Part shown: one piece after another, positions 1 through 64,000 of the stretch
Layout of the letters: every line of letters starts with the position of its first letter
Position numbering within the stretch: position 1 is the first letter of the stretch
The notes under the pieces: model-generated
The model's input: only the letters and a program-made list of their open reading frames with translations
Told to the model about the DNA's origin: nothing
Database searches by the model: none
NCBI GenBank assembly: GCA_001692895.1
Contig: KV748188.1
Coordinates: 1,612,001-1,676,000 of the forward strand
Reading direction: 5' to 3'
Length of the DNA stretch: 64,000 nucleotides
Source of the DNA: Cenococcum geophilum 1.58
Taxonomy: Eukaryota > Ascomycota > Dothideomycetes > Gloniales > Gloniaceae
Translations under genes and position numbers: made by a program

Positions 1-651
1 GGAGTCTGTCTTAGTCCTTTTCCCAAGTGGGTACAGGCTGCGGTGTTTATATACAGGGGTGCTCATTCTTCTCCCTGTCTCAAGAATTCCACATGCTTCT
101 ATAACATTATTTAAGCTCGTGGCTCTTAATTGAAACTAATTTGGAAATAATTGCTATCATTCAAATCCTGCATGTCATCACCTAGCTGCAAATCATCATG
201 TATGTGTCCATGAATTTCCTTTTTACTTTTATATTCATTTACGAACCCCTTTTCGTAACTCCGCGTTTCGTTTGCTAAGTTTTTCTCATTAAATTTTCAA
301 ATGCACAATCTAGGGGTCAAATATGATTAACAGTTGCACGAATATTTCACCTATGTCATAGTACAATACTAATACATTAACTTATCGTCAACAGCTCATC
401 TACTATCTCCTCCGCGTGCAAAAACTGTCATTCAGGTATGAATGACACCAGAGGCCAAGGTTGTCTAATCGTTACGAGCCAGTTATCCTTGTCTATACGT
501 GCACGGCCTTGCGAAATGTTGCAGGCTGTTTAAAAGAGCGTATTAGGGGCGATAGTGAAGCCTTTTGGAAAATTCTGCTTCCTGGGAACCCGATCAAAGC
601 TTCTCCGCATTTTCTATCCTAGATTCCTTCATATACGAATCCGCTTCATCT
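1..651. other. Intergenic, no gene recognised
   Basis: AT-rich but not RIP-mutated: CA and TG dinucleotides are common. Only short uninterrupted frames occur, and none has domain-like content. Confidence 0.5.
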
Positions 652-1026
652 CTAGCTTCCCCGCTCACGTCCCGGCTGGCGGTGTTCACGGCCACCGGAT
701 ACAATTGCTTTATAACCTTTCTTTTTAAATCTTGCTACGCACGAGTGCACCGCCTTGGTCCACTTAATATAGCTACTATGATAGGATACCAAGGGTGGTT
801 GCGTAAATGTATACAAAACGATATAATTGATATATGTAGCTCTTAGCGTTTTAATGATCTGCTTGGTTAGTTATTTTTTTGATTAACAGCCCTAGCGTCA
901 TTCCTGACGGAACATAAAAAAACTTACCTTGCTGATTGTCCCACGCAGCAACCATGCAGTGGTTTTATACTTCACCAAGGATGACTGGTTTTCGAGATTA
1001 CGGTCCTCTTCTCCAACTATCATCAT
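652..1026 (-). CDS. Doubtful small spliced gene, about 101 residues
   Basis: Tentative model. A minus-strand frame starts at an ATG at 1,026, runs 33 codons, and ends at a consensus donor (AAG|GTAAGT, intron from 927). The intron has a TAACTAAC branch-point sequence and a CAG acceptor at 859, so it is 69 nt long. The frame then stays open for 68 codons to TAG at 652-654. The splice signals are typical of filamentous fungi, and this is the main reason for listing it. The product is rich in Lys/Arg at its end (FKKKGYKAIV) and matches no family I recognise. It could equally be the 3' part of a longer gene, or a chance reading. Transcript data would settle it. Confidence 0.22.
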
Positions 1027-2543
1027 GGTTTCAACGTCACTCGGTAATACGGCATTGGGTATGCGAATCCGGCCTTACCCGCTTATTATATGCTTTATGT
1101 CTACAATAACCAATAAGGAATTTATAACAGTAGAGATGAGAAGATCGTCTCACCGACAAACAACGATACAGCAACGTTAATGCTAACTTCCTTATCATCA
1201 TCCTTCTGCTTCTCGGCCTTTATTGTCGCGCTCAGTATCAACGAATAAAATCTGACACATCAAGCAAGATGCCGGCTTCATGTTAAATGTACTAGGTAGG
1301 TTCGCAGTGTTGATCATATATTTTCTTGCCGTGCAATCGTTGTACCTGCGTATCACGGCACCACGCCTAAGATAAAGCCCAAATATAACCTTGCGAACTT
1401 ATATTGGCTATGATCACAGGGGATTTATGATTATAGAAATCGGGATTGTTTCTTCTCGCTTTTTCAAGGTTAAACGCACGTAATAGAAACTCTATATTTA
1501 CTGTCACAGTTTATCTTTTTAATCCAATATTGGTTACAAACACTTGCTACATGTTTATTTCTTTGTGCCCAAAAGCGTACCATTCCGCGTATGCATTCGT
1601 AATAAGCATCATACATTAATAGATCTTCGATTATATTTCGAGTGAGTTTCGCGAGGTGCAATGTTTTAAACGTACCCCCTGCAACAGCTCAAATCTGAAG
1701 CATACTCTACTAGGTGCCTTCTGCCTGAAACATTGTTACCTGGAAGAGTAATAGAAGAGTAGATTCTGATTATATAGTAAGTCGATATAATCACGAAAAT
1801 GGGTCTCAGTTACCTAGACTCAAGCCAACGAAGCGATTGGATCCTTGCGTCGAGGTGGCTGAAACTACGTGGCAGAAATGGAGCTGGCTGACACCACCAT
1901 TGCATCCAAAGTTGCCCGGCCACAGCGTTTGATGTACAGCCTCTTCCAATCATGCAAAGTACCTACTGACTCCCCATGCAGACGCGATCTTCTTTTGTGG
2001 CAGAACTCCCCATCCGCCAAACCTTACGGCTAAATCCTCCCTTGCTATACATCCTAGGTCGTCATCATTCCGCTTCCACAACTCGTTGCATCCAGTTCGT
2101 GTCGTCCGTGTACCAATACGTCCTTCGCGAGCTCATACTATGGATTGAACGGATCTGGAAACAGCATAAGCAGGACTATCGGGCTCTGTCTAGTTGCTCT
2201 GCTGCTATATTAGATAGTGGGATCCAACTTTCTCTCTTACGTTGGTAGGAATTACGTACTCTTGATTGAGGTATTCCCATTTGTCGCTCGCTCGAGCTTT
2301 TCGCACTGCCCGCACGTCGTTGAATTAGCTTTGCGAAGCGTGTATATATTCTGCGCTGCAGGTTATCGAATTTCAGCTGATATTACCTGGCCGTGAGTGG
2401 TATGTTTTGCATAGATTTAGGGTCATGGCTTTGACTTCTGACTTCTTTCGATCTAGGACTTGAACCAGTAATTTTTGTCCTAAGGCCTTCTCAAAAGGTA
2501 TACTGCAAGAATCTTGCACGCTTTGGATGTCGCCTACCAGTCA
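1027..2543. other. Intergenic / upstream region of the kinase gene
   Basis: No supported gene. A 90-codon plus frame at 1,976-2,248 has no family resemblance. The last few hundred bases should contain the promoter and 5' leader of the kinase-WD40 gene. No clear TATA box is seen. Confidence 0.45.
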
Positions 2544-2571
2544 ATGCCTACCAGCCTTGCAAATGCACTAA
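2527..2571 (+). promoter_or_regulatory. Short upstream ORF overlapping the kinase start
   Basis: An out-of-frame ATG at 2,527 opens a 14-codon reading frame. It overlaps the first in-frame ATG of the kinase gene (2,544) and stops at TAA 2,569-2,571. That stop shares a base with the next in-frame ATG (TAATG at 2,569-2,573). This resembles a termination-reinitiation arrangement. It matters only if the mRNA 5' end lies upstream of 2,527. Confidence 0.35.
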
Positions 2572-5291
2572 TGGCGTCTAACGAAGCACCCACCACCTCG
2601 CCGCTATCCGCCAACCTTGACAACCGTTTGGCATCCTTCTTTGTTTCACTAAACGGACAAACACCCATAGGCCAACTGCCAGCTTTCAAAGATTCGGATA
2701 TCCAAGAGATTGCTTCCATATTAGGACACTTAAACAAGTCTTGGGCCAGGGTTCCTCGGACTTACATTGTTTTGCGCGCTATTGGCCACTTAAACCTACT
2801 TGATACTTTCATCGACCTAGGTTTTACTGACCACTGGTTTCCGGTTATGATAGACCGTGGGATTCCTTCGTCGATTAGTCCTTCAGTGAAGATAAAATTC
2901 AAAGAAGCTCAATCGTTAGTGCTCACCAGGCTCATAGATCTAGAAAAGGGGGAACACGGCCAACATTTACATTTTTCCAAGAGCGAAATGCTCCCGTTCG
3001 AATTCAAGGGCGTACTAGGCACAGGAAGTTTTGGCCAGGTCGACAGGGTGCTCAGCTCTGTTAGCTACAAGGAGTATGCTCTGAAGCGAATTCATCGCGC
3101 CAAAGCTTTCGGACCCGATTCGAGTAAAGCTGTTAAACAATTTGTGGTTGAAATTAAGACGTTAAAGCGCGCGAAACATCGCCATATAGTCGAACTTGTG
3201 GGGAGTTACACTGATTCCAAGCACCTTGCTATCATAATGTCTCCCGTGGCTGATATGGACCTGGCAACATACCTGAAGCCAGAGCGAGTTCCTCCGTCGC
3301 CTGAGAAGTCGTCTACACTGCGGACGTATTTTGGATGTTTAGCAAACGCACTTGATTTCCTTCACAGCCATCAAATTCGCCACAAGGACATCAAGTCTCG
3401 AAACATCTTGATTAAAGACACAAATGTTCTTCTGACCGATTTCGGCCTAGCGCGCGATCTCAGTGACAGAGATGGTAGCACTACTGCAAGTGCTTGCGCT
3501 TTTACGCCCCGATATTGTGCACCTGAGGTCGCATTAGACACTGCTCGCAACACCAAGTCCGACATATGGTCCCTTGGATGTGTTTTCCTCGAGATTTTAG
3601 CAGTTCTCAAAGGCCAAACTACCGAATTTGTTAAGAGATATTTTGAGAGTAATGGTACTATGGAACCGTATCCATATCAAAACCTGGCAGCCGTGACCCA
3701 GATAACCCGAGAATTGAAAACTGTTGGGGAGGCTGTTGACAACATGCCAATTTCTTGGATTGAGATCATGCTACAGCATGACCAAAAGAAGAGACCAACA
3801 GCGGCGGAGATTGTGGACTGGAGTACGGCGCATGATCCTCAGCAGGACCATCAGTTTCGCTTCTGCGGCATTTGCTGCGTGGATATCGAGGATTCCGATG
3901 GCAGCGAGAACATAATTGACGACATTGCGTGCTATACAAACCAAACAGCATTGGAAGACGCCAATTCAGCGCTCCTTCCAGCAGAACCCCTAGAATCATC
4001 TGTTAATCTCTTTTACTCTCCGAGTCCTCACGATGCTACCGTTCAATCAATTCCACAAGAATGGGCACATACTGATCCGAGTCACGCACAGGACTCACAG
4101 CCACCCTACCCGAAAGAGCCTCCGCTTCACACCGAAGTTGAAGCATTACCCCTGGCACACCGGTACATGCTTGGTGGTAGGACTGGACTTGCCCCCACAC
4201 TCGAGAACCAGCAGCAGCGGATTGAGGAAGAGCATCCTAAAATCTTAAAAGATAACCGCACTTTATTGCACTCATCCGAGAGTAACGTGAGTATGGCAGC
4301 ATTCTCACCAAATGGTGACCTGGTGGCCATAGATTTCAACAGGAAAGTCGAGCTCTGGGATTCTGTAACAGGAACGTTTTATAGCATGTGTGAAATCCCG
4401 AGATCTGGGTTCTATGTCCAGAAAGTCTCCCCAGACACCAAGCTTACGGCATGCCTCTCTAGTGATGGAAAGGATAAACTCACTCTTTGGGATACCTTGA
4501 CAGCGTCACCACGCGGCGTATTCGAAAACAATAAAGGGTTAACTTTCCCGGTAGAGTTTTCGCCGGACAGTAGGCTTTTGGCCTGTGTGACTCACGACAA
4601 GACGATTAAGCTCTGGAACACAGCAACGGGAGAGTCGCGCATTATGCTTCGGCAATTGGGTCAAATAACTTCTATAGCATTCTCTCCGGACAGCAAGCTT
4701 GTGGCAACCGTATATTACCATGGCACGATTAGGCTCTGGGATTCTGAGACAGGAGCACCACGCGCTGGGCTTGAAGGTCACTCTGGTTATGTAGCACATA
4801 TTTCCTTCTCGCCAGATGGCAAACTTCTTGCATCTGCATCTAAGGACAAAAAAATCAAGCTCTGGGATGCTACCACAGGAGAGCTATGCACTGTGCTCAA
4901 TGGTCACCAAGGTAAAGTGGTCCATGTAGTCTTCTCGCCGAACGGCAAGAGCATTGCATCTGCATCTGACGATAACACGGCTATGCTCTGGGATACTGCC
5001 ACGGGGGCGCTGGATCTTACACTACGCCATTCGGATAAAGTCTTCGATGTAAAATTCTCGCCGGATGGAAATCTCTTAGCATCTACATCTTGGGAACATA
5101 TGGTAAGACTCTGGGACCCCACAACCGGCATCTTGCGGAATATACTTGATGGCCACTCAAGTTTAATACGATTCGTATTATTTTCTCCCGATAGCAAGCT
5201 TGTAGCGACCGGATATGATACCACGATCAGGATCTGGGCCTCGGGGACCGGGGACCCTGTGGCTGAAGAAGATAACTTGGATTTTTCTTAA
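2544..5291 (+). CDS. Protein kinase with C-terminal WD40 repeats
   Basis: Intact, intronless, 915 residues from the ATG at 2,544; ATG 2,571 is the alternative start. Residues about 1-150 form a helical N-terminal region without a recognised domain. A Ser/Thr kinase fold occupies about 153-430: glycine loop GTGSFG (159-164), Lys181 of the ALK motif, Glu203 of helix C, catalytic loop HKDIKSRN (280-287, with Lys in place of the usual Arg of HRD), DFG at 299-301 and APE at 326-328. All catalytic residues are present, so activity is expected. A linker of about 150 residues contains CGICC (441-445). Residues about 580-905 hold eight WD units, each ending near LWD/LWN/IWA, which suggests a beta-propeller. 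The likely role is a cytosolic signalling kinase whose propeller binds partners. Such kinase/WD40 fusions occur in filamentous fungi, but the substrate is unknown. Confidence 0.9.
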   Translation: MPTSLANALMASNEAPTTSPLSANLDNRLASFFVSLNGQTPIGQLPAFKDSDIQEIASILGHLNKSWARVPRTYIVLRAIGHLNLLDTFIDLGFTDHWFPVMIDRGIPSSISPSVKIKFKEAQSLVLTRLIDLEKGEHGQHLHFSKSEMLPFEFKGVLGTGSFGQVDRVLSSVSYKEYALKRIHRAKAFGPDSSKAVKQFVVEIKTLKRAKHRHIVELVGSYTDSKHLAIIMSPVADMDLATYLKPERVPPSPEKSSTLRTYFGCLANALDFLHSHQIRHKDIKSRNILIKDTNVLLTDFGLARDLSDRDGSTTASACAFTPRYCAPEVALDTARNTKSDIWSLGCVFLEILAVLKGQTTEFVKRYFESNGTMEPYPYQNLAAVTQITRELKTVGEAVDNMPISWIEIMLQHDQKKRPTAAEIVDWSTAHDPQQDHQFRFCGICCVDIEDSDGSENIIDDIACYTNQTALEDANSALLPAEPLESSVNLFYSPSPHDATVQSIPQEWAHTDPSHAQDSQPPYPKEPPLHTEVEALPLAHRYMLGGRTGLAPTLENQQQRIEEEHPKILKDNRTLLHSSESNVSMAAFSPNGDLVAIDFNRKVELWDSVTGTFYSMCEIPRSGFYVQKVSPDTKLTACLSSDGKDKLTLWDTLTASPRGVFENNKGLTFPVEFSPDSRLLACVTHDKTIKLWNTATGESRIMLRQLGQITSIAFSPDSKLVATVYYHGTIRLWDSETGAPRAGLEGHSGYVAHISFSPDGKLLASASKDKKIKLWDATTGELCTVLNGHQGKVVHVVFSPNGKSIASASDDNTAMLWDTATGALDLTLRHSDKVFDVKFSPDGNLLASTSWEHMVRLWDPTTGILRNILDGHSSLIRFVLFSPDSKLVATGYDTTIRIWASGTGDPVAEEDNLDFS

Positions 5292-6205
5292 GAATGGCCC
5301 GGAATATGCCATTTCCCAGCCCGAAAGGCTGCATACCATCCCACAAGAGCAATCTCAGAGGAGCAATCTCTCAAGTCTATGCTAGGCACGATATTACCCT
5401 GTATTCTGAATCAGCACGCCGCCAATATTTCCATATTCTCCATTCACTCACACCCCGGAGGAAGAGCTATTTGCTCAAATGCTTCACACAGAAGCGCAAA
5501 ATAGCAAGGATCAAACTCGCACCGCAGCCAGTACTTGCATGCAAGCTCGTCGGTCATATAGGGAAAATGCGATGGCTCACGATACAATCCTGCCTGTCTA
5601 CCGAAGAAAGCTCACAGGCTCTGATCCAGGAGCACAGAACACAGGTATTCTTTGATGGAATAGCTTGGCTTGTCTTGAATGCCGCTAACGATGGGCGTAG
5701 TACTCAGCGATCGATGCCTTGATAGAGTAATAGGTAAATGGATATTCATGTGGAGAGCGATGGTAAGATCCCGGGAGTTCTGAGTCGAATAGCAAATACT
5801 GAGGGACAGTTAAATAGTGATACGGAAATTGGAGAATAGATAGGCGGAACGGGTGTCCAAACGGGGAGAACGAGAATTAAAAAGAGAAACACTATCCGGA
5901 AGTAGTGCACGAGCGTATGATACTGGTTATTTCAGCGCCCGCCTCTGGCGACCGCATATGCAATTACAACCTCTATCGATACCGTATAATGCAACAATAA
6001 AAACAAACTAAAATGAAAACGTCTGTGTCGTGGGTCGGTGAAGATTTTCTTCTCAACCCAATTTCCAACTTCAGAAAAGTCGCTTTGAAAAACAACCCAC
6101 AAGTCCCCTCCCCAAAACTACCTTTTCCAGAAATATTGACATGTATACAAAGTGAACTTTCTTTAATCTACATCCTCCCACTTCCATTGCTAATCATTTT
6201 TGTTT
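5292..6205. other. Intergenic between convergent genes; possible coding relic
   Basis: The kinase gene and the FLC gene converge here, so both 3' ends lie in this stretch. Between about 5,430 and 5,660 one plus frame reads like protein (for example TPEEELFAQMLH, then QARRSYRENAMAHDTI) but it has no start. An overlapping 142-codon frame begins at 5,294. I cannot decide between them, and call it at most an orphan exon or decayed gene. Confidence 0.3.
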
Positions 6206-8533
6206 TTAAGCATGTCCTCTATAACCCCCAACCCCAGGTGCCCCAAAATCCACATCTGGCAGCCTGGGTGCCCTATTTGGAGGTGGAGAGACACTCCGGT
6301 CATGGCTTCCGCTCCTATCATGGCTAATGCTCCGCCCATGTCTACCAGCGATACTAGCGGCATCGTTAAGCAGGCCCTCTTGGCCTTCACCCGGGAAGCG
6401 AGGGCGATTGAGGAAGCCAGTCTGCTGCTCGGAGATCGGGACAGGGTCATAGCCGCCTTTTAGTGGGGATGCAGATACCATGGGCCCTCGCATTGATGTG
6501 TGCTTGTATTCGGTAGGATCCATGAGGAGTGAATTTCGGGCGTCAAGAGGTGTAAGGTTGTCTAGATCGCGGTTGAGTTTTTCTGTTTAAGGTTAGAACG
6601 TGCTATGTAGTGTGAATGGAGTGATTCAAACCTACCGGCTTCTTTCCTCTTCTTGCGGTGGGGATTGTCGCGGCAGCAAATGATTATTGCATTAACTGCT
6701 ATAAGAATAGCCAGAACAGCCGTAAGAACAGACTGCATAACAACCAGAATGAGGCCAGAGATCGTCTTCGTTGTTTGAGATATGCCCAGTTGTTCGACGA
6801 AGACTAGAATGCAGACAACGGAGAGCACACGAACAACTTGAATAACGATGTTGATCCAGTTACCAGACTTTAGTGAATATGGCCGGGACCAGAGGAGCAG
6901 GATAAACATCAAAGACTCAATGATGAGCTGACCGGATGTCTGTACGAGGCCATGACCATCAGCGCCAGCGATAACGCAGCCTCTGGCGAACATGTAGACG
7001 ATGTATGGGACGAAGATCCACCAATAGCTCTTTTTGTAAGCGTCGTAGAACAAGCTGTACCTCCTCCAGATTTCCTTATCCTCAAAGAGTGCTGTGGCAT
7101 CTCCCTCCAATTTTTTAAACCTATTAGCCAGCTGCCAGATCTTCCAGGCAAAGAATGCTAGGATAGCTGTGAATATACCAAGAGTAATGCCCGCGAGTAA
7201 TTTAGCGGCCCATGAGTCACCGTTCGTAAATTGGTACACGCAATACAGGGTCCAAACGCCATAAAGCAATAGGATCAAGTTGGTGATGGTCTTTGCAAGG
7301 AGCCACCAGTATCGCTTGCGGAAGCTCGTCAGGCTTTTAGGGAAGGATCCAAAGAGGGCCCAAGTCTCGAGGATTACTTTGAAGAGGAGGATACCGACAG
7401 TAATGGCAGCAATGACAATGGCGAAAATAAGCAGAACAGTCATGAAAGTGTTTGCTTGTGGGATAGTAAGCTCCTCAACGTAGCCTTGGATGCCGTGGAC
7501 GATGTGCATTACTTTGTTATCTGCAGGAGTGGTACTGCCATCCGTTCCATTGACATTCGTGGTAAGCGAGTCGCGAGCGAAAAGAACGAGGTTCTCCATT
7601 CCACGCTTGGTGAGGTTCGTGCTGGAAGTATCGTAAATAAGAGTGGCATTCTTCAGGTAAGACACACTGTCCGTAGTCAGGTTACCACCTGTGGCCTTGC
7701 GGAAGTTGTCAATCGAGGTCTGCATTCCTTCCCAGTAAATGATACCACCACTGAATGCAAAATTTTTTGTGAAGCTCCGGTATACACCAGGATACTGAAC
7801 GCTCATCATGCCGTTCAGTGCCATGGATTGGAACCAACCCATGACCTCTCCAAAGGTCGGGCTAGGTGTAGCAGAACCTGCGTGAGCGCCAGCACCTAGG
7901 GCCGATATACCCGAGAGTAGGAGTGCAGCTCCGGCTATACCTGCAGCCACATAGGACACCGCTGGAACGCTAAGAGATTTCCCGTTGTCCACCGTGGATG
8001 TGATACAAGCAAGTGGCTGGCCACTATCAAGTGATTTTAATTGTAATGTTGCTTGCCCGTCAAGATCGGGGACGGTGAAAGCAATAGATGGAATCTGTGA
8101 TGCGAAACTGTCAGGAATATCCTGTTCGCCTTGAGCAGCAAAGTCACCAGCGGGTACTATACAGACGTTAGCGAACGGTACTTGAGTTTGAGGAAGACAC
8201 AGGGTGGTTGTTACCTGGACATAGCTGCGCGACGAAATTGTCCGAGGAGCAAGGGTTGAAGTTCTTTTGGTACACCTGCTTGCCATACGCTGTCACGGTC
8301 ATTGATGCCGTAACGTTCTGCGCCTTCTCACTTGTGCCGGCAACATCGAAATCTATCTTCTTCGTTGCTCGATTGAACGATATGTTCAACTTGTTCACTT
8401 GGATATCTGAATTTGCTTGGCATGTGCTAAAACCATTTGTCTGAAGGATATCGCCACCTAGTACTCCTAGCGGTAGAGTTCCGAGAAGAAGCAAAGGTGC
8501 GAGCATTGTAGAACATGTGCTGTGAAATTTCAT
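6206..8533 (-). CDS. FLC/TRP-like channel family membrane protein, three exons
   Basis: Spliced product of 738 residues from exons 8533-8215, 8156-6636 and 6582-6206. Both joins keep frame and restore family motifs (QLCPVPAGDF across intron 1; EKLNRDLDNLTPLDARNSLL across intron 2). Residues 1-26 are a signal peptide. About 27-165 is the ML-like TRP_N domain with paired cysteines. A first membrane segment lies near 174-194, a second extracellular stretch with several N-x-S/T sites follows, then about eight membrane helices typical of the fungal TRP-like domain. The cytosolic tail is rich in Gly, Pro, Ser and His. Yeast relatives FLC1-3 were described as FAD carriers and calcium-release channels of ER/vacuole membranes involved in wall integrity. 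The length fits the family. It looks intact and functional, and is transcribed away from the transposon block. Confidence 0.93.
6583..6635 (-). other. Intron 2 of the FLC-like gene (53 nt)
   Basis: Donor G|GTAGGT, branch-like TCTAACC, acceptor AAACAG. Splicing joins the last basic residues after the membrane domain to the conserved NRDLDNLTPLDARN tail. Reading through gives a premature stop. Confidence 0.88.
8157..8214 (-). other. Intron 1 of the FLC-like gene (58 nt)
   Basis: Donor G|GTAACA, branch-like GCTAAC, acceptor TATAG. It interrupts the codon of Val107 after its first base. Reading through would replace the conserved CPVPAG motif. Confidence 0.88.
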
Positions 8534-9610
8534 GTTTATAGATGTGGTCGCCTGTACAGGCGGTACTCCGAATAAGAGTTGCCCAGGAGATCGGATTCGT
8601 GATCCACAGGGCTCGGCAGGTGAGGAATGAAGTATCGGAGCCGTTATTTATCGCGTCTGGCAATACTAGGAAATGTTCGTGACAGCGAAAGGTGAAAGCG
8701 TTGATCGATTAAACTATGACGGTTCGAGCAGGATCAACCTTGTTCGTGCCGTTGAAGAATAGGAAGGATATGAACAAGGATAGCTGTAGAAGAAGTCGGA
8801 AAGAGAGGACAGGACCAGTGAAGTCTTTCGACAGAACGAGCGAGAGTGAAACGAGAGAAAAGAGGCGAAGCGTCAGGTGTTGAAGGAGTCGTTGTGGTTG
8901 AGGATGGGGTGTGGAGTTTGATGGACGGACCCGAAGGGGGAGCGAAGTCGTTTCAGGGTCTCGGCAAAGTAAGGGTGGCGGTCGTTTGGCGTGTTCGACG
9001 GAGCACGAAAATAGCAGGGTGTCGTAATAATCGTCGATTACGGGTAACGGTTATACGAGTTCAGCGATGCGTCCTAAGGGTTGCAGGATGTGCAGGGCTC
9101 TAGAAAGTCCAGAAAATCCCTTCCTCAAGTATTTGGCGTCAGTCTTCCAGCACTACTGCACAGCAACGAGGTCAGCTTGCGCCCCACGAGCGATGCCGCT
9201 GGACAATGTGACGCTGCAAGGCCAGCCAAGAATCTCGTTCGACGACCAAGTCGTATGGCCCGCTTGGGGCAGCCAGACTACAGCACTGCTTCATACTCCC
9301 AAAAAAACATTCAGGAGCCTTTTTGCTTGCCGCTCCTGCATCTCTTCTTCCACAAGGTCACTTTTCAAAACAGCCAACGAGGCATCGTGAACATCACAAC
9401 CCCTCCAATATTCTGTACACGGCGGCTCTGTCCACCTCTCCGGCGGTTGCGTGTCGCGCGAATGCACGGAGGGGTGTTGAGGCCGAAGCAAGCCTCTGTG
9501 CCAAGTCGCTCGTGTCGGTCGTGGCTGTGTGCGCCTATTTTTGGGATCTCCTGCGCCAGCGCCCACGCCATCAAATTCCTCATCCTGGCCAAAGAATTTT
9601 CAAGAAAACT
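8534..9610. other. Upstream region of the FLC-like gene; no gene recognised
   Basis: GC-richer, unmutated DNA up to the first transposon. It should contain the promoter and leader of the FLC gene. Overlapping frames of 75-200 codons on both strands (about 9,067-9,689) contradict each other and show no domains. I do not call them genes. Confidence 0.5.
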
Positions 9611-9620
9611 AGGTCGTATA
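9611..9620. repeat. Target-site duplication, left copy (AGGTCGTATA)
   Basis: This 10-bp word borders the LINE 3' tail here. It is repeated exactly at 15,311-15,320 beyond the LINE 5' end, as expected for a target-primed insertion. Confidence 0.85.
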
Positions 9621-9849
9621 CGTATGTATGTATGTATATTCTATTATGGCCATGCACCATCTAGGGTATGGGCCGTTACAGAGCGCTAACTAAATACTTC
9701 CTGCCATTAATATGCTTGCTCTAGTTTAGAAGCTAACTATAAGAACTATATATCTATTACCTAACACTATACTCAACTAAGAAAAAAATAAAGGAAAGTA
9801 ATGTGTTACTATTAAAGAAAGTTAGAGTTTAGAGGCAAGCCTAAGTAAG

Positions 9850-12800
9850 TAGTTTTCGATGCCTTGTGTCCGTAGGGCTATTCTAGCGTTATGCGCTTCT
9901 TAATTGGCGATATACTAGTAAAGGCACGTATAGAGGAGGCTTATAGTGTATTTAGTTAGATAATTAGAGGAGGAATTTTTAAGAGTCTTTGCTTATTAAT
10001 ATTAGCTTCTATGCTCTCTATATCTTATATACTTAGGTGTAAACATCTAGTCTCCTTTATAAATTTAATTATAGCTTTAACTACGCTAATATCTAGCTTC
10101 CAGCGCTTAATTAGGCCGTTAATATTCCTACCTCCTTCTTATCTACGTAAGTAGCCTCCTAATATATATAATAGATCCCTAAATTAATCTCTATATTACT
10201 CTTTTAGTTTAATCCTCTGCTACGCCCACCTCCTATAAGAGAAGAGGAAGTGCTGTATTAACTCTATAAGCCCGTAGTCATATAACGCCGTCTTTAATAC
10301 ATTAATTTTATAGAGATATTCCTTTAGAAATAACTTGCCGGTCTATAGCTATGCAAGGATAGCAGTTTCTAAGCTAATTAGCTGCTAGTATAATCCTACA
10401 GCCTTTCTAAGGTAGAGTGCTACATTAATTTTTTTTATAAACTTACCCGTATTAGATCTTCCTAATAAAAGCGGTTCTATTATTATCTTGGCTCTTTTTA
10501 ACGCTTGCGTCATAAGGTACCATAAAAGGCCGTCTCTCTATAGTGGCTCCTCGCTCTCTAATCTTATTACTGCTTTAGTAAGCTTATTAGCCTTTTTATT
10601 TCCTATAAATCCTAAATAGCCTAAAATCTAGTATAGCGTGATATTGTTTAGCTAAAGCTTCTTTAAGATCTCTATAACTATTTCCTGGCAGGCTCCAGCC
10701 CTCTAGCTCTATACTAATAGCAACGCTAATTACAAGTTAGAGAATATTCTTATACTAAATATAGGTATTAGAAAACCTACTTAGTCAACAGCCGTGCATA
10801 TAGGGTTCTATAGCTAGTTAGCTGCCTTACTAATTACTAAAAGCTCTATAAGGTAGGCGTTAGCCTAATTAAAGCTTGCCACCATTTTTAAAAGCGTTGC
10901 TTTAGATAGCGTAGCATATACACTAACTCCTGCCCTACTATTGCGCACCGATATATTAATGTATATATTAACCTGCCCTAGCTTATAGTCTTTAATAATA
11001 GCTTAAGTATAATCTTCGTTCTTATATATTACCACATTAGGCTTAGCCACCTATAGCGGGCATGTATACGGTTTAACCTCTAGCACCCCATTTACCTAGA
11101 TATCCTCACACATCTCTACTATCCTTTAAAGTGGCGATTAGTGCTATCTATAGAGCCTCTATCTTCGAATTATCTAATAAGGATATAATTTACCTAGTTT
11201 ATAAATTAATACCCAGAACGCAATAGCCTGGTTACGCAGCCTTTACTTAAAAGGGAGTAAGCCAGCTTCTATTTTTGCTATTAGTAGGGCAATAGAGCGG
11301 AACCCCCTAATAATAGCTTATACCGTAATCCTCTACGCCTACTAGAGGAGCTATATTAACTCTTATATCATAAGCGGGTACTATATTAGCGACGTATAGT
11401 CTACTACTAGTAGGACTAAGCTCTTAGCTAGCTACTTAACGCTCTTAAACTACAGTCCCTTTAATCTACGCAACGCTAGCACCACCTTAGTGGCTTTACC
11501 TGCCTTATCTACTAGGTGCGCCTTAAACCGTAGCTCCTTATTAAGGATTACCCTAAGGATTTTGACTTTCTAAGTTGGGGGGATCCCTTTTCCTTTAAAT
11601 TGGAGTAGTGTGGTAGTATCCCTACCTACTTCTTTATATCTAATAAGGTGGATAAATAACGTTTTCTTCGCTTTAAATTAGGCTTTATTGGTTCTCTCCT
11701 ATTTCTTAAGTATTAGTATAATCTTGCCCTAGATAATCTGCGTGTTTTCCTCCGCCGTAGGGCCTATAACCTATACTAAGTAGTTATTAACAAAGGCCAT
11801 AGAGCTGCTATTTCTAGGTGCGCTTTATATAAGATCCGCGTTAAAGAATAGAAAGAGTATTAGGGCTAGTACTAATCCCTACAGGAGACCCGCCTACGGG
11901 AGCGCCTGTACCTCTAATGTATATCTATTAACTAGGATATAGGCTTAATGGTTTGTATAAAAGTCCTATACCTATTATATAATTATCTAAGGTATCTAAC
12001 GCTGCCGTAATCTCCTGATTTCCAGCTCTATAGCTATATTATTATACGTACCCTTAATATTAAATAATACTAGAGATAGCGTCTTCTTTCCTTTCTACGC
12101 TTTAAATACGTCCTCATAGAGATATAATAGCGCATATATTGTTGACCTTTGCTTCCTAGCTCTAAAGTGCGTCTTAGGTAGTAGGCTATATTCCTCCACT
12201 AGGTATACTATCCTCTCCGCTACTAGTAATTTAAGTACTTTTCCTAGCGTTAGGAGGAGGGAGATCGGCCTATAGTTATTTACTACCGTATAGTCCCCCC
12301 ACTTTAGCTTTTATAGCGGCATAATCTTTACTACCTTTTATTCCTAGGGTACCTTTCCTGTCTTAAGTAATTTGGTAAAGATAGTGGTGATTTTACCACT
12401 CAGTATGGGCCACAGCTCTCGCCACACCCTAGCTAGTAGGCCGTCCCTTTTAGGAGCTTTATCTGGGCTAGCCCTAAACACAACTGCCTTAACCTTATAT
12501 TTAGCAATAGGCTCCTATAGTAATTAGTTATAGCTAGTCATAGCTTCCTCCTCTTATTCGCACGGCGGTGGGACCGGAAAGAATGCCTAGAGTAGTTCTC
12601 TTACAATATTATAGTTCTCCGTAATAACCTTTCCCTATCCTCCATCCTTTTTAATTAGCGGTATTCTAGCGAACGCGGATATAGCCTACGGATTAAGGTA
12701 TTTTGACGCTTTCTATATATTGTTACTGTTACTAAGGAATTCGTCCTAATAGAGCTTCCTATATCGCCGAATAGTCCTATAAAAGAGTTTCTTCGCTCTT

Positions 12801-13870
12801 GCTGCGACATTATATAGCTTAGGGTTGTTCCTTTTTTGCCTCCGCATTGCGCTATTTTTGTTCCTCTAGTATATATATAACTTCCTTAGCGTTATAAGGT
12901 TTTCGTTCTACTATTTTTTTATATATAGTAATGGTCTGGCCCGTTAGCAGTGTACTTTAAGGGCTTTATTAACCCACCTATTAAGGTAGTTAACTATTTC
13001 GTCTATATCTTTTGTAGGGAATCCTATCTCTTTCTATCGCTTTACGTCTTCTTATATCTTATCCTAGTTTATATTTTTAATAAGTAGCCTCTCCTAGCTC
13101 TTCTACATATCTATATTAACCTAGAAGCTAGTATAAATAGCTCTATAGTCTAATCCGTACTTATACTCCTAAATAGCGTACTTTACTAGTTTACTTACTA
13201 GGCCTAGGGTTGCAAGTATAAGGTCAATTGTTAATATTCACCCTACGTCGCTTTTAAACGTAGGTATTCCCACTAAAAGTAGGCTCTAGAGTGACCGGTC
13301 CGCCATAAAGTTAATAATTAGCGCGCTTTCTTCCTGCGTTAATGTGGTACTGATATAACTTCCTCCCTATAGCAGATTATGCCGATTAAAGTTACCTGCG
13401 ATTACTACCTTGGTGTGTAGGTCGCGTAATAGTTTACCCTAAATTAGCCTATTAATTATCTCCAGTCTGCTAGAGAGCTCCTCTAGGTTCTCTTCCTTAG
13501 TTCTCCTTAAATATCTATCTGGAATGTATACCAACATAATTATAAGTCTCCTTTGGCTAACGTGCGCTACCACCGCCGTAATATCTGCTAAATCTACCTA
13601 TAGTTATATAGCTGCCAACTCTCTAGATGCCTAGATATATAACCTAACTAGGGGATACCGCTGCTGCCTGCCTATTGGGACAAATCTTATTTACCAGGGA
13701 TTTAAGCTAGCTAACACTACTTCCCTATCTAAGAGAAAGCAGTAAGGCTCCTAGCCTAAAATAAAGTAAAAGTCCGCTAGCGCTTTGTTATTATATAGCG
13801 CATACTACGCCTCCCTATACTTCTTTATATTCGCCTAAAGGATCCAGAGTTTTCTATTTATAGCGCTATT
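9850..13870 (-). pseudogene. LINE-A ORF2 relic: AP-endonuclease, reverse transcriptase, RNase H
   Basis: Approximate limits. Domain order on the minus strand is that of a Tad1-clade ORF2. The endonuclease motif reads AGNFNRHN (originally GDFN) near 13,400. The reverse transcriptase palm motif reads LPQAG...ILFLFFNADL near 11,900-11,850 and FVNN (originally FVDD) near 11,785. The RNase H motif corresponds to YTDGS near 10,965. Stops are all TAA/TAG, and GAC to AAC changes destroy catalytic aspartates. Not functional. Confidence 0.8.
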
Positions 13871-13899
13871 ATATAAGAATCCTATCTATCTCTTTTTTA

Positions 13900-15250
13900 T
13901 ATGCTAGGCATTTACAGTATAAGGCTTAGTAAGGACCCTAGCAGTTTACGCAGTGTAGATTTACCGTCTTACACCAAAGATAGCCTTCCCGCCCACATAT
14001 TTCGCACGTGTTAGGTTACGTATAGTCTCTAGCCCTATATCTAAACCTTTTATATTTATAGCATGCTATAGGGGTGCGTCGCTCCTTAAATAGTAATATA
14101 ATAATCGCGCCTCCCCTAAATAACACGTTGTTTAACGTAAGTAGCTTCTCTATATCCTCCTTTACTGCCACTTTAACAATTACCAACGCGTGCTAGCTGC
14201 GCGGCCTTAGTTGTCCCAGCCATCTTATTATACATACCTCTACCCTATTCTCTACCCTAAAGCGCTCTATAGCTAACTTACTTACTTTTCCGCTATTAAT
14301 ATCTATCGCTAAAGGTACTTTAACCTAGTCCGCCTTAACCATATACCACTTAGGTCCGATAAGCCTCGCCCTAAGAATATACGGTTTAAGCCATTAAGCA
14401 GTCGTCTACCTAAATATAGCTTTTTTATCTTTTTCTACTAAGAATCTAATAATGCTCGCGCTGTCGCTTGTTCGCTATACGCGGAAGTCCTTAAGTATAG
14501 CTCCCATAAGCCCCTTAACATCCTTTATACCTTATACAATAGTTTACTTTACTGCTTTAGTAATAACTACCCTCTTTATTGCCTCTAAACCTGCTTAGCT
14601 AACATCTATCACTAGCTACTAATTAGGTTCCTTAGGGTTCCTAGCGCTTGTCGTTTATAGTAAGGTTATCTCTAACCCTACTATACCTCTACTAGCCACT
14701 ACTAATGCCTATAATTATATTAGAGCTAAGGGAGTGTTTAGTTACGCTCGCAAGGACCAAATAGCCTTTTAGAGTTCAGCATTTTACTTTTTAAGGCTTT
14801 ACTATTCCAATTTAATATCTATAAAGTCATTTCTAATGCTCTTAATAATGCTATTCTAGTTTATAATAATGTTGCTCTGCTATACTATAGTTTCTTTAAG
14901 GCTTTTAATAAGTTAATAAAATTCGTTATAATTAATACCTCCTCCTTTACGTTCGGGTAAGGTAAAGACTCTTACTGTAGAAAATGGAGGCAGTATATGC
15001 TGTATAGCTTATAGTTCGGTTTATAGTGCGGTTATCTGCTGTTTAAACTATACTAATATTTAGGCTCGTGTCCTCAGCGACTACTAGGCCTCTTACACCT
15101 TCGCGCTCGGTTTCTTTATACGTCTTAGTGGAGCTACTAGCGGGTCTAAAGGTAGTATTGCTAATACGCGTTTAGGGGTTAAAGCAGCTATTAGGGCTCT
15201 GGGGCTTCGTTCAGTAGGCCGCAGGGGCCGCTTTATAGCGGGAACTAGCT
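13900..15250 (-). pseudogene. LINE-A ORF1 relic (gag-like, CCHC zinc knuckles)
   Basis: Approximate limits. Near 14,065-13,975 the minus strand reads as two adjacent CCHC knuckles, with surviving words C-Y-K and CEMCGREGH. Other cysteine and histidine codons are changed in the RIP direction. ORF1 of Tad1/Tad3-type LINEs encodes an RNA-binding protein with such knuckles near its C-terminus, which fits the position just upstream of ORF2. Many TAA/TAG codons interrupt it. Confidence 0.7.
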
Positions 15251-15310
15251 AAACGAAAGACTAGGATTTAATTAAAAGAAAGTCCGAGATAAATATCCTT
15301 TGTATGTATA

Positions 15311-15320
15311 AGGTCGTATA
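15311..15320. repeat. Target-site duplication, right copy (AGGTCGTATA)
   Basis: Exact copy of 9,611-9,620. It marks the 5' end of LINE-A. Confidence 0.85.
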
Positions 15321-16169
15321 TAAGGGGTTAGCACGTATAAGACGGATGCCCCCCTGCTAGTATGTTTTTAAAATACGTAAGCCACCTTCAAAATACACGG
15401 GCTGTGTTATTCTGCAAGCGTACTAGCAGGAAGGGCGTCCTGCCCCGATAGGTTGATAATTGAGCCGGGAAACGCTTTTTCTATATCCGTTAGCCAAACA
15501 ATACCATTTGTTTAATTATGCGAAAAATCACTTCCAAGAATGAAAAGTTCTGAGACTTGGTACACCAACGCCCTATCGTATTCGGTATCAGCAGTTTGTA
15601 ATAAAAGGAAAGGAGGAAATATTTCATTAGGAGTTTTGAGTATTATGCCTCTCGGGAGGGCTCCCGAGAGCTGGTAATGATCCATTAGCTAGTATTGATA
15701 TATCCATCTAGGTGTCTGTGGAAGATGGTGACATCGTAGCGATGATGTGATATTTTAGCAGCAATGTAAAAACTAGCGGAGTCAGAGACAGGTTGCGTGA
15801 GAATGTAGAGATATACATCACACTGCCCCCAGTCAGAATCTTCTTTTTGCTTTGGTTCGATGTCTTGCTTTCTTGTTGTTCATTTGTCCTGCTAGTCAAG
15901 AATAATTTCTTTCAAATATCTCACTGTGAAAAGCAGCTGTATAGGAAATGTCGATCGTGACTTCTAATAAGAACTCACACCTTGGGCTAAAGTTACGTCC
16001 AGAGCCTAAAGGCTTTTTAAAGTGTGTCAAGTAGTTATATTGTATATTTTTACTTAGCAGTAAGCGTTATAATATTACGCTCTATGAAGGTCGATCTTCT
16101 CAAGGGTCGGAGGGTCAAAATTGGGCCTTCTAACCCTTTCCGCAAACGCGAAGCGCCAACCCTCGTCTA
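15321..16169. other. Unmutated host-sequence island between two LINE copies
   Basis: About 850 bp with normal CA/TG content, between two RIP-mutated elements. It should be the former continuation of the sequence at 9,610. I see no convincing gene; frames of about 60 codons at 15,708-15,899 (-) and 16,024-16,206 (+) look accidental. Confidence 0.6.
15649..15670. repeat. Perfect 10-bp inverted repeat with 2-nt spacer
   Basis: CTCTCGGGAG, two bases (GG), then CTCCCGAGAG. It is GC-rich in an AT-rich setting, and could be a hairpin or a palindromic protein-binding site. No gene is seen next to it. Confidence 0.75.
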
Positions 16170-16334
16170 CGTATGTATGTATGTATATATGTATATTCTA
16201 TTATAGCCATGCACTATCTAGGGTATAGGCCGTTATAGAACGCTAACTAAATACTTCCTGCCATTAATATGCTTGCTCTAGTTTAGAAGCTAACTATAAG
16301 AACTATATATCTATTACCTAATATTATATTTAAC
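16170..16334 (-). mobile_element. 3' end of a second LINE-A copy, cut by the Gypsy LTR
   Basis: Nearly identical to 9,621-9,775, including the TATG-type tail, and more RIP-mutated than the first copy (for example GGTATGGGCC against GGTATAGGCC). The similarity ends where TGTAACGG begins at 16,335. The Gypsy element therefore inserted about 160 bp from the LINE 3' end; the rest of the LINE may lie beyond the window. Confidence 0.85.
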
Positions 16335-17042
16335 TGTAACGGGACTAGCCCAGTTATAGTAGGAATGTCTCGGTAAAGCACTCGACAGATGAATTCCGAC
16401 GCTTTAACCAAATTCTGCCGAATTCTGCCAGCTTAATCGACTTCTACCAAGTTCTGCCAGATCCATTGAATTCTACTAAAGTCAGTCGAAGACCGCGTAT
16501 ACACGTGCGCACGTATTAACCACTAAGACCCCTAACTATTTGGTATATAACTCTCTTATTATTCCTTTCTCTTCTTTATATAACGTCTTGTTCTTAGCGA
16601 GAGCTATATACCCTTAGATTTAGATAGAATTTATATTATTCCTTTAAATCTTCCCTAAAGTCTCTTCGCGCCCATATATTATGTTATGTTAAAATAACTA
16701 CTATTAAAATAGCAAACGAACTTAAACCCTCTGCGTTAACTATAAGTATTATAGCCCTAGTTAGGGAATAGTTAACTATAATGTAATAGTCCTTTATAGA
16801 TGCTTTGGCCTAAAAGCGAGCGACATTAAAAGCTTAGTACTAGTAATTAATAGGAGTAATGTCACAGCGACTTAGTCAATCGAGGCACGAGCGCCGTAAA
16901 GAACGTATGCAAGCCTGTACAATTGGTAGTCTATGGACTCGGATATCAAGATGAGGAGCAGAAGGTGGAAAAGGACACGTCTATATACATATGCCAAGGC
17001 TCAAGCGAGCCCCCTGACTAGATCCGTTACGGTGCCGTAACA
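16335..17042 (+). repeat. 5' LTR of a Ty3/Gypsy retrotransposon (right limit tentative)
   Basis: Begins TGTAACGG. A plausible matching end is GCCGTAACA at 17,034-17,042, just before gag. A TATATAA-like sequence and repeated AATTCTGCC words lie in it. The first 200 bp and 16,850-17,000 keep many CA/TG pairs, unlike the middle. No second LTR is in the window, so the right limit cannot be confirmed here. Confidence 0.55.
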
Positions 17043-18547
17043 AGTAATCCGCGAAGAACTCCGTAACCTTAAAGCACTTATATTAGAGACCCTAATAGTA
17101 ACACCTATAAATAAAATTAAAATAACTGTATATAAACCCGGCCTGTTAAATATAAACCCTAAACTAGTAATAATAGCTTAACCTATACCTATAATAGACT
17201 TAGTACCTACTATAAAATCTAAAAAGCTCCCTAACCCTCTAATATTTAATAGAAACTAAAATAACCTATATCCCTTTATAACTAAGCTCCGTCTTAAACT
17301 CTTAATAAACTATAACTAATACCCTACTAAAGCTAGTAAGATTAGCTATGGAATGTCTTATTTAAATAAAGACGCTGCATAAACTATAGACCTATTCTTT
17401 TATAACGGCACCTTTATTAATTTTAAAATCTTTATCTCTTTATTAGAACAAACGTATAATAACGCTAGCTATAAATATACAGCTGTTACTAAACTTAAAA
17501 ACCTATAATAACGAAACCGAGACTTTACTAGCTTCTTTTCGGAATTTTTAGGCCTTATTAGTAAACTAGATTAGAATAAAGCCGCTAAAGTTACTACTCT
17601 CTATTAAGCTATCTAAGATAAAATTTAAGTATAGTTAATAGGTAGAGAACTGCTAAAGGACTTACCCGAATTTGCTATAATATATTAATAAATTAATAAG
17701 GACCTTTAATATAATAAATAAACTTATTCCCTAAAGCTAACTATACCTTATATTTAAAACTCTATAAAACCGGTATATACCCTAAAGCATAATCCGTCTC
17801 TAAAACTAAAAAGCCTTATATATAACCCTATAGACCTTAACATTACTTAATCCTATATACCCTTAGAAACTAATAAATAAAGAATATAAGCCATAAATAG
17901 AGAATGCTTTAGATATAGTAAAAGGGGATATATTTAAAGAAATTACTAAACTTACCCTTTTAAAAAGGTCTAATATAGTTCCTTTTAGTTTTTAAATTAT
18001 ACTTATTTTATAAATTATACTTAGTTACTATAAAGTGTCTTACCTTTAATTAATTTAGAAAATAAATTATCCTAGGGCTAAGTTGCGCCTTAGGATAAGA
18101 AGTGGAAGAGTATAAGTATTTAGGCTCTTTTAGCGCTAATATATAATATAACTCCCTTAATATACTCGGCGAAATTTAAATACTTAAAAAATAAGAGGAA
18201 GTATAAATTCTTATAAATAGCGGAGCTACTAATATAGGTTTTATTAATATAAACTATGTAAAAACTTAACGCTTAAATTTAAAGAAACTTAATAAGCCCT
18301 AAGGCCTATAAGGCTTTAATAGTAAGCCTTTAATATATAGCGAACTAATATACTACACTTTTATAAAGATATGGATAGGCAAATACCTTAAATATATTTC
18401 CCTATTTATAATACCCTTAAAGCATTATAAGGTAATACTTAAATATAAATAGCTAAAACAATATAACCCTCTAATTAGCTAGGTTAAAAATAACTAAAAT
18501 TCCGTATAACCTACTACTAAGTTATTACTACTAGAATCTTATTATTG
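17043..18547 (+). pseudogene. Ty3/Gypsy gag and protease relic (left half of element)
   Basis: The frame reads as a fungal Gypsy Gag: N-terminal helices with KLRLKLLINYNQYPTK near 17,280-17,335, then TAVTKLKNL and RDFTSFFSEFLGLI near 17,480-17,560, and a CCHC knuckle (C-F-R...RN, His and Cys altered) near 17,906-17,950. The retropepsin active site survives as NSGAT (originally DSGAT) near 18,217. The reading stops abruptly at about 18,547 inside the protease/pre-RT spacer, where the 37-kb insert begins, and it resumes at 55,644. Numerous TAA/TAG codons are present. Confidence 0.82.
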
Positions 18548-18574
18548 GGGAAGACGCAGCCGGATTTAGAGGCT
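18548..18574 (+). repeat. Left terminal inverted repeat of the giant element
   Basis: Starts GGGAA and ends GAGGCT. It matches the complement of 55,617-55,643 at 19 of 27 positions by my count, and two of the mismatches are of RIP type (C/T, A/G). Confidence 0.65.
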
Positions 18575-19070
18575 CCTCCCCCCCGTTTTAGGAGGCTGTT
18601 TCTCCTCGCTTAGACCCATATCTATTGCTGCTTTTATAACATACTAAGCATGCCAAGGACGGCAGGGTCTTCCTCATTCACCCACTAAACCTAGAAGCTC
18701 CCCAAACGTCCCTCAGCGGCTAACGTTATTTAAAAAGCCATAGACATCCACCGCCTACCTTTATCCTCATCCTTCGCTAAAAGCACTACCCTCATATAAC
18801 GAAACCTCCCTTCTACACTACGCTCCTTTAACCCTTTTCCCACAGTAGCTACGTATACATTTTCCTTTGCTATTATATCGTTCACTTCTAATACTTAATT
18901 TCTAGGTTTCTACCTATGGGATTTTTTTGCCCTGTCCCGCTCTTAAGAACGCCAATCTCCCGTAAAGCCTTTTTCAGCGTTCCTATTAACAGCAGTCGCT
19001 CTTAAGCTAGCTTCTATATGTAAGTAACTAGCAGCTACTAAAGCACTAAGACACTACGCGTTTAACTACC
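18575..19070. other. Left subterminal region and captain 5' leader
   Basis: Contains a C-run and a small CTCCT...AGGAG hairpin near 18,575-18,597. The stretch 18,600-19,070 keeps more CA/TG than its surroundings. No gene; it presumably held the captain promoter. Confidence 0.5.
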
Positions 19071-21628
19071 ATGCCCTCTTAAAGTAAGAAATGGCGAAAT
19101 ATAAATCCAGCCTCTAGCTTAGACTCCAAACTAGGCAAGCCGTTTTATTCTAAGCTAGCTTTAGACTTAGATTTAAGCTCTAACTCTAAAGCTAGGGAAG
19201 ACGCCAATTCTAAAGGGGAATATTTATAGCAGAGGATTGCGTATTATAAGGACTAAGGAAGGGCGAAGTTAAAACGGAAGCCTTAGTCTACTTCTCTTAT
19301 TAAGCGTAAGTTCCGAAATTAGGAAAAGTTTATTTATATTTAAACTAAAATTCACCTTATAATACTAACAATTTATATTTAGGTTCTACCTAAAAGTTAA
19401 GTCTAACCCAACTAAGGCCCTTTATTAGTATATAGCCGACACGTTTAAAATATACCTCAAATGGCGCATAAAGAATTCTTAAATTAAGAAGGAAAGCACA
19501 ATCCAGTTATACTGGAGACGAATGCTATGCAAATTCATAGATGTGGTAGGCCATAGTATAAACAATAGCGTAGAACTTAATATACAAGATATAGGTAATC
19601 TTTAATTTTTTAAAAAAAAATCCTGGCTAATTTATTACAGTGGATCCTAACCTACTTAATGCCAATATATAAGCTAGACATATTAAAGAAAGAAAAGTAT
19701 ACAATATATATGCAAGACTTATATACAATTATTAATGCCTATTAGATAATGGACGTAAAGCCTTACTATAGTCGTTTTCAAGTATAAATAGGAGTAATCC
19801 TCCTCCTCTCCGGTACTACGGCAATAAGACCCCAAGCTCTTATTAAAAGTTTAAGCGCGAGAGGCTCCAATAAAGCACTTTTGTATAAATATATTATAAT
19901 CCTAAAAGTTCGTAATATAAAAAACTTTAATTAAACCACAACTGTTGCCCTCGTAAGTCTTATATATATTAAGAATTCTAGAGGCACAGGTAGACGGTAT
20001 ATAGCGACGCCGATTAAAGACGGCGCGAATGGCGCTAATAGACCTATAGTAAGAGGTTCATTTTCCGTCTTAAAAGCATCCTAGCTTTTTATATTCTATC
20101 CTATCTCATAAGCCTTACTATCGCGGATAATGCATTTTAACGCCATTATACTTCGCTAGAAGAGATTTTTAAACTTAAAATCCTAGTAAATAAAGAAAGT
20201 CTTAAAGTAAAGTTTAAGAAGCAGATAGAGGAACAACCCATCTTTTAAGATATTAAGATAATGGCTAGTTATAGGGGAGTGTCGGACACTAAAGCATTCC
20301 CTTACCAGAAATGCCGCGATTACTACGTATAGTTAGGCCGAGTAGCTAGGTTTAAATAATCGCTTAAACTTTACTAGCTGCGATAAGTGTCTAGAAGGAA
20401 ATTAAACAGTAAGTATCTAATTTAATATAAGTATATCTATTAACTAACCTTTCTAGCCACCCTTACTCTAGAAGAGTAAAATTAGACAATAGGTTATTAC
20501 GGCGATACCTACCAACGGTTTTATTTACCTAATTTAATTAAGCGCGATTTCTAGTTAATCTACTTTAGAACTCTATTATAGGACAACCTTATCTAATATG
20601 CCGCACGGATAGGGATTTTAAGGGATAAGTAGGCCCCTATAGGTCTAACTGACGAGCAGAAGCTTAAATTCCAGTTAAAACTTAATTAACACCCTAATAT
20701 TTTGCAGCTTTGCGAGAAATGAGAGCGATATAAGCAAAAGATCAGGAGCCAAGGATATCACTCTATTAACGCCGTAAAGGGAACGAAACTATATAACTGT
20801 TATAATAAAGCTAGACGTAAACTTTACAGTATTATAAACGTCCTACGCAAACAAAAAGAGGACCAGGTTATTCTCAATTTTTATAACGCCATCGACGATT
20901 ACAATATTAAAAGACAGCTCAGTGGTAGCGTTAGGACGGACATTCCTACCCGTTTAGCTATATAGTATAAATTTCGCGAATATACTGCCATTACCAAACT
21001 GCTGTCTTAGCCGCTAAATGAGCTTAAAGAAGGGCACGCTATAAAACTCCGTATAAAGTTTATCCGTAATCTTATTAAGTATTATAATTAATAAGAGAGC
21101 TAGCAGAATGGGATCCTAAGCAAGGCTATTAGACTTTAATTTAGGTCTAAAGTAGACCAAAGTATAGTAGGCGTAAAAAGAGGTATAAGTAATACTAATA
21201 CTAGTACCTATTAATAGGCAAAGCGGTAGAAAGAATATATTAGCTTAAACTCGCCTTTCTAAGAAAACCCGGATAAGACGTGGAGCGCGGTCCCGATTAA
21301 GGAAGAGGGTATTAAAATAATATAGCTGCCGCATCCTATAACGTTTACTAATCTTATTTACCTTATCTGCATTAGCAATAACCAACTCTTAACGCTAAGG
21401 CAGACCCGCCTATTTGCGAAGAAGGATATACTATAAAAGTATCTCAATAATTACATTATAGAAGGAGTGTTTAGGTAGAGGTTCCGCTATAAGCATCCTT
21501 ATTGTTTAAAGTGGATTAAAGGACTTAAGTATTTTAAAAATCACGCAGCCCTTATATATGGCGTATGGCATCCGATTAAAAGGCACTACTAGATAAGTTG
21601 CCTTACTTATATAAGAATCCTATACTGA
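19071..21628 (+). pseudogene. DUF3435 tyrosine recombinase (Starship captain) relic
   Basis: Reads from an intact ATG at 19,071 (context CTACCATGC) to a TGA at 21,626-21,628, about 850 codons, the usual size. At least one frame change lies between them. Recognisable stretches run from the N-terminus (QRIAYYKD, IKRKFRN) through the core-binding region (KKEKYTIYMQDLYTII near 19,690) and the catalytic region with TAIRPQAL, whose Arg near 19,826 would be the box-I arginine. Next are ARGSNKALLY and LVSLIYIKNSRGTGRRY. A C-terminal zinc-finger-like part follows (LICISNNQLLTLRQTRLFAKKD spaced over 21,365-21,430, then HPYCLKWIKGL). In Starships this enzyme excises and integrates the whole element. More than a dozen TAA/TAG codons make it dead. 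Confidence 0.85.
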
Positions 21629-22079
21629 CCCTCTAGTACTAATAGAAAGGCATATAACTGGTAAATTTAGAACTATACATTCCTTATATATGGCACCTTT
21701 TCCTAGTCATTTCTCGCTTATCTTATTATTCTTTACCACTTTTTATTTTATTTTAGTCTATTATCATCTAATCCTATTCTAGTATTTAGTAGAATAGATA
21801 TAATAACTAGGATTTTATAATTCGTCTGGGGGGTAAAGGGTAATAGGTAAAAGTAAAGGTAAGGGTAAGGTAAAGGATAAGATAAAGGGTGGGGTAAGGG
21901 GTAAGAGGTAAGGGGTAAGGGGTAAGGTAAGGGGAGGCTAATAGAAGATAGATAATATAGTTACTATACAATATCTAACGGATCGACTATAGACGAAATA
22001 TATATTTGAATTTCTTAGATCAACCTAAATAATATAATAACTTCCTACCTAAGCCAATCTCCTAAGCTATATATCTTTA
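21629..22079. other. Captain 3' flank with G-rich tract
   Basis: No gene seen. It contains the G-rich tract listed separately. Confidence 0.5.
21830..21935 (+). repeat. G-rich tract of GGTAAGGG-type units
   Basis: About 100 bp of irregular units such as GGTAAGGGG, GGTAAAGG and GGTAAGG. It resembles a telomere-like minisatellite but lacks a regular TTAGGG. The complementary C-rich form occurs near 53,893-53,930, close to the other end of the giant element. Confidence 0.75.
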
Positions 22080-23082
22080 CTTATATATAACGCTTATACC
22101 TTTTATAACGAAGTATATAAGGGTAATTAGGGTTAGATAGATAACTGCTGTCCTTAATATAATATATAAACTCGGCTCTATAACTAATATTATAACAAGT
22201 CCTAGTCGTGCAGAGGGTATTAAGACAGTTATTAATATTTTTGCTTTTATACTCAACCGCGATATACCTTACCTCGGCGGATTAAAGCAGTGATTCTGTT
22301 TATTATAGCTAAGATTAAACAGCTTAAAGTTTTAGTATAAAATTTTCCTCTATGTCCTTAGATGCGGTAATCGCTGTTTATATAATACTAATGGCGAAAT
22401 CGCTTATAACGTCCAGCTTTATAAAGTCCCTAAGTTTAATAAGCTCTTTAATATACTTAGCCGCTATTAAGGTAATTATATTATATAATGCTAAGTCGCC
22501 TATTAGGCTAAAGACATTCTTAATAATATTAGGAAACCCATTTACGGACTAGCTAGTTCCTAGAATATATTAGATTTTTATATTCACAAGCTCTTTTAGC
22601 TATAGTATATTATAGTAATCAGTAATTATATTAATATAGACGTGACAAAGTATAATATAGGCCGTCGTCGGCCGTATTATTGTGTCTTTATTATCGCCAC
22701 CGCTATTATCTAGTTTAGATAGCGATAAGGTATCGGCGTTGTCGATATTAGATCCTTACTCCTCCTTACCATTTTTATAGTCCCTCTTATATATAAATTA
22801 GATTATCCTCTTAACGGTGCCAGAATCGAACTCGTTAATATTTATAATATTAGTCGCCGCCTCCTACCTATTAGTTGGTTAGTTAGGGTTAATTCTACTA
22901 AATATTTAGTTAGCTTTTACCTAAAAGCCTCTATTATAGGCAGCTATAAGTATAGGAGATTAGGTGCATATAATCGCTTTATAGACTTTAAACTCTAGCC
23001 CCTAGTATATAAGTTTTAAGTTATTATATTTCTCGCTATTTATAAGCTGCGCTAAGCCGAACGGAATACTCTTAGATGGTAT
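22080..23082 (-). pseudogene. BTB/POZ-domain protein relic
   Basis: The minus frame is continuous apart from TAA/TAG codons. It starts at a former ATG (now ATA) at 23,082 followed by PSKSIPFGLAQL. The BTB domain reads ...LEFKVYKAIICT, then FDSGTVKRII with YKRDYK (typical FLYTGDY position), then HVYINIITDYYN and LKELVNIKI, a pattern of fungal BTB proteins. After it come LYNIITLIAAKYIKELI and a C-terminal CLNTLCTTRTCYN Cys-rich stretch near 22,200. BTB proteins mediate dimerisation or Cullin-3 binding. The role in the element is unknown, and the gene is inactivated by RIP. Confidence 0.72.
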
Positions 23083-23199
23083 ATTTCTCTAGTTTCAACT
23101 ACATCTTAAGCAATATTTAAGGGAGTAATTTGGTGTTAAATAGGACAATTAAGAATAAGAACTCTGCTTTATTAAACATAGCTCTAAAGCCTCTATATA

Positions 23200-24398
23200 T
23201 ACATTAAGAAGTCATTATTAGCTTTATCTAATCTGTGACGGATTTAGCTGGTTAGTTAGAGCTTTAAACGTCAGTCGCTTAACTAAGGACTAGTATAACT
23301 TCTAAAGTTCCAGGAAGGGTAAGTAGCGGGGTATACGGCAGCCGCAGCGCCTAAAAGTAGTTAGTGGTTATATAATAAAGGCTTAGTTAGAGGACGTATT
23401 TCTATAGCTTAGGTTAAGGCTCTACACTCCTCCAAGCCACATTAAGTAAAGTTAAATAGTATTATGTTCCTGCGTACCAGCCCGCCAATTACACTATTTT
23501 ACTTTTTTCTTAACTATATGCTAATATAGCCCGCACAATTACCTAGCTCATAAGATTAGCCATACTTATATAGTTTATAAAAATTAAGCATTGGGTTTTA
23601 AAAGACCACTTCTATATAGCCTTTCTATCTTTGTTACAAAAGAAGTATATTTATACTAAGTATTTTAGCAAGGCCGGGAGAAGAGAGCGTAGAGAGGGGG
23701 GTTTAATTTTAGTAGGGGTTATAAGTATAGGCGAACGTAAAGGTATAAGGGCTTTAGGCTTAGTTATAGAATAATAGCAAATCGCTAGACCATTATATAA
23801 GCCGTATAAGATCTTATATTCTTTAAACGAAATCAAGCAATTTAAGCAGCGTAGTTCCTCTATATAAACTTAACTATTCCCTATACGGAAGTACTAAAGC
23901 TATCGCAAGCATTAGGGTAGTAAAGTACGCCAATCTAACCAAAAAGGGAGGCGCAGTAGTCCAGTTAGCATTATTAAGTTCCTTTACCTCTTTATCTAAT
24001 TGTTTTAAAGCTTCCTTTCCACCTTCTATAAACTATATATCGCCGGAAAAGCAATTAGACCTTATTAATGTTCCATTATAATTAATTTCCGCTATAACTA
24101 ATCTGCTACTACGGTAATGTGGCACGACCGAAGTTATTTAAATAATTATATTATATATCGGACCTACAGCCCGGCGAATATCGGGTTAAGTATATAGAAT
24201 GCCAATAATTTTATAAATCTTTAAGATATTAGGGACCTGCTACTTATAATATAGGTAATTACTTACTTTTGCTTTATGTAAATTGCCTTCTTCCTATCCT
24301 ATAAAGGTAATATCTCGTTTTTTATCCTCCTTGGAAATCTCTTCTCCTAACTTTAGAACCTAATAGGCTGACTTTTAGCTTCTATTAGACGTATCCAT
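23200..24398 (-). pseudogene. Unrecognised gene relic with one membrane-like segment
   Basis: An intact ATG at 24,398 starts a minus frame whose only interruptions are RIP-type stops. It can be followed for about 400 codons: MDTSNRS, then YKIIGILYT, PHYRSSRLVIAEINYNGTLI, KEALKQLDKEVKELNN and a hydrophobic segment AYFTTLMLAIALVLPY near 23,930. I recognise no family. The coherence of the frame and the strict TAA/TAG nature of its stops argue that it was a real cargo gene. Confidence 0.5.
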
Positions 24399-24959
24399 CA
24401 CGACAATAGGTACCTAAGAGTAGCGATTAGATTACTAAAGATATAGAAGGGGCGGGTTATATGCTGCTTGCCTTAATAGGTAAGTTATTGCCGGTCTTTA
24501 GAGGTCGTTAAAGGCCTTTAGAGGTCTATAGAGGTCTTAGAGGCCTATTTATATATTAATTAGTAAAACCCTAGCAAAGGCAGTACATGCGTATTAGCAA
24601 GGTTAAATTGCGTAGCAGTTCTTACTAGAGCAACGAGGAAGTATATAGATTTAAGTTAGGCTGTAAACGGCATAGAATGTATAAAGGTAGGCCTAAATGC
24701 GACTTACTAGACGGCATAAATATAAAAAGACGCCTATTCCAGCCTTTCCATAGGTAGTAAAAGATCGGTAAAGGGTAAGACTAAGTATGCTTATAGAACA
24801 TAGGAGGCTAACCTATTATAAGTAGAGAAGCCTAGCTCGGCCGGCTATAAGTATAATTACGTAGCATAGGGGGAGGTGTAAATTGGTACGCTATAATTAT
24901 GCGTAGAAATGCAAAAACGTTATATAATAGCCTTTGCTATACTATTTACGGAAGGAACA
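24399..24959. other. Intergenic with short GGTCTTTAGA-type repeats
   Basis: Nothing coding recognised. About 24,495-24,545 holds four or five imperfect units of the GAGGTCTATA/GAGGTCTTTA type. Confidence 0.5.
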
Positions 24960-25883
24960 GTTACTAATAGAGAGATATATTCTTCTTTAAATCAATCCCC
25001 AAAGCCTTAATCCTGGCGACTATATCCTCCCTATATATGTCCTTATACACATCCCTATCTTTATCCCAGTCCTCTTCCATACTATACCTTATATTGCGAT
25101 TTCTATTATCCTATATCTTACACTCTATCTATTACAGGATTTCTTTTCTACCATTTATCTTCTTAACTGCACCCAAAAATGTAAAAACTTTGTAATAATT
25201 TCCTTAGTAAATAAATTCCCTAAAGAAGGTTTTTTAACCGTGGTATTGGTAACGGGCTAAAGTATAGCGGACAGCTAGCAGCACTAATAAGGCGGGGGTA
25301 TAGTAGACTTTAATTCTAAAAATATAGAGAGTAAAAAGAAAGTAAAATAGGAGAAATTAATGCTATTTAAAACGAGAATTAATAATCTAGTAGCCGAATA
25401 GCAGGTTTTCCTAGATATGTAATATACACTACGGATATTCCACACGGTTAAACCATATCTTAAAGCCTAGAGCACGTAAACCCTCCTTTACGTTGCTCTT
25501 TTCTAAGTCGCTAGGAGACCCCTCTAGCAACTTTAACTGTTTAACCTTTAATTTTGCCATATTTACATCTTCCACAATTTACTCCCCGCCTTATATTAGC
25601 CCTACTGCTTCTAATAGAGCATATAACTGCTTTTCAATCCTACCAATGCAAAAATGTATTAGGACTTAAGCGTACTTAGGTTTAATAGGTAGATTATAGC
25701 GGAAACCGATCCATTTTAAAACCTATAAAGCTTAAGATTTATTAGAAATTACCCAGATTTATAACCTACTTTAATAAATTTAAACTGTTCTTTTCCCTAA
25801 GCGTTAGAAAAGACTTTAGCTATTTTGTTATAGCCAGTTTCAGACGTTTTAAAGAGCATATAATACTCTTCTATTCTAGGCAT
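24960..25883 (-). pseudogene. Unrecognised cargo gene relic, about 300 codons
   Basis: Starts at an intact ATG at 25,883 (MPRIEEYYMLFKTSE) and stays readable to about 24,966. Segments include KIAKVFSNAQGKEQFKFIKVGYKSG, interrupted by RIP-type stops, then LEGSPSDLEKSNVKEGLRAL, and a strikingly intact C-terminus from 25,080 (MEEDWDKDRDVYKDIYRED then IVARIKALGIDLKKNI). The product would be soluble with a charged helical end. I recognise no family. Confidence 0.5.
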
Positions 25884-27318
25884 ATTTAATAAGGATAGGT
25901 ATTTTCTCAGTGGCAGTATAATATAAGAGGTCTAGGTTAGTTAGTAAACGTTTTAGCGGGTAGTAAATTAAGGTACACTTTATCCTTACTCCTAAGGGCT
26001 TAAACAGTCTAACTTAAAAAGAAAAAAGCGTTAAATATAGTACTTATTAGTTCTAAAAGTATAGCTATATAATTATAGATAGGAGTAGGGGCAGCGATTA
26101 ATAAAGATCGTTAAGAGGTTATAGTGCGTGCCGTATGCTATTCATAGGCCTTATTATAGCTAGGTAAAAAGTCTAGGCCGCTAAATATATTAAAGGGCAG
26201 GAAGGGCACTATAAATGCATCCACGCGGGATAAGATGCTAAGCGTTTAATGCATATAGCGGCCCGCACAGCGGCCATTATGCATATTAATCTTATTTTAG
26301 CGGTGTATTTAAGGCATTAAAAACATTACCACTAAATCCTTGCTAATAAAAATAGTAAAGCCTAAGCGTTAGGGTGTTAAATGTTTAAGGCTCGTTTAAA
26401 ATGCCAAGCATTTTAATATCCGTGCACATTAGCAAATTAGTATACCTAGCGCGCGAAATGCAAATAGGCCAACAAGCCTACCCCTCTAAACTGCCCTACT
26501 ACTCAGACAATTTTACTCGCAGCGAGCTTATAAAATTGGATATAGCAATATAAAAAATAAGTAAGCACAAAACTCTAATAAAGGATTACCGGAATAGGAT
26601 ATATATAGTATTTATAATCAACAAGTTATACGCAGACCTTATATAATTTAGCCTAGAGGAGGCAATACAGAAGATCTAGAAGACTACGCTAACTAAAACT
26701 ACATCTGCTATCGCCTTAACGGACACCACGGAAAGTAATAAAGCGCGTAAGCTTGCGAAAATAGTATGTTTAATATAGTTTACTTTAGTATAGTGACTCT
26801 AGCAGCTAACGCAAATAAGGAATTTAAGTTAAAGATACTAGAAATACTACTAAAGTTAAGAGTCAGAGCAGTTAATATAAACTCTTTGCGTATAGGCCCA
26901 ACAGTCTATTTTATAGGATGACGCATTTTAATGCAATATCTAAACGATTTAGTAGTATATACGTTAGCTTTTGGCCCTTATTAGGACTCCTAGGTCCCGC
27001 TTAGTTATACTATCCCGCATTTAGAGAGTAGATAGGGCTATTACTAGGCTAGTTTATAATAGGTAAAATAGAACGGAAGTAGAGGTAGCGTTAGTACAAT
27101 AATTACGGTGCCGATTATTAGCTAAGCTTAAACTACTAGTTCTACTTAATAAGGGATATTATTAAACTATTATTATACCGCATTAAAAACCTAAAACTAG
27201 GGTATATAACAATATAAGAGTTTTAGAAGAAATTCACTAATACCTATAAGCAGAACTTATAGCAACCACACTATTAAGGGACTTATTATATACCTATTAC
27301 GCGGAGCTATAGCTTATC
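25884..27318. other. Stretch without a recognised gene; less mutated patch at 26.4 kb
   Basis: Both strands give partial frames. A plus frame from ATG 26,401 (MPSILISVHISKLVYL) is open for about 45 codons in a patch (26,395-26,520) that keeps many CA pairs. The rest is strongly RIP-mutated and I cannot assign it. Confidence 0.4.
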
Positions 27319-27571
27319 TATTTACTATCGCTAATCGCCAATAGTATATTACCACCAATTTGGTCTCCATACACCTATTACGCCTTATTATAGCCTATTT
27401 ATTCGCTGTTGCCAATTCCTAGTAGCGTATTACCGTCGATTTGGTCTCCGTACATCCATTACGCCTTATTATAGCTTATCTATTCGCTGTTTCTAATTGC
27501 CGGTAGCGTATTACCGTTGATTTAGTCTCCATATACCTATTACGCCTTATTATAGCTTATCTATTCGCTAT
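27319..27571. repeat. 81-bp tandem repeat, three copies
   Basis: The word ATTCGCT recurs at 27,401, 27,482 and 27,563, a period of exactly 81 bp (27 codons). On the minus strand each unit reads about GNSEQISYNKA...YGDQIDGN apart from RIP-type stops. It is probably a repeat inside the coding region of the neighbouring minus-strand relic. Confidence 0.8.
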
Positions 27572-27599
27572 TACCACTAATATCTATAGAACTAGAGCC

Positions 27600-29150
27600 G
27601 CTAGGGTTTCCATTTAAACACGCTGTGCTATTTATATTTAGGTATCTTTACGCAAGGTTGCCGCGGGTATTAAAAGGGGTAAGGAAATCTTATAATAAGC
27701 GTTCTTAACCAAGGCGTGGTATAAGGGATTCGCCCGCCGGCTTAGAGGCTTAAGGATATTGTTTAATAAATCGCAAAGAAGATATTCTATGGCCTATAAT
27801 AAATTAAAGATACTACTATTTAAAAGTATAACTACTCTTATATATCTGCATGCTATTTATCAAGGCCGTTATTAGTAGCTAAGGAGGATATAATATTATT
27901 AGATCTGTGTGTTAGTAATTATACGCTAATATAGGATCCCTAAGTTTAGCAACTTCTATATAGGGGCGTTTATAAGGGGAGGAAATTCACTTTTTCGGGC
28001 TCGGCTAGGGCGGGTTAGTAGTGCTAAGATGTATTGGTTTAAGAGAAAGCATCTAACCAGAATAAAGCTCTTAACACTATCCCATCCAAATTAAACATTT
28101 TTACGTAATTTTAAATATTATAAAATAAGACCAGTGCCGTAAAGCTATAAGAAAATCGTTAATATTAGGTAAATTTAATCTCCGGTAGGCATTATAGGTA
28201 AAGGCTAAGAGAACTAATAGCCCTACCCCTTTAAGCCTTTACATAATATAAAGCTTAATTCTATATCCAATAGCTAAAGCCGCTTTAGTAACGTTATAAC
28301 ATCCTATACTTCTTATAAATAATATAATATAACTAACTCCCTTTATAGAAGCGGCTTAACTTTTAACTAAACTTTTAATCCTTAACGCACCTATAGACTT
28401 TAGTTGCCATTTCTTAAAAGAATCCGCAAGCGTCTATTAGCTAAGAAGTTTTTAAAAAATAGCGTTATTTAATAAATCGCCGTTAGTAGTAATAAGATCC
28501 TTAATAAGGGGATATTCGTTTAACCACTTTAGTTCGCCAACAATAGCCTTTAGATCTTTCCCCATAGATATATTAACAAATATCTTAATCTTAGAGAGGT
28601 TTGCCAATAATGCGTTAAGTAGGTTCGCATATCTAGGTAAAAGGGGAGGTAGAAAAGCAACCTCATTCCCTAAAGAAGGCTGGATACTCCCTAAAGAAGG
28701 CTAAATAACATTATCCTCATTCCCCAAAAAAGGCTAGACATCCTTACTCTCTAGAGAAGGCTTAATAACATCCTCATTCCCTAGAGAAGGCTAGACACTC
28801 CCTAGAGAAGACTAAACAGCATTATCCTTATTTCCTAGAAAAGGCTAGATAATATCCTAATTCCCTAAAGAAGGCTAGACATCCTTACTCCCTAAAGGAG
28901 CGTAGAGCAAATTATAGTAGCCGCGTTTATTCTCTAAAAGAGGCGGTAAATATTAAAAGGTATTAATAGGAAGCTTTTAAAGCCTTTAAATAGTATATAT
29001 AATATTAGGGAGATAAGGTTAAAGCTACTTATTAAAAGCATTACGGATAAGATCTAAGGCTACTATAATGCTAAAGTCTATAATAGTGGGTTATAAGTTA
29101 TATAATTTGTATTAAAATAAAAGAGTAGTTAAGTACAGTTCCCCTCCGCT
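27600..29150 (-). pseudogene. Unrecognised gene relic with internal peptide repeats
   Basis: Minus frame readable for about 500 codons, probably continuing into the 81-bp repeat. The N-terminal part contains VALDLIRNAFNK and YLPPLLENKRGYYNLLYAPLG. A run of about nine 9-residue repeats of the QPSLGNKDV type follows (28,890-28,660). After these are LPRYANLLNALLANLSKIKI, MGKDLKAIVGELKWLNEYPL and IALAIGYRIKLYIM-like helices. Interruptions are TAA/TAG only. The two repeat families within one apparent protein are unusual, and no family is recognised. Confidence 0.5.
28660..28890. repeat. 27-bp tandem repeat (9-residue peptide repeat)
   Basis: Units of the CCCTAAAGAAGGCTAGACAT type, with spacing that is mostly 27 bp or shorter multiples of three. 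They vary chiefly by C/T and G/A changes. On the minus strand they encode QPSLG(N/S)-type units. Confidence 0.75.
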
Positions 29151-29194
29151 CTTAATTCCCTAGTAGGTCGCTAGCGCCCCCAAAACTTAGAAGA

Positions 29195-29265
29195 GCCTTA
29201 CGCCAATTATATTACTTTAATTAAGTATCGCGTACTCGATTAAAGTAATATAATTAGCGTAAGGC
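29195..29265. repeat. 71-bp near-perfect palindrome
   Basis: Arms of about 27 bp (GCCTTACGC...CTTTAAT) are followed by a centre that is itself nearly self-complementary. Only a few positions break symmetry, several of them RIP-type. It could form a cruciform. It may be a small foldback/MITE-like insertion or a replication or recombination site. Confidence 0.8.
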
Positions 29266-29779
29266 CCTTATTAGAGCTGCGCTAATATAATAGCAATTAT
29301 TAACCTTACTTTTGCTTATAATGCGCAGTTAAAAATTAAACCTCTCTTTTAGCTAAGATAGGAGGCGATATAAGTCGCAAACTTAATTAGGCGTGTAATA
29401 TGAAATATTTAGTAATATAGCTTATTCTGTCGCAGAAGGCTGTAAGCCTTAATACTATTAGAGGATTCCTTTTCTAACTAACGCGTAGGATGCACAATTC
29501 GTAATAATTTCTTCCTTAAGGAGCTAAAGAGTAAGACGCCTTAATAGATCTAAGGATACTATTTAAAGGAAAGGATATAGAAATACCTAATATATAGAGC
29601 TAATTTCCGCCCCGTTACACTAGGGATATATAATTACCTTTATCGCCTACTCTACCGGTTGCCTTAACACGTCTTCTATATCTTTTATTTATTACTACCC
29701 TACTTTACTATTTTTACCGCTCCTTTTAAACCATTCCCTAGCTTATCCTATTTCCGCTAACCATTTACAGCCACTCTTT

Positions 29780-31300
29780 ACTCTTTAATATAGATGCTTA
29801 TTTAACTATTAGCTTACTCATTAAAGCCGTAACTTACTAGATTACGCCGACCATTAGTTTCTTAAAGCATTATATTTAGCTGCCTCTTATATTAATCATT
29901 AGTACTTTAATAGCCGCTTACAGTTAGAATTAAGATTCTAGATACAGTGTATTAATTACCAAGCTTTATTAACGAGCGAATACCCTATAATCTATTAAGG
30001 TGGATCTAGAAAAGGCGTCTTCTATTACTAAGATTAGTTAGCCTATAGAGAGCTCGTAAAGCAAGGAAATAATACCTTCTAAGTTAGATAATTCTAAGCG
30101 TCCTAGCACTAGTCTATTATCTAATTAAATTACTATAGGCCTAAGTAACCAGTAAAGGGCATTTAGGGGTCTGGTAGATCCTATATATATATAATACCGA
30201 TAAGTACCCCAAACACTTAATAATATAATATTAAGTAAAATTCTCAGCACTTACCTAGATAAGACTCTAATAGATAAGACTCCGACTTATAAGAGGACTG
30301 CGGATATACTCTCTTATAAAATAATTCATTCGTTCCCTAAGCCTCTATAGAATTTCCTTAGTGTTCTTTATAGAAGAACTAGAGAGCGAAAAGTATAGAA
30401 TATCATCTATACATTTGCTTTCTCTAAGTTAATATATAATCGCTCTAACACATTATAAGTCTAAGTATATTTAATATCTCCTATATAGTATCTATTCTAA
30501 TTAAATTGCAGACTATAATCTAGGCGATTCTCTAAGACTTACAGGACTATATTAAAGAGAAAGGTATAAATAGTACTCTCTTATAGAAGCCATATCTACT
30601 CGTTAATATTACAGACCTTTAATAGTAGTTTTTTGTATCTAGCTTAGAGTTAAGATTTTGGCATATAATTAAAATTAATCCTCTAGTCTTTAAATAAATC
30701 CGCTTGCACTATAATATAAATTTACGTATATGCGTCTAAAATTCTTAAAATTACAGCGCTCATGCATTAAGGGGGAGTCGTATTAGTAGCGTTATTGCAT
30801 TTATTAGCCGCCTAGTGTTATTAAATAGATGTGTTCCGCTAAATGTCCTCCTAATTACTGCTAACGCTCCTACTATACCTCTTACAGTTTTAATACAAGA
30901 TGCACTTTAATTAATCACTCTAGCAATATAATCTATTACCATTATTTTTAATATTAATGAAATCTATTGATCTAGATAACGAAGTTCACTTTACGGATAT
31001 TTTTAATAAGTTAAAAGCAACTAGTCCAGCGTCTAGTAAGGGTTTTACTAACAATAGTTAATCTAGAGCTACTAGCGCCGATTACCCGCTTAATATTAAT
31101 TAACTTAGCTCTCTAAAAACCACTTAAACTATTAGTTTATACCATTAGCCTTTCTCTAGTAAGACTCTACTAATACTTTACAAAGTATAACTCGACCAGC
31201 CCTTATATAAATAACGAGCCCTTAGCATCCGCATATAAGTCTTAATTAGTTAAGGAATAATTTAAGTTAATTAACACGACCTTTAAGGATGGTAATAGTT
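29780..31300 (-). pseudogene. Unrecognised large cargo gene relic
   Basis: Minus-strand reading with TAA/TAG interruptions only and one or two frame changes (possible introns). Readable words include FREPKLINIKRVIGASSSRL near 31,100, FKNFRRIYVN near 30,730, ASIREYYLYLSL near 30,580, LEQILYRRYQIYLDL, DDILYFSLSSSSIKNTKEIL near 30,380 and LRRYYFLALRALYRLTNL near 30,060. It is Leu- and Tyr-rich and helical in character. I cannot place it in a family. Confidence 0.42.
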
Positions 31301-33250
31301 AGGGCAGCATTTCATTTAAGCTTAATAGACTAACACTAGGTTATAAGCAGAAATATTATAGCCTTTTTCTTAATACCGGAGCAAGTAGTAAATAGATAAA
31401 TGAAGAGAAAGCCATTATATACTTTTTAAGGCAGGATAGGTTTCTATTTATAAATATTGCTAAATAGGTACCATATTCGCCAGCTTAAATTTTAGAGATA
31501 TACCTAATCCTATACATCTTATACCTTATCCTATTAAGGCTATATATTACTTACATTTACTAGGTTAAGTAATACATAAGATCTCTTATAACCCTATAAC
31601 CTGGATATAGAGTTTTAGCGTATATTGCTAGTTAGTTTCTTTTCTTAGATGTAACTTCTAATAGCTTTACTAATATTTTAAAGATTATTATTGCAAATAA
31701 AGCCTTATAGGAGCCCTAGTCTTAAAATTAAACACCCTACAAAGATCGAATCCTTATAGAGCTAGGTCACTAGGTATTACTTACAGTTTTATTATAAAAT
31801 AATATTATAAAAGCCCTGTCGGGGAGAACACTGGGTGTATGTCAGCGCCATTATAGCTATATCCTTCGCGCTAAAGAGCCAGCATAGACAGTTAAGGAAG
31901 TAAATCTCCTCATAGAATTGTGTAATAAGAAATTTCTATTATAGGAAGTCATTAAGGGATATTTTTAGAACAGGCACCGTTGATTAATTAAGGAATTCTA
32001 TAAAAATAGCGAGCTAGGTAGTCAGGCGTAGCGTCCTCTAAACATACAGCTAGGATCTTAACAAATTTAGCGGCTGTGGCTTCAGTCTTATAAGCTAGGA
32101 GGTTATAGAAGCTAGGGGCTCATAAGAGCTAGGGGATCCTATAAGCTAGGTAATTATACAAGTAAAGTGGTCTAACCTAGCGCCCTCTAATTAATTCCTA
32201 GCGTGTAAATAGGGTATTAATAGGTTTAATAACTTCAGCTTTAATCGTGCGAGCTAGATGCTTATAGGGGCTGGCCGATCCTACAAGCTAGGTAATTATG
32301 CGAGCATGGTGCTTATAGGAGCTAGGCAATCCTATAAGCTAGGTAATCGTACGAGCTAGGCGATTATGCGAACTAGGTGATTATACAAGCTGGATGCTTA
32401 TAGGAGCTAGCCGATTCCACGAGCTAGGTAATTATACGAGCTAGGTAACCGTACGAGCATAGTGCTTATAGAAGCTAGGCAATCCTACAAGCTAGGTAAT
32501 TATACAAGCTAGGCGATTATACGAACTGGGTAATTATGCGAGCTAAATAATTATGCGAGCTAGGTAATTATGCGAACTAGGTAATCGTGCGAGCTAGGCA
32601 ATTATGCGAGTAGAGTAATCGTATAAGCAGAGTAATTATATAAGTAGGGTGATCTGACCTAGCGCCCTTTATTAACGCCTAGTATATAAATAAGAAGTAA
32701 ATATTAGGAAAATACTAGAACTACAAAAAAAAGAAATATATAAGTCCCAGATCTAGAAATATTAAAGAAGTTCCTATATAAAGACCCCTTATATACACTT
32801 AGAGAAGTTCCTATATAAACAGCCCTATAAGCATAGCTATAAGTCTAAGCCCTCTCACGTAACCTAATTATCCCTCCCTACTACACCAGAATAGATAAAT
32901 AACCGCTATATACTATAAGCAGAGAAATAATTTAAATAAAAAGAAAACACTATAAAAAAATATGTTTATATCCTTAAGATATAAATTTATAAGTACCGTA
33001 GTCTTAAATATAACTAATAGTTACTAAGGTAGCATGCGTCCCAGGTCTATAAGAAATTCAAAAAATCCTAGGTCGTTAGCATAAATTTTTTTTTTATTAC
33101 TTTTAAGGTAGTAAATAAATTCATCTAAGTAAAAGCATAAATTATCGCGAATACTTTATAGCTCGCTATAAGTCAAGCGGGCAGAGACTCTAATAGGAAT
33201 AATAAAATATTGTTTTATTTCGCGATAGGCTAAACGAAAAGTGGCCAAAG
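31301..33250 (+). pseudogene. Probable repeat-containing gene relic plus intergenic DNA
   Basis: Limits are poor. A plus frame is readable around 31,700-32,060 (ALSGRTLGVCQRHYSYILRA, then KEVNLLIELCNKKFL). It runs into the 18-bp repeat array, which keeps the frame as repeats of the SELGNYA type. Downstream (32,700-33,250) I see nothing coding. No family recognised. Confidence 0.35.
32090..32655. repeat. 18-bp tandem repeat array (GAGCTAGGTAATTATGCG)
   Basis: About two dozen imperfect units, the basic one being GAGCTAGGTAATTATGCG, with some longer composite units containing CTTATAGGAGCTAG. The period is a multiple of three, and the plus frame reads ELGNYA repeats. Variation is largely C/T and G/A. 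Confidence 0.75.
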
Positions 33251-33990
33251 TTTTAACCCTTTTACTAGCTTTTATTAGAAATCTTCTTTATATTTATATC
33301 CTATACTTATAGATTTAAGACTATAAAGCTAAGGCTACCGTATCCAACCGTCGCCTATATAGCCTCGTCGCTTAATATCTCTTCATTGCTATCTACCCCT
33401 ATTTCTTAATCTTTAGTACTAAAACCATTTTCTCCGTTATATAATGTCTCTACATCCTATTCTTAATCCTTATTACTAAAGTCACTTTCCCAACCAGCTA
33501 ACGCCTTTACGTTGCCGTTATCTCTAAAGTCAGTTTCTCTATCTATAAACGCCCACTTACTAGCTAATAATTTAGGGACGCTACGCTTATAGGTACTTAG
33601 GGTTACAGATACCACTTAAGGAGAAATCGTAGTTAATGTTGTTAGGATATAAAATATGTCTATAGACTTCTAAGTACCGGCTACTTAGTACCTTAAGTAA
33701 AAGATCTCCCCTAACACAAGGTAGATTAACAGAAGTTAATTACTACCTATATAAGGCGGAGCGCTCATAAAGGGCTTAGCCAGAATAGTAATTAAACCAC
33801 CCTAGAGGCACTAACAGCTCCTTTACTATAGATAGGGGGTTAATATACAAGATTAACTAGCTAGGATAAGTTTACTACTTAGCAGTGTCTTGCCCCAGGA
33901 AGGATAGGCGTCAGAAGTAGATTATATAATGCTATTCCTACTAAGAGAGGCGTTATTAGGGGTCATTGTTAACTTCTAATTTTAGTTTAT
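33251..33990 (-). pseudogene. Unrecognised acidic protein relic
   Basis: Minus frame, starting near 33,990. It includes MSAPPYIGSNQLLLIYLVLG near 33,760, then KLLASKWAFIDRETDFRDNG near 33,560, ALAGWESDFSNKDQE and QDVETLYNGENGFSTKD, with acidic GVDSNEE near 33,390. The repeated W/F-(E)-DFS-NKDQE-like words suggest a short internal repeat. Stops are TAA/TAG only. No family recognised. Confidence 0.45.
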
Positions 33991-34274
33991 AACTTTATAT
34001 AAACGCTTCTAAACCCTACTAAGGCATACGGCGTCCGTTAGGGATCGTTAGCCATTTAAGTTTAGCAGTAGCTTAGCTAATGGCTACCCCCAATAATACC
34101 TCACTTGTGGATTACTTTAGGTACCTATAGTCTCGGGCGTAGATAATATATAAGCTAAGAGTAATTATAGCCACTAAATATTATACTATAGATACCATAT
34201 AAAGTGGAAAAGGGCGGCTAGTATACTCTACCTTTCCCTTCTACCTTCTATCCTAACTCCGCCCTAAGAGAGAA

Positions 34275-35400
34275 ATGGAATATAAACGTTGTGCTCCTGG
34301 TTTTTATATACCATTAATTCAACTCATCTTTAAATTTAACCTCTTAACCATATATCCCTTAATATCCCTTAATATCCCTATAAGAATACCAAACATTATA
34401 TATATTACCTTAACTAAGCTTAGATATATTGCTAACATAACCTATAAGTCCTCAATCGGTACTTATAAAAACATTATAATATGCTATCGCCCCGAAGATA
34501 ATATACCTATTTATCAACTTGCTAGAAACCTTAAATTATCCTAGAATTGCATCGATAACAAAAATATAGCATCTGCTAGTAGGGAGAAAAAACAATTGCA
34601 GCTTTTTAACCCTATATAGAAATAGATACTTTATACGCTTACTTAAATACCTAATAAGGTTAACTTTTATAAAATCGACGATAATACGGAGGGTAATATA
34701 TAAGAGGATACGGAAATGTATACTAATTACCTTAAGAGCCTAGAAGGCCGCAGTAAAACTAAAATAGTCTTACCTAAGCTAATAGAGGGCCGTAGCGAGG
34801 CTAAAACAGACTCACCTTAACCAAAAGAGGGCTATATTAAAGGTTTGCTAGTACCTTTAGGTATGTTTATAAAACACCTATATATTTTTTAGCAATACTA
34901 ATAATTAAGCAGAGAATAGTTTAGCCAATTATATAAACTTCCTTAGAGATATATCTCCCCTAACTAAAGTGTTAACAATTTCCGATACTACAATTTTAGA
35001 CGGACAACTAAAGTATCTCTTGTTATAGTTGCCAACTTACTACATAATAGAGGACTTAAAGCGTCTCCGAAACCCTAGATATAGATTAGTTATATCTATA
35101 TATAGTCCTATCGCAGTAGTATATTAGTATCCTACCTGGGTTTTACCCGCGGGTATACCGTATAAGAAACTTATATTATACTATACTAAGAACCCACGTT
35201 ACCTCTATTATTATACTATAATATATAAACCGCTTAAAGATGTTATAATAGAGATAGTTTAGAAGGGTAAACCATATAAGCAAAGAGACCAACTAGAAAA
35301 GGTGCTAGATAATTATTTAGATCTATTAAGGAGAGGGATATATAAAAGAAAGGTAGATTATACCGTAGATAGAGCCTCTAAGAAGCTAAAGAAATAAGAA
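34275..35400 (+). pseudogene. Unrecognised cargo gene relic
   Basis: An intact ATG at 34,275 begins an 89-codon open stretch (MEYKRCAPGFYIPLIQLIFK, hydrophobic start). It continues past a RIP-type stop through KKQLQLFNPI, LKSLEGRSKTKIVLPK and LIEGRSEAK to about 34,900. After a frame change (an intron or an indel) another coherent part reads YYIIEDLKRLRNPRYRLVIS, PAGIPYKKLILYYTKNPRYL and DNYLDLLRRGIYKRKVDY to 35,397. I do not recognise it. Confidence 0.45.
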
Positions 35401-36750
35401 ATTTCTTATAAGAAAAGATTTTCGCAATTATATTCTTGTTTTCTAGCGTTAAGAATTAAGGCGCCAATTAGGATTTCTTTGGCTCGGTATTGTTTTTCTA
35501 TCTAGTTGCTTCTATATTAAGAGTATCTTGTTATCATTTACATATACATTAAATTAAAGTTAAGAACTTGCTTATAGTAAAGTCCTCTACCTTTATATAC
35601 TTGGCAGCGATAAGTTAGCCGCCCTATAACTCGCTAGTCCTCCATAAAGAATTAAAGTTAAGGTATTAAAGTCTCTGGCGTTTTTATAGGTAACTAGGGT
35701 GCAGGTTAACTCTGAATTTTATATTAATAAGGTAGGAATATTAAAAATAAATATAGGATATCTCTTTTAATATTAGCCCAAGTTATAACTCTAAAAATAG
35801 GATCTTATTTTAAGAACTAGATCTAATTCTAAAGACTCTATCCTATCCCAATTCTAAGCTAAACGTACTAAATATGGCTAAAAAGGTATAGCGTTAAGCT
35901 AAGCGGTTTAACGGTCTTAGAAGAGAGGAGCTATTTTCAGTTATAGCTTAAGTTATAATTCCAAAAACGGAATCTAATTCTAAAACTAAGATTTTAATTC
36001 GGGTTTATAAAGCAGACTAATTAACTACTATAAAAAGGGCGTGATCCTAAAAAAAGATCTAGTTCTAAGAACTAGATCCTAGTTATAGGAAATAGGTTAA
36101 TTAAGCGCTATAAAATAGGGTTGGCTATATCTATATTTAGTATATTAGGTTTAGCTCGTTTTAGGACTAGCTATGTAATTAATCGTAGGTACTTATATAA
36201 CTAACCTAATAATTAACCCACTATTGCCAGCTATACCTTGCCTAGCGCCTTTTAGCATCACTATATTAGAGCCTTACTCTATTTAAGCCTTACGCGTTAT
36301 AAAATAAACTAAAAGCTAATAACCATAATTACTAATAAATGCTACCTATAACTTTCTAATAATACTAAAACCCTATATACGCACTATATTTTTAACCTAT
36401 ATAACTAGGACTGCAAACGATGTTCCTGTACTTTAGGTTATTATAGCTTAGTATTTAACTAAGCCCCGCAAAGCCTTAGTCTAAGCCACGTTAAATTAGC
36501 TTAACTTTTCCGCGCCTAACCTTTAAATCCTCCTTATATTCCGCTTACACCTTACTTTCTCCCTTATACTTTCCTCTCTCACTATTCCCTTATTTTAAGA
36601 CGCGCCCAATATATATTTGACCTCCCTACACTTATTTACTTCTCTGCCATTATACCATCCTTATATACTGGTCTCTTTAATCCCCCCTTGCCTACCTACC
36701 CGCCTACCACGCCAGCCCTCCTAACGTAGCTCTCAGCGCGTTCGCTCGCA
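35401..36750. other. Intergenic stretch upstream of the FunK1 relic
   Basis: No gene recognised. It contains several related words of the GATCTAGTTCTAAGAACTAG type around 35,800-36,080, listed separately. The last 300 bp are C/T-rich, as in a fungal promoter. Confidence 0.5.
36056..36078. repeat. Perfect 11-bp inverted repeat (1-nt spacer)
   Basis: GATCTAGTTCT, one base, AGAACTAGATC. Partial relatives occur near 35,813 and 36,085, so it may be the best-kept unit of a degenerate repeat family. Confidence 0.75.
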
Positions 36751-39140
36751 ATAGCGAATCTCTTTAAATTAGAGATAATTAAAACAAATCCTATTAGGGA
36801 AGGACTAAATAGCTTTCACGATTTATTTAACTTAACTTATTAGGATCTAGGCATCCCTAGCTCTTCGGACTCGTTGCGCCAGATAGGCTATAAAGGTAAT
36901 TATTAATTTATCCGTTATAGGTTCTCTCTAATATATATAGGGCTTAAAAATCTTATAGTTAACCTTATCCTAGCATTATAAAACCTTTTTACTGCTTAAC
37001 TACTCCCATCTAGCGCTAGCCGCGGTACTCTTTATAGTGACCTTCTCCGACTCCTCCCTTTAGTTAATTCTGACGACTTTAATATTAAATGGTTCACCCC
37101 TCTCTTAAAAATAGTTATTAATCGCGAATTAGATAAGGACGTTTAGAGTAATACTATCACCACTATAATAGAGTCTACGCCTCCCCCCTAACCGCTACCA
37201 CTCTATATTTAATAAACCTTATATCTATATAATATAAGCAGCTTTACTAACTCGTCTAAATATAGGAAATATGTAGATTATGTTCTAAAGGAGGAGCTAG
37301 GCTCTCTTTATATAGGGATTCCTGGCTTATATAAAGCATTCTTTAAGGGAGTAGAAGGTCTTAAAGAGGCAAGCGCTGCCGTTTTTAAAAAATGTAAGGA
37401 AGGGGACAATCCACTATATGCTGAGGGCGGCTAGCGTAACTGGCCTAAAAGCGTAGAGTAGATTAATGTCCTAGAGTAGTTTAATAACCTAATTAAATTA
37501 TTTTTAGGCTTTGCAGAGGAGTATAGGTCCGCCCTAAAGATATGACAAATACTTATTATATATACTAAGTAGCCCTTATAAGGGTCTATAGCAAAGCAAA
37601 AGCTAGATATTAGTTTTATGAATAATCTAATAGCCAGTGAAAGCTCTTAATGCTATTAGTTGTATATACTTATACCAAAAGAGCTAAAGAGTAATCTAAA
37701 CACCGATATAGCTTCGTAGGTATAGTTTAATTTAGGAAAATATATAAGAGAAGTCTTCGCCGCTTAGGACACTCGTCACTTTATCCTAGGCTTTACCCTC
37801 TATAGATTTATTATACGGCTATAGGAGTATAACCGGGTAGGAGGCATTGTATTATCACTATTTAATATTAATAAAGACGGACTATAATTTACCTTAGTAA
37901 TGTTGGGATTTCTCTAGATAAATAAGGAGCAGCTTAGGTTTAACCCTATTATTCTAATATCGGACGGCAAGCGATATATTAAGGTCGTGCGTAATAATTA
38001 GACTAAGTATCTTATCCTTAACAAACTCATAAAGCGAGCACGCTATATCACCGGTCGAGCGACTACTTACTAGAAAGTACACCGTAAGGGGGACACCTCT
38101 AAGATACCCCTTATTATTAAAGACTCGTAGCAGTACCCGCAGCGTGAGAAAAAAGGTAAACTACTACATAAGGTAATAGAGAAAGAAGTAGTTAACGTGG
38201 CTAGGTACTATCACCATAAGACAGTTTATATAGGCGGTAAAGAAGATAACATTTACAATAACGTCCATAAGGGGCTAGATATTATAAGAGCAACAAACTA
38301 TAAGCTAGAAGACTTAATAATGCCTCTAAAACCGGCTAGAGCGAAAATCAGTATAAGGTAAGGCCGAAGTTCTAGCAGAAAGAGGTCGTCCAGCCATACT
38401 AACGCCCTATTACCGCTTAGCAAGCGTATATATTCAGGCTCTCCGCCTAAAGGCGGAAGGCGCCTTATAACCCTAAATCAAGTGCATTAACGTATTATTA
38501 CTAGGGACTACGGAAAGCCTCTTTATAAGGCAAGCTCTCGGGCTGTAATACTTACTATACTAGAGGGTAGTATTAAAGGATATAAGTCTTTATATACGCG
38601 GGCCGGCATTATTTAATATAACATTTTAATAGGCAACCTTATAATGAACGAGGAAGACAATAATCCTTCTTAGCCAGCATTCTTAATCGACTTTAATCTT
38701 GCGATTAAGGAGCAGCAAGAAGGGCCTTTAGGAGCGCGGGGTAAGACCAATATAAGAGCATTTATGGCAATTAGAGTGCTCCTAGGCGAGATATATTCAG
38801 CTTAGCATAATTTTAAGTCGTTCTTTTGGGTGCTATTCTAGATATGCATTTACTATAATAGACCTAATAGGAAAGGTAATGTTATTAATAGGTTTAATAA
38901 GTGGAATTCTATAGATATGGAAGAGCTAGCTAAGATAAAGAAAGGAGAAGTAGATAACGAAGGGGATTTTCTTAAGGGTGTAGGTGATAACTTTTCGCCG
39001 TACTATTAGCTACTAATCCCTTAGGTCAATAGATTGCGGAAGGTAGTATTTCTAGGCGGTGGGAGGCGAAAGAAAAATAATAAAAAACTTCCTTCTTAAA
39101 TAAAGGAGGTGCTTCGGGAAGTAAGGAAGGATTTAAAGGT
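36751..39140 (+). pseudogene. FunK1-type fungal protein kinase relic
   Basis: One plus frame can be followed from a former ATG (ATA at 36,751; ANLFKLEIIKTNPI...) for about 790 codons, interrupted only by TAA/TAG. Family landmarks: N-terminal FHDLFNLT; the pre-kinase segment YAEGG...NWPKSV near 37,415; FNPTIIISDGKRYIKVVR near 37,940; IPLIIKDS near 38,105; and EVVNVARYYHHKTV near 38,190. The catalytic loop YNILIGNL near 38,615 comes from an H-D-I-x-I-G-N pattern. AFLIDFNLAI near 38,670 stands at the DFG position (LIDFDLA in the family), followed by GKTNIRAFMAI and SFFQVLF. FunK1 kinases are a fungus-specific expanded group, often near mobile DNA. The role is unknown; the gene is dead. Confidence 0.85.
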
Positions 39141-39149
39141 GCTAGCAAA

Positions 39150-39440
39150 GTAGATAGAATAATATTTTATTACTCTTCTACCGTATAAGTGAAGTTTTAC
39201 GGAGATTCGGGCGGCTAAGGCTAGGTAGTAGCCTTGGTTAAAACGCATATAAAATAGTATAGGGCGAGTTACCTAGGCTAAATAAACCCGGGAAAGAATA
39301 ATATTTTATTTTCCTATATTCTTCCACCATACGGGTTAAAGTTTTGCGGGGATTTAGGCGGCTAAGGCTAGGTAGCAGCCTTAGTTAAAACATATATAAA
39401 ATAGCGTAGGGCGAGTTGCCTAGGCTGAATAAACTTAGGA
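39150..39440. repeat. 147-bp direct duplication at the kinase 3' end
   Basis: The segment around GTTTTACGGAGATTCGG...CTAAGGCTAGGTAGTAGCC (from 39,194) recurs 147 bp later (from 39,341). Differences are mainly RIP-type transitions. 147 bp is 49 codons, so the duplication keeps the reading frame (QSFTEIRAAKARQQPQLKRI-like in both). Confidence 0.78.
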
Positions 39441-39599
39441 AAGTAGATAACCTAATCTTCCGCTAAGCCCCTATACCCTACTATCCTATATAGGCTTTAA
39501 ATTTCTATAAAATACGTAACCTACTCTCTAGCCTATTAGAAGCCGCCTTATACTATCTAAATAGAGGCCGTCAGAGAATTAATTCCTTACTCTAGCTAA

Positions 39600-39960
39600 T
39601 CCCCTACTTAAACAAGTCCCCTATTTAAATAAATCCCCTATAGGAGCCAATGCCTACGTATTTCGCCGCCCTATAGGAACTAATCCCCTACTCTTAATAA
39701 TCCCCTACGGGATCCAATCCCCTACTCCAACAAATCCCCTATAGGATCCACTCCCCTACGGGATCTACTCCCCTACGGTAACAAATCCCCTATAGGATCT
39801 ACTCCCCTACGGGATCCACTCCCCTACGGTAACAAATCCCCTATGGCAATAAATCCCCTACGCTAATAAATCCCCTACGGGTGCCAATGCCTATATATTT
39901 TACCGCCCTATAGAAACCAATCCCTTACGGCTTATATTCCCGTACAAGAGATTACCCTTA
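39600..39960. repeat. CCCCTA-containing minisatellite, left block
   Basis: Many units of the AATCCCCTACGG and ACTCCCCTACGGGATCC types, spacing about 13-18 bp. A similar block with the same strand orientation lies at 45,320-45,760, on the other side of the HET module. Confidence 0.75.
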
Positions 39961-40060
39961 AAGGTAGCTCTGCGAAGCCTAGAGGAACTCTATTCTAAGT
40001 GTCCGTAAAGGCTAGAAATAGTAAAAAAAATAAGACTAGTTCTATTTCTAGTGCTTACCA

Positions 40061-40411
40061 AACTAGCCGCTTATAAGTAAAAGTCTTAGCATCCTACCTT
40101 ATATATCTAGTAAGCCGCCATTCTTAAAGGCACGTAATTTACTACGGTATAAAAGAGTACTTCTCTATCACAGTTTAAGCGCATAAGGGTATAGCTAGTA
40201 CGGGTCGGCCGCCCTCCCTACTAGTAGGGGCAACATCCTATACTAAATCCCTTTAATTATATATAAATTATAGTCATACTTACGTAGCTAACTAGCTCCG
40301 CATTCGTACTAGTCCTATACTACTGTAATTCTAGTCCTTATTTAGACCTACTACCGCCATCCTTAAATACAATATACCGTCTACCCATTTAACCCTATAC
40401 CTTATTCTTCT
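40061..40411 (+). repeat. Long inverted repeat, left arm (about 350 bp)
   Basis: Clearly complementary to 44,400-44,730. Examples of shared words are AAAAGAGTACTTCTCTATCA, GGTCGGCCGCCCTCCCT and TATCTAGTAAGCCGC. Most differences between the arms are RIP-type transitions. Confidence 0.85.
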
Positions 40412-40671
40412 AATATAATCCGTTTTATTAAAGGGTACTAATAAGCCTTATTTAGTACTAAGAAGGGCTAAAATACCTATTAGGTGTTAAACCTCACTTA
40501 TTACCTATACTTAAGGAGAACAAAGAGTAGCAGTTTTTATACTAGTGAAGAAAAAGGGCTATATATTGTTCTAACCAAGGGTATTAAAGCTAATTATTTA
40601 GGTACGTTAATATTTATACTCTTATACTCTATCTTATGGGAAACCTATTAACCCATTAACTAAGAACTAAT

Positions 40672-42160
40672 TCACAAAACCTTCCTAGCATCGCTTTCTT
40701 TTAATACGTAAGGTGCTTTAATTTCCCCAACTCCGAGTCTTTTATACCTCTTCACCAGTGGCTTTTTTTGGACAACTAGTATATAGTAAGTCCTCTGGGA
40801 ATCCTCTTCCTCATCTTTACGCATCCTAACGACGACACAATGTTTAAACTAAGTTTTGGCTCCTATATCGAACCATAATAACCCCACTCTCCCTAAATTG
40901 GCGAAAATGGTATACTCCTTCTCTTCTTGTTCTAATCGGCAATTTTTAAACCGCCTAACTTTAACAACTAATGTCTTTCAATTAGTGTCAAATCTAAGAT
41001 CTTTAGAGCGCGGAATTATAAGCATTAAATCCGATATAAAATCAATTCCTCTATTATATGCTATCCAAGACTAGGATAGTACCCTTTAACCACTATAAAC
41101 AATCGGATCCGTCTTCTCCTTATTAAACCGTTTCTATAGAAGTAGTCTAAAGAGAAAACAGCGAAATACTCCGTATCTTCCTTTAGTATTTAAGGCACTT
41201 TTTATACACTTGACTAAGCCAGAGACCGTAATATCCCTATTAGATTTATCGGTAAGACCATATTATAAATACTTCTTAAAAAGAATTTGGACAAAGTTAA
41301 CTATGCGATCGTACCCTAACTCCGCGAGCCGTTTAGGGAAATTAAAATTAAGAACGAAATATTCCCTTCCTAGTGGGCTAGAATACAATATTAGAGTACA
41401 TTACTTTGCTATAACCTTTAACTTTAGCCTTACTATTATAGTCTTATAAAGTTTTTGCAAAGTACATCTTTCGCACACTCCTAATACGTCTGTTTTGCAG
41501 AAAAATATATAGTTCTGCGGGATAGCACTCGCTCCTATAGTACCTAAGCTCTCTTATTAAGGGGGCTTTTATCTACATCTTTACTGTAGTTATATGTGTT
41601 ATTATAAACATAAACCTGTTTGCCGGAGCTACTTTAGATCTAAAAATACTAAGGACTTAAGTTCCGCTTAAGGAAGCCATCTCTCCAATTAGGCGCCGAA
41701 CTCGCGGCAATAGTATAGTAGGCAGAGGTAAAGACCTGTTCTATACGCCTAGCTTCTTTTTTCCAATCCTCCTCGTTTCCTTAAATTATGCAAAGAGAAT
41801 TAATCTAGAGGTACTCTTTACCAAGTTCTTAAGTCACTTAAACCGCATCTTAAAATGTCTTTAGCAGATTATTATAGCTAAATCCCTCTATTACCTAATT
41901 ATAGTAGTTTTCTAGAGTGGTACAGAACCGCTTCTTCTCCTTATTTATTGGATTACCCTAGTAATACAAGAGCACAAAATAGTCCTCTCTACTCGCTTAC
42001 TCCTAAAGTATCAATCTATTAAGATCTAGGCCTCTAATAAAGATAACTCTCGTTAGCCAGTATTGTGTTTGCCGGTTATATATATAACTTTAGTTATATT
42101 CCCAAAGCCATTCGTATAGTAATTGGAAGTATAAAGCACTACAGATTTAGAAGAGATTAA
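40672..42160 (-). pseudogene. HET-domain (heterokaryon incompatibility) protein relic
   Basis: The minus-strand frame reads as a typical HET protein. The core is LLKTFQDAVQVTQELGKEYL, where the family has LPKTFRDAI..LG..YLWIDSLCI, then INSLCIIQGNEEDWKKEA, EQVFTSAYYTIAASSAPNWR and DGFL near 41,830-41,690. KRAQVLQERVLSRRTIYFSA near 41,550 stands for RGWVLQERLLSPR. A HET-associated C-terminal region follows with SALNTKGRYGVFRCFLFRLL near 41,190 and SWIAYNRGI near 41,060, ending in VGEIKAPYVLKESDARKVL and TGA at 40,672-40,674. HET proteins act in allorecognition and cell death. The 3' third is less mutated than the 5' part. The N-terminus may extend to about 42,490. Inactive through RIP stops. 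Confidence 0.8.
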
Positions 42161-42665
42161 TTGTTTATAAAATAGGAGGTCCGATTTTAATACCATAACT
42201 ATTATCTATTAATGGTTCTTTTGCTAACATAAAGTAGTAAGCAACATAGTTAAATATATTAAAGGAGGGTAGAGACAAACCTAAATTAACACAAAGGCGA
42301 ATAATACGTGGACTATCTGTAGTAACTATAAGGGCTAAATTATCTCTAATTATAGGAACCTGTTAATAATCTCCACTATAATTACGCCGGACTATATTAA
42401 GGAGCAGGTTATAAAGAAGACAATTATTTCCTAAAGTGCGTAATTTAAAGGCACTTTTAGGGTGGTCTAAAGATATAAGATCTGCGTAGTATAAACATAA
42501 TTAAGCAGAGACGGGATTTTCAGAAGGTATACTCTAGGGCTAATTACTAAAAAACCTTATAGCAAACTGATTGTTAATAAAAGGGGTCTAAGATATTTAA
42601 AGTTAAGCCCTAAATTAATATAATATATAAAGAAATTAAAGACCTAAAATAAAAGTACTTATATC
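42161..42665. other. Region between HET relic and 70-bp array
   Basis: Possible N-terminal part of the HET gene on the minus strand (hydrophobic, Leu/Tyr-rich reading), otherwise unassigned. Confidence 0.35.
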
Positions 42666-43750
42666 CTACACCAATAAGCAGACCACGGTCAGCAGTTATT
42701 ATATCTCGTCCATTTTAAATAGGTTAACTTACTATCTATACTAATAAGCAGACCACAGTCAGCAGTTATTGCATCTTATCTATCTTAAATAGGTTAACTT
42801 ACCAACTACACTAATAAGCAGACCATGGTCAGCAGTTATTATATCTTATCTATCTTAAATAGGTTAACTTACTATCTACACTAACAAGCAGATCACGGTC
42901 AGTAGCTATTATATCTTATCCATCTTAAATAAGTTAACTTACTCTCTATACCAATAAGCAGACCACGGTCAGTAGTTATCGCATCTTATCCATCTTAAAT
43001 AGGTCAACTTACTCTCTACACTAATAAGCAGACCACGGTCAGCAGTTATTACATCTTGTTTATCTTAAATAGGTTAACTTACCTACTACACCAATAAGCA
43101 GACCACGGTTAGCAGTTATTATATCTCGTCTATCTTAAATAGGCTAACTTACTATCTATACCAATAAGCAGACCACAGTTAACAGTTATTACATCTTGTC
43201 CATCTTAAATAGGTTAACTTACCCCCTACACCAACAAATAGACCATAGTTAGCAGTTATCGCATCTTGTCTATCTTAAATAGGTTAACTTACCGACTACA
43301 CTAATAAGTAGACCATAGTCAGCAGTTATCGCATCTCGTCCATCTTAAATAGGTTAACTTACCCCCTATACCAATAAGCAGACCACGGTCAGCAGTTATT
43401 ATATCTCATCTATCTTAAATAGGTTAACTTACATCCTACACTAACAAGCAGACCACGGTCAGCAGTTATCGCATCTCGTCCATCTTAAATAGGTTAACTT
43501 ACCGCCTACACCAATAAGCAGACCACGGTCAGCAGTTATCGCATCTTATCCATCTTAAATAGGTTAACTTACCCACTACACCAATAAGCAGACCACGGTT
43601 AGTAGTTATTGCATCTTATCTATCTTAAATAGGTTAACTTACCCACTATACTAATAAGCAGACCATAGTTAGCAGTTATTATATCTCATCTATCTTAAAT
43701 AGGTTAACTTACCGCCTATACCAATAAGCAGACCACGGTCAGCAGTTATT
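42666..43750. repeat. 70-bp tandem array, 16 units
   Basis: Units begin near 42,671 and recur every 70 bp to 43,721; the last is partial. Each contains AATAAGCAGACCACGGTCAG and AAATAGGTTAACTTAC. The units keep several CA pairs each although the surroundings have almost none. They differ from one another mostly at single C/T or G/A positions. No coding frame is implied, since 70 is not a multiple of three. Confidence 0.93.
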
Positions 43751-44399
43751 CTTCTTTTTATATAGCGTTATATACCTCCTATATTTTAGGATTGCCGTTA
43801 GAGAATTAGCATTAGATAGCAAAGCTCTATATATACGTTTGTAAAGTTATTATAAATCCAAGAAGGAGCTCGTTCCTGTATAAACGCCATTTTCCAGCAA
43901 TTAGTGTTAAATCACATCACAGTAAGTTTACAATTACGGACTGTACGGGATTTATTATACGGGGTAAGGCCCAGCTAAGACAGCGATATCTCTAGAACTC
44001 GACGCTTACTACGCCCTCGATACTATAGCACTTAATTCTCTATAATGCGTATAACGCTAATACAAGTTAGGAAAGTATTACAGCTAAGTAGAGTAGGGTG
44101 TAGACAAATTATGGGTTGCTAAGAAACATGCCTAGCGTTGTATACGCACCACGAAAGGCTTCTATATATGCATTATTATATCCTCTTATTACGTACTACG
44201 TTATGGATAAAACCTAAGCGATTACTCTTAATCCCCCACACATGCACCTAACTGTACCACTTACTCTACTGACCAAGTGGCCTTATATAACCTCTTCAAC
44301 GAACTCTTACACAGTTAATTAACACTACTTAAGATATAATGGCAAAGTCGATATAACATTTTATAGAAGCCGATGTTAGATATTACTAGTTTAGTAAAT
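43751..44399. other. Spacer between 70-bp array and right inverted repeat
   Basis: No gene recognised. Several short patches here (for example around 44,220-44,290) keep CA/TG pairs. Confidence 0.5.
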
Positions 44400-44730
44400 T
44401 AAGAATTAAGGTTAGATAGGTAGATGGTATATTAGCGGCGTCTTAAACAAGTCTAGAATTTACAAGTATACTACTAGTGCGAATGCGGAGGTGGTTAGCT
44501 ATATAAGCATAGTAGCAGCTTATATAACGGTAATTAAGGTAATCTAGTTCTAGATATCGCCACTATAAGCAGGGAGGGCGGCCGACCTATACCGGCCACA
44601 CCCTTTATACGCTCAAACTGTGATAGAGAAGTACTCTTTTATACTATAGCAAATCACATACCTTTAAAAATAGCGGCTTACTAGATATGTAAGGTGGAGG
44701 TGCCAAGACTTTTATTTATAAGCGGGTTTA
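44400..44730 (-). repeat. Long inverted repeat, right arm
   Basis: Complement of 40,061-40,411. With it, this arm encloses the HET relic and the 70-bp array in a 4.67-kb module. Confidence 0.85.
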
Positions 44731-44917
44731 GGCCTTTTAGGTCTAGTAACATTAGACCGTTCTTAGGGGCTAGAACTAAAAAAGCATTTAAAAATATTTT
44801 TTTAGTATTAAGATTTTTATTAAGTGATACTAAACCTAAGACAAAGTAAAGCGCGGCGTGAAGAAATTCCGAAGAGAATATATTAATTAGCCTAAAGAGG
44901 TAAAAAGCTAACTAATA

Positions 44918-45250
44918 AGAGGGCTTAAAGATTTAACGAATAAGAGGGCTTAAAGATTTAACGAATAAGAGGGCTTAAAGATTTAATAAATAAGAGGGCT
45001 TAAAGATCTAACAAGTAGGGGGCTTAAATATTTAATAAATAAGAGGGCTTAAAGATTTAACAGATAAGAGGGCTTAAAGATTTAATAGATAAGAGGGCTT
45101 AAAGATTTAACAAATAAGAGGGCTTAAAGATTTAACAGATAAGAGGGCTTAAAAATTTGACAGATAAGAGGGCTCAAAAATTTAACTAATAAGAGGGCTC
45201 AAATATTTGGCCAATAAGAGGGTAAAAGATTTAGCCAATAAGAGGGTAAG
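44918..45250. repeat. 24-bp tandem repeat (about 14 units)
   Basis: Unit AATAAGAGGGCTTAAAGATT plus TAAC, period 24 bp. On the plus strand it reads NKRGLKDL in each unit, so it may be an eight-residue peptide repeat of a lost protein. Confidence 0.88.
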
Positions 45251-45319
45251 ACGAGCGTAACCTAAATTTTTCTTAAGCGGTACTAAAACTCCTTTTAGAA
45301 CTAACGTTCCTCTAGGTAT

Positions 45320-45760
45320 AGCTTTTGCTCCCCTACAGGGGCCAACAGCCACATTTTCCTCTCCTGTACGGGAACTAATACCCTACGGCTTCCGTTCTCT
45401 GTTCCTAGATCTATAGATACTATTAGCTATATCTTCCACTCCCCTACGGAACAAATCCCCTATAAATTCCGTTCCTATATATAGTAACCGTATCTTCTAC
45501 TACCCTATAAGAACTATACCCTATAGCTCCTGCTCCTATACGGCTTTTACTCCCCTATAAGAACTAATAGCGATTTCTTTTACTCCCCTATAGAAACTAA
45601 TCTCCTATAGCTTATAGTTCTCTATAGGGGTTAATACCCGCTTTCTCCGTCGCCTTATAGCTTTTAATTCCTTACAGAAACTAACGCTTATATCTTTTAC
45701 TCCCCTATAGGAACTAATGCCCTATAACTTTTATTCTCCTATTCCCAGATCTATAAGCAA
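45320..45760. repeat. CCCCTA-containing minisatellite, right block
   Basis: Irregular units such as ACTCCCCTATAGGAACTAA and TACTCCCCTATAAGAACTA, in the same strand sense as 39,600-39,960. Confidence 0.7.
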
Positions 45761-45899
45761 TTCGCCCGCGCCACTGCCTACCATATAGGTCTTATTGCTA
45801 TAAGAGTAAAAAAGTAATTTCAAGAAAGCAATAAGTAATAATGCCACCAGCTATAAGATCTATAAGACATATTTAATACTCTGTATATATAAGCAAATC

Positions 45900-48180
45900 T
45901 ATATATATAAGTTTAAATTCTTAACTAATCTAGCGCCTTTAAAATCACTCTTAAAATCTTAGTTTAACATAAAAGCCTTACCCAAATGCTTATATATAAG
46001 TTTCTCCCCTTTACTTTTAGCTAAGCCGTAACTAATCCGTATAGTGTTCTTAATCTAATATAGTATATTAGCACTAGCCTCTAAACTCTCTCTTAAACAT
46101 TACCTTACCTATCTTCCGTTTAATTAATAGTCCAAAAGCCACTCTATATCCTTTTTAGAGATATTAGTAGTAGCATCGGCTTGCTTTAGAAAGGTCTTCT
46201 ATACCTACTCTCTTACTAGTCTCTTTAGCTCGTTATATCTAAGTATAAGATATATTCTGCTCTATATAGCTACATTAAATATAGTAATCCTATTTATTGT
46301 AAGAAATATAATACCTTAGAAATACTCTATCTATCACAGGAAGACAGATACTAGGCTATTACATCAGACATTATTTAAAGTTCTTTCTATAAAAAAGACA
46401 TCGGCCTTATCCAAAAGAAGGACAGCGCTCTAGCGGTAAATGTTTTCAACTATTAGAGCCAGGTTTTATTCTAAATAGGCTAGATCTATATTAAGGTCTC
46501 CCATACAAGCCTTCTTATAATTAAACTAGTATATAAATACACTTATAAAGGGGAACAAACCATATAGAGGGGTCTCCTCTAAGATTTGGCAAGTGCTTTA
46601 GCTATCAATGTCTTTCCCACCCTAGGTGGGCCACTAAAACGGTCAGCCTTTAAAACAGCTAATACCTTACCAGAAAACTTACTGTAGCAAGAAAACTAGG
46701 CCTTTCCCCTTCCCTTTAATTATATCATTAAACTTTAATTTCCCGGACCTAGACTAGTAGCTCTTTATAAGTCCTTAAAGCACTATTTTCTTATCCTCCT
46801 TAATTACGAGTAACTTAAATACCAAGGCATTCCATTTAATGTCCTTAATATTAGCAACAGCAAATTCACCTATTAGTGCTTGTATTAATATATATAATTC
46901 GCTAGCTCTAGAAAAAGAGTATAGAAAGCCTAACCCCATTTTTTATCTGCCAAACTAAAGGCTAGGGCTGTTAGTAGACAGATTAGGTACTTATTATCTC
47001 CTATCTCCTTAGAAACTAAACCTTAATTCTTTACGTCGCCTTACCAATTAGTCCCTTAATTAATCACACTTATTCCGTACGCATCTATAGCAATTAGCTG
47101 CTTGCCATAGTTAGGATTCTAACAATAAAATACTATCGCGTCCACTATAATACGGCCGCTTATAGAAAATCTCAACGGGCCATCTTTAGTCCAAAAAAAC
47201 GCGATCCCTTTATATTCACGGTGGTTAATGCCTCTTAAAAACACGAACTTCCGGCCATTGCTAATAAGATCCTACTTTATCTCGGCTTGTCTCTTATAAC
47301 ACTCTAGCGGAAATACCTTAAGAGATGTAATTTTTATAATTAAACGGAATTCTGGAATAGAGAGGGTAGTTTTTACCTCGCTAAACGCCTTCCCATTATA
47401 GCCAAAATAGTAACAGTTAAGTTTAAAGCTCTTTTTGCTAAAAAGTAAGGTTTTAAAGTTGCCTAAATTATATATAAGGCATCTTAGTTAATCCAAGCCT
47501 TCGCAAATCATAAGGACGTGCGTATTTGGTTTAAATAAGGCCTAAAGGAGATTGAAATTAATTTCGCCATAGTTTAGAAGCGGCAGGAGACTATTAGTTA
47601 TAGGCGCGAAATGGTCTTTAAGGAATCTTAGTAACCCCTAAAGGTACCTAGCGCTAATTAAGTCGGGAGAAAGACTCTCCTAGTATATTTTTAACTAGGG
47701 TAGGAAATTAAACATAAGGTTTATAGGGATTTAGAAGTTAAATTAGAATAAGCTATATTTATAAAAAGGTCTACTTACTATAGGCTTGTCTTCTCAAAGG
47801 GAGATAGCTTATATACCGCTTAGCACCACCTATAAGGCGTCTCTCACTTCTCTTAAATTTATACTTAGGTACGTACTATAGTCTTTCTTATCCTTTTCTG
47901 GCTTAAAGTCAGCATCTAAGTTAATATATTTAAAGGCACCTAAGAGATAGACTAAATTTCTTCTAAAGGACATAAATATACTAATTATATATATTACACT
48001 CACTTAACGTATCTAGCGAAGTCTCTATAGTCTTATACTGGCAGTTTTGTTTGTCCTAGCTATAATAAATACTATATTAGCATATTTCTAAGTATATTTT
48101 AGGGATTTCGCGAGTATACATCTTATTTAACACCTTAACTTTAACCTTAGAACCTCTCATTTTGGGTATCTCTTTAACCC
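45900..48180 (-). pseudogene. AAA+ ATPase relic (fungal, N-terminal extension plus AAA core)
   Basis: Starts around an intact ATG near 48,172 (MRGSKVKVKVLNKMYTREIP), possibly further up where a Pro-rich stretch near 48,200 reads PSPPPPPSLPPP. The N-terminal half is poorly preserved. The AAA core begins with LVIKEDKKIVL and KSYQSRSGKLKFNDIIKGKG near 46,730. Walker A survives as SGPPRVGKTLIAKALAKS near 46,615. Walker B reads AVLLLDKADVFF near 46,410 (originally LLLDEADVF). It continues with NSLVSVFLQQIEYFQGIIFL and TINRI (sensor 1), then SRIYLILRYNEL (arginine-finger region). The C-terminal NGRQVRQ...EAS and KSDFKGA near 45,970 close the family pattern. Such proteins are large fungal AAA ATPases of unknown substrate. 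Inactive. Confidence 0.83.
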
Positions 48181-49271
48181 CTAAACTCGTAGGGGGAGGT
48201 AAAGAAGGTGGAGGAGGTGGAGAAGGTTAGGCCGCTTAGACTATCTTTAATACGGCTATAAGCATTTTAACTATAAGATGCTGCGCTAACTACCTATAAT
48301 GCAGATGCGTTTAGCTTAGGCTACTAGGGGGGATATTTATACTATTATAAGGCAGTAAAGGCGCTAGCGTAACAGGCTTAGATATAACTGGTATTATTAC
48401 TCTATAAAGCTTTAATAACGTAATACTAATCTAAAGTATAAGGTTGGAGTGAGGAGCTAAGTATAAATAGTATTATTTCTTTAAAGGATCCGCCTTCTTT
48501 TATACCCGTTAATAGGACCTAAGTTACTACTATGCCGCGAATATTCACTGCACCGCTTACTTACCCTAATCGACCTTAGATAGCGCTAAACTATATATCT
48601 TTAATAGCGTTCCGACGTATTAGAGAGTTTAACTAAGTTAAGCTATAGGGTATATACTGGCTCTTATTATAGAATAAGCCTATAATTTATATAGCTACGG
48701 GGGGTATTGCAAAGGATTGCGCAAATGATCCCTATAAGCTAGGTGGACATTATAGATCCGTAATAGTATGCCTGCTATTTCTCTAAGGGGCGACATCTAT
48801 TTAGCGGAGGCTTCGGACTAATAAAGAATTAATCTTACATTAACTATATAAATATTAGTATAGCTTACATTAGAATAAGTCCTAATTAAGGGATAGAAAG
48901 AAGAAAGATATAACAAGTCTGATAATATGCAGAGTGCGGTATATTAGTAGGTTAAGATATTACAACCTATAAAATAAACTTAAGGTAATTAGCTAACCAA
49001 GTTTAGTAATCTCACCCCTAATTACCCCCTAGTTGCCTCCTAACTTCCCCCTAACTTCCCCCCAACTGCTATTAACTACTCCTTAAATACCCACTAACTG
49101 CCCTACAACTATTATAAACTTTCTATTAACTTATTATTTAACTACTATAACATCCAGCCGCCTCTTAATCCATTTATTTTAGCGCGCCAACCTTACCTCT
49201 TCGCCAATCTTAAGACATAGAGTTGCCTTATATCGTACTACAGGCGAAAGAAAAGGATTCCTTTTCCTACT
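48181..49271. other. Intergenic with C-rich low-complexity stretch
   Basis: Contains the Pro-rich upstream extension of the AAA frame, and at 49,005-49,130 repeats of the CTAACTTCCCC and TAACTGCC types. No separate gene recognised. Confidence 0.45.
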
Positions 49272-50120
49272 AAGATGGCTATAATAAAGTAACTAACTTA
49301 GAGCTTAAAACTCTTCTTAAGCAGAGCCAAGAAATAGTTATTTTACTTAAAGCTAAGCTAGATAAGCGCCAGATTGTGGCAAAGCCCTAGTCGCTCGGCG
49401 TTATTAAGTACAGCAAAAAACTCCAAAAGAGTGTCACAAATCTTAGGATCTTAGAATGGCTGGATAGTAAAGCGGCTAAACTTGCTATTACGGCTGCTAG
49501 GATTCTAAAGACGAAATAGACAACTTATAAGTTAAATATCTATTAAACGTTCCTTAGCGATATCCTTTATTACTACGGTTAGGGGTTAGTCTTACTATAT
49601 ACTATAAGCCTCAGCAAGCAAAGAGTAACCTCTCTAAATTCTTAAGATTGGATTAGGCTTATATAGTATCTTAAAAGTAACTAAGCCACCTTTAAATACC
49701 CTATCTTGGACTCACTAGCGGTGGAACATCATATACCTTATAGGAATGGTAAGTTATATAATCTTTAATATAAATATCTCGCTTATCCCGTAAAAGAGGT
49801 CTATAAATTAGATCCTTTAGTTACGCCCTTCTAAAAACACCTGTTTCTAAAAGATATAGGTTTAAAATAAGAGTTAGCTTAAAGCAATTATACTTATTAA
49901 TCAGACGTTTATTCTCTAAATACTAATTAGCTACGCTAAGATACGGTCTAGGATTTACAAAATCCTTTAGCTAGTTAGACTCCGCAAGCTAAGGTTATAA
50001 TTAATCTAGTATAGAAAGAAGGAAGTAGTATAGATTTTCCCTCCCTATATTAATAAGGCCGAATATTAATCTAAAATAAGATATATTACTAGGCTCTTTA
50101 TCCATAGCCGTAATTTAAAC
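49272..50120 (+). pseudogene. Unrecognised gene relic with helical N-terminus
   Basis: Plus frame from an intact ATG at 49,272 (MAIIKQLT): SLKLLLKQSQEIVILLKAKL (coiled-coil-like), VTNLRILEWLDSKAAKLAIT, AARILKTKQTTYKLNI, DILYYYGQGLVLLYTI, YPILDSLAVEHHIPYRNGKL. Interruptions are RIP-type stops. The N-terminal heptads suggest a coiled coil; the rest matches nothing I know. Confidence 0.48.
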
Positions 50121-51789
50121 TCGCTTAGCGAATTATAGGGAGATTATAAACCTTAAGTTTATAGTGCTTCTTGCTTTCCTATAACAGTATTAGGATAGCC
50201 ATTTAAAACTAGTATACCCTTAGGGTGGAGTTCTATTACTATCTATTAATATTATATTAGAGCCGACTCTTAGGTTAAGCGCAAAAATTAAACTCTTTCT
50301 TCAATTATATAAAGCGTTAATTTAATTCAACCTTACCTTCTATAGGCGAAAATAGCGCACCATAGGACTACTAAATAGCCTACAGCTCTTACTAGGCCTT
50401 ATAATAAGGATAATAAAGCCAGTAGGTTCCTTGGGGCCTATAACTACATTTCTTATTATATTACTAAAGACCCTAACAGCCCCCCCCCCCACCGTGTATT
50501 TTTACCAAGATTACTTAAACTAATAGGTCCACTAACTTTAGAGATATGCCAGTTATTTCCGGACCTATTTTAATAGGCTCTTTATACTAAATAGTATTTA
50601 GCGAAATATATCTTATGCTGTTTTAAATTTTACCTACTAGCTTTAAAGCTCTTTTTTTAAGTTTCTAATTATTGTCTACAATATCATTAACGGGAACCCC
50701 GCCGTTTATTATCCTAAAGAGCTCTTAATATATACCGTCTAAGCCCAGGTAATAATGGTAACTAAATAGTTATAGGTTAAAGATAAAAGCAAGGGCTAAT
50801 AGAGAGAGCTACCGACTTCGGAGAGATAAGGATTATATTAGGATTGGAATAATAGAAAATATAAATATATCGTCTAAGGAACGCGCTAAAGAACTACAGC
50901 GTATATTATTACTAGCTATACAATACACATAGATAAAGTAGGGTTATTTTACCTCAATAGTTAAATACTTTAGATCTATAATAAGTATAGTAGAGTAAGC
51001 TGCAAAGCGGATAGCGTTAAGATTAAAGGTTAAAGTTAGGAGAAACGTTACATCCTTAACGGGCTATACCCTATACAGTGCGCGAAATAGTGACGCGCCT
51101 AGCGCACAAAAAGAGAATATAAATTTAAGATAGCTAAGGCTAGTCTTAGGCGTTAATGCCCAACTCTATAACGGGGCTTAGCCTTAAGCTTTAGTTAGTA
51201 TTATTACGTATATATAACGCAAGGGTCTACTACCTAACCGCGAAAATTATATAGCTGGTAAAGGAAGCTATATAGATAAACACGCTAATATATAGCTAAT
51301 GCAAGTCAACGCGGACACCTTACCCTTTTTATTATATAATGCTTTAAAGGATTATATAAACCGTGGCCTATTCTTATTTATAGACCCAATATCTATACTT
51401 AATCTCTTAACCTATTAATAGTACTAAAGGTTATACCGAATATACTTAGTTAGATAATACAGCATAATTCTACAATTTGTGGATTCTAAATAAATAGACT
51501 AAAGTTATAGGCGAAGCAGGTTATTCTTTAAAATTTCACATTATTTAAATTAAGCTTACGGCTTTAGGCGATATTATAATTATATATAGTATAGCCGGCA
51601 GATATCTAGTTAAATCACTTATAAACACTTATAACACTTCATTAGTATATATACCTAAATCCCTCTACTTACTAGCACTCTATATAGTTTATAAGGGCTT
51701 AACTTTCTTAAATTGGAAATTATAGGACGTTGTAGGAAATGCGCTATAAATAGAATAAGCTAGAAGTAGAACCTAAAGCTAGAAATAAA
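50121..51789. other. Stretch without an assigned gene
   Basis: Plus-strand frames remain partly readable (for example LLSINIILEPTLRLSAKIKL near 50,240 and VHQLQRYASYFRTYFNRLFI near 50,530). They may belong to the preceding relic or another gene. A run of twelve C lies at 50,480-50,491. Confidence 0.35.
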
Positions 51790-53200
51790 ACTTTAAGCCA
51801 AAAAGAATAGCACTATTACTACCAATTCTTCCACCTAGTAGGCTACCCCTATTTCTTCTACATAATAGGCTAAGCCTTTAATTTTAAATAGTAATACCCC
51901 TATAGTAATTTAAGACTTTTTATTAAAAAGCTATCTTTAATCTAGTCCCATAAAAGATTTTGTTTCCCTTTTAAGTTAGTAAGCAGCATGTCTTCCTCTT
52001 TAGTAAATTTTATTCTAAACTTTAGCCCTTAAGGCTTTAGCTTCTAGGGCTGCTTAACCAGGTTAAAAGGTAAAGGAAATTATTGAGGAAGGATATCTAG
52101 TATATACAACCCGTCTTTCTAGCGCCTAAAAACTACTCGGATTAAAATTTCTTCCAAATTAGCATTTAAGGCGGCTCCCAGTATTGCTTTATTAGAGTTA
52201 GAGCCAAAGGCGGCGCTTAGCAGCAGTTTTTGGGTACGGAGGCGATTATATATAGGGGATACAACCCGCTTATAATAATTGCTGGTAAGCGTAGTGCTTT
52301 AGTTAGACGCATACGTGGATAAAATTAAAGGGGAATGGTGAGACCGCTAGAAATAATACTTTATAGCACGCTTTGCCTTTAATTAACTAGTAATAGGGGT
52401 TGGCAATTCTCGTTGCCCTATACACCCGCGGGCCTCGTTATCCTTATTACTACTGCTATTATTACTATCCCCAGAGTCGTTATTATCCGTATTATTACTA
52501 TCATTACTTCCGTTACCGTAGTTCCCGGCCTTACCTTTATCTATAACGTTCTCACTATCCTTATTATCGCTTTCTTTAGTTAAGCCGTTTATAAAATCGT
52601 CCAGAATATAATTACAACTATTATTAGTCCTATATTCTAATAGTCTAGTATTATAAGGAGATATATAGTACTAGGGGGAGGGGCTAGTAGGCCGCGTAGT
52701 AGAGACCACTCGCTCCTTAATACCGTTACGGTTATTAAGGCTAAGGGTAGGAGAGCTAGAAGGCGTGGTCCTCTGGGAAGTAGGTGACCTTTATTACTTC
52801 CTAGGTTATATACTCTCGCTACTCTTACTAATAGAAGTATTAGAGATATAATTAATGCTACCTAGCTAATTAAGCTAATTAGACCTCCGCTTCTTTAACT
52901 TTTTAGCTCCTAAAGACTTTTAACCAGCAGCTACTAATATCCTAAGCTTTTGCCTAAACTACAGAGCAGTTCTAATGCGACGCCCCTTAGCTAAATTATC
53001 CATTTAATTGCCGTCTAGCGTTAAGGGTGTAGTATAATTATATATAGGTACACATACCTTCTCTTCTAGCGCTTCTAACAAAGGTAGCTCTTTATTATCT
53101 TTATCGCCCTTACTACTACTATTATTCCTATTATCTACTAATTATTAAACAAGCCATTATAAATTAAAAGGGGAAGCGTATACCTAATCCATAAGGTATC
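51790..53200 (-). pseudogene. SANT/Myb-like DNA-binding protein relic
   Basis: Minus frame with RIP-type stops. It can be followed from about 53,200 (DNRNSSSKGDKDNKELPLL) through an intact ATG at 53,003 (MDNLAKGRRIRTAL). Next is a long low-complexity middle rich in Ser, Asn, Pro and Asp (SPTSQRTTPSSSPTLSLNN; DDSNNTDNNDSGDSNNSSS). The C-terminal domain near 52,030-51,880 reads KFRIKFTKEEDMLLTNLKG and then NLLWDQIKDSFLIKSLKLLQ, followed by YYYLKLK. This has the spacing of a SANT/Myb repeat (TxEEDxLLxxLK...LxWDxIxxxFPxRSxxxLQxxYxxKLK). It is the last gene before the right end and points inwards. Some Starships are described with a MYB/SANT gene in this position. Probably a DNA-binding regulator, now dead. 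Confidence 0.75.
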
Positions 53201-55616
53201 AGTTAATCATCGGCTTCATTAGCTTTGTTATCAGCGTTACTAACTTTATTACCCTTAGTTTCCGAGTCCAGATCGGCTGTATCGTCTTTAATAACTATTA
53301 GATTTACTGCTAGTCGTTAAAACTACATATTTAGAACTGCTAGGGAAAGAGGGAAAGTGGTAGGGTAATTGCTAGGATAATTACCTTAATTACTTCTTCT
53401 AGAGACTTAACTGTCATTTCCATCCCTATAGAAATCTTCTTCATTATCCTCATTATCCTCGTCATCCTTATAATACTTATTATTAGCTTTCTTGTAATTA
53501 TATATAGGGTCTATAGGCGCTTTATTAGACGGAATATCTAAATTAAGGCCCTAGGTGGAATAACATGCCATTAAGTACCCAAGCTTATAATGCTTTTTAA
53601 CTTTTTAGGGGGAAAAGAGGTACTCCCCTGCTCCTCCTTTTAGGCTTACTGCTCGCGCTTTTTTTAGGGGCCGTAATTATATAGTACTAAGATAAAGCTA
53701 TTAATTTTCTAGGGGAACTAGTGTAGAAATTATTCTTATTAAGCGAAATTTTAGGAGGAATACAAAATAAAGACTAAGGTGGTGCCAACGTTGTTATTAT
53801 TAGAGTTACCATTATTTTATAGCTTTTAAAAGCTTTAAGGGGGAATTAAAGGTCTTTTTAAGTACATGTTAGTCCTCCCTTTACCGCTAGCACTTACCTA
53901 TTACCCCTTACCCTTTACCCCTTACCTAGGTTTCTTATTAAATTAAAGCATTTAATATATGCGCCTCCGGCATAAACTAGGGTTAATTACCGTTTATAGG
54001 GTATAAAGGTTTGTAAGGGCTTGAATTCCTAGCACCTAATTAACACCCTTAGCAAATTGCGATTAAACCGTATCCGCCCGTCTAAGCTAGCATATTTAGC
54101 TCTAATACAGCTATCGCATCTAGCCCCTTATTAGGAGGTTAGTGGCTTAAGTTCTCTACCCTTATTCCTTAGTAAAGGGCAGTGCTAATATATCTATTTA
54201 CTTCCCAATAATGCCGATCCAGCTAATCTTCTACGCCGCTCGTATTAATAGGGTATAAAGCCCCGCTTATGCGTGCGCGTTACGAGCTATCTATAACGAA
54301 AGAAGGCAGTGTTATTATTAGTAGTAGGCAGGGTTCTCTAATGCTAACCACCTAGTAACGGATACGCCTACCGCTCGCACGGTAATTATATACAGATGCA
54401 TAAATGCGCTAGGTAAAGGACTATATAGGGTACTATATAAGGTACTATATAATACTCGCCCTCCTAACGTAGCTAGCTAGTATTAGAGATTCCTTCACAG
54501 TTATACTATAGTGCCGTAGATCCATTATGCGCCTAAAAGCTATAATCTTCTAATTTTAATCCGGGTGGTTCCCACTATAGCCCCATAGCTTAGAAGGCCG
54601 GATTATTAATCTTTTACCGCTCTACCGCTAAGCAGTTAGGCAGAGCTAATAGCCCCTTAGCCCTAAACTAGCAGATTAAACGGTATCTCTAAAACATCTA
54701 TAGTAATATAACTATACCATCAGGTAGGTATACATAGCCACCTAGGCGACACTCTATATAATATCTGTTTAAATAATGCCTAACACAGCCCCATATAGGG
54801 TAGTCACTTAAATTGGCGACGTCTAGCTGCTTTTCCGCTGGGTAGCCTAGTAGGTATACTAGCCGTAATATAGGTAACTTCAGCTATTAGTAAACGCTAA
54901 AGTAGGTTATCTAACTAATAGCATATCCTAGGTAAGAAAACAGCGCATAAGTTAGCTAAAACGAGTGCAATATAAGCTCGCTTAAGCCCTTAAGGGGGCG
55001 GATGCGGCATACCTATCCCTCCCTACCTTAGAAGGAGATATACGGCAGAGTTAAATAAGACAATAGTGCTAACGCGGCTAGTAATTGCGGAATTTCCCTA
55101 ACCCCCTTTTTATGGGACGGTTGTAGACTAGCGCCATCTAGAAGGCAAAAGGAGAGAGGGTGTGTATAAGAGAGAGGACAAAATTATAAGGATATAGACG
55201 CACTTAGCGGATAGAGGCGGCGCTAAAAGAGCTTAACAAAAATTAAAGCCATCAGCTCTAGAGGCGGGAATTAGGAGAGGAGGCTAAGACCATTTATACA
55301 TCACCGTAAAATAGAGACTCGCCCATTAAAAAGGCCGCAGTTAACTATATTAATTGTTAGTCTAAGATATAGGGGAATAAAGTAATAAGCGGGCTAAACT
55401 TGTATACGCATTAGCGCTAAAGGGACGGCAGAAATGCCTTAATATAACTATGCCAAGGACTAGTAGTAAGAAGAGGAGGAGGCGCAGCATTAGAAGAAAG
55501 GAAAGATGGAGGATAAGAGGAAAAGTAGTAAGAGAAATGGCCTTTTATAGTTGAGGTCAAGGGGCAGTCTTAGCTTGGCCGGGGTCAACAAGCGAGGGCG
55601 CCTTACCCGTAAAGGA
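53201..55616. other. Right subterminal region of the giant element
   Basis: No gene recognised over about 2.4 kb. It contains a C-rich tract, short repeats GGTACTATATAA near 54,430, and a purine-rich stretch at 55,470-55,540. The last about 120 bp before the end keep more CA/TG pairs than the rest, like the left subterminal region. Confidence 0.45.
53893..53930 (-). repeat. C-rich tract, complement of the GGTAAGGG tract
   Basis: TTACCCCTTACCCTTTACCC-type units. Read on the minus strand it is the same GGTAAGGGG/GGTAAAGGG motif as at 21,830-21,935, so the two form an inverted pair near opposite ends of the element. Confidence 0.7.
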
Positions 55617-55643
55617 AGCCTCCATTTCCTGATGCAGTTTCCC
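55617..55643 (-). repeat. Right terminal inverted repeat of the giant element
   Basis: Plus strand starts AGCCTC and ends TTTCCC. Its complement aligns without gaps to 18,548-18,574. Confidence 0.65.
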
Positions 55644-56236
55644 ACGCAACAAAATAACTTAAAATACTATTTACCCTATAAATATATATATAACTATTTA
55701 AATTTAATATAATATAAATTACCCTTACTATAAATCTTAAACTAATATAATAAAGTTATATCTACTAATTACGGTAAAGAATGCGAAGATAATATATTAA
55801 AACCCTTTAAATTTTATATAATATAAGCCGCACCCTTTTATTTATTAATAAGAAAATGAAACTATAAGATCTTTATTATAACACTAAAAGATATTAAAAA
55901 GGCGTTAGAACTAAAGTAATATATTAACCCCTAACCTTTTATACCTAAAGAATATTATAATTTAATTAATACGTTTAAGAAACGATTTATAAACTAACTA
56001 CCCCTATATTAAGATAAGCACGATTTTAAAATAGAATTTAAACCTAGTATAATGCTAAAGTTTGGCCCATTATACGGTATATTGTAAAAAGAGCTACTTA
56101 TAATACAATAATACCTTAAAGAGTACCTAGGGAAAGGATTTGTCTGCCCTAGTTAATTACTATTTGCCTTACCTATACTATTTATTAAAAAACCTAGAGG
56201 AGGCTTAAGGTTCTATATTAATTATTAAGCCCTAAA
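55644..56236 (+). pseudogene. Ty3/Gypsy reverse transcriptase relic (right half of element)
   Basis: Continues the Gypsy element broken at 18,547. Pre-RT segment FYIIQAAPFYLLIRKRNYKI near 55,815-55,880, then the start of the polymerase: FGPLYGM-like reading near 56,060, LEEYLGKGFVRPSSSPFASP-equivalent near 56,110-56,175, KKPRGGLRFYINY near 56,190-56,228 (family KKPGGGLRFCVDYR). The match ends at about 56,236, where a LINE begins. Palm and later domains are not in the window. Confidence 0.8.
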
Positions 56237-56341
56237 GTCGCCTATAGTGGAATTTTATTAAGGAGCTCTTACTACACCTGGCCCAAAAAGACTAAAACCA
56301 ACTAAAAGAACCCTGAAAATTACTTAGAGAATCCCCCTAAG

Positions 56342-58090
56342 ATGCATGCATCGCAGGGGAGGCATACGTCAAACGACGGTAGTTCGCACTCGCGCGCGAC
56401 CGCCAGAACCACGCCTAGCAATGGCCCTCTATAATAAAAACGGGCGAATACCACACTATAAAGCAGAAATTCCTCTATTAAGAAGGTATCTAATAAAATA
56501 TAAAGCCTATTAGACGTATTTAGTATCCGCAATTACGGGGAAGTAACTATTAGCTATAATAAACTAATATAGCTAGTAGAATAGCTCCATTAGTCTAGCG
56601 AACCTTAGGCGCCCCTTTAGTAAACCCTTAATTAAATCCTCTAACGGCTAAGCAAAATTAAAAATAAATAAAANCCNNNTNTACNGGNGAACNGTACCTA
56701 GGCCGCNNTAGCNGCGCTTCTATAGTATAGGGAACCTACCCCCCTTAAGATAATAACTGGGTATATAATTATAATATAACCAAATATAGAAAAAGTAGAG
56801 GGGCTTAAGGGATTATTAGAAACAGAAGTTTTTATAAAGATTTATAAAGAGGTTTATAACACTATTATAGTCTAATACCTTAGGAGCGGAGATATTAGAG
56901 TTACCCTAAGGGACTAATAGGTAAAGGAGCGAGCCGTAAAAGTAGGGGATAGGCTAGGAGAATGTATTAGTATAAAGGTGCTTTATAAAGATTACTTAGT
57001 TAAAGTCCTAGCGGTTTCTATAAGCCTTAGGGTAGAAAAGGGACGCTAGGTAGATAATACAGCAACTATATATAAGATAGTAAAATAAACGAAACGCCTT
57101 ATACTAGGTCTTAAGATTACCTAAATCTAATAGCTTTAATAGAAAAATATAAACTAAGTATATAATAAAAACAATAAGAGGATATAAGGGTTGCTAAAGA
57201 CTTGCTAGGAAGACGCCGGATAAACGCATAACTCCCTTATTGTTAGCGCACATATACTAAGAATATAAAAACTCCTTATCTAAAAAGGAATAATTATAAA
57301 TGGCCTTATATATAATATAAGGCTCTATAACTATAGACTACGCCTAAAACAATACTATTGCTATATATAATAGGGATATACCTAAACCATATACGCAGTA
57401 TAGGTGTACTGCGGCCACTGTATAGGCCCCTATAATATAAGATACTGCTTAAATTAAGATTAAATAAAATGTATAAACTACTATTAAAGTATATATAAGG
57501 CGTAAGAGAGAGAAGACTGTATTAAATATAGGAAATGGAAGGTAAGGGCTTAATAGCTACGGGAATAACTATACGCTAGGTTATATAAATAGAAATAATA
57601 GGTAATAAGCTAGGGGGACGTAGGTGCCTTCTTATCGTTTCCTACCTTTAATACTAGGGGGCTAGGCTAGCCATCCCAAGCCTTAATAGGCTAGAAGCGA
57701 CGCTACGCAATATTACCAGACTAAATAGGGACTTAAGGGTTATAGGGGATATAAGGGAGAGGACGCCTTATAGGAAGACCCTTATAAACAGCTATAGTAA
57801 GCTTAAAACTAGGATAATTAAGAATTAGACTTAACGCGGTAAATATAATATTTGTAGCTAACCTATAAAGAGTATATAGCTAACTAGTAAGATTAGGGGA
57901 AGAACCAGAGTTAATAATAGATTTAGACTTAGAAGCGCTAGTAAGAATATAAAACATAGGAATAAAAAGCTCTATATAAAATAAGTAGTAACTAGGGTAT
58001 AGATATAAGAGATAGAAGTTCTAAATATTCTAAAGAAAGTAGAAATAGAAAAAGTGAGGAATAAAGGAAAGACAAAGGACCCTCGCTAGG
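56342..58090 (+). pseudogene. LINE-B ORF1 relic
   Basis: Intact ATG at 56,342 (MHASQGRHTSNDGSSHSRA), then a Ser/Arg-rich leader. A helical segment follows (SIKKVSNKIQSLLDVFSI), and the body reads LKGLLETEVFIKIYKEVYNT, LRSGDIRVTLRD and VKERAVKVGD near 56,800-56,950. This is the pattern of fungal Tad-type ORF1 proteins. A CCHC-like region near 57,370-57,450 keeps VYCGHCIGP. The frame changes within the block of ambiguous bases at 56,674-56,713. Broken by TAA/TAG codons. Confidence 0.7.
56674..56713. other. Block of ambiguous bases (N)
   Basis: Ten N's are scattered among called bases, not a run of gap Ns. It suggests poor reads or collapsed repeat copies. The reading frame of LINE-B ORF1 shifts across it. 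Confidence 0.95.
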
Positions 58091-58099
58091 GGTCCGCTA

Positions 58100-58445
58100 C
58101 CTATCTATTATATAGTATAACTACGGCAATATAAACCACCGCCTTATAAGGCCCTTACTAAATAGTTTAGACCTAAAGAAACACTATATCCTTACTATAC
58201 AAGAGCCGTATTATAATACCTATATATAATTAATATACTGCCCCTAAGGATTCTAGCTCCTATATAAACCAAAAGCAGCTATACGCGTATGCTTTATAAT
58301 TAGCAAGGCTATTAGCCTGTCCTTATAGTTATAGTAGGTAGTTAACCTAAATATTATAGTTATAACAATCTAGATATATAGGGGACTGGTATAAATTATT
58401 AATATATATAACCTAAGGGTTAAAGGGGTCCTATAAATAGAGAAT
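58100..58445 (+). pseudogene. LINE-B ORF2 relic, endonuclease N-terminus
   Basis: The beginning of an AP-endonuclease domain is readable: QYNINHRLIRPLLNSLDLKK, then ILTIQEPYYNTYI (the family has LAIQEPYYN) and IINIYNLRVKG. It ends where LINE-C starts. Confidence 0.65.
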
Positions 58446-58599
58446 ATTATATTAGTAATAATAATAATAAATTCAATTTACCGCCCGTCCCGGTCCCCCT
58501 AGTGGGTCTACGCAGGCTAATACCTTCTATAGGAAAAACTCTATCTTAGAGAAAACCCGATCGCGGGCCGCGCTAGAGAGATAACGGCGTTCCGATATT

Positions 58600-61500
58600 G
58601 GGGCGCTGGTGACTCGCCTTCTACCTTGCTTAGAGTCTGTATATTAAGCTAACTAACCGCGCTTTACGGACGATCTTATACTACCCCTTCTTCCCTTATC
58701 CTTTTACCTATATTCTTTTACCAGTCCTCTAAGCTTTAAAAGGGCTAGTATCCACTTATATCCTCTACATCTATTACCTTTATAGCCCGGAACTAGGCTA
58801 AAGTACCTAACTATATTAGCCACTTTGCAGCCGCTTAAGCACTTTTTTTATTACTTAAGACGTCTTAAAGGCGTTTAGAGGCACATTATGCTATAAGGTC
58901 CGCCCTTTAGTATTATAGATATTGGAATAGTATATAGTGTACTATCTGCCTTATTTAACTATATTTATACTACGGGAGAATTTCTGGTACTCTAATAGAT
59001 ATAAGATATACGTTAAGCCCTATTACCTCTATATAAAGAAGAAATAGTACTATAGCCTCTACTTTTATTAGATCTTTATATAATAGGATTATAGGTTTCC
59101 CCTATAGAGTCTTCTACGTGGTTTCTGTGTGGTTTTTAGCCTTTACCTACTACTATTGGCGCCATTCTAGGTCTGCCTATTTCGCGATAAGGGTAATTTC
59201 CCGCTAGCGGTGCTGGTGGCCTCCTATACAGTGGCGGCACTCTATCTACGCTCTGCCGGCGCTCCGCTGGCTACACCTATAGGGGTTTATTACAGCTTCC
59301 TGCTCTATATAATCCTTCTAGTATACAAGGAACCCCTATATTTTATTTTTATAGTCCTTTACGCGGTCCCTAAGCACTTCTAAGAGTACTAGTAGCCGTC
59401 TTATTTTCCGCTAGCGCTTTATTAGTGTTTTCTAGATACCTTTAAGTGCCTCTACTAATTCCTTTTCTACCCTATTAGAAGCTATCTTGGCGGCTCTTTA
59501 GAGGGCTATCGTTTTAATATAAAGTTAGAGTAGGGGAATAGCCACTTCCTTTTTAATTGTAGCTATTGGTGTTCGCTAGTATGCTTCTGTAACCCTACGA
59601 AGGCATTAGTTCTAGACTTTCTATAATAGTTTAAGCAAGCTTTTCGCTGGCGTTCCGCCATTATCCTATACTCCCTATACTTAGGCGCTATATAGCATTG
59701 CTGGTCGGACGGTGGCTATATATAGGAGGCGCGAGCGGCGTATTAATAGGCCCTATATAGACGTAGTGATTCTTAACATCGCTTTAAAGGCTGCTAATCC
59801 TTTAGTTGCTACTTTCTTAATCTATTTTTTCTACTAAAGCTTAGGGTCTACCTAAATCCCTAGGATTTGCATACTGGTTTTCTAGGGAGCTGTCTCGCAG
59901 CTGGCGATACGCACGGTGGACGCAAGGTCTATAGTGGCGTGGCGCTGTTGCCTTATGAAGTGTATAAGCTAGTACTTTTTAAGGGCGAACGCCGCGCCGT
60001 GTCAGTTTGCCTATGCAGCGCAGTAGTTATAGGCGGCTTTTAATTGTTAACAGTTCTCTTCCGTAGAGCCCCTCTAGGTAATAAGATTTATATTATCTAT
60101 AAAGCCGAACCCTAGCGTGCCGCTATTAGGACTCTAGAATTTCTTTAAAAGTTTTAATATAAAAAAGAGAAACAGAATTAGCGATAAGGGAGACCCCTAG
60201 GGGATGCCTATCTGTGTTTAAATTTAATTGCTCTTATATTTTATAAACTTAATACAGGTTTTATATACTGTTAGGAAGCTTTATATAAAGTCTATAAGCC
60301 ACTTTAAAAAGCCTTTTTTTTTCAGAATATAGAGGAGCCTTTTATAGAATACGTTGTTAAATACTCCCGTTAAGTCTAGGCTTAGCATTAACACTACGCA
60401 CCTACGGCGCGTTCGCTACGCTATCTATACGTAAGAGCTAAGTAGTCCTACTACTAATAGTGTAGATTACTTGCGCCTTACTCCCATCTAGTTCTAAGGA
60501 AGTAGATTATACTCTTCCGCTACTTTTAATATAATATTAGCTATATACTTTTCTAGGACTTTTACTAGCGTATTTTTAAGGGCAATTGGTTTATAACTGC
60601 CTAGGAAAAAGTAGTCTTTCTTTCCTTCTTTATGTAATACTATAGTTATAGATTCTTTAAGACTTTCTGGTATTGTTCTATTAGTAAAGTAGTAGCTAGC
60701 TGCTTCTACTAAGTCTTTTATAATAACTAGGGCAACTACTTTAAGAACTTTATTTAGTATGCCATCTAGCCCTAGGGCTTTTCTATTTAAAAGGCTCCTA
60801 ATTAGCTTGCTGATTTCTTCTATTAAGATAATAGGGCTAATATTAAGTGCTCTTTGTTCTATTATTACCTTTATCTTAATATCGCTAAGGTCCGCTATTC
60901 CAGTCTTAAAAAAGAATTTAGCTGTAAGGATATCTGCTTTTATAGTATTATTGTTTATTAAGGGGTCCTTAATAGACCTCCTAAGGTCTGGTAAGTGGGG
61001 GTCTGCCTTTACTATGCTTACTTTTCTGCTCCATTTTAATAGGATCTAAAGTCCTTTATTATAGGGTTTTAATTAATCCTTAGTAAGTTTATAAATAAAG
61101 CGCCTTTAGTTATTATAACTAACTCTCCTGGTTTCTTTCTAGAGTTAATTACTTAGTGTTAGGTATCTTTGTAAGTCCTAGGGGTCGTTATAGTCCTAGT
61201 ACTATCGCCACGCCTAGTAGGCGCTGGCGTAAAGCTATATAGTATTTAGTAACTATTCTTAGCGGGCCTACTAGCTAGGTTATGCTTACGGGTAGTGTTC
61301 TTTAAGTGCTTATTTAATCCCTTCCTAAAGGGCTTAAAGGGGGTCTTTAGATATGGCCTAGTCGAGCCCCTAAATGCTTTAGAGGAGGCCCTATAAGTCT
61401 AGTTTTTTAAGGGCAAGATACCGGCGTTCTGCTGGCGGATAGCCGGCGTTATTAATTTAGATATAAATGGGTATATGGTCTCTTATAAGGGCCTATTCCT

Positions 61501-62090
61501 TAACTATACTATAGAAGTTAACTCTTTTATATAGATTTGGAGATATAAATATAAGGTTAATTACACTCTCCTATTACCCTCTTTTCTATATAGGCTCTCC
61601 TTTTGGTGTAGCAAGTATAAGACCTTTAGCTTCGGTTTCGGCCAGCAGGCGTTCCGCCTATTCTTCGCTAGCTATATACTTTCCGCCCTACCTTAGGTGG
61701 TAGGCGTTAAAGTCGCCTAGGAGTACAATTTCTCCCTTAGCTTCCTTAATGGCCGTTTTAACCTTCGGCTATATCCTAATCTAAGGGCCGTCTTCGCGCG
61801 GGTTATAGACGTTAATAATTGTAATCTTTAGCCCCTTTAGGCGCACCTAAAGAGCTATAGTAAAGGGGCTGTACTATCTACGCTTCCAATATACGGCATT
61901 AATATTCCGGCTAATTATAAAGTAGACCTTTATTATAGGGAGGGCGTTATACGTAAGTATAAATCCCCTAGGGCAGTATATTAATTTAGTATACCTATTA
62001 TATGCTAGCTTCTAGACTATAAGGACCTAGTAGTTTACTAGTATAACTCTATTAAAGAAGGGGCGATACGCCCCTTAATTTGCATTTCCG
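58600..62090 (-). pseudogene. LINE-C ORF2 relic (endonuclease, reverse transcriptase)
   Basis: Minus strand: endonuclease motif VLLGDFNAYH, intact, near 61,720-61,690. Reverse transcriptase motif QIGIP-GSPLSLILFLF near 60,215-60,165 with its Gln changed to a stop, and FIDN (originally FIDD) near 60,095. The segment 59,000-59,900 should hold the thumb and possibly RNase H, not clearly recognisable to me. Many TAA/TAG codons. Confidence 0.75.
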
Positions 62091-62099
62091 TAGTTATAC

Positions 62100-63608
62100 T
62101 AGATAATTATATACTTATTTATTTAGGGTGGGTATAGGCTTATCTATATCTATATCCTACTCCTCTTTATTTTCACTAGTTACTATTATTGCTCTATTGG
62201 CATATAGCCGGAGCCTTAATTATAATCTATTTCTGCTTACTTTATTAATAAAAGATAGTTTATCTGGTTCCTATTTAAGTGGTTATTCTTAGGTCCCTAA
62301 CAGTTCTTATTATCTTTTTTTATTAGTAATAATTATAAAGTTTCCTAGTATTAGGGGTAGGTATAATATTGTTTCTATAGCTTCTTATATATAGAGCGAC
62401 TACGTTAAGAGGGCTATTTTTTTTATTTAGATGCCTTTAAAATAGCTTTAGAAAGTCCTATACTCCTTTCTTTGCCATACTTTATAGGCTTTACCGTAAT
62501 TAATATAGGATACCCTTTCTTTAGGGCAATCTGTGGTGCTATATAGTCCTATATATTATTCACATTTTATTTATTTTCTATATACGCTTTATATATATCC
62601 CCATTAATTATATCTATAGCATTGCTTTATAATTAGGCTGTTCTTAAATAGCCTAGTCTTAAAAAGCTAAGATTTAATAACTATCCCGCTTTTTATAATT
62701 TTATGCTAAATTACTTAGGTTAAGACGCTAATTATTAGTATTTCTTTAGTCTTCTTAGGTTCTTTTTAGGCACTGCTAGGGCTTACCTAGCGTTTCGCCT
62801 GCGCTTTAGGGTTATATAGCTATCGGATCCGGCTAATAGCTACTCTAGGCGCGAGGCGCTTTGTAGCTTCGTAGATAGATTAAATTAGTTCTAAGTTGTC
62901 TACGTTCCTTCCGCTATTAATTAGGGTCTTAAGTGGGACCCTAGGTACTTCTAAAAGGTAGTTTTTTCTTAGTATTTTAAGTCCTAGCGTATCTAGTCTA
63001 TTTAAGATTTAATCCTTTATTATTTAGGAGGGGATATAAACGTCTATGTCCCCGCTATTAAGGGTATATATAGCGTATACGCTTAGTATTATTCTCTAAA
63101 TATTCTTAAGAAGCTCCCCTAGTTTATAGCCCTGGGGCTCCTTAAGCCGGACGCGTACGGTCGCTCTCTATAGTGCTATAACTGCGTTTACTGTGCGGGC
63201 CGCTTACGCAGCGACGGCTGCTTAGGTCTAGCCCTATACTAAAGAAACTCCTAAACCTAAGGGTCCTCCTTTACACATTTCTTTTTAAATTTTTGTAATA
63301 CTAGCTTTAATCCAGTTAAGCTAGGCCTTAGTCTCCTTCTCTTAGGTTATTTAATACGTTAAGAGGGTTTTAACGCGTTATATTACCTTTTAAATAGCAA
63401 CAAGTATCTAGTGTCGTGGGGTTTCTTCCTCCTCTTTTATAAGATTATCTTTAATTTATCTAAGTGTTTCCTTTAGTTTTTGCCATTGCTGGTTAAGCTA
63501 GCAGCTGTCCTTTCCGTATTATTACCCACCTGGTTCGTGGTTTAGCTCCCTTATATTGCGATTTTCGTAACTCTAGCGGGAGGCTTGCGCCCCTCCATCA
63601 TCCCCCAT
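62100..63608 (-). pseudogene. LINE-C ORF1 relic
   Basis: Starts at an ATG near 63,608 with MGDDGGAQAS, then SYENRNIRELNHEPGG. It is continued by a charged helical region (LKETL, IKDNLIKEEEETPRH near 63,440). No zinc knuckle could be placed with confidence. The position upstream of ORF2 fits ORF1 of a LINE. Confidence 0.55.
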
Positions 63609-63660
63609 ACTTTACAGGTGGGGGCGACGTGGTTTTATAGGGTCTCTTGGTATAGGGGAT

Positions 63661-64000
63661 GGGATTCCAATATCGGATTGCTTTATTAAGTAGTTTTTTA
63701 GGCTGGTTTCGCTGCTGTTGCGGCTTTTTTTGCAATTACTATATGCTAGGTAATATTATTATTAAATTAGGAATTCTATATAGCTTAAAGACGTACTTAA
63801 TAAAATATTCGGCTACTAATATTATATTAATTAAGTTTATAGAAATTATATATCGCATTTTTATAAAACGGTTAATAATTACTATCACATTTATAAACCT
63901 ATTACTGTTAGGTAAGTTAACTATAAAGTTAATTAAGATATCTTACTATCTTTGCATTAGAATTGGTAATAGTTAAAGTACTCCTTACTTCTTTATATAA
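63661..64000. other. Right edge, unassigned
   Basis: LINE-C leader, or LINE-B sequence beyond the insertion. The 105-codon plus frame at 63,659-63,976 is of AT-rich composition (Ile/Leu/Lys/Tyr) and looks accidental. Confidence 0.4.

Follow-up and report, generated by a model that had tools for sequence, protein, structure and literature searches.

The locus considered here raises the question of whether a long AT-rich insert with hardly any reading frames, lodged in a retrotransposon, can be a single giant transposon of the Starship type, complete but silenced by RIP. All positions given below refer to the window, i.e., the whole stretch of 64,000 nucleotides that was analyzed; C-numbers designate contigs and L-numbers loci of the same genome, which comprises 177 Mb in 162 contigs. 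At about 10 kb, gene-like DNA (GC about 0.48) gives way to AT-rich DNA, and just one stop-to-stop ORF of at least 100 aa lies between 18.5 and 55.6 kb, in agreement with the expectation of the earlier note that ordinary gene prediction would return almost nothing here. That such RIP fossils have been overlooked across surveys is plausible. The reading favored here, with a probability of about 0.93, is that the insert represents a complete, RIP-dead Starship nested in a Ty3/Gypsy copy, as had been proposed from the letters of the window; it is supported by the precise boundaries shared with sister copies, the uninterrupted copies of the target, the inward-facing captain at the left end, the cargo, and the RIP signature (Table 1).

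Table 1. Features of the insert and of its host retrotransposon (positions in the window).
Feature	Positions	Strand	Basis or remark
Host Ty3/Gypsy, left part	17254..18521	+	Weak gag (17,254-17,568) and protease
Target core, left junction	18522..18529	+	TTATTACT, same as in the uninterrupted Gypsy site
Starship element (favored reading)	18530..55659	+	37,130 bp in total; 31,758 bp after subtraction of the nested insertion
Captain pseudogene, DUF3435 tyrosine recombinase	19071..21589	+	Pfam and tblastn
Variable segment	23499..32041		Present in some sisters, absent or replaced in others; no Pfam match
Fungal protein kinase (PF17667) pseudogene, cargo	37603..38847	+	5.4e-81, profile 2-387 of 387
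Nested insertion	39945..45316		5,372 bp at a TA
HET-domain remnant in the nested insertion	41538..41879	-	Two overlapping minus-strand frames
DUF7025 with sub-threshold AAA, cargo	46552..47586	-	DUF7025 47,296-47,586 (9.4e-19); AAA 46,552-46,638 (0.0087)
Right terminus ATAACT	55654..55659	+	Repeats the target core
Host Ty3/Gypsy, right part	55660..56236	+	RT-like start by eye; no Pfam match

The surroundings of the insert contain further elements and genes. To the left of the Gypsy copy, two direct repeats of 160 nt (9,619-9,778 and 16,176-16,335; 93% identical, 6.6 kb apart) are probably the LTRs of another retroelement. To the right of the Gypsy fragment, an RVT_1 reverse transcriptase domain (59,855-60,490, minus strand, 1.9e-7) belongs to another element in the opposite orientation. 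Farther to the left, an intact frame of 935 aa occupies 2,484-5,291 of the plus strand; its nearest proteins possess kinase and WD40-type domains, metagenome proteins being the best matches (91%), followed by those of Pezizomycotina; the single Cenococcum geophilum protein among the matches listed (P0063) reached 51%.

The boundaries of the insert can be read from other copies in the same genome. For the left region, 19 further loci were retrieved: 12 of them begin no more than 3 bases from 18,522 and carry unrelated flanks, three (L010, L016, and L018) run on into Gypsy sequence, and four are partial; on the right, all 18 fetched copies stop in ATAACT at the base matching 55,659 of the window. 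The sister copies thereby confirm a bounded insert of about 37 kb (37,130 bp), although its limits, formerly placed at 18,548 and 55,643, are now set at 18,530 and 55,659. At the same time, the uninterrupted Gypsy copies sought as a check were found: six out of six (L047-L052), which are paralogous copies in the same genome and not orthologous sites in another isolate, join the left flank of the window directly to its right flank. The match to the left flank ends in them at 18,529 (18,527 in L052), and that to the right flank begins at 55,654 (55,659 in L052). The uninterrupted site contains TTATTACT once; the left junction retains it and the right junction features the element's own ATAACT; the direct repeat at the window copy is imperfect.

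The description of the host as one Gypsy element split into two parts of the same orientation holds as regards the interruption itself and the protease just upstream of the insert (RVP_2; E = 0.017 in the window, below the cut-off, and 1.1e-5 in this Gypsy's copy on C12), which is accompanied by weak gag matches (Pfam 0.013-0.08). The downstream part is less clear-cut: its plus-strand frame, judged by eye, reads like the opening part of a reverse transcriptase of the Ty3/Gypsy type, but the Pfam scan of this part returned zero matches, including reverse transcriptase. The imperfect terminal inverted repeats formerly ascribed to the insert do not rise above the level of shuffled sequence, since 11 of 26 positions pair (1,569 of 5,000 shuffles were equally good) and local alignment gives a score of 21 vs. 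a shuffle maximum of 28; in a diverged copy on C33, 12 of 26 positions pair (721 of 5,000 shuffles). Terminal inverted repeats are often listed for Starships, being common but not universal.

A search of the whole genome with degenerate end patterns, allowing up to 3 mismatches, revealed 51 left and 50 right ends of the element, against 0 and 0 for the reversed patterns serving as controls. For 37 of the left ends, a right end follows on the proper side and strand no more than 120 kb away; the arrangements with wrong order or strand, a control for this figure, yielded 0, 3, and 1 pairs. The bounded copies span 27,104-111,054 bp (median 42,899), 30 of them being no longer than 55 kb, and sum to 1.74 Mb, or 0.98% of the genome, with later insertions counted in. 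A DNA search of the same genome with 17,500-24,500 of the window likewise gave at least 32 matches (27 scored of 949 candidates). The element is a member of a high-copy family, a circumstance that had escaped the first reading of the locus, and so many insertion sites in one genome would imply past movement. In two of the copies (C7:2,418,496 and C22:2,274,305), the sequence to the right of the element is common to both and that to the left is not, possibly as a result of recombination between copies.

The target was characterized in the 37 of 51 left junctions that were read. The counts along the 8-base core are T25/A8/C4, T32/A5, A37, T37, A22/T14/C1, A33/C4, C37, and T37, i.e., the four lettered positions of xxATxxCT (A, T, C, and T) never vary, and insertion accordingly appears to take place at a TTATWACT-like core. 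A different motif, TTAC(N7)A, is said to be a target of Starships; tried as a rule for this family, it fits the window copy, yet just 6 of 18 reconstructed sites, and was rejected. The string ‘ttac’ is absent from the searched portions of PMC9594970, PMC11623301, and PMC12257634.

The junctions recur at the same places. Four sites shared at the left junction (window/C87/C26; C13b/C33/C5/C106; C97/C41b; C16/C25) harbor 11 of the 37 copies, the window being assigned to its site through flank and empty-site comparison owing to a one-base gap. The nucleotide of the Gypsy that is interrupted in the window carries five right junctions (window, C17, C26, C87, and C101; control 0), of which C87 and C26 were recovered by the left-junction pattern as well, and the same site is found uninterrupted 337 times in the genome (control 0). 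Elsewhere in the same Gypsy, a copy is inserted 34 bases downstream (C3) and another one upstream (C12); the copy on C111 probably also lies upstream.

It can be argued that the shortness of the core and the repeat content of the genome suffice to produce these same-site hits and that the family has no additional preference among targets. The core is short indeed, the host repeat is abundant, with 337 sites uninterrupted, and the gathering of 11 of 37 left junctions in four shared sites is to some degree expected in repeat-rich DNA, which explains part of the recurrence. Still, a rough Poisson estimate, for which the motif density was taken from the AT-rich part of this window only and the site was picked after the fact, predicts 0.165 hits among the 49 other right ends vs. 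the 4 seen (P about 3e-5); as a full account, the core is a serious contender that we nevertheless incline against. Considerably less probable is the idea that the insertions in the Gypsy site are not independent and represent segmental duplications of one nested locus. The window, C87, and C26 do have both flanks in common, and the right junction is common to C101 and C17 as well. However, the shared left flank ends inside the repeat, at 17,648 (L010) and 18,072 (L016), and the shared right flank ends at 56,236 in C87, C26, and C101; moreover, the window, L010, L016, and L018 are not mutually closest, their transversion distances amounting to 0.29-0.76% vs. the all-pair median of 0.41%. In addition, two pattern positions set the right end of C17 apart from the other four, and the diverged C33 element (72% identical), inserted at a different site, has its left flank in common with C13b, C5, and C106.

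The interior of the proposed Starship was studied with six-frame profile scans. With X in place of every stop, DUF3435 (PF11917) was matched in one plus-strand frame of 18,522-22,400 (1.1e-28; 100.8 bits vs. a cut-off of 25.8 bits) and in none of the other five frames of this stretch. A protein search with the captain stretch returned two proteins, including P0122, a DUF3435 protein of 783 aa from Zopfia rhizophila CBS 207.26 (54% identity over 76% of the query); it is the nearest named protein to the captain. In tblastn, P0122 gave four collinear plus-strand blocks (19,113-19,334, 19,381-19,590, 19,629-19,997, and 20,051-21,589) with intron-sized gaps between them. These results superseded a weak match (2.7e-5) obtained by local tblastn with DUF3435 pieces from C49. 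Thus, the frame at 19.1-21.6 kb does encode the claimed DUF3435 recombinase, and this captain heads the gene order from the left end and points inward on the plus strand; its first codon probably lies at 19,071, 541 bases inside that end. The captain is dead in the copies sampled: every one of the 18 sister loci has 18-27 stops among the 325 codons of the captain stretch 20,027-21,001 (the window has 19), and none of the aligned codons is missing in the sister copies.

Behind the captain, the claimed cargo of non-transposon genes is represented by the kinase pseudogene (17 stops in 415 codons) and the DUF7025/AAA span (18 stops in 345 codons), matched by the PF17667 and DUF7025 profiles, respectively (Table 1). 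Accessory genes common in Starships include DUF3723, ferric reductase, and patatin-like genes, according to passages of PMC12134995; none of these three turned up in the scans covering 18,522-54,650, and neither they nor NLR genes gave a match at E 0.1 in the six frames of 22,300-54,650. At the same threshold, six-frame Pfam searches gave zero matches in 22,300-36,900 (14.6 kb, within scans that ran to 37,050) and in 49,700-54,650. RIP reduces the sensitivity of domain scans and may conceal further cargo, which is named only partly here.

The HET domain is confined to the nested insertion. The latter is missing from all six sister copies fetched across the point (L030-L035), where 39,940-39,944 is joined directly to 45,316-45,321, and is marked by inverted arms (40,096-40,189 and 44,602-44,695) and a 70-bp tandem array. 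A related sequence (C5:657,777-664,687) is located inside the paired copy on C5, and a stretch resembling the right end of the nested insertion (44,853-45,316) occurs on both sides there in the same orientation. The variable segment is bridged by joins of 23,531-32,042 in L021 and 23,831-32,624/32,631 in L025/L026; the match to the window stops at 23,498 in L018, L022, L023, and L024, and C45 and C97 match the window on to about 30.5-30.9 kb. Tandem arrays with a period of 17 bp are present inside the element at 32,242-32,661 and 39,580-39,908, one of them near the joins of the shorter sisters. The segments at 38.3-39.9 and 45.3-48.5 kb keep the same order in six copies.

Two other explanations fare poorly in the light of this organization. 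A chance pile of ordinary nested transposons mimicking one element might be suspected from the tandem arrays and from 39,945-45,316, the one part that, as a passenger with its own boundaries, does behave as the separate transposon that had been thought of as a refutation, yet it is highly improbable, because one and the same pair of termini was found 50 and 51 times over, with 37 correct pairings, and the two segments just mentioned keep their order in the six copies. No more credible is a Crypton-like DUF3435 element lacking true cargo and loaded with later insertions: DUF3435 has long been annotated as Crypton-like (see passages of PMC9594970), but 37.1 kb separates the ends, and the kinase and DUF7025 segments occupy the same place in sister copies.

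The damage to the Starship bears the marks of RIP, as had been asserted. The TpA/ApT and (CpA+TpG)/(ApC+GpT) indices of the insert are 1.58 and 0.56, compared with 0.76 and 1.25 in intact genes, and transitions make up 10,860 of the 11,214 base differences between the window and the sister loci, the commonest class being before a 3' A (or after a T on the other strand). Over the 171 pairs among 19 copies, transitions have a median of 9.8% and transversions one of 0.41%; of the 56 two-state transversion sites, 39 are singletons. Such a transition-rich, transversion-poor pattern would fit a burst of multiplication followed by RIP of each copy.

A relative that is little mutated resides at C33:1,227,566-1,304,378 (L073, L074), with the left end at 1,227,566 (3 mismatches) and the right end at 1,304,344, 76.8 kb in all. 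Its first 3.1 kb display a GC content of 0.483 and RIP indices of 0.89 and 0.99, near those of intact genes; over 1.9 kb, they share 72% identity with the window. Its captain blocks are 70-80% identical to P0122; the frame changes between them may be introns or damage. The element shares its target site with the C13b, C5, and C106 copies. A divergence too great for RIP to act on would account for its unmutated state. A more ambitious view is that, in a fungus proficient in RIP, a Starship lineage truly turned into a high-copy transposon, several sub-families of which repeatedly hit the same retrotransposon nucleotides, and that the C33 element may evade the RIP threshold and still be mobile; it is put forward tentatively, at a little below even odds.

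The following chain of events can be envisaged for the family. The captain at the left end, presumably once functional, would excise the element and integrate it at a short core resembling TTATWACT and common to the target and the right end, so the target core would remain on the left and the element core on the right, as might be expected of a recombinase acting on a short shared core. One lineage would have multiplied in this way to some 50 traceable insertions (37 of them two-ended), its cargo partly shared and partly exchanged, and RIP would then have mutated the copies, in the order suggested by the substitution pattern. The window copy would have landed in the pol of a Ty3/Gypsy, at a site apparently hit at least five times by the family.

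Starships are usually found singly, by comparison of isolates. With at least 37 bounded copies in one genome, the ends, the target core, and the exchange of cargo become measurable within one assembly, where uninterrupted copies of the host repeats serve as empty sites. The multiplication of a giant transposon in a repeat-mutating genome also becomes testable, along with a possible preference of Starships for retrotransposons and a possible escape of sub-families from RIP through divergence. End patterns tolerant of RIP, searched for at the DNA level, recovered what gene prediction would miss.

Death by RIP alone is not new, since RIP-mutated or ‘derelict’ Starships are already in print; the unusual part is the copy number together with the recurrence at the same sites. 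In excerpts of the respective papers, such elements include Pi-rho of Spiromastix (PMC11623301), the GtA elements of Gaeumannomyces (PMC11905480, PMC12134995), and Frontier and the Fusarium copy of Limos (PMC12257634). The element described here was inactivated by RIP like all of these; unlike them, known from one or few copies as far as the excerpts go, it has dozens of sisters, so its ends and core are readable from one genome. According to the portion consulted of PMC12506042, ToxTA (ToxhAT) lies inside the Starship Sanctuary, is the smaller of the two, and has a TA duplication; the passenger of the present element, 39,945-45,316, recalls it in this arrangement and, unlike ToxTA, contains a HET-domain remnant.

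Overall, the element resembles Starships generally in the captain as an inward-facing first gene, the empty sites, the short direct repeat, the HET domain in the cargo, the size range, and insertion in AT-rich DNA and other transposons. Many Starships insert into such targets with no clear pattern, as stated in a passage of PMC12134995 citing another paper. Figures given in parts of PMC12289983 comprise 143 Starships from 2,899 genomes in a systematic survey and, for Verticillium, 1-3 Starships per strain in 33 of 56 strains; in the literature searched for high-copy Starships, which lay beyond the main survey papers, a comparable copy number was not reported. It is in this respect that the family departs from Starships generally: 37 bounded copies of it reside in one genome.
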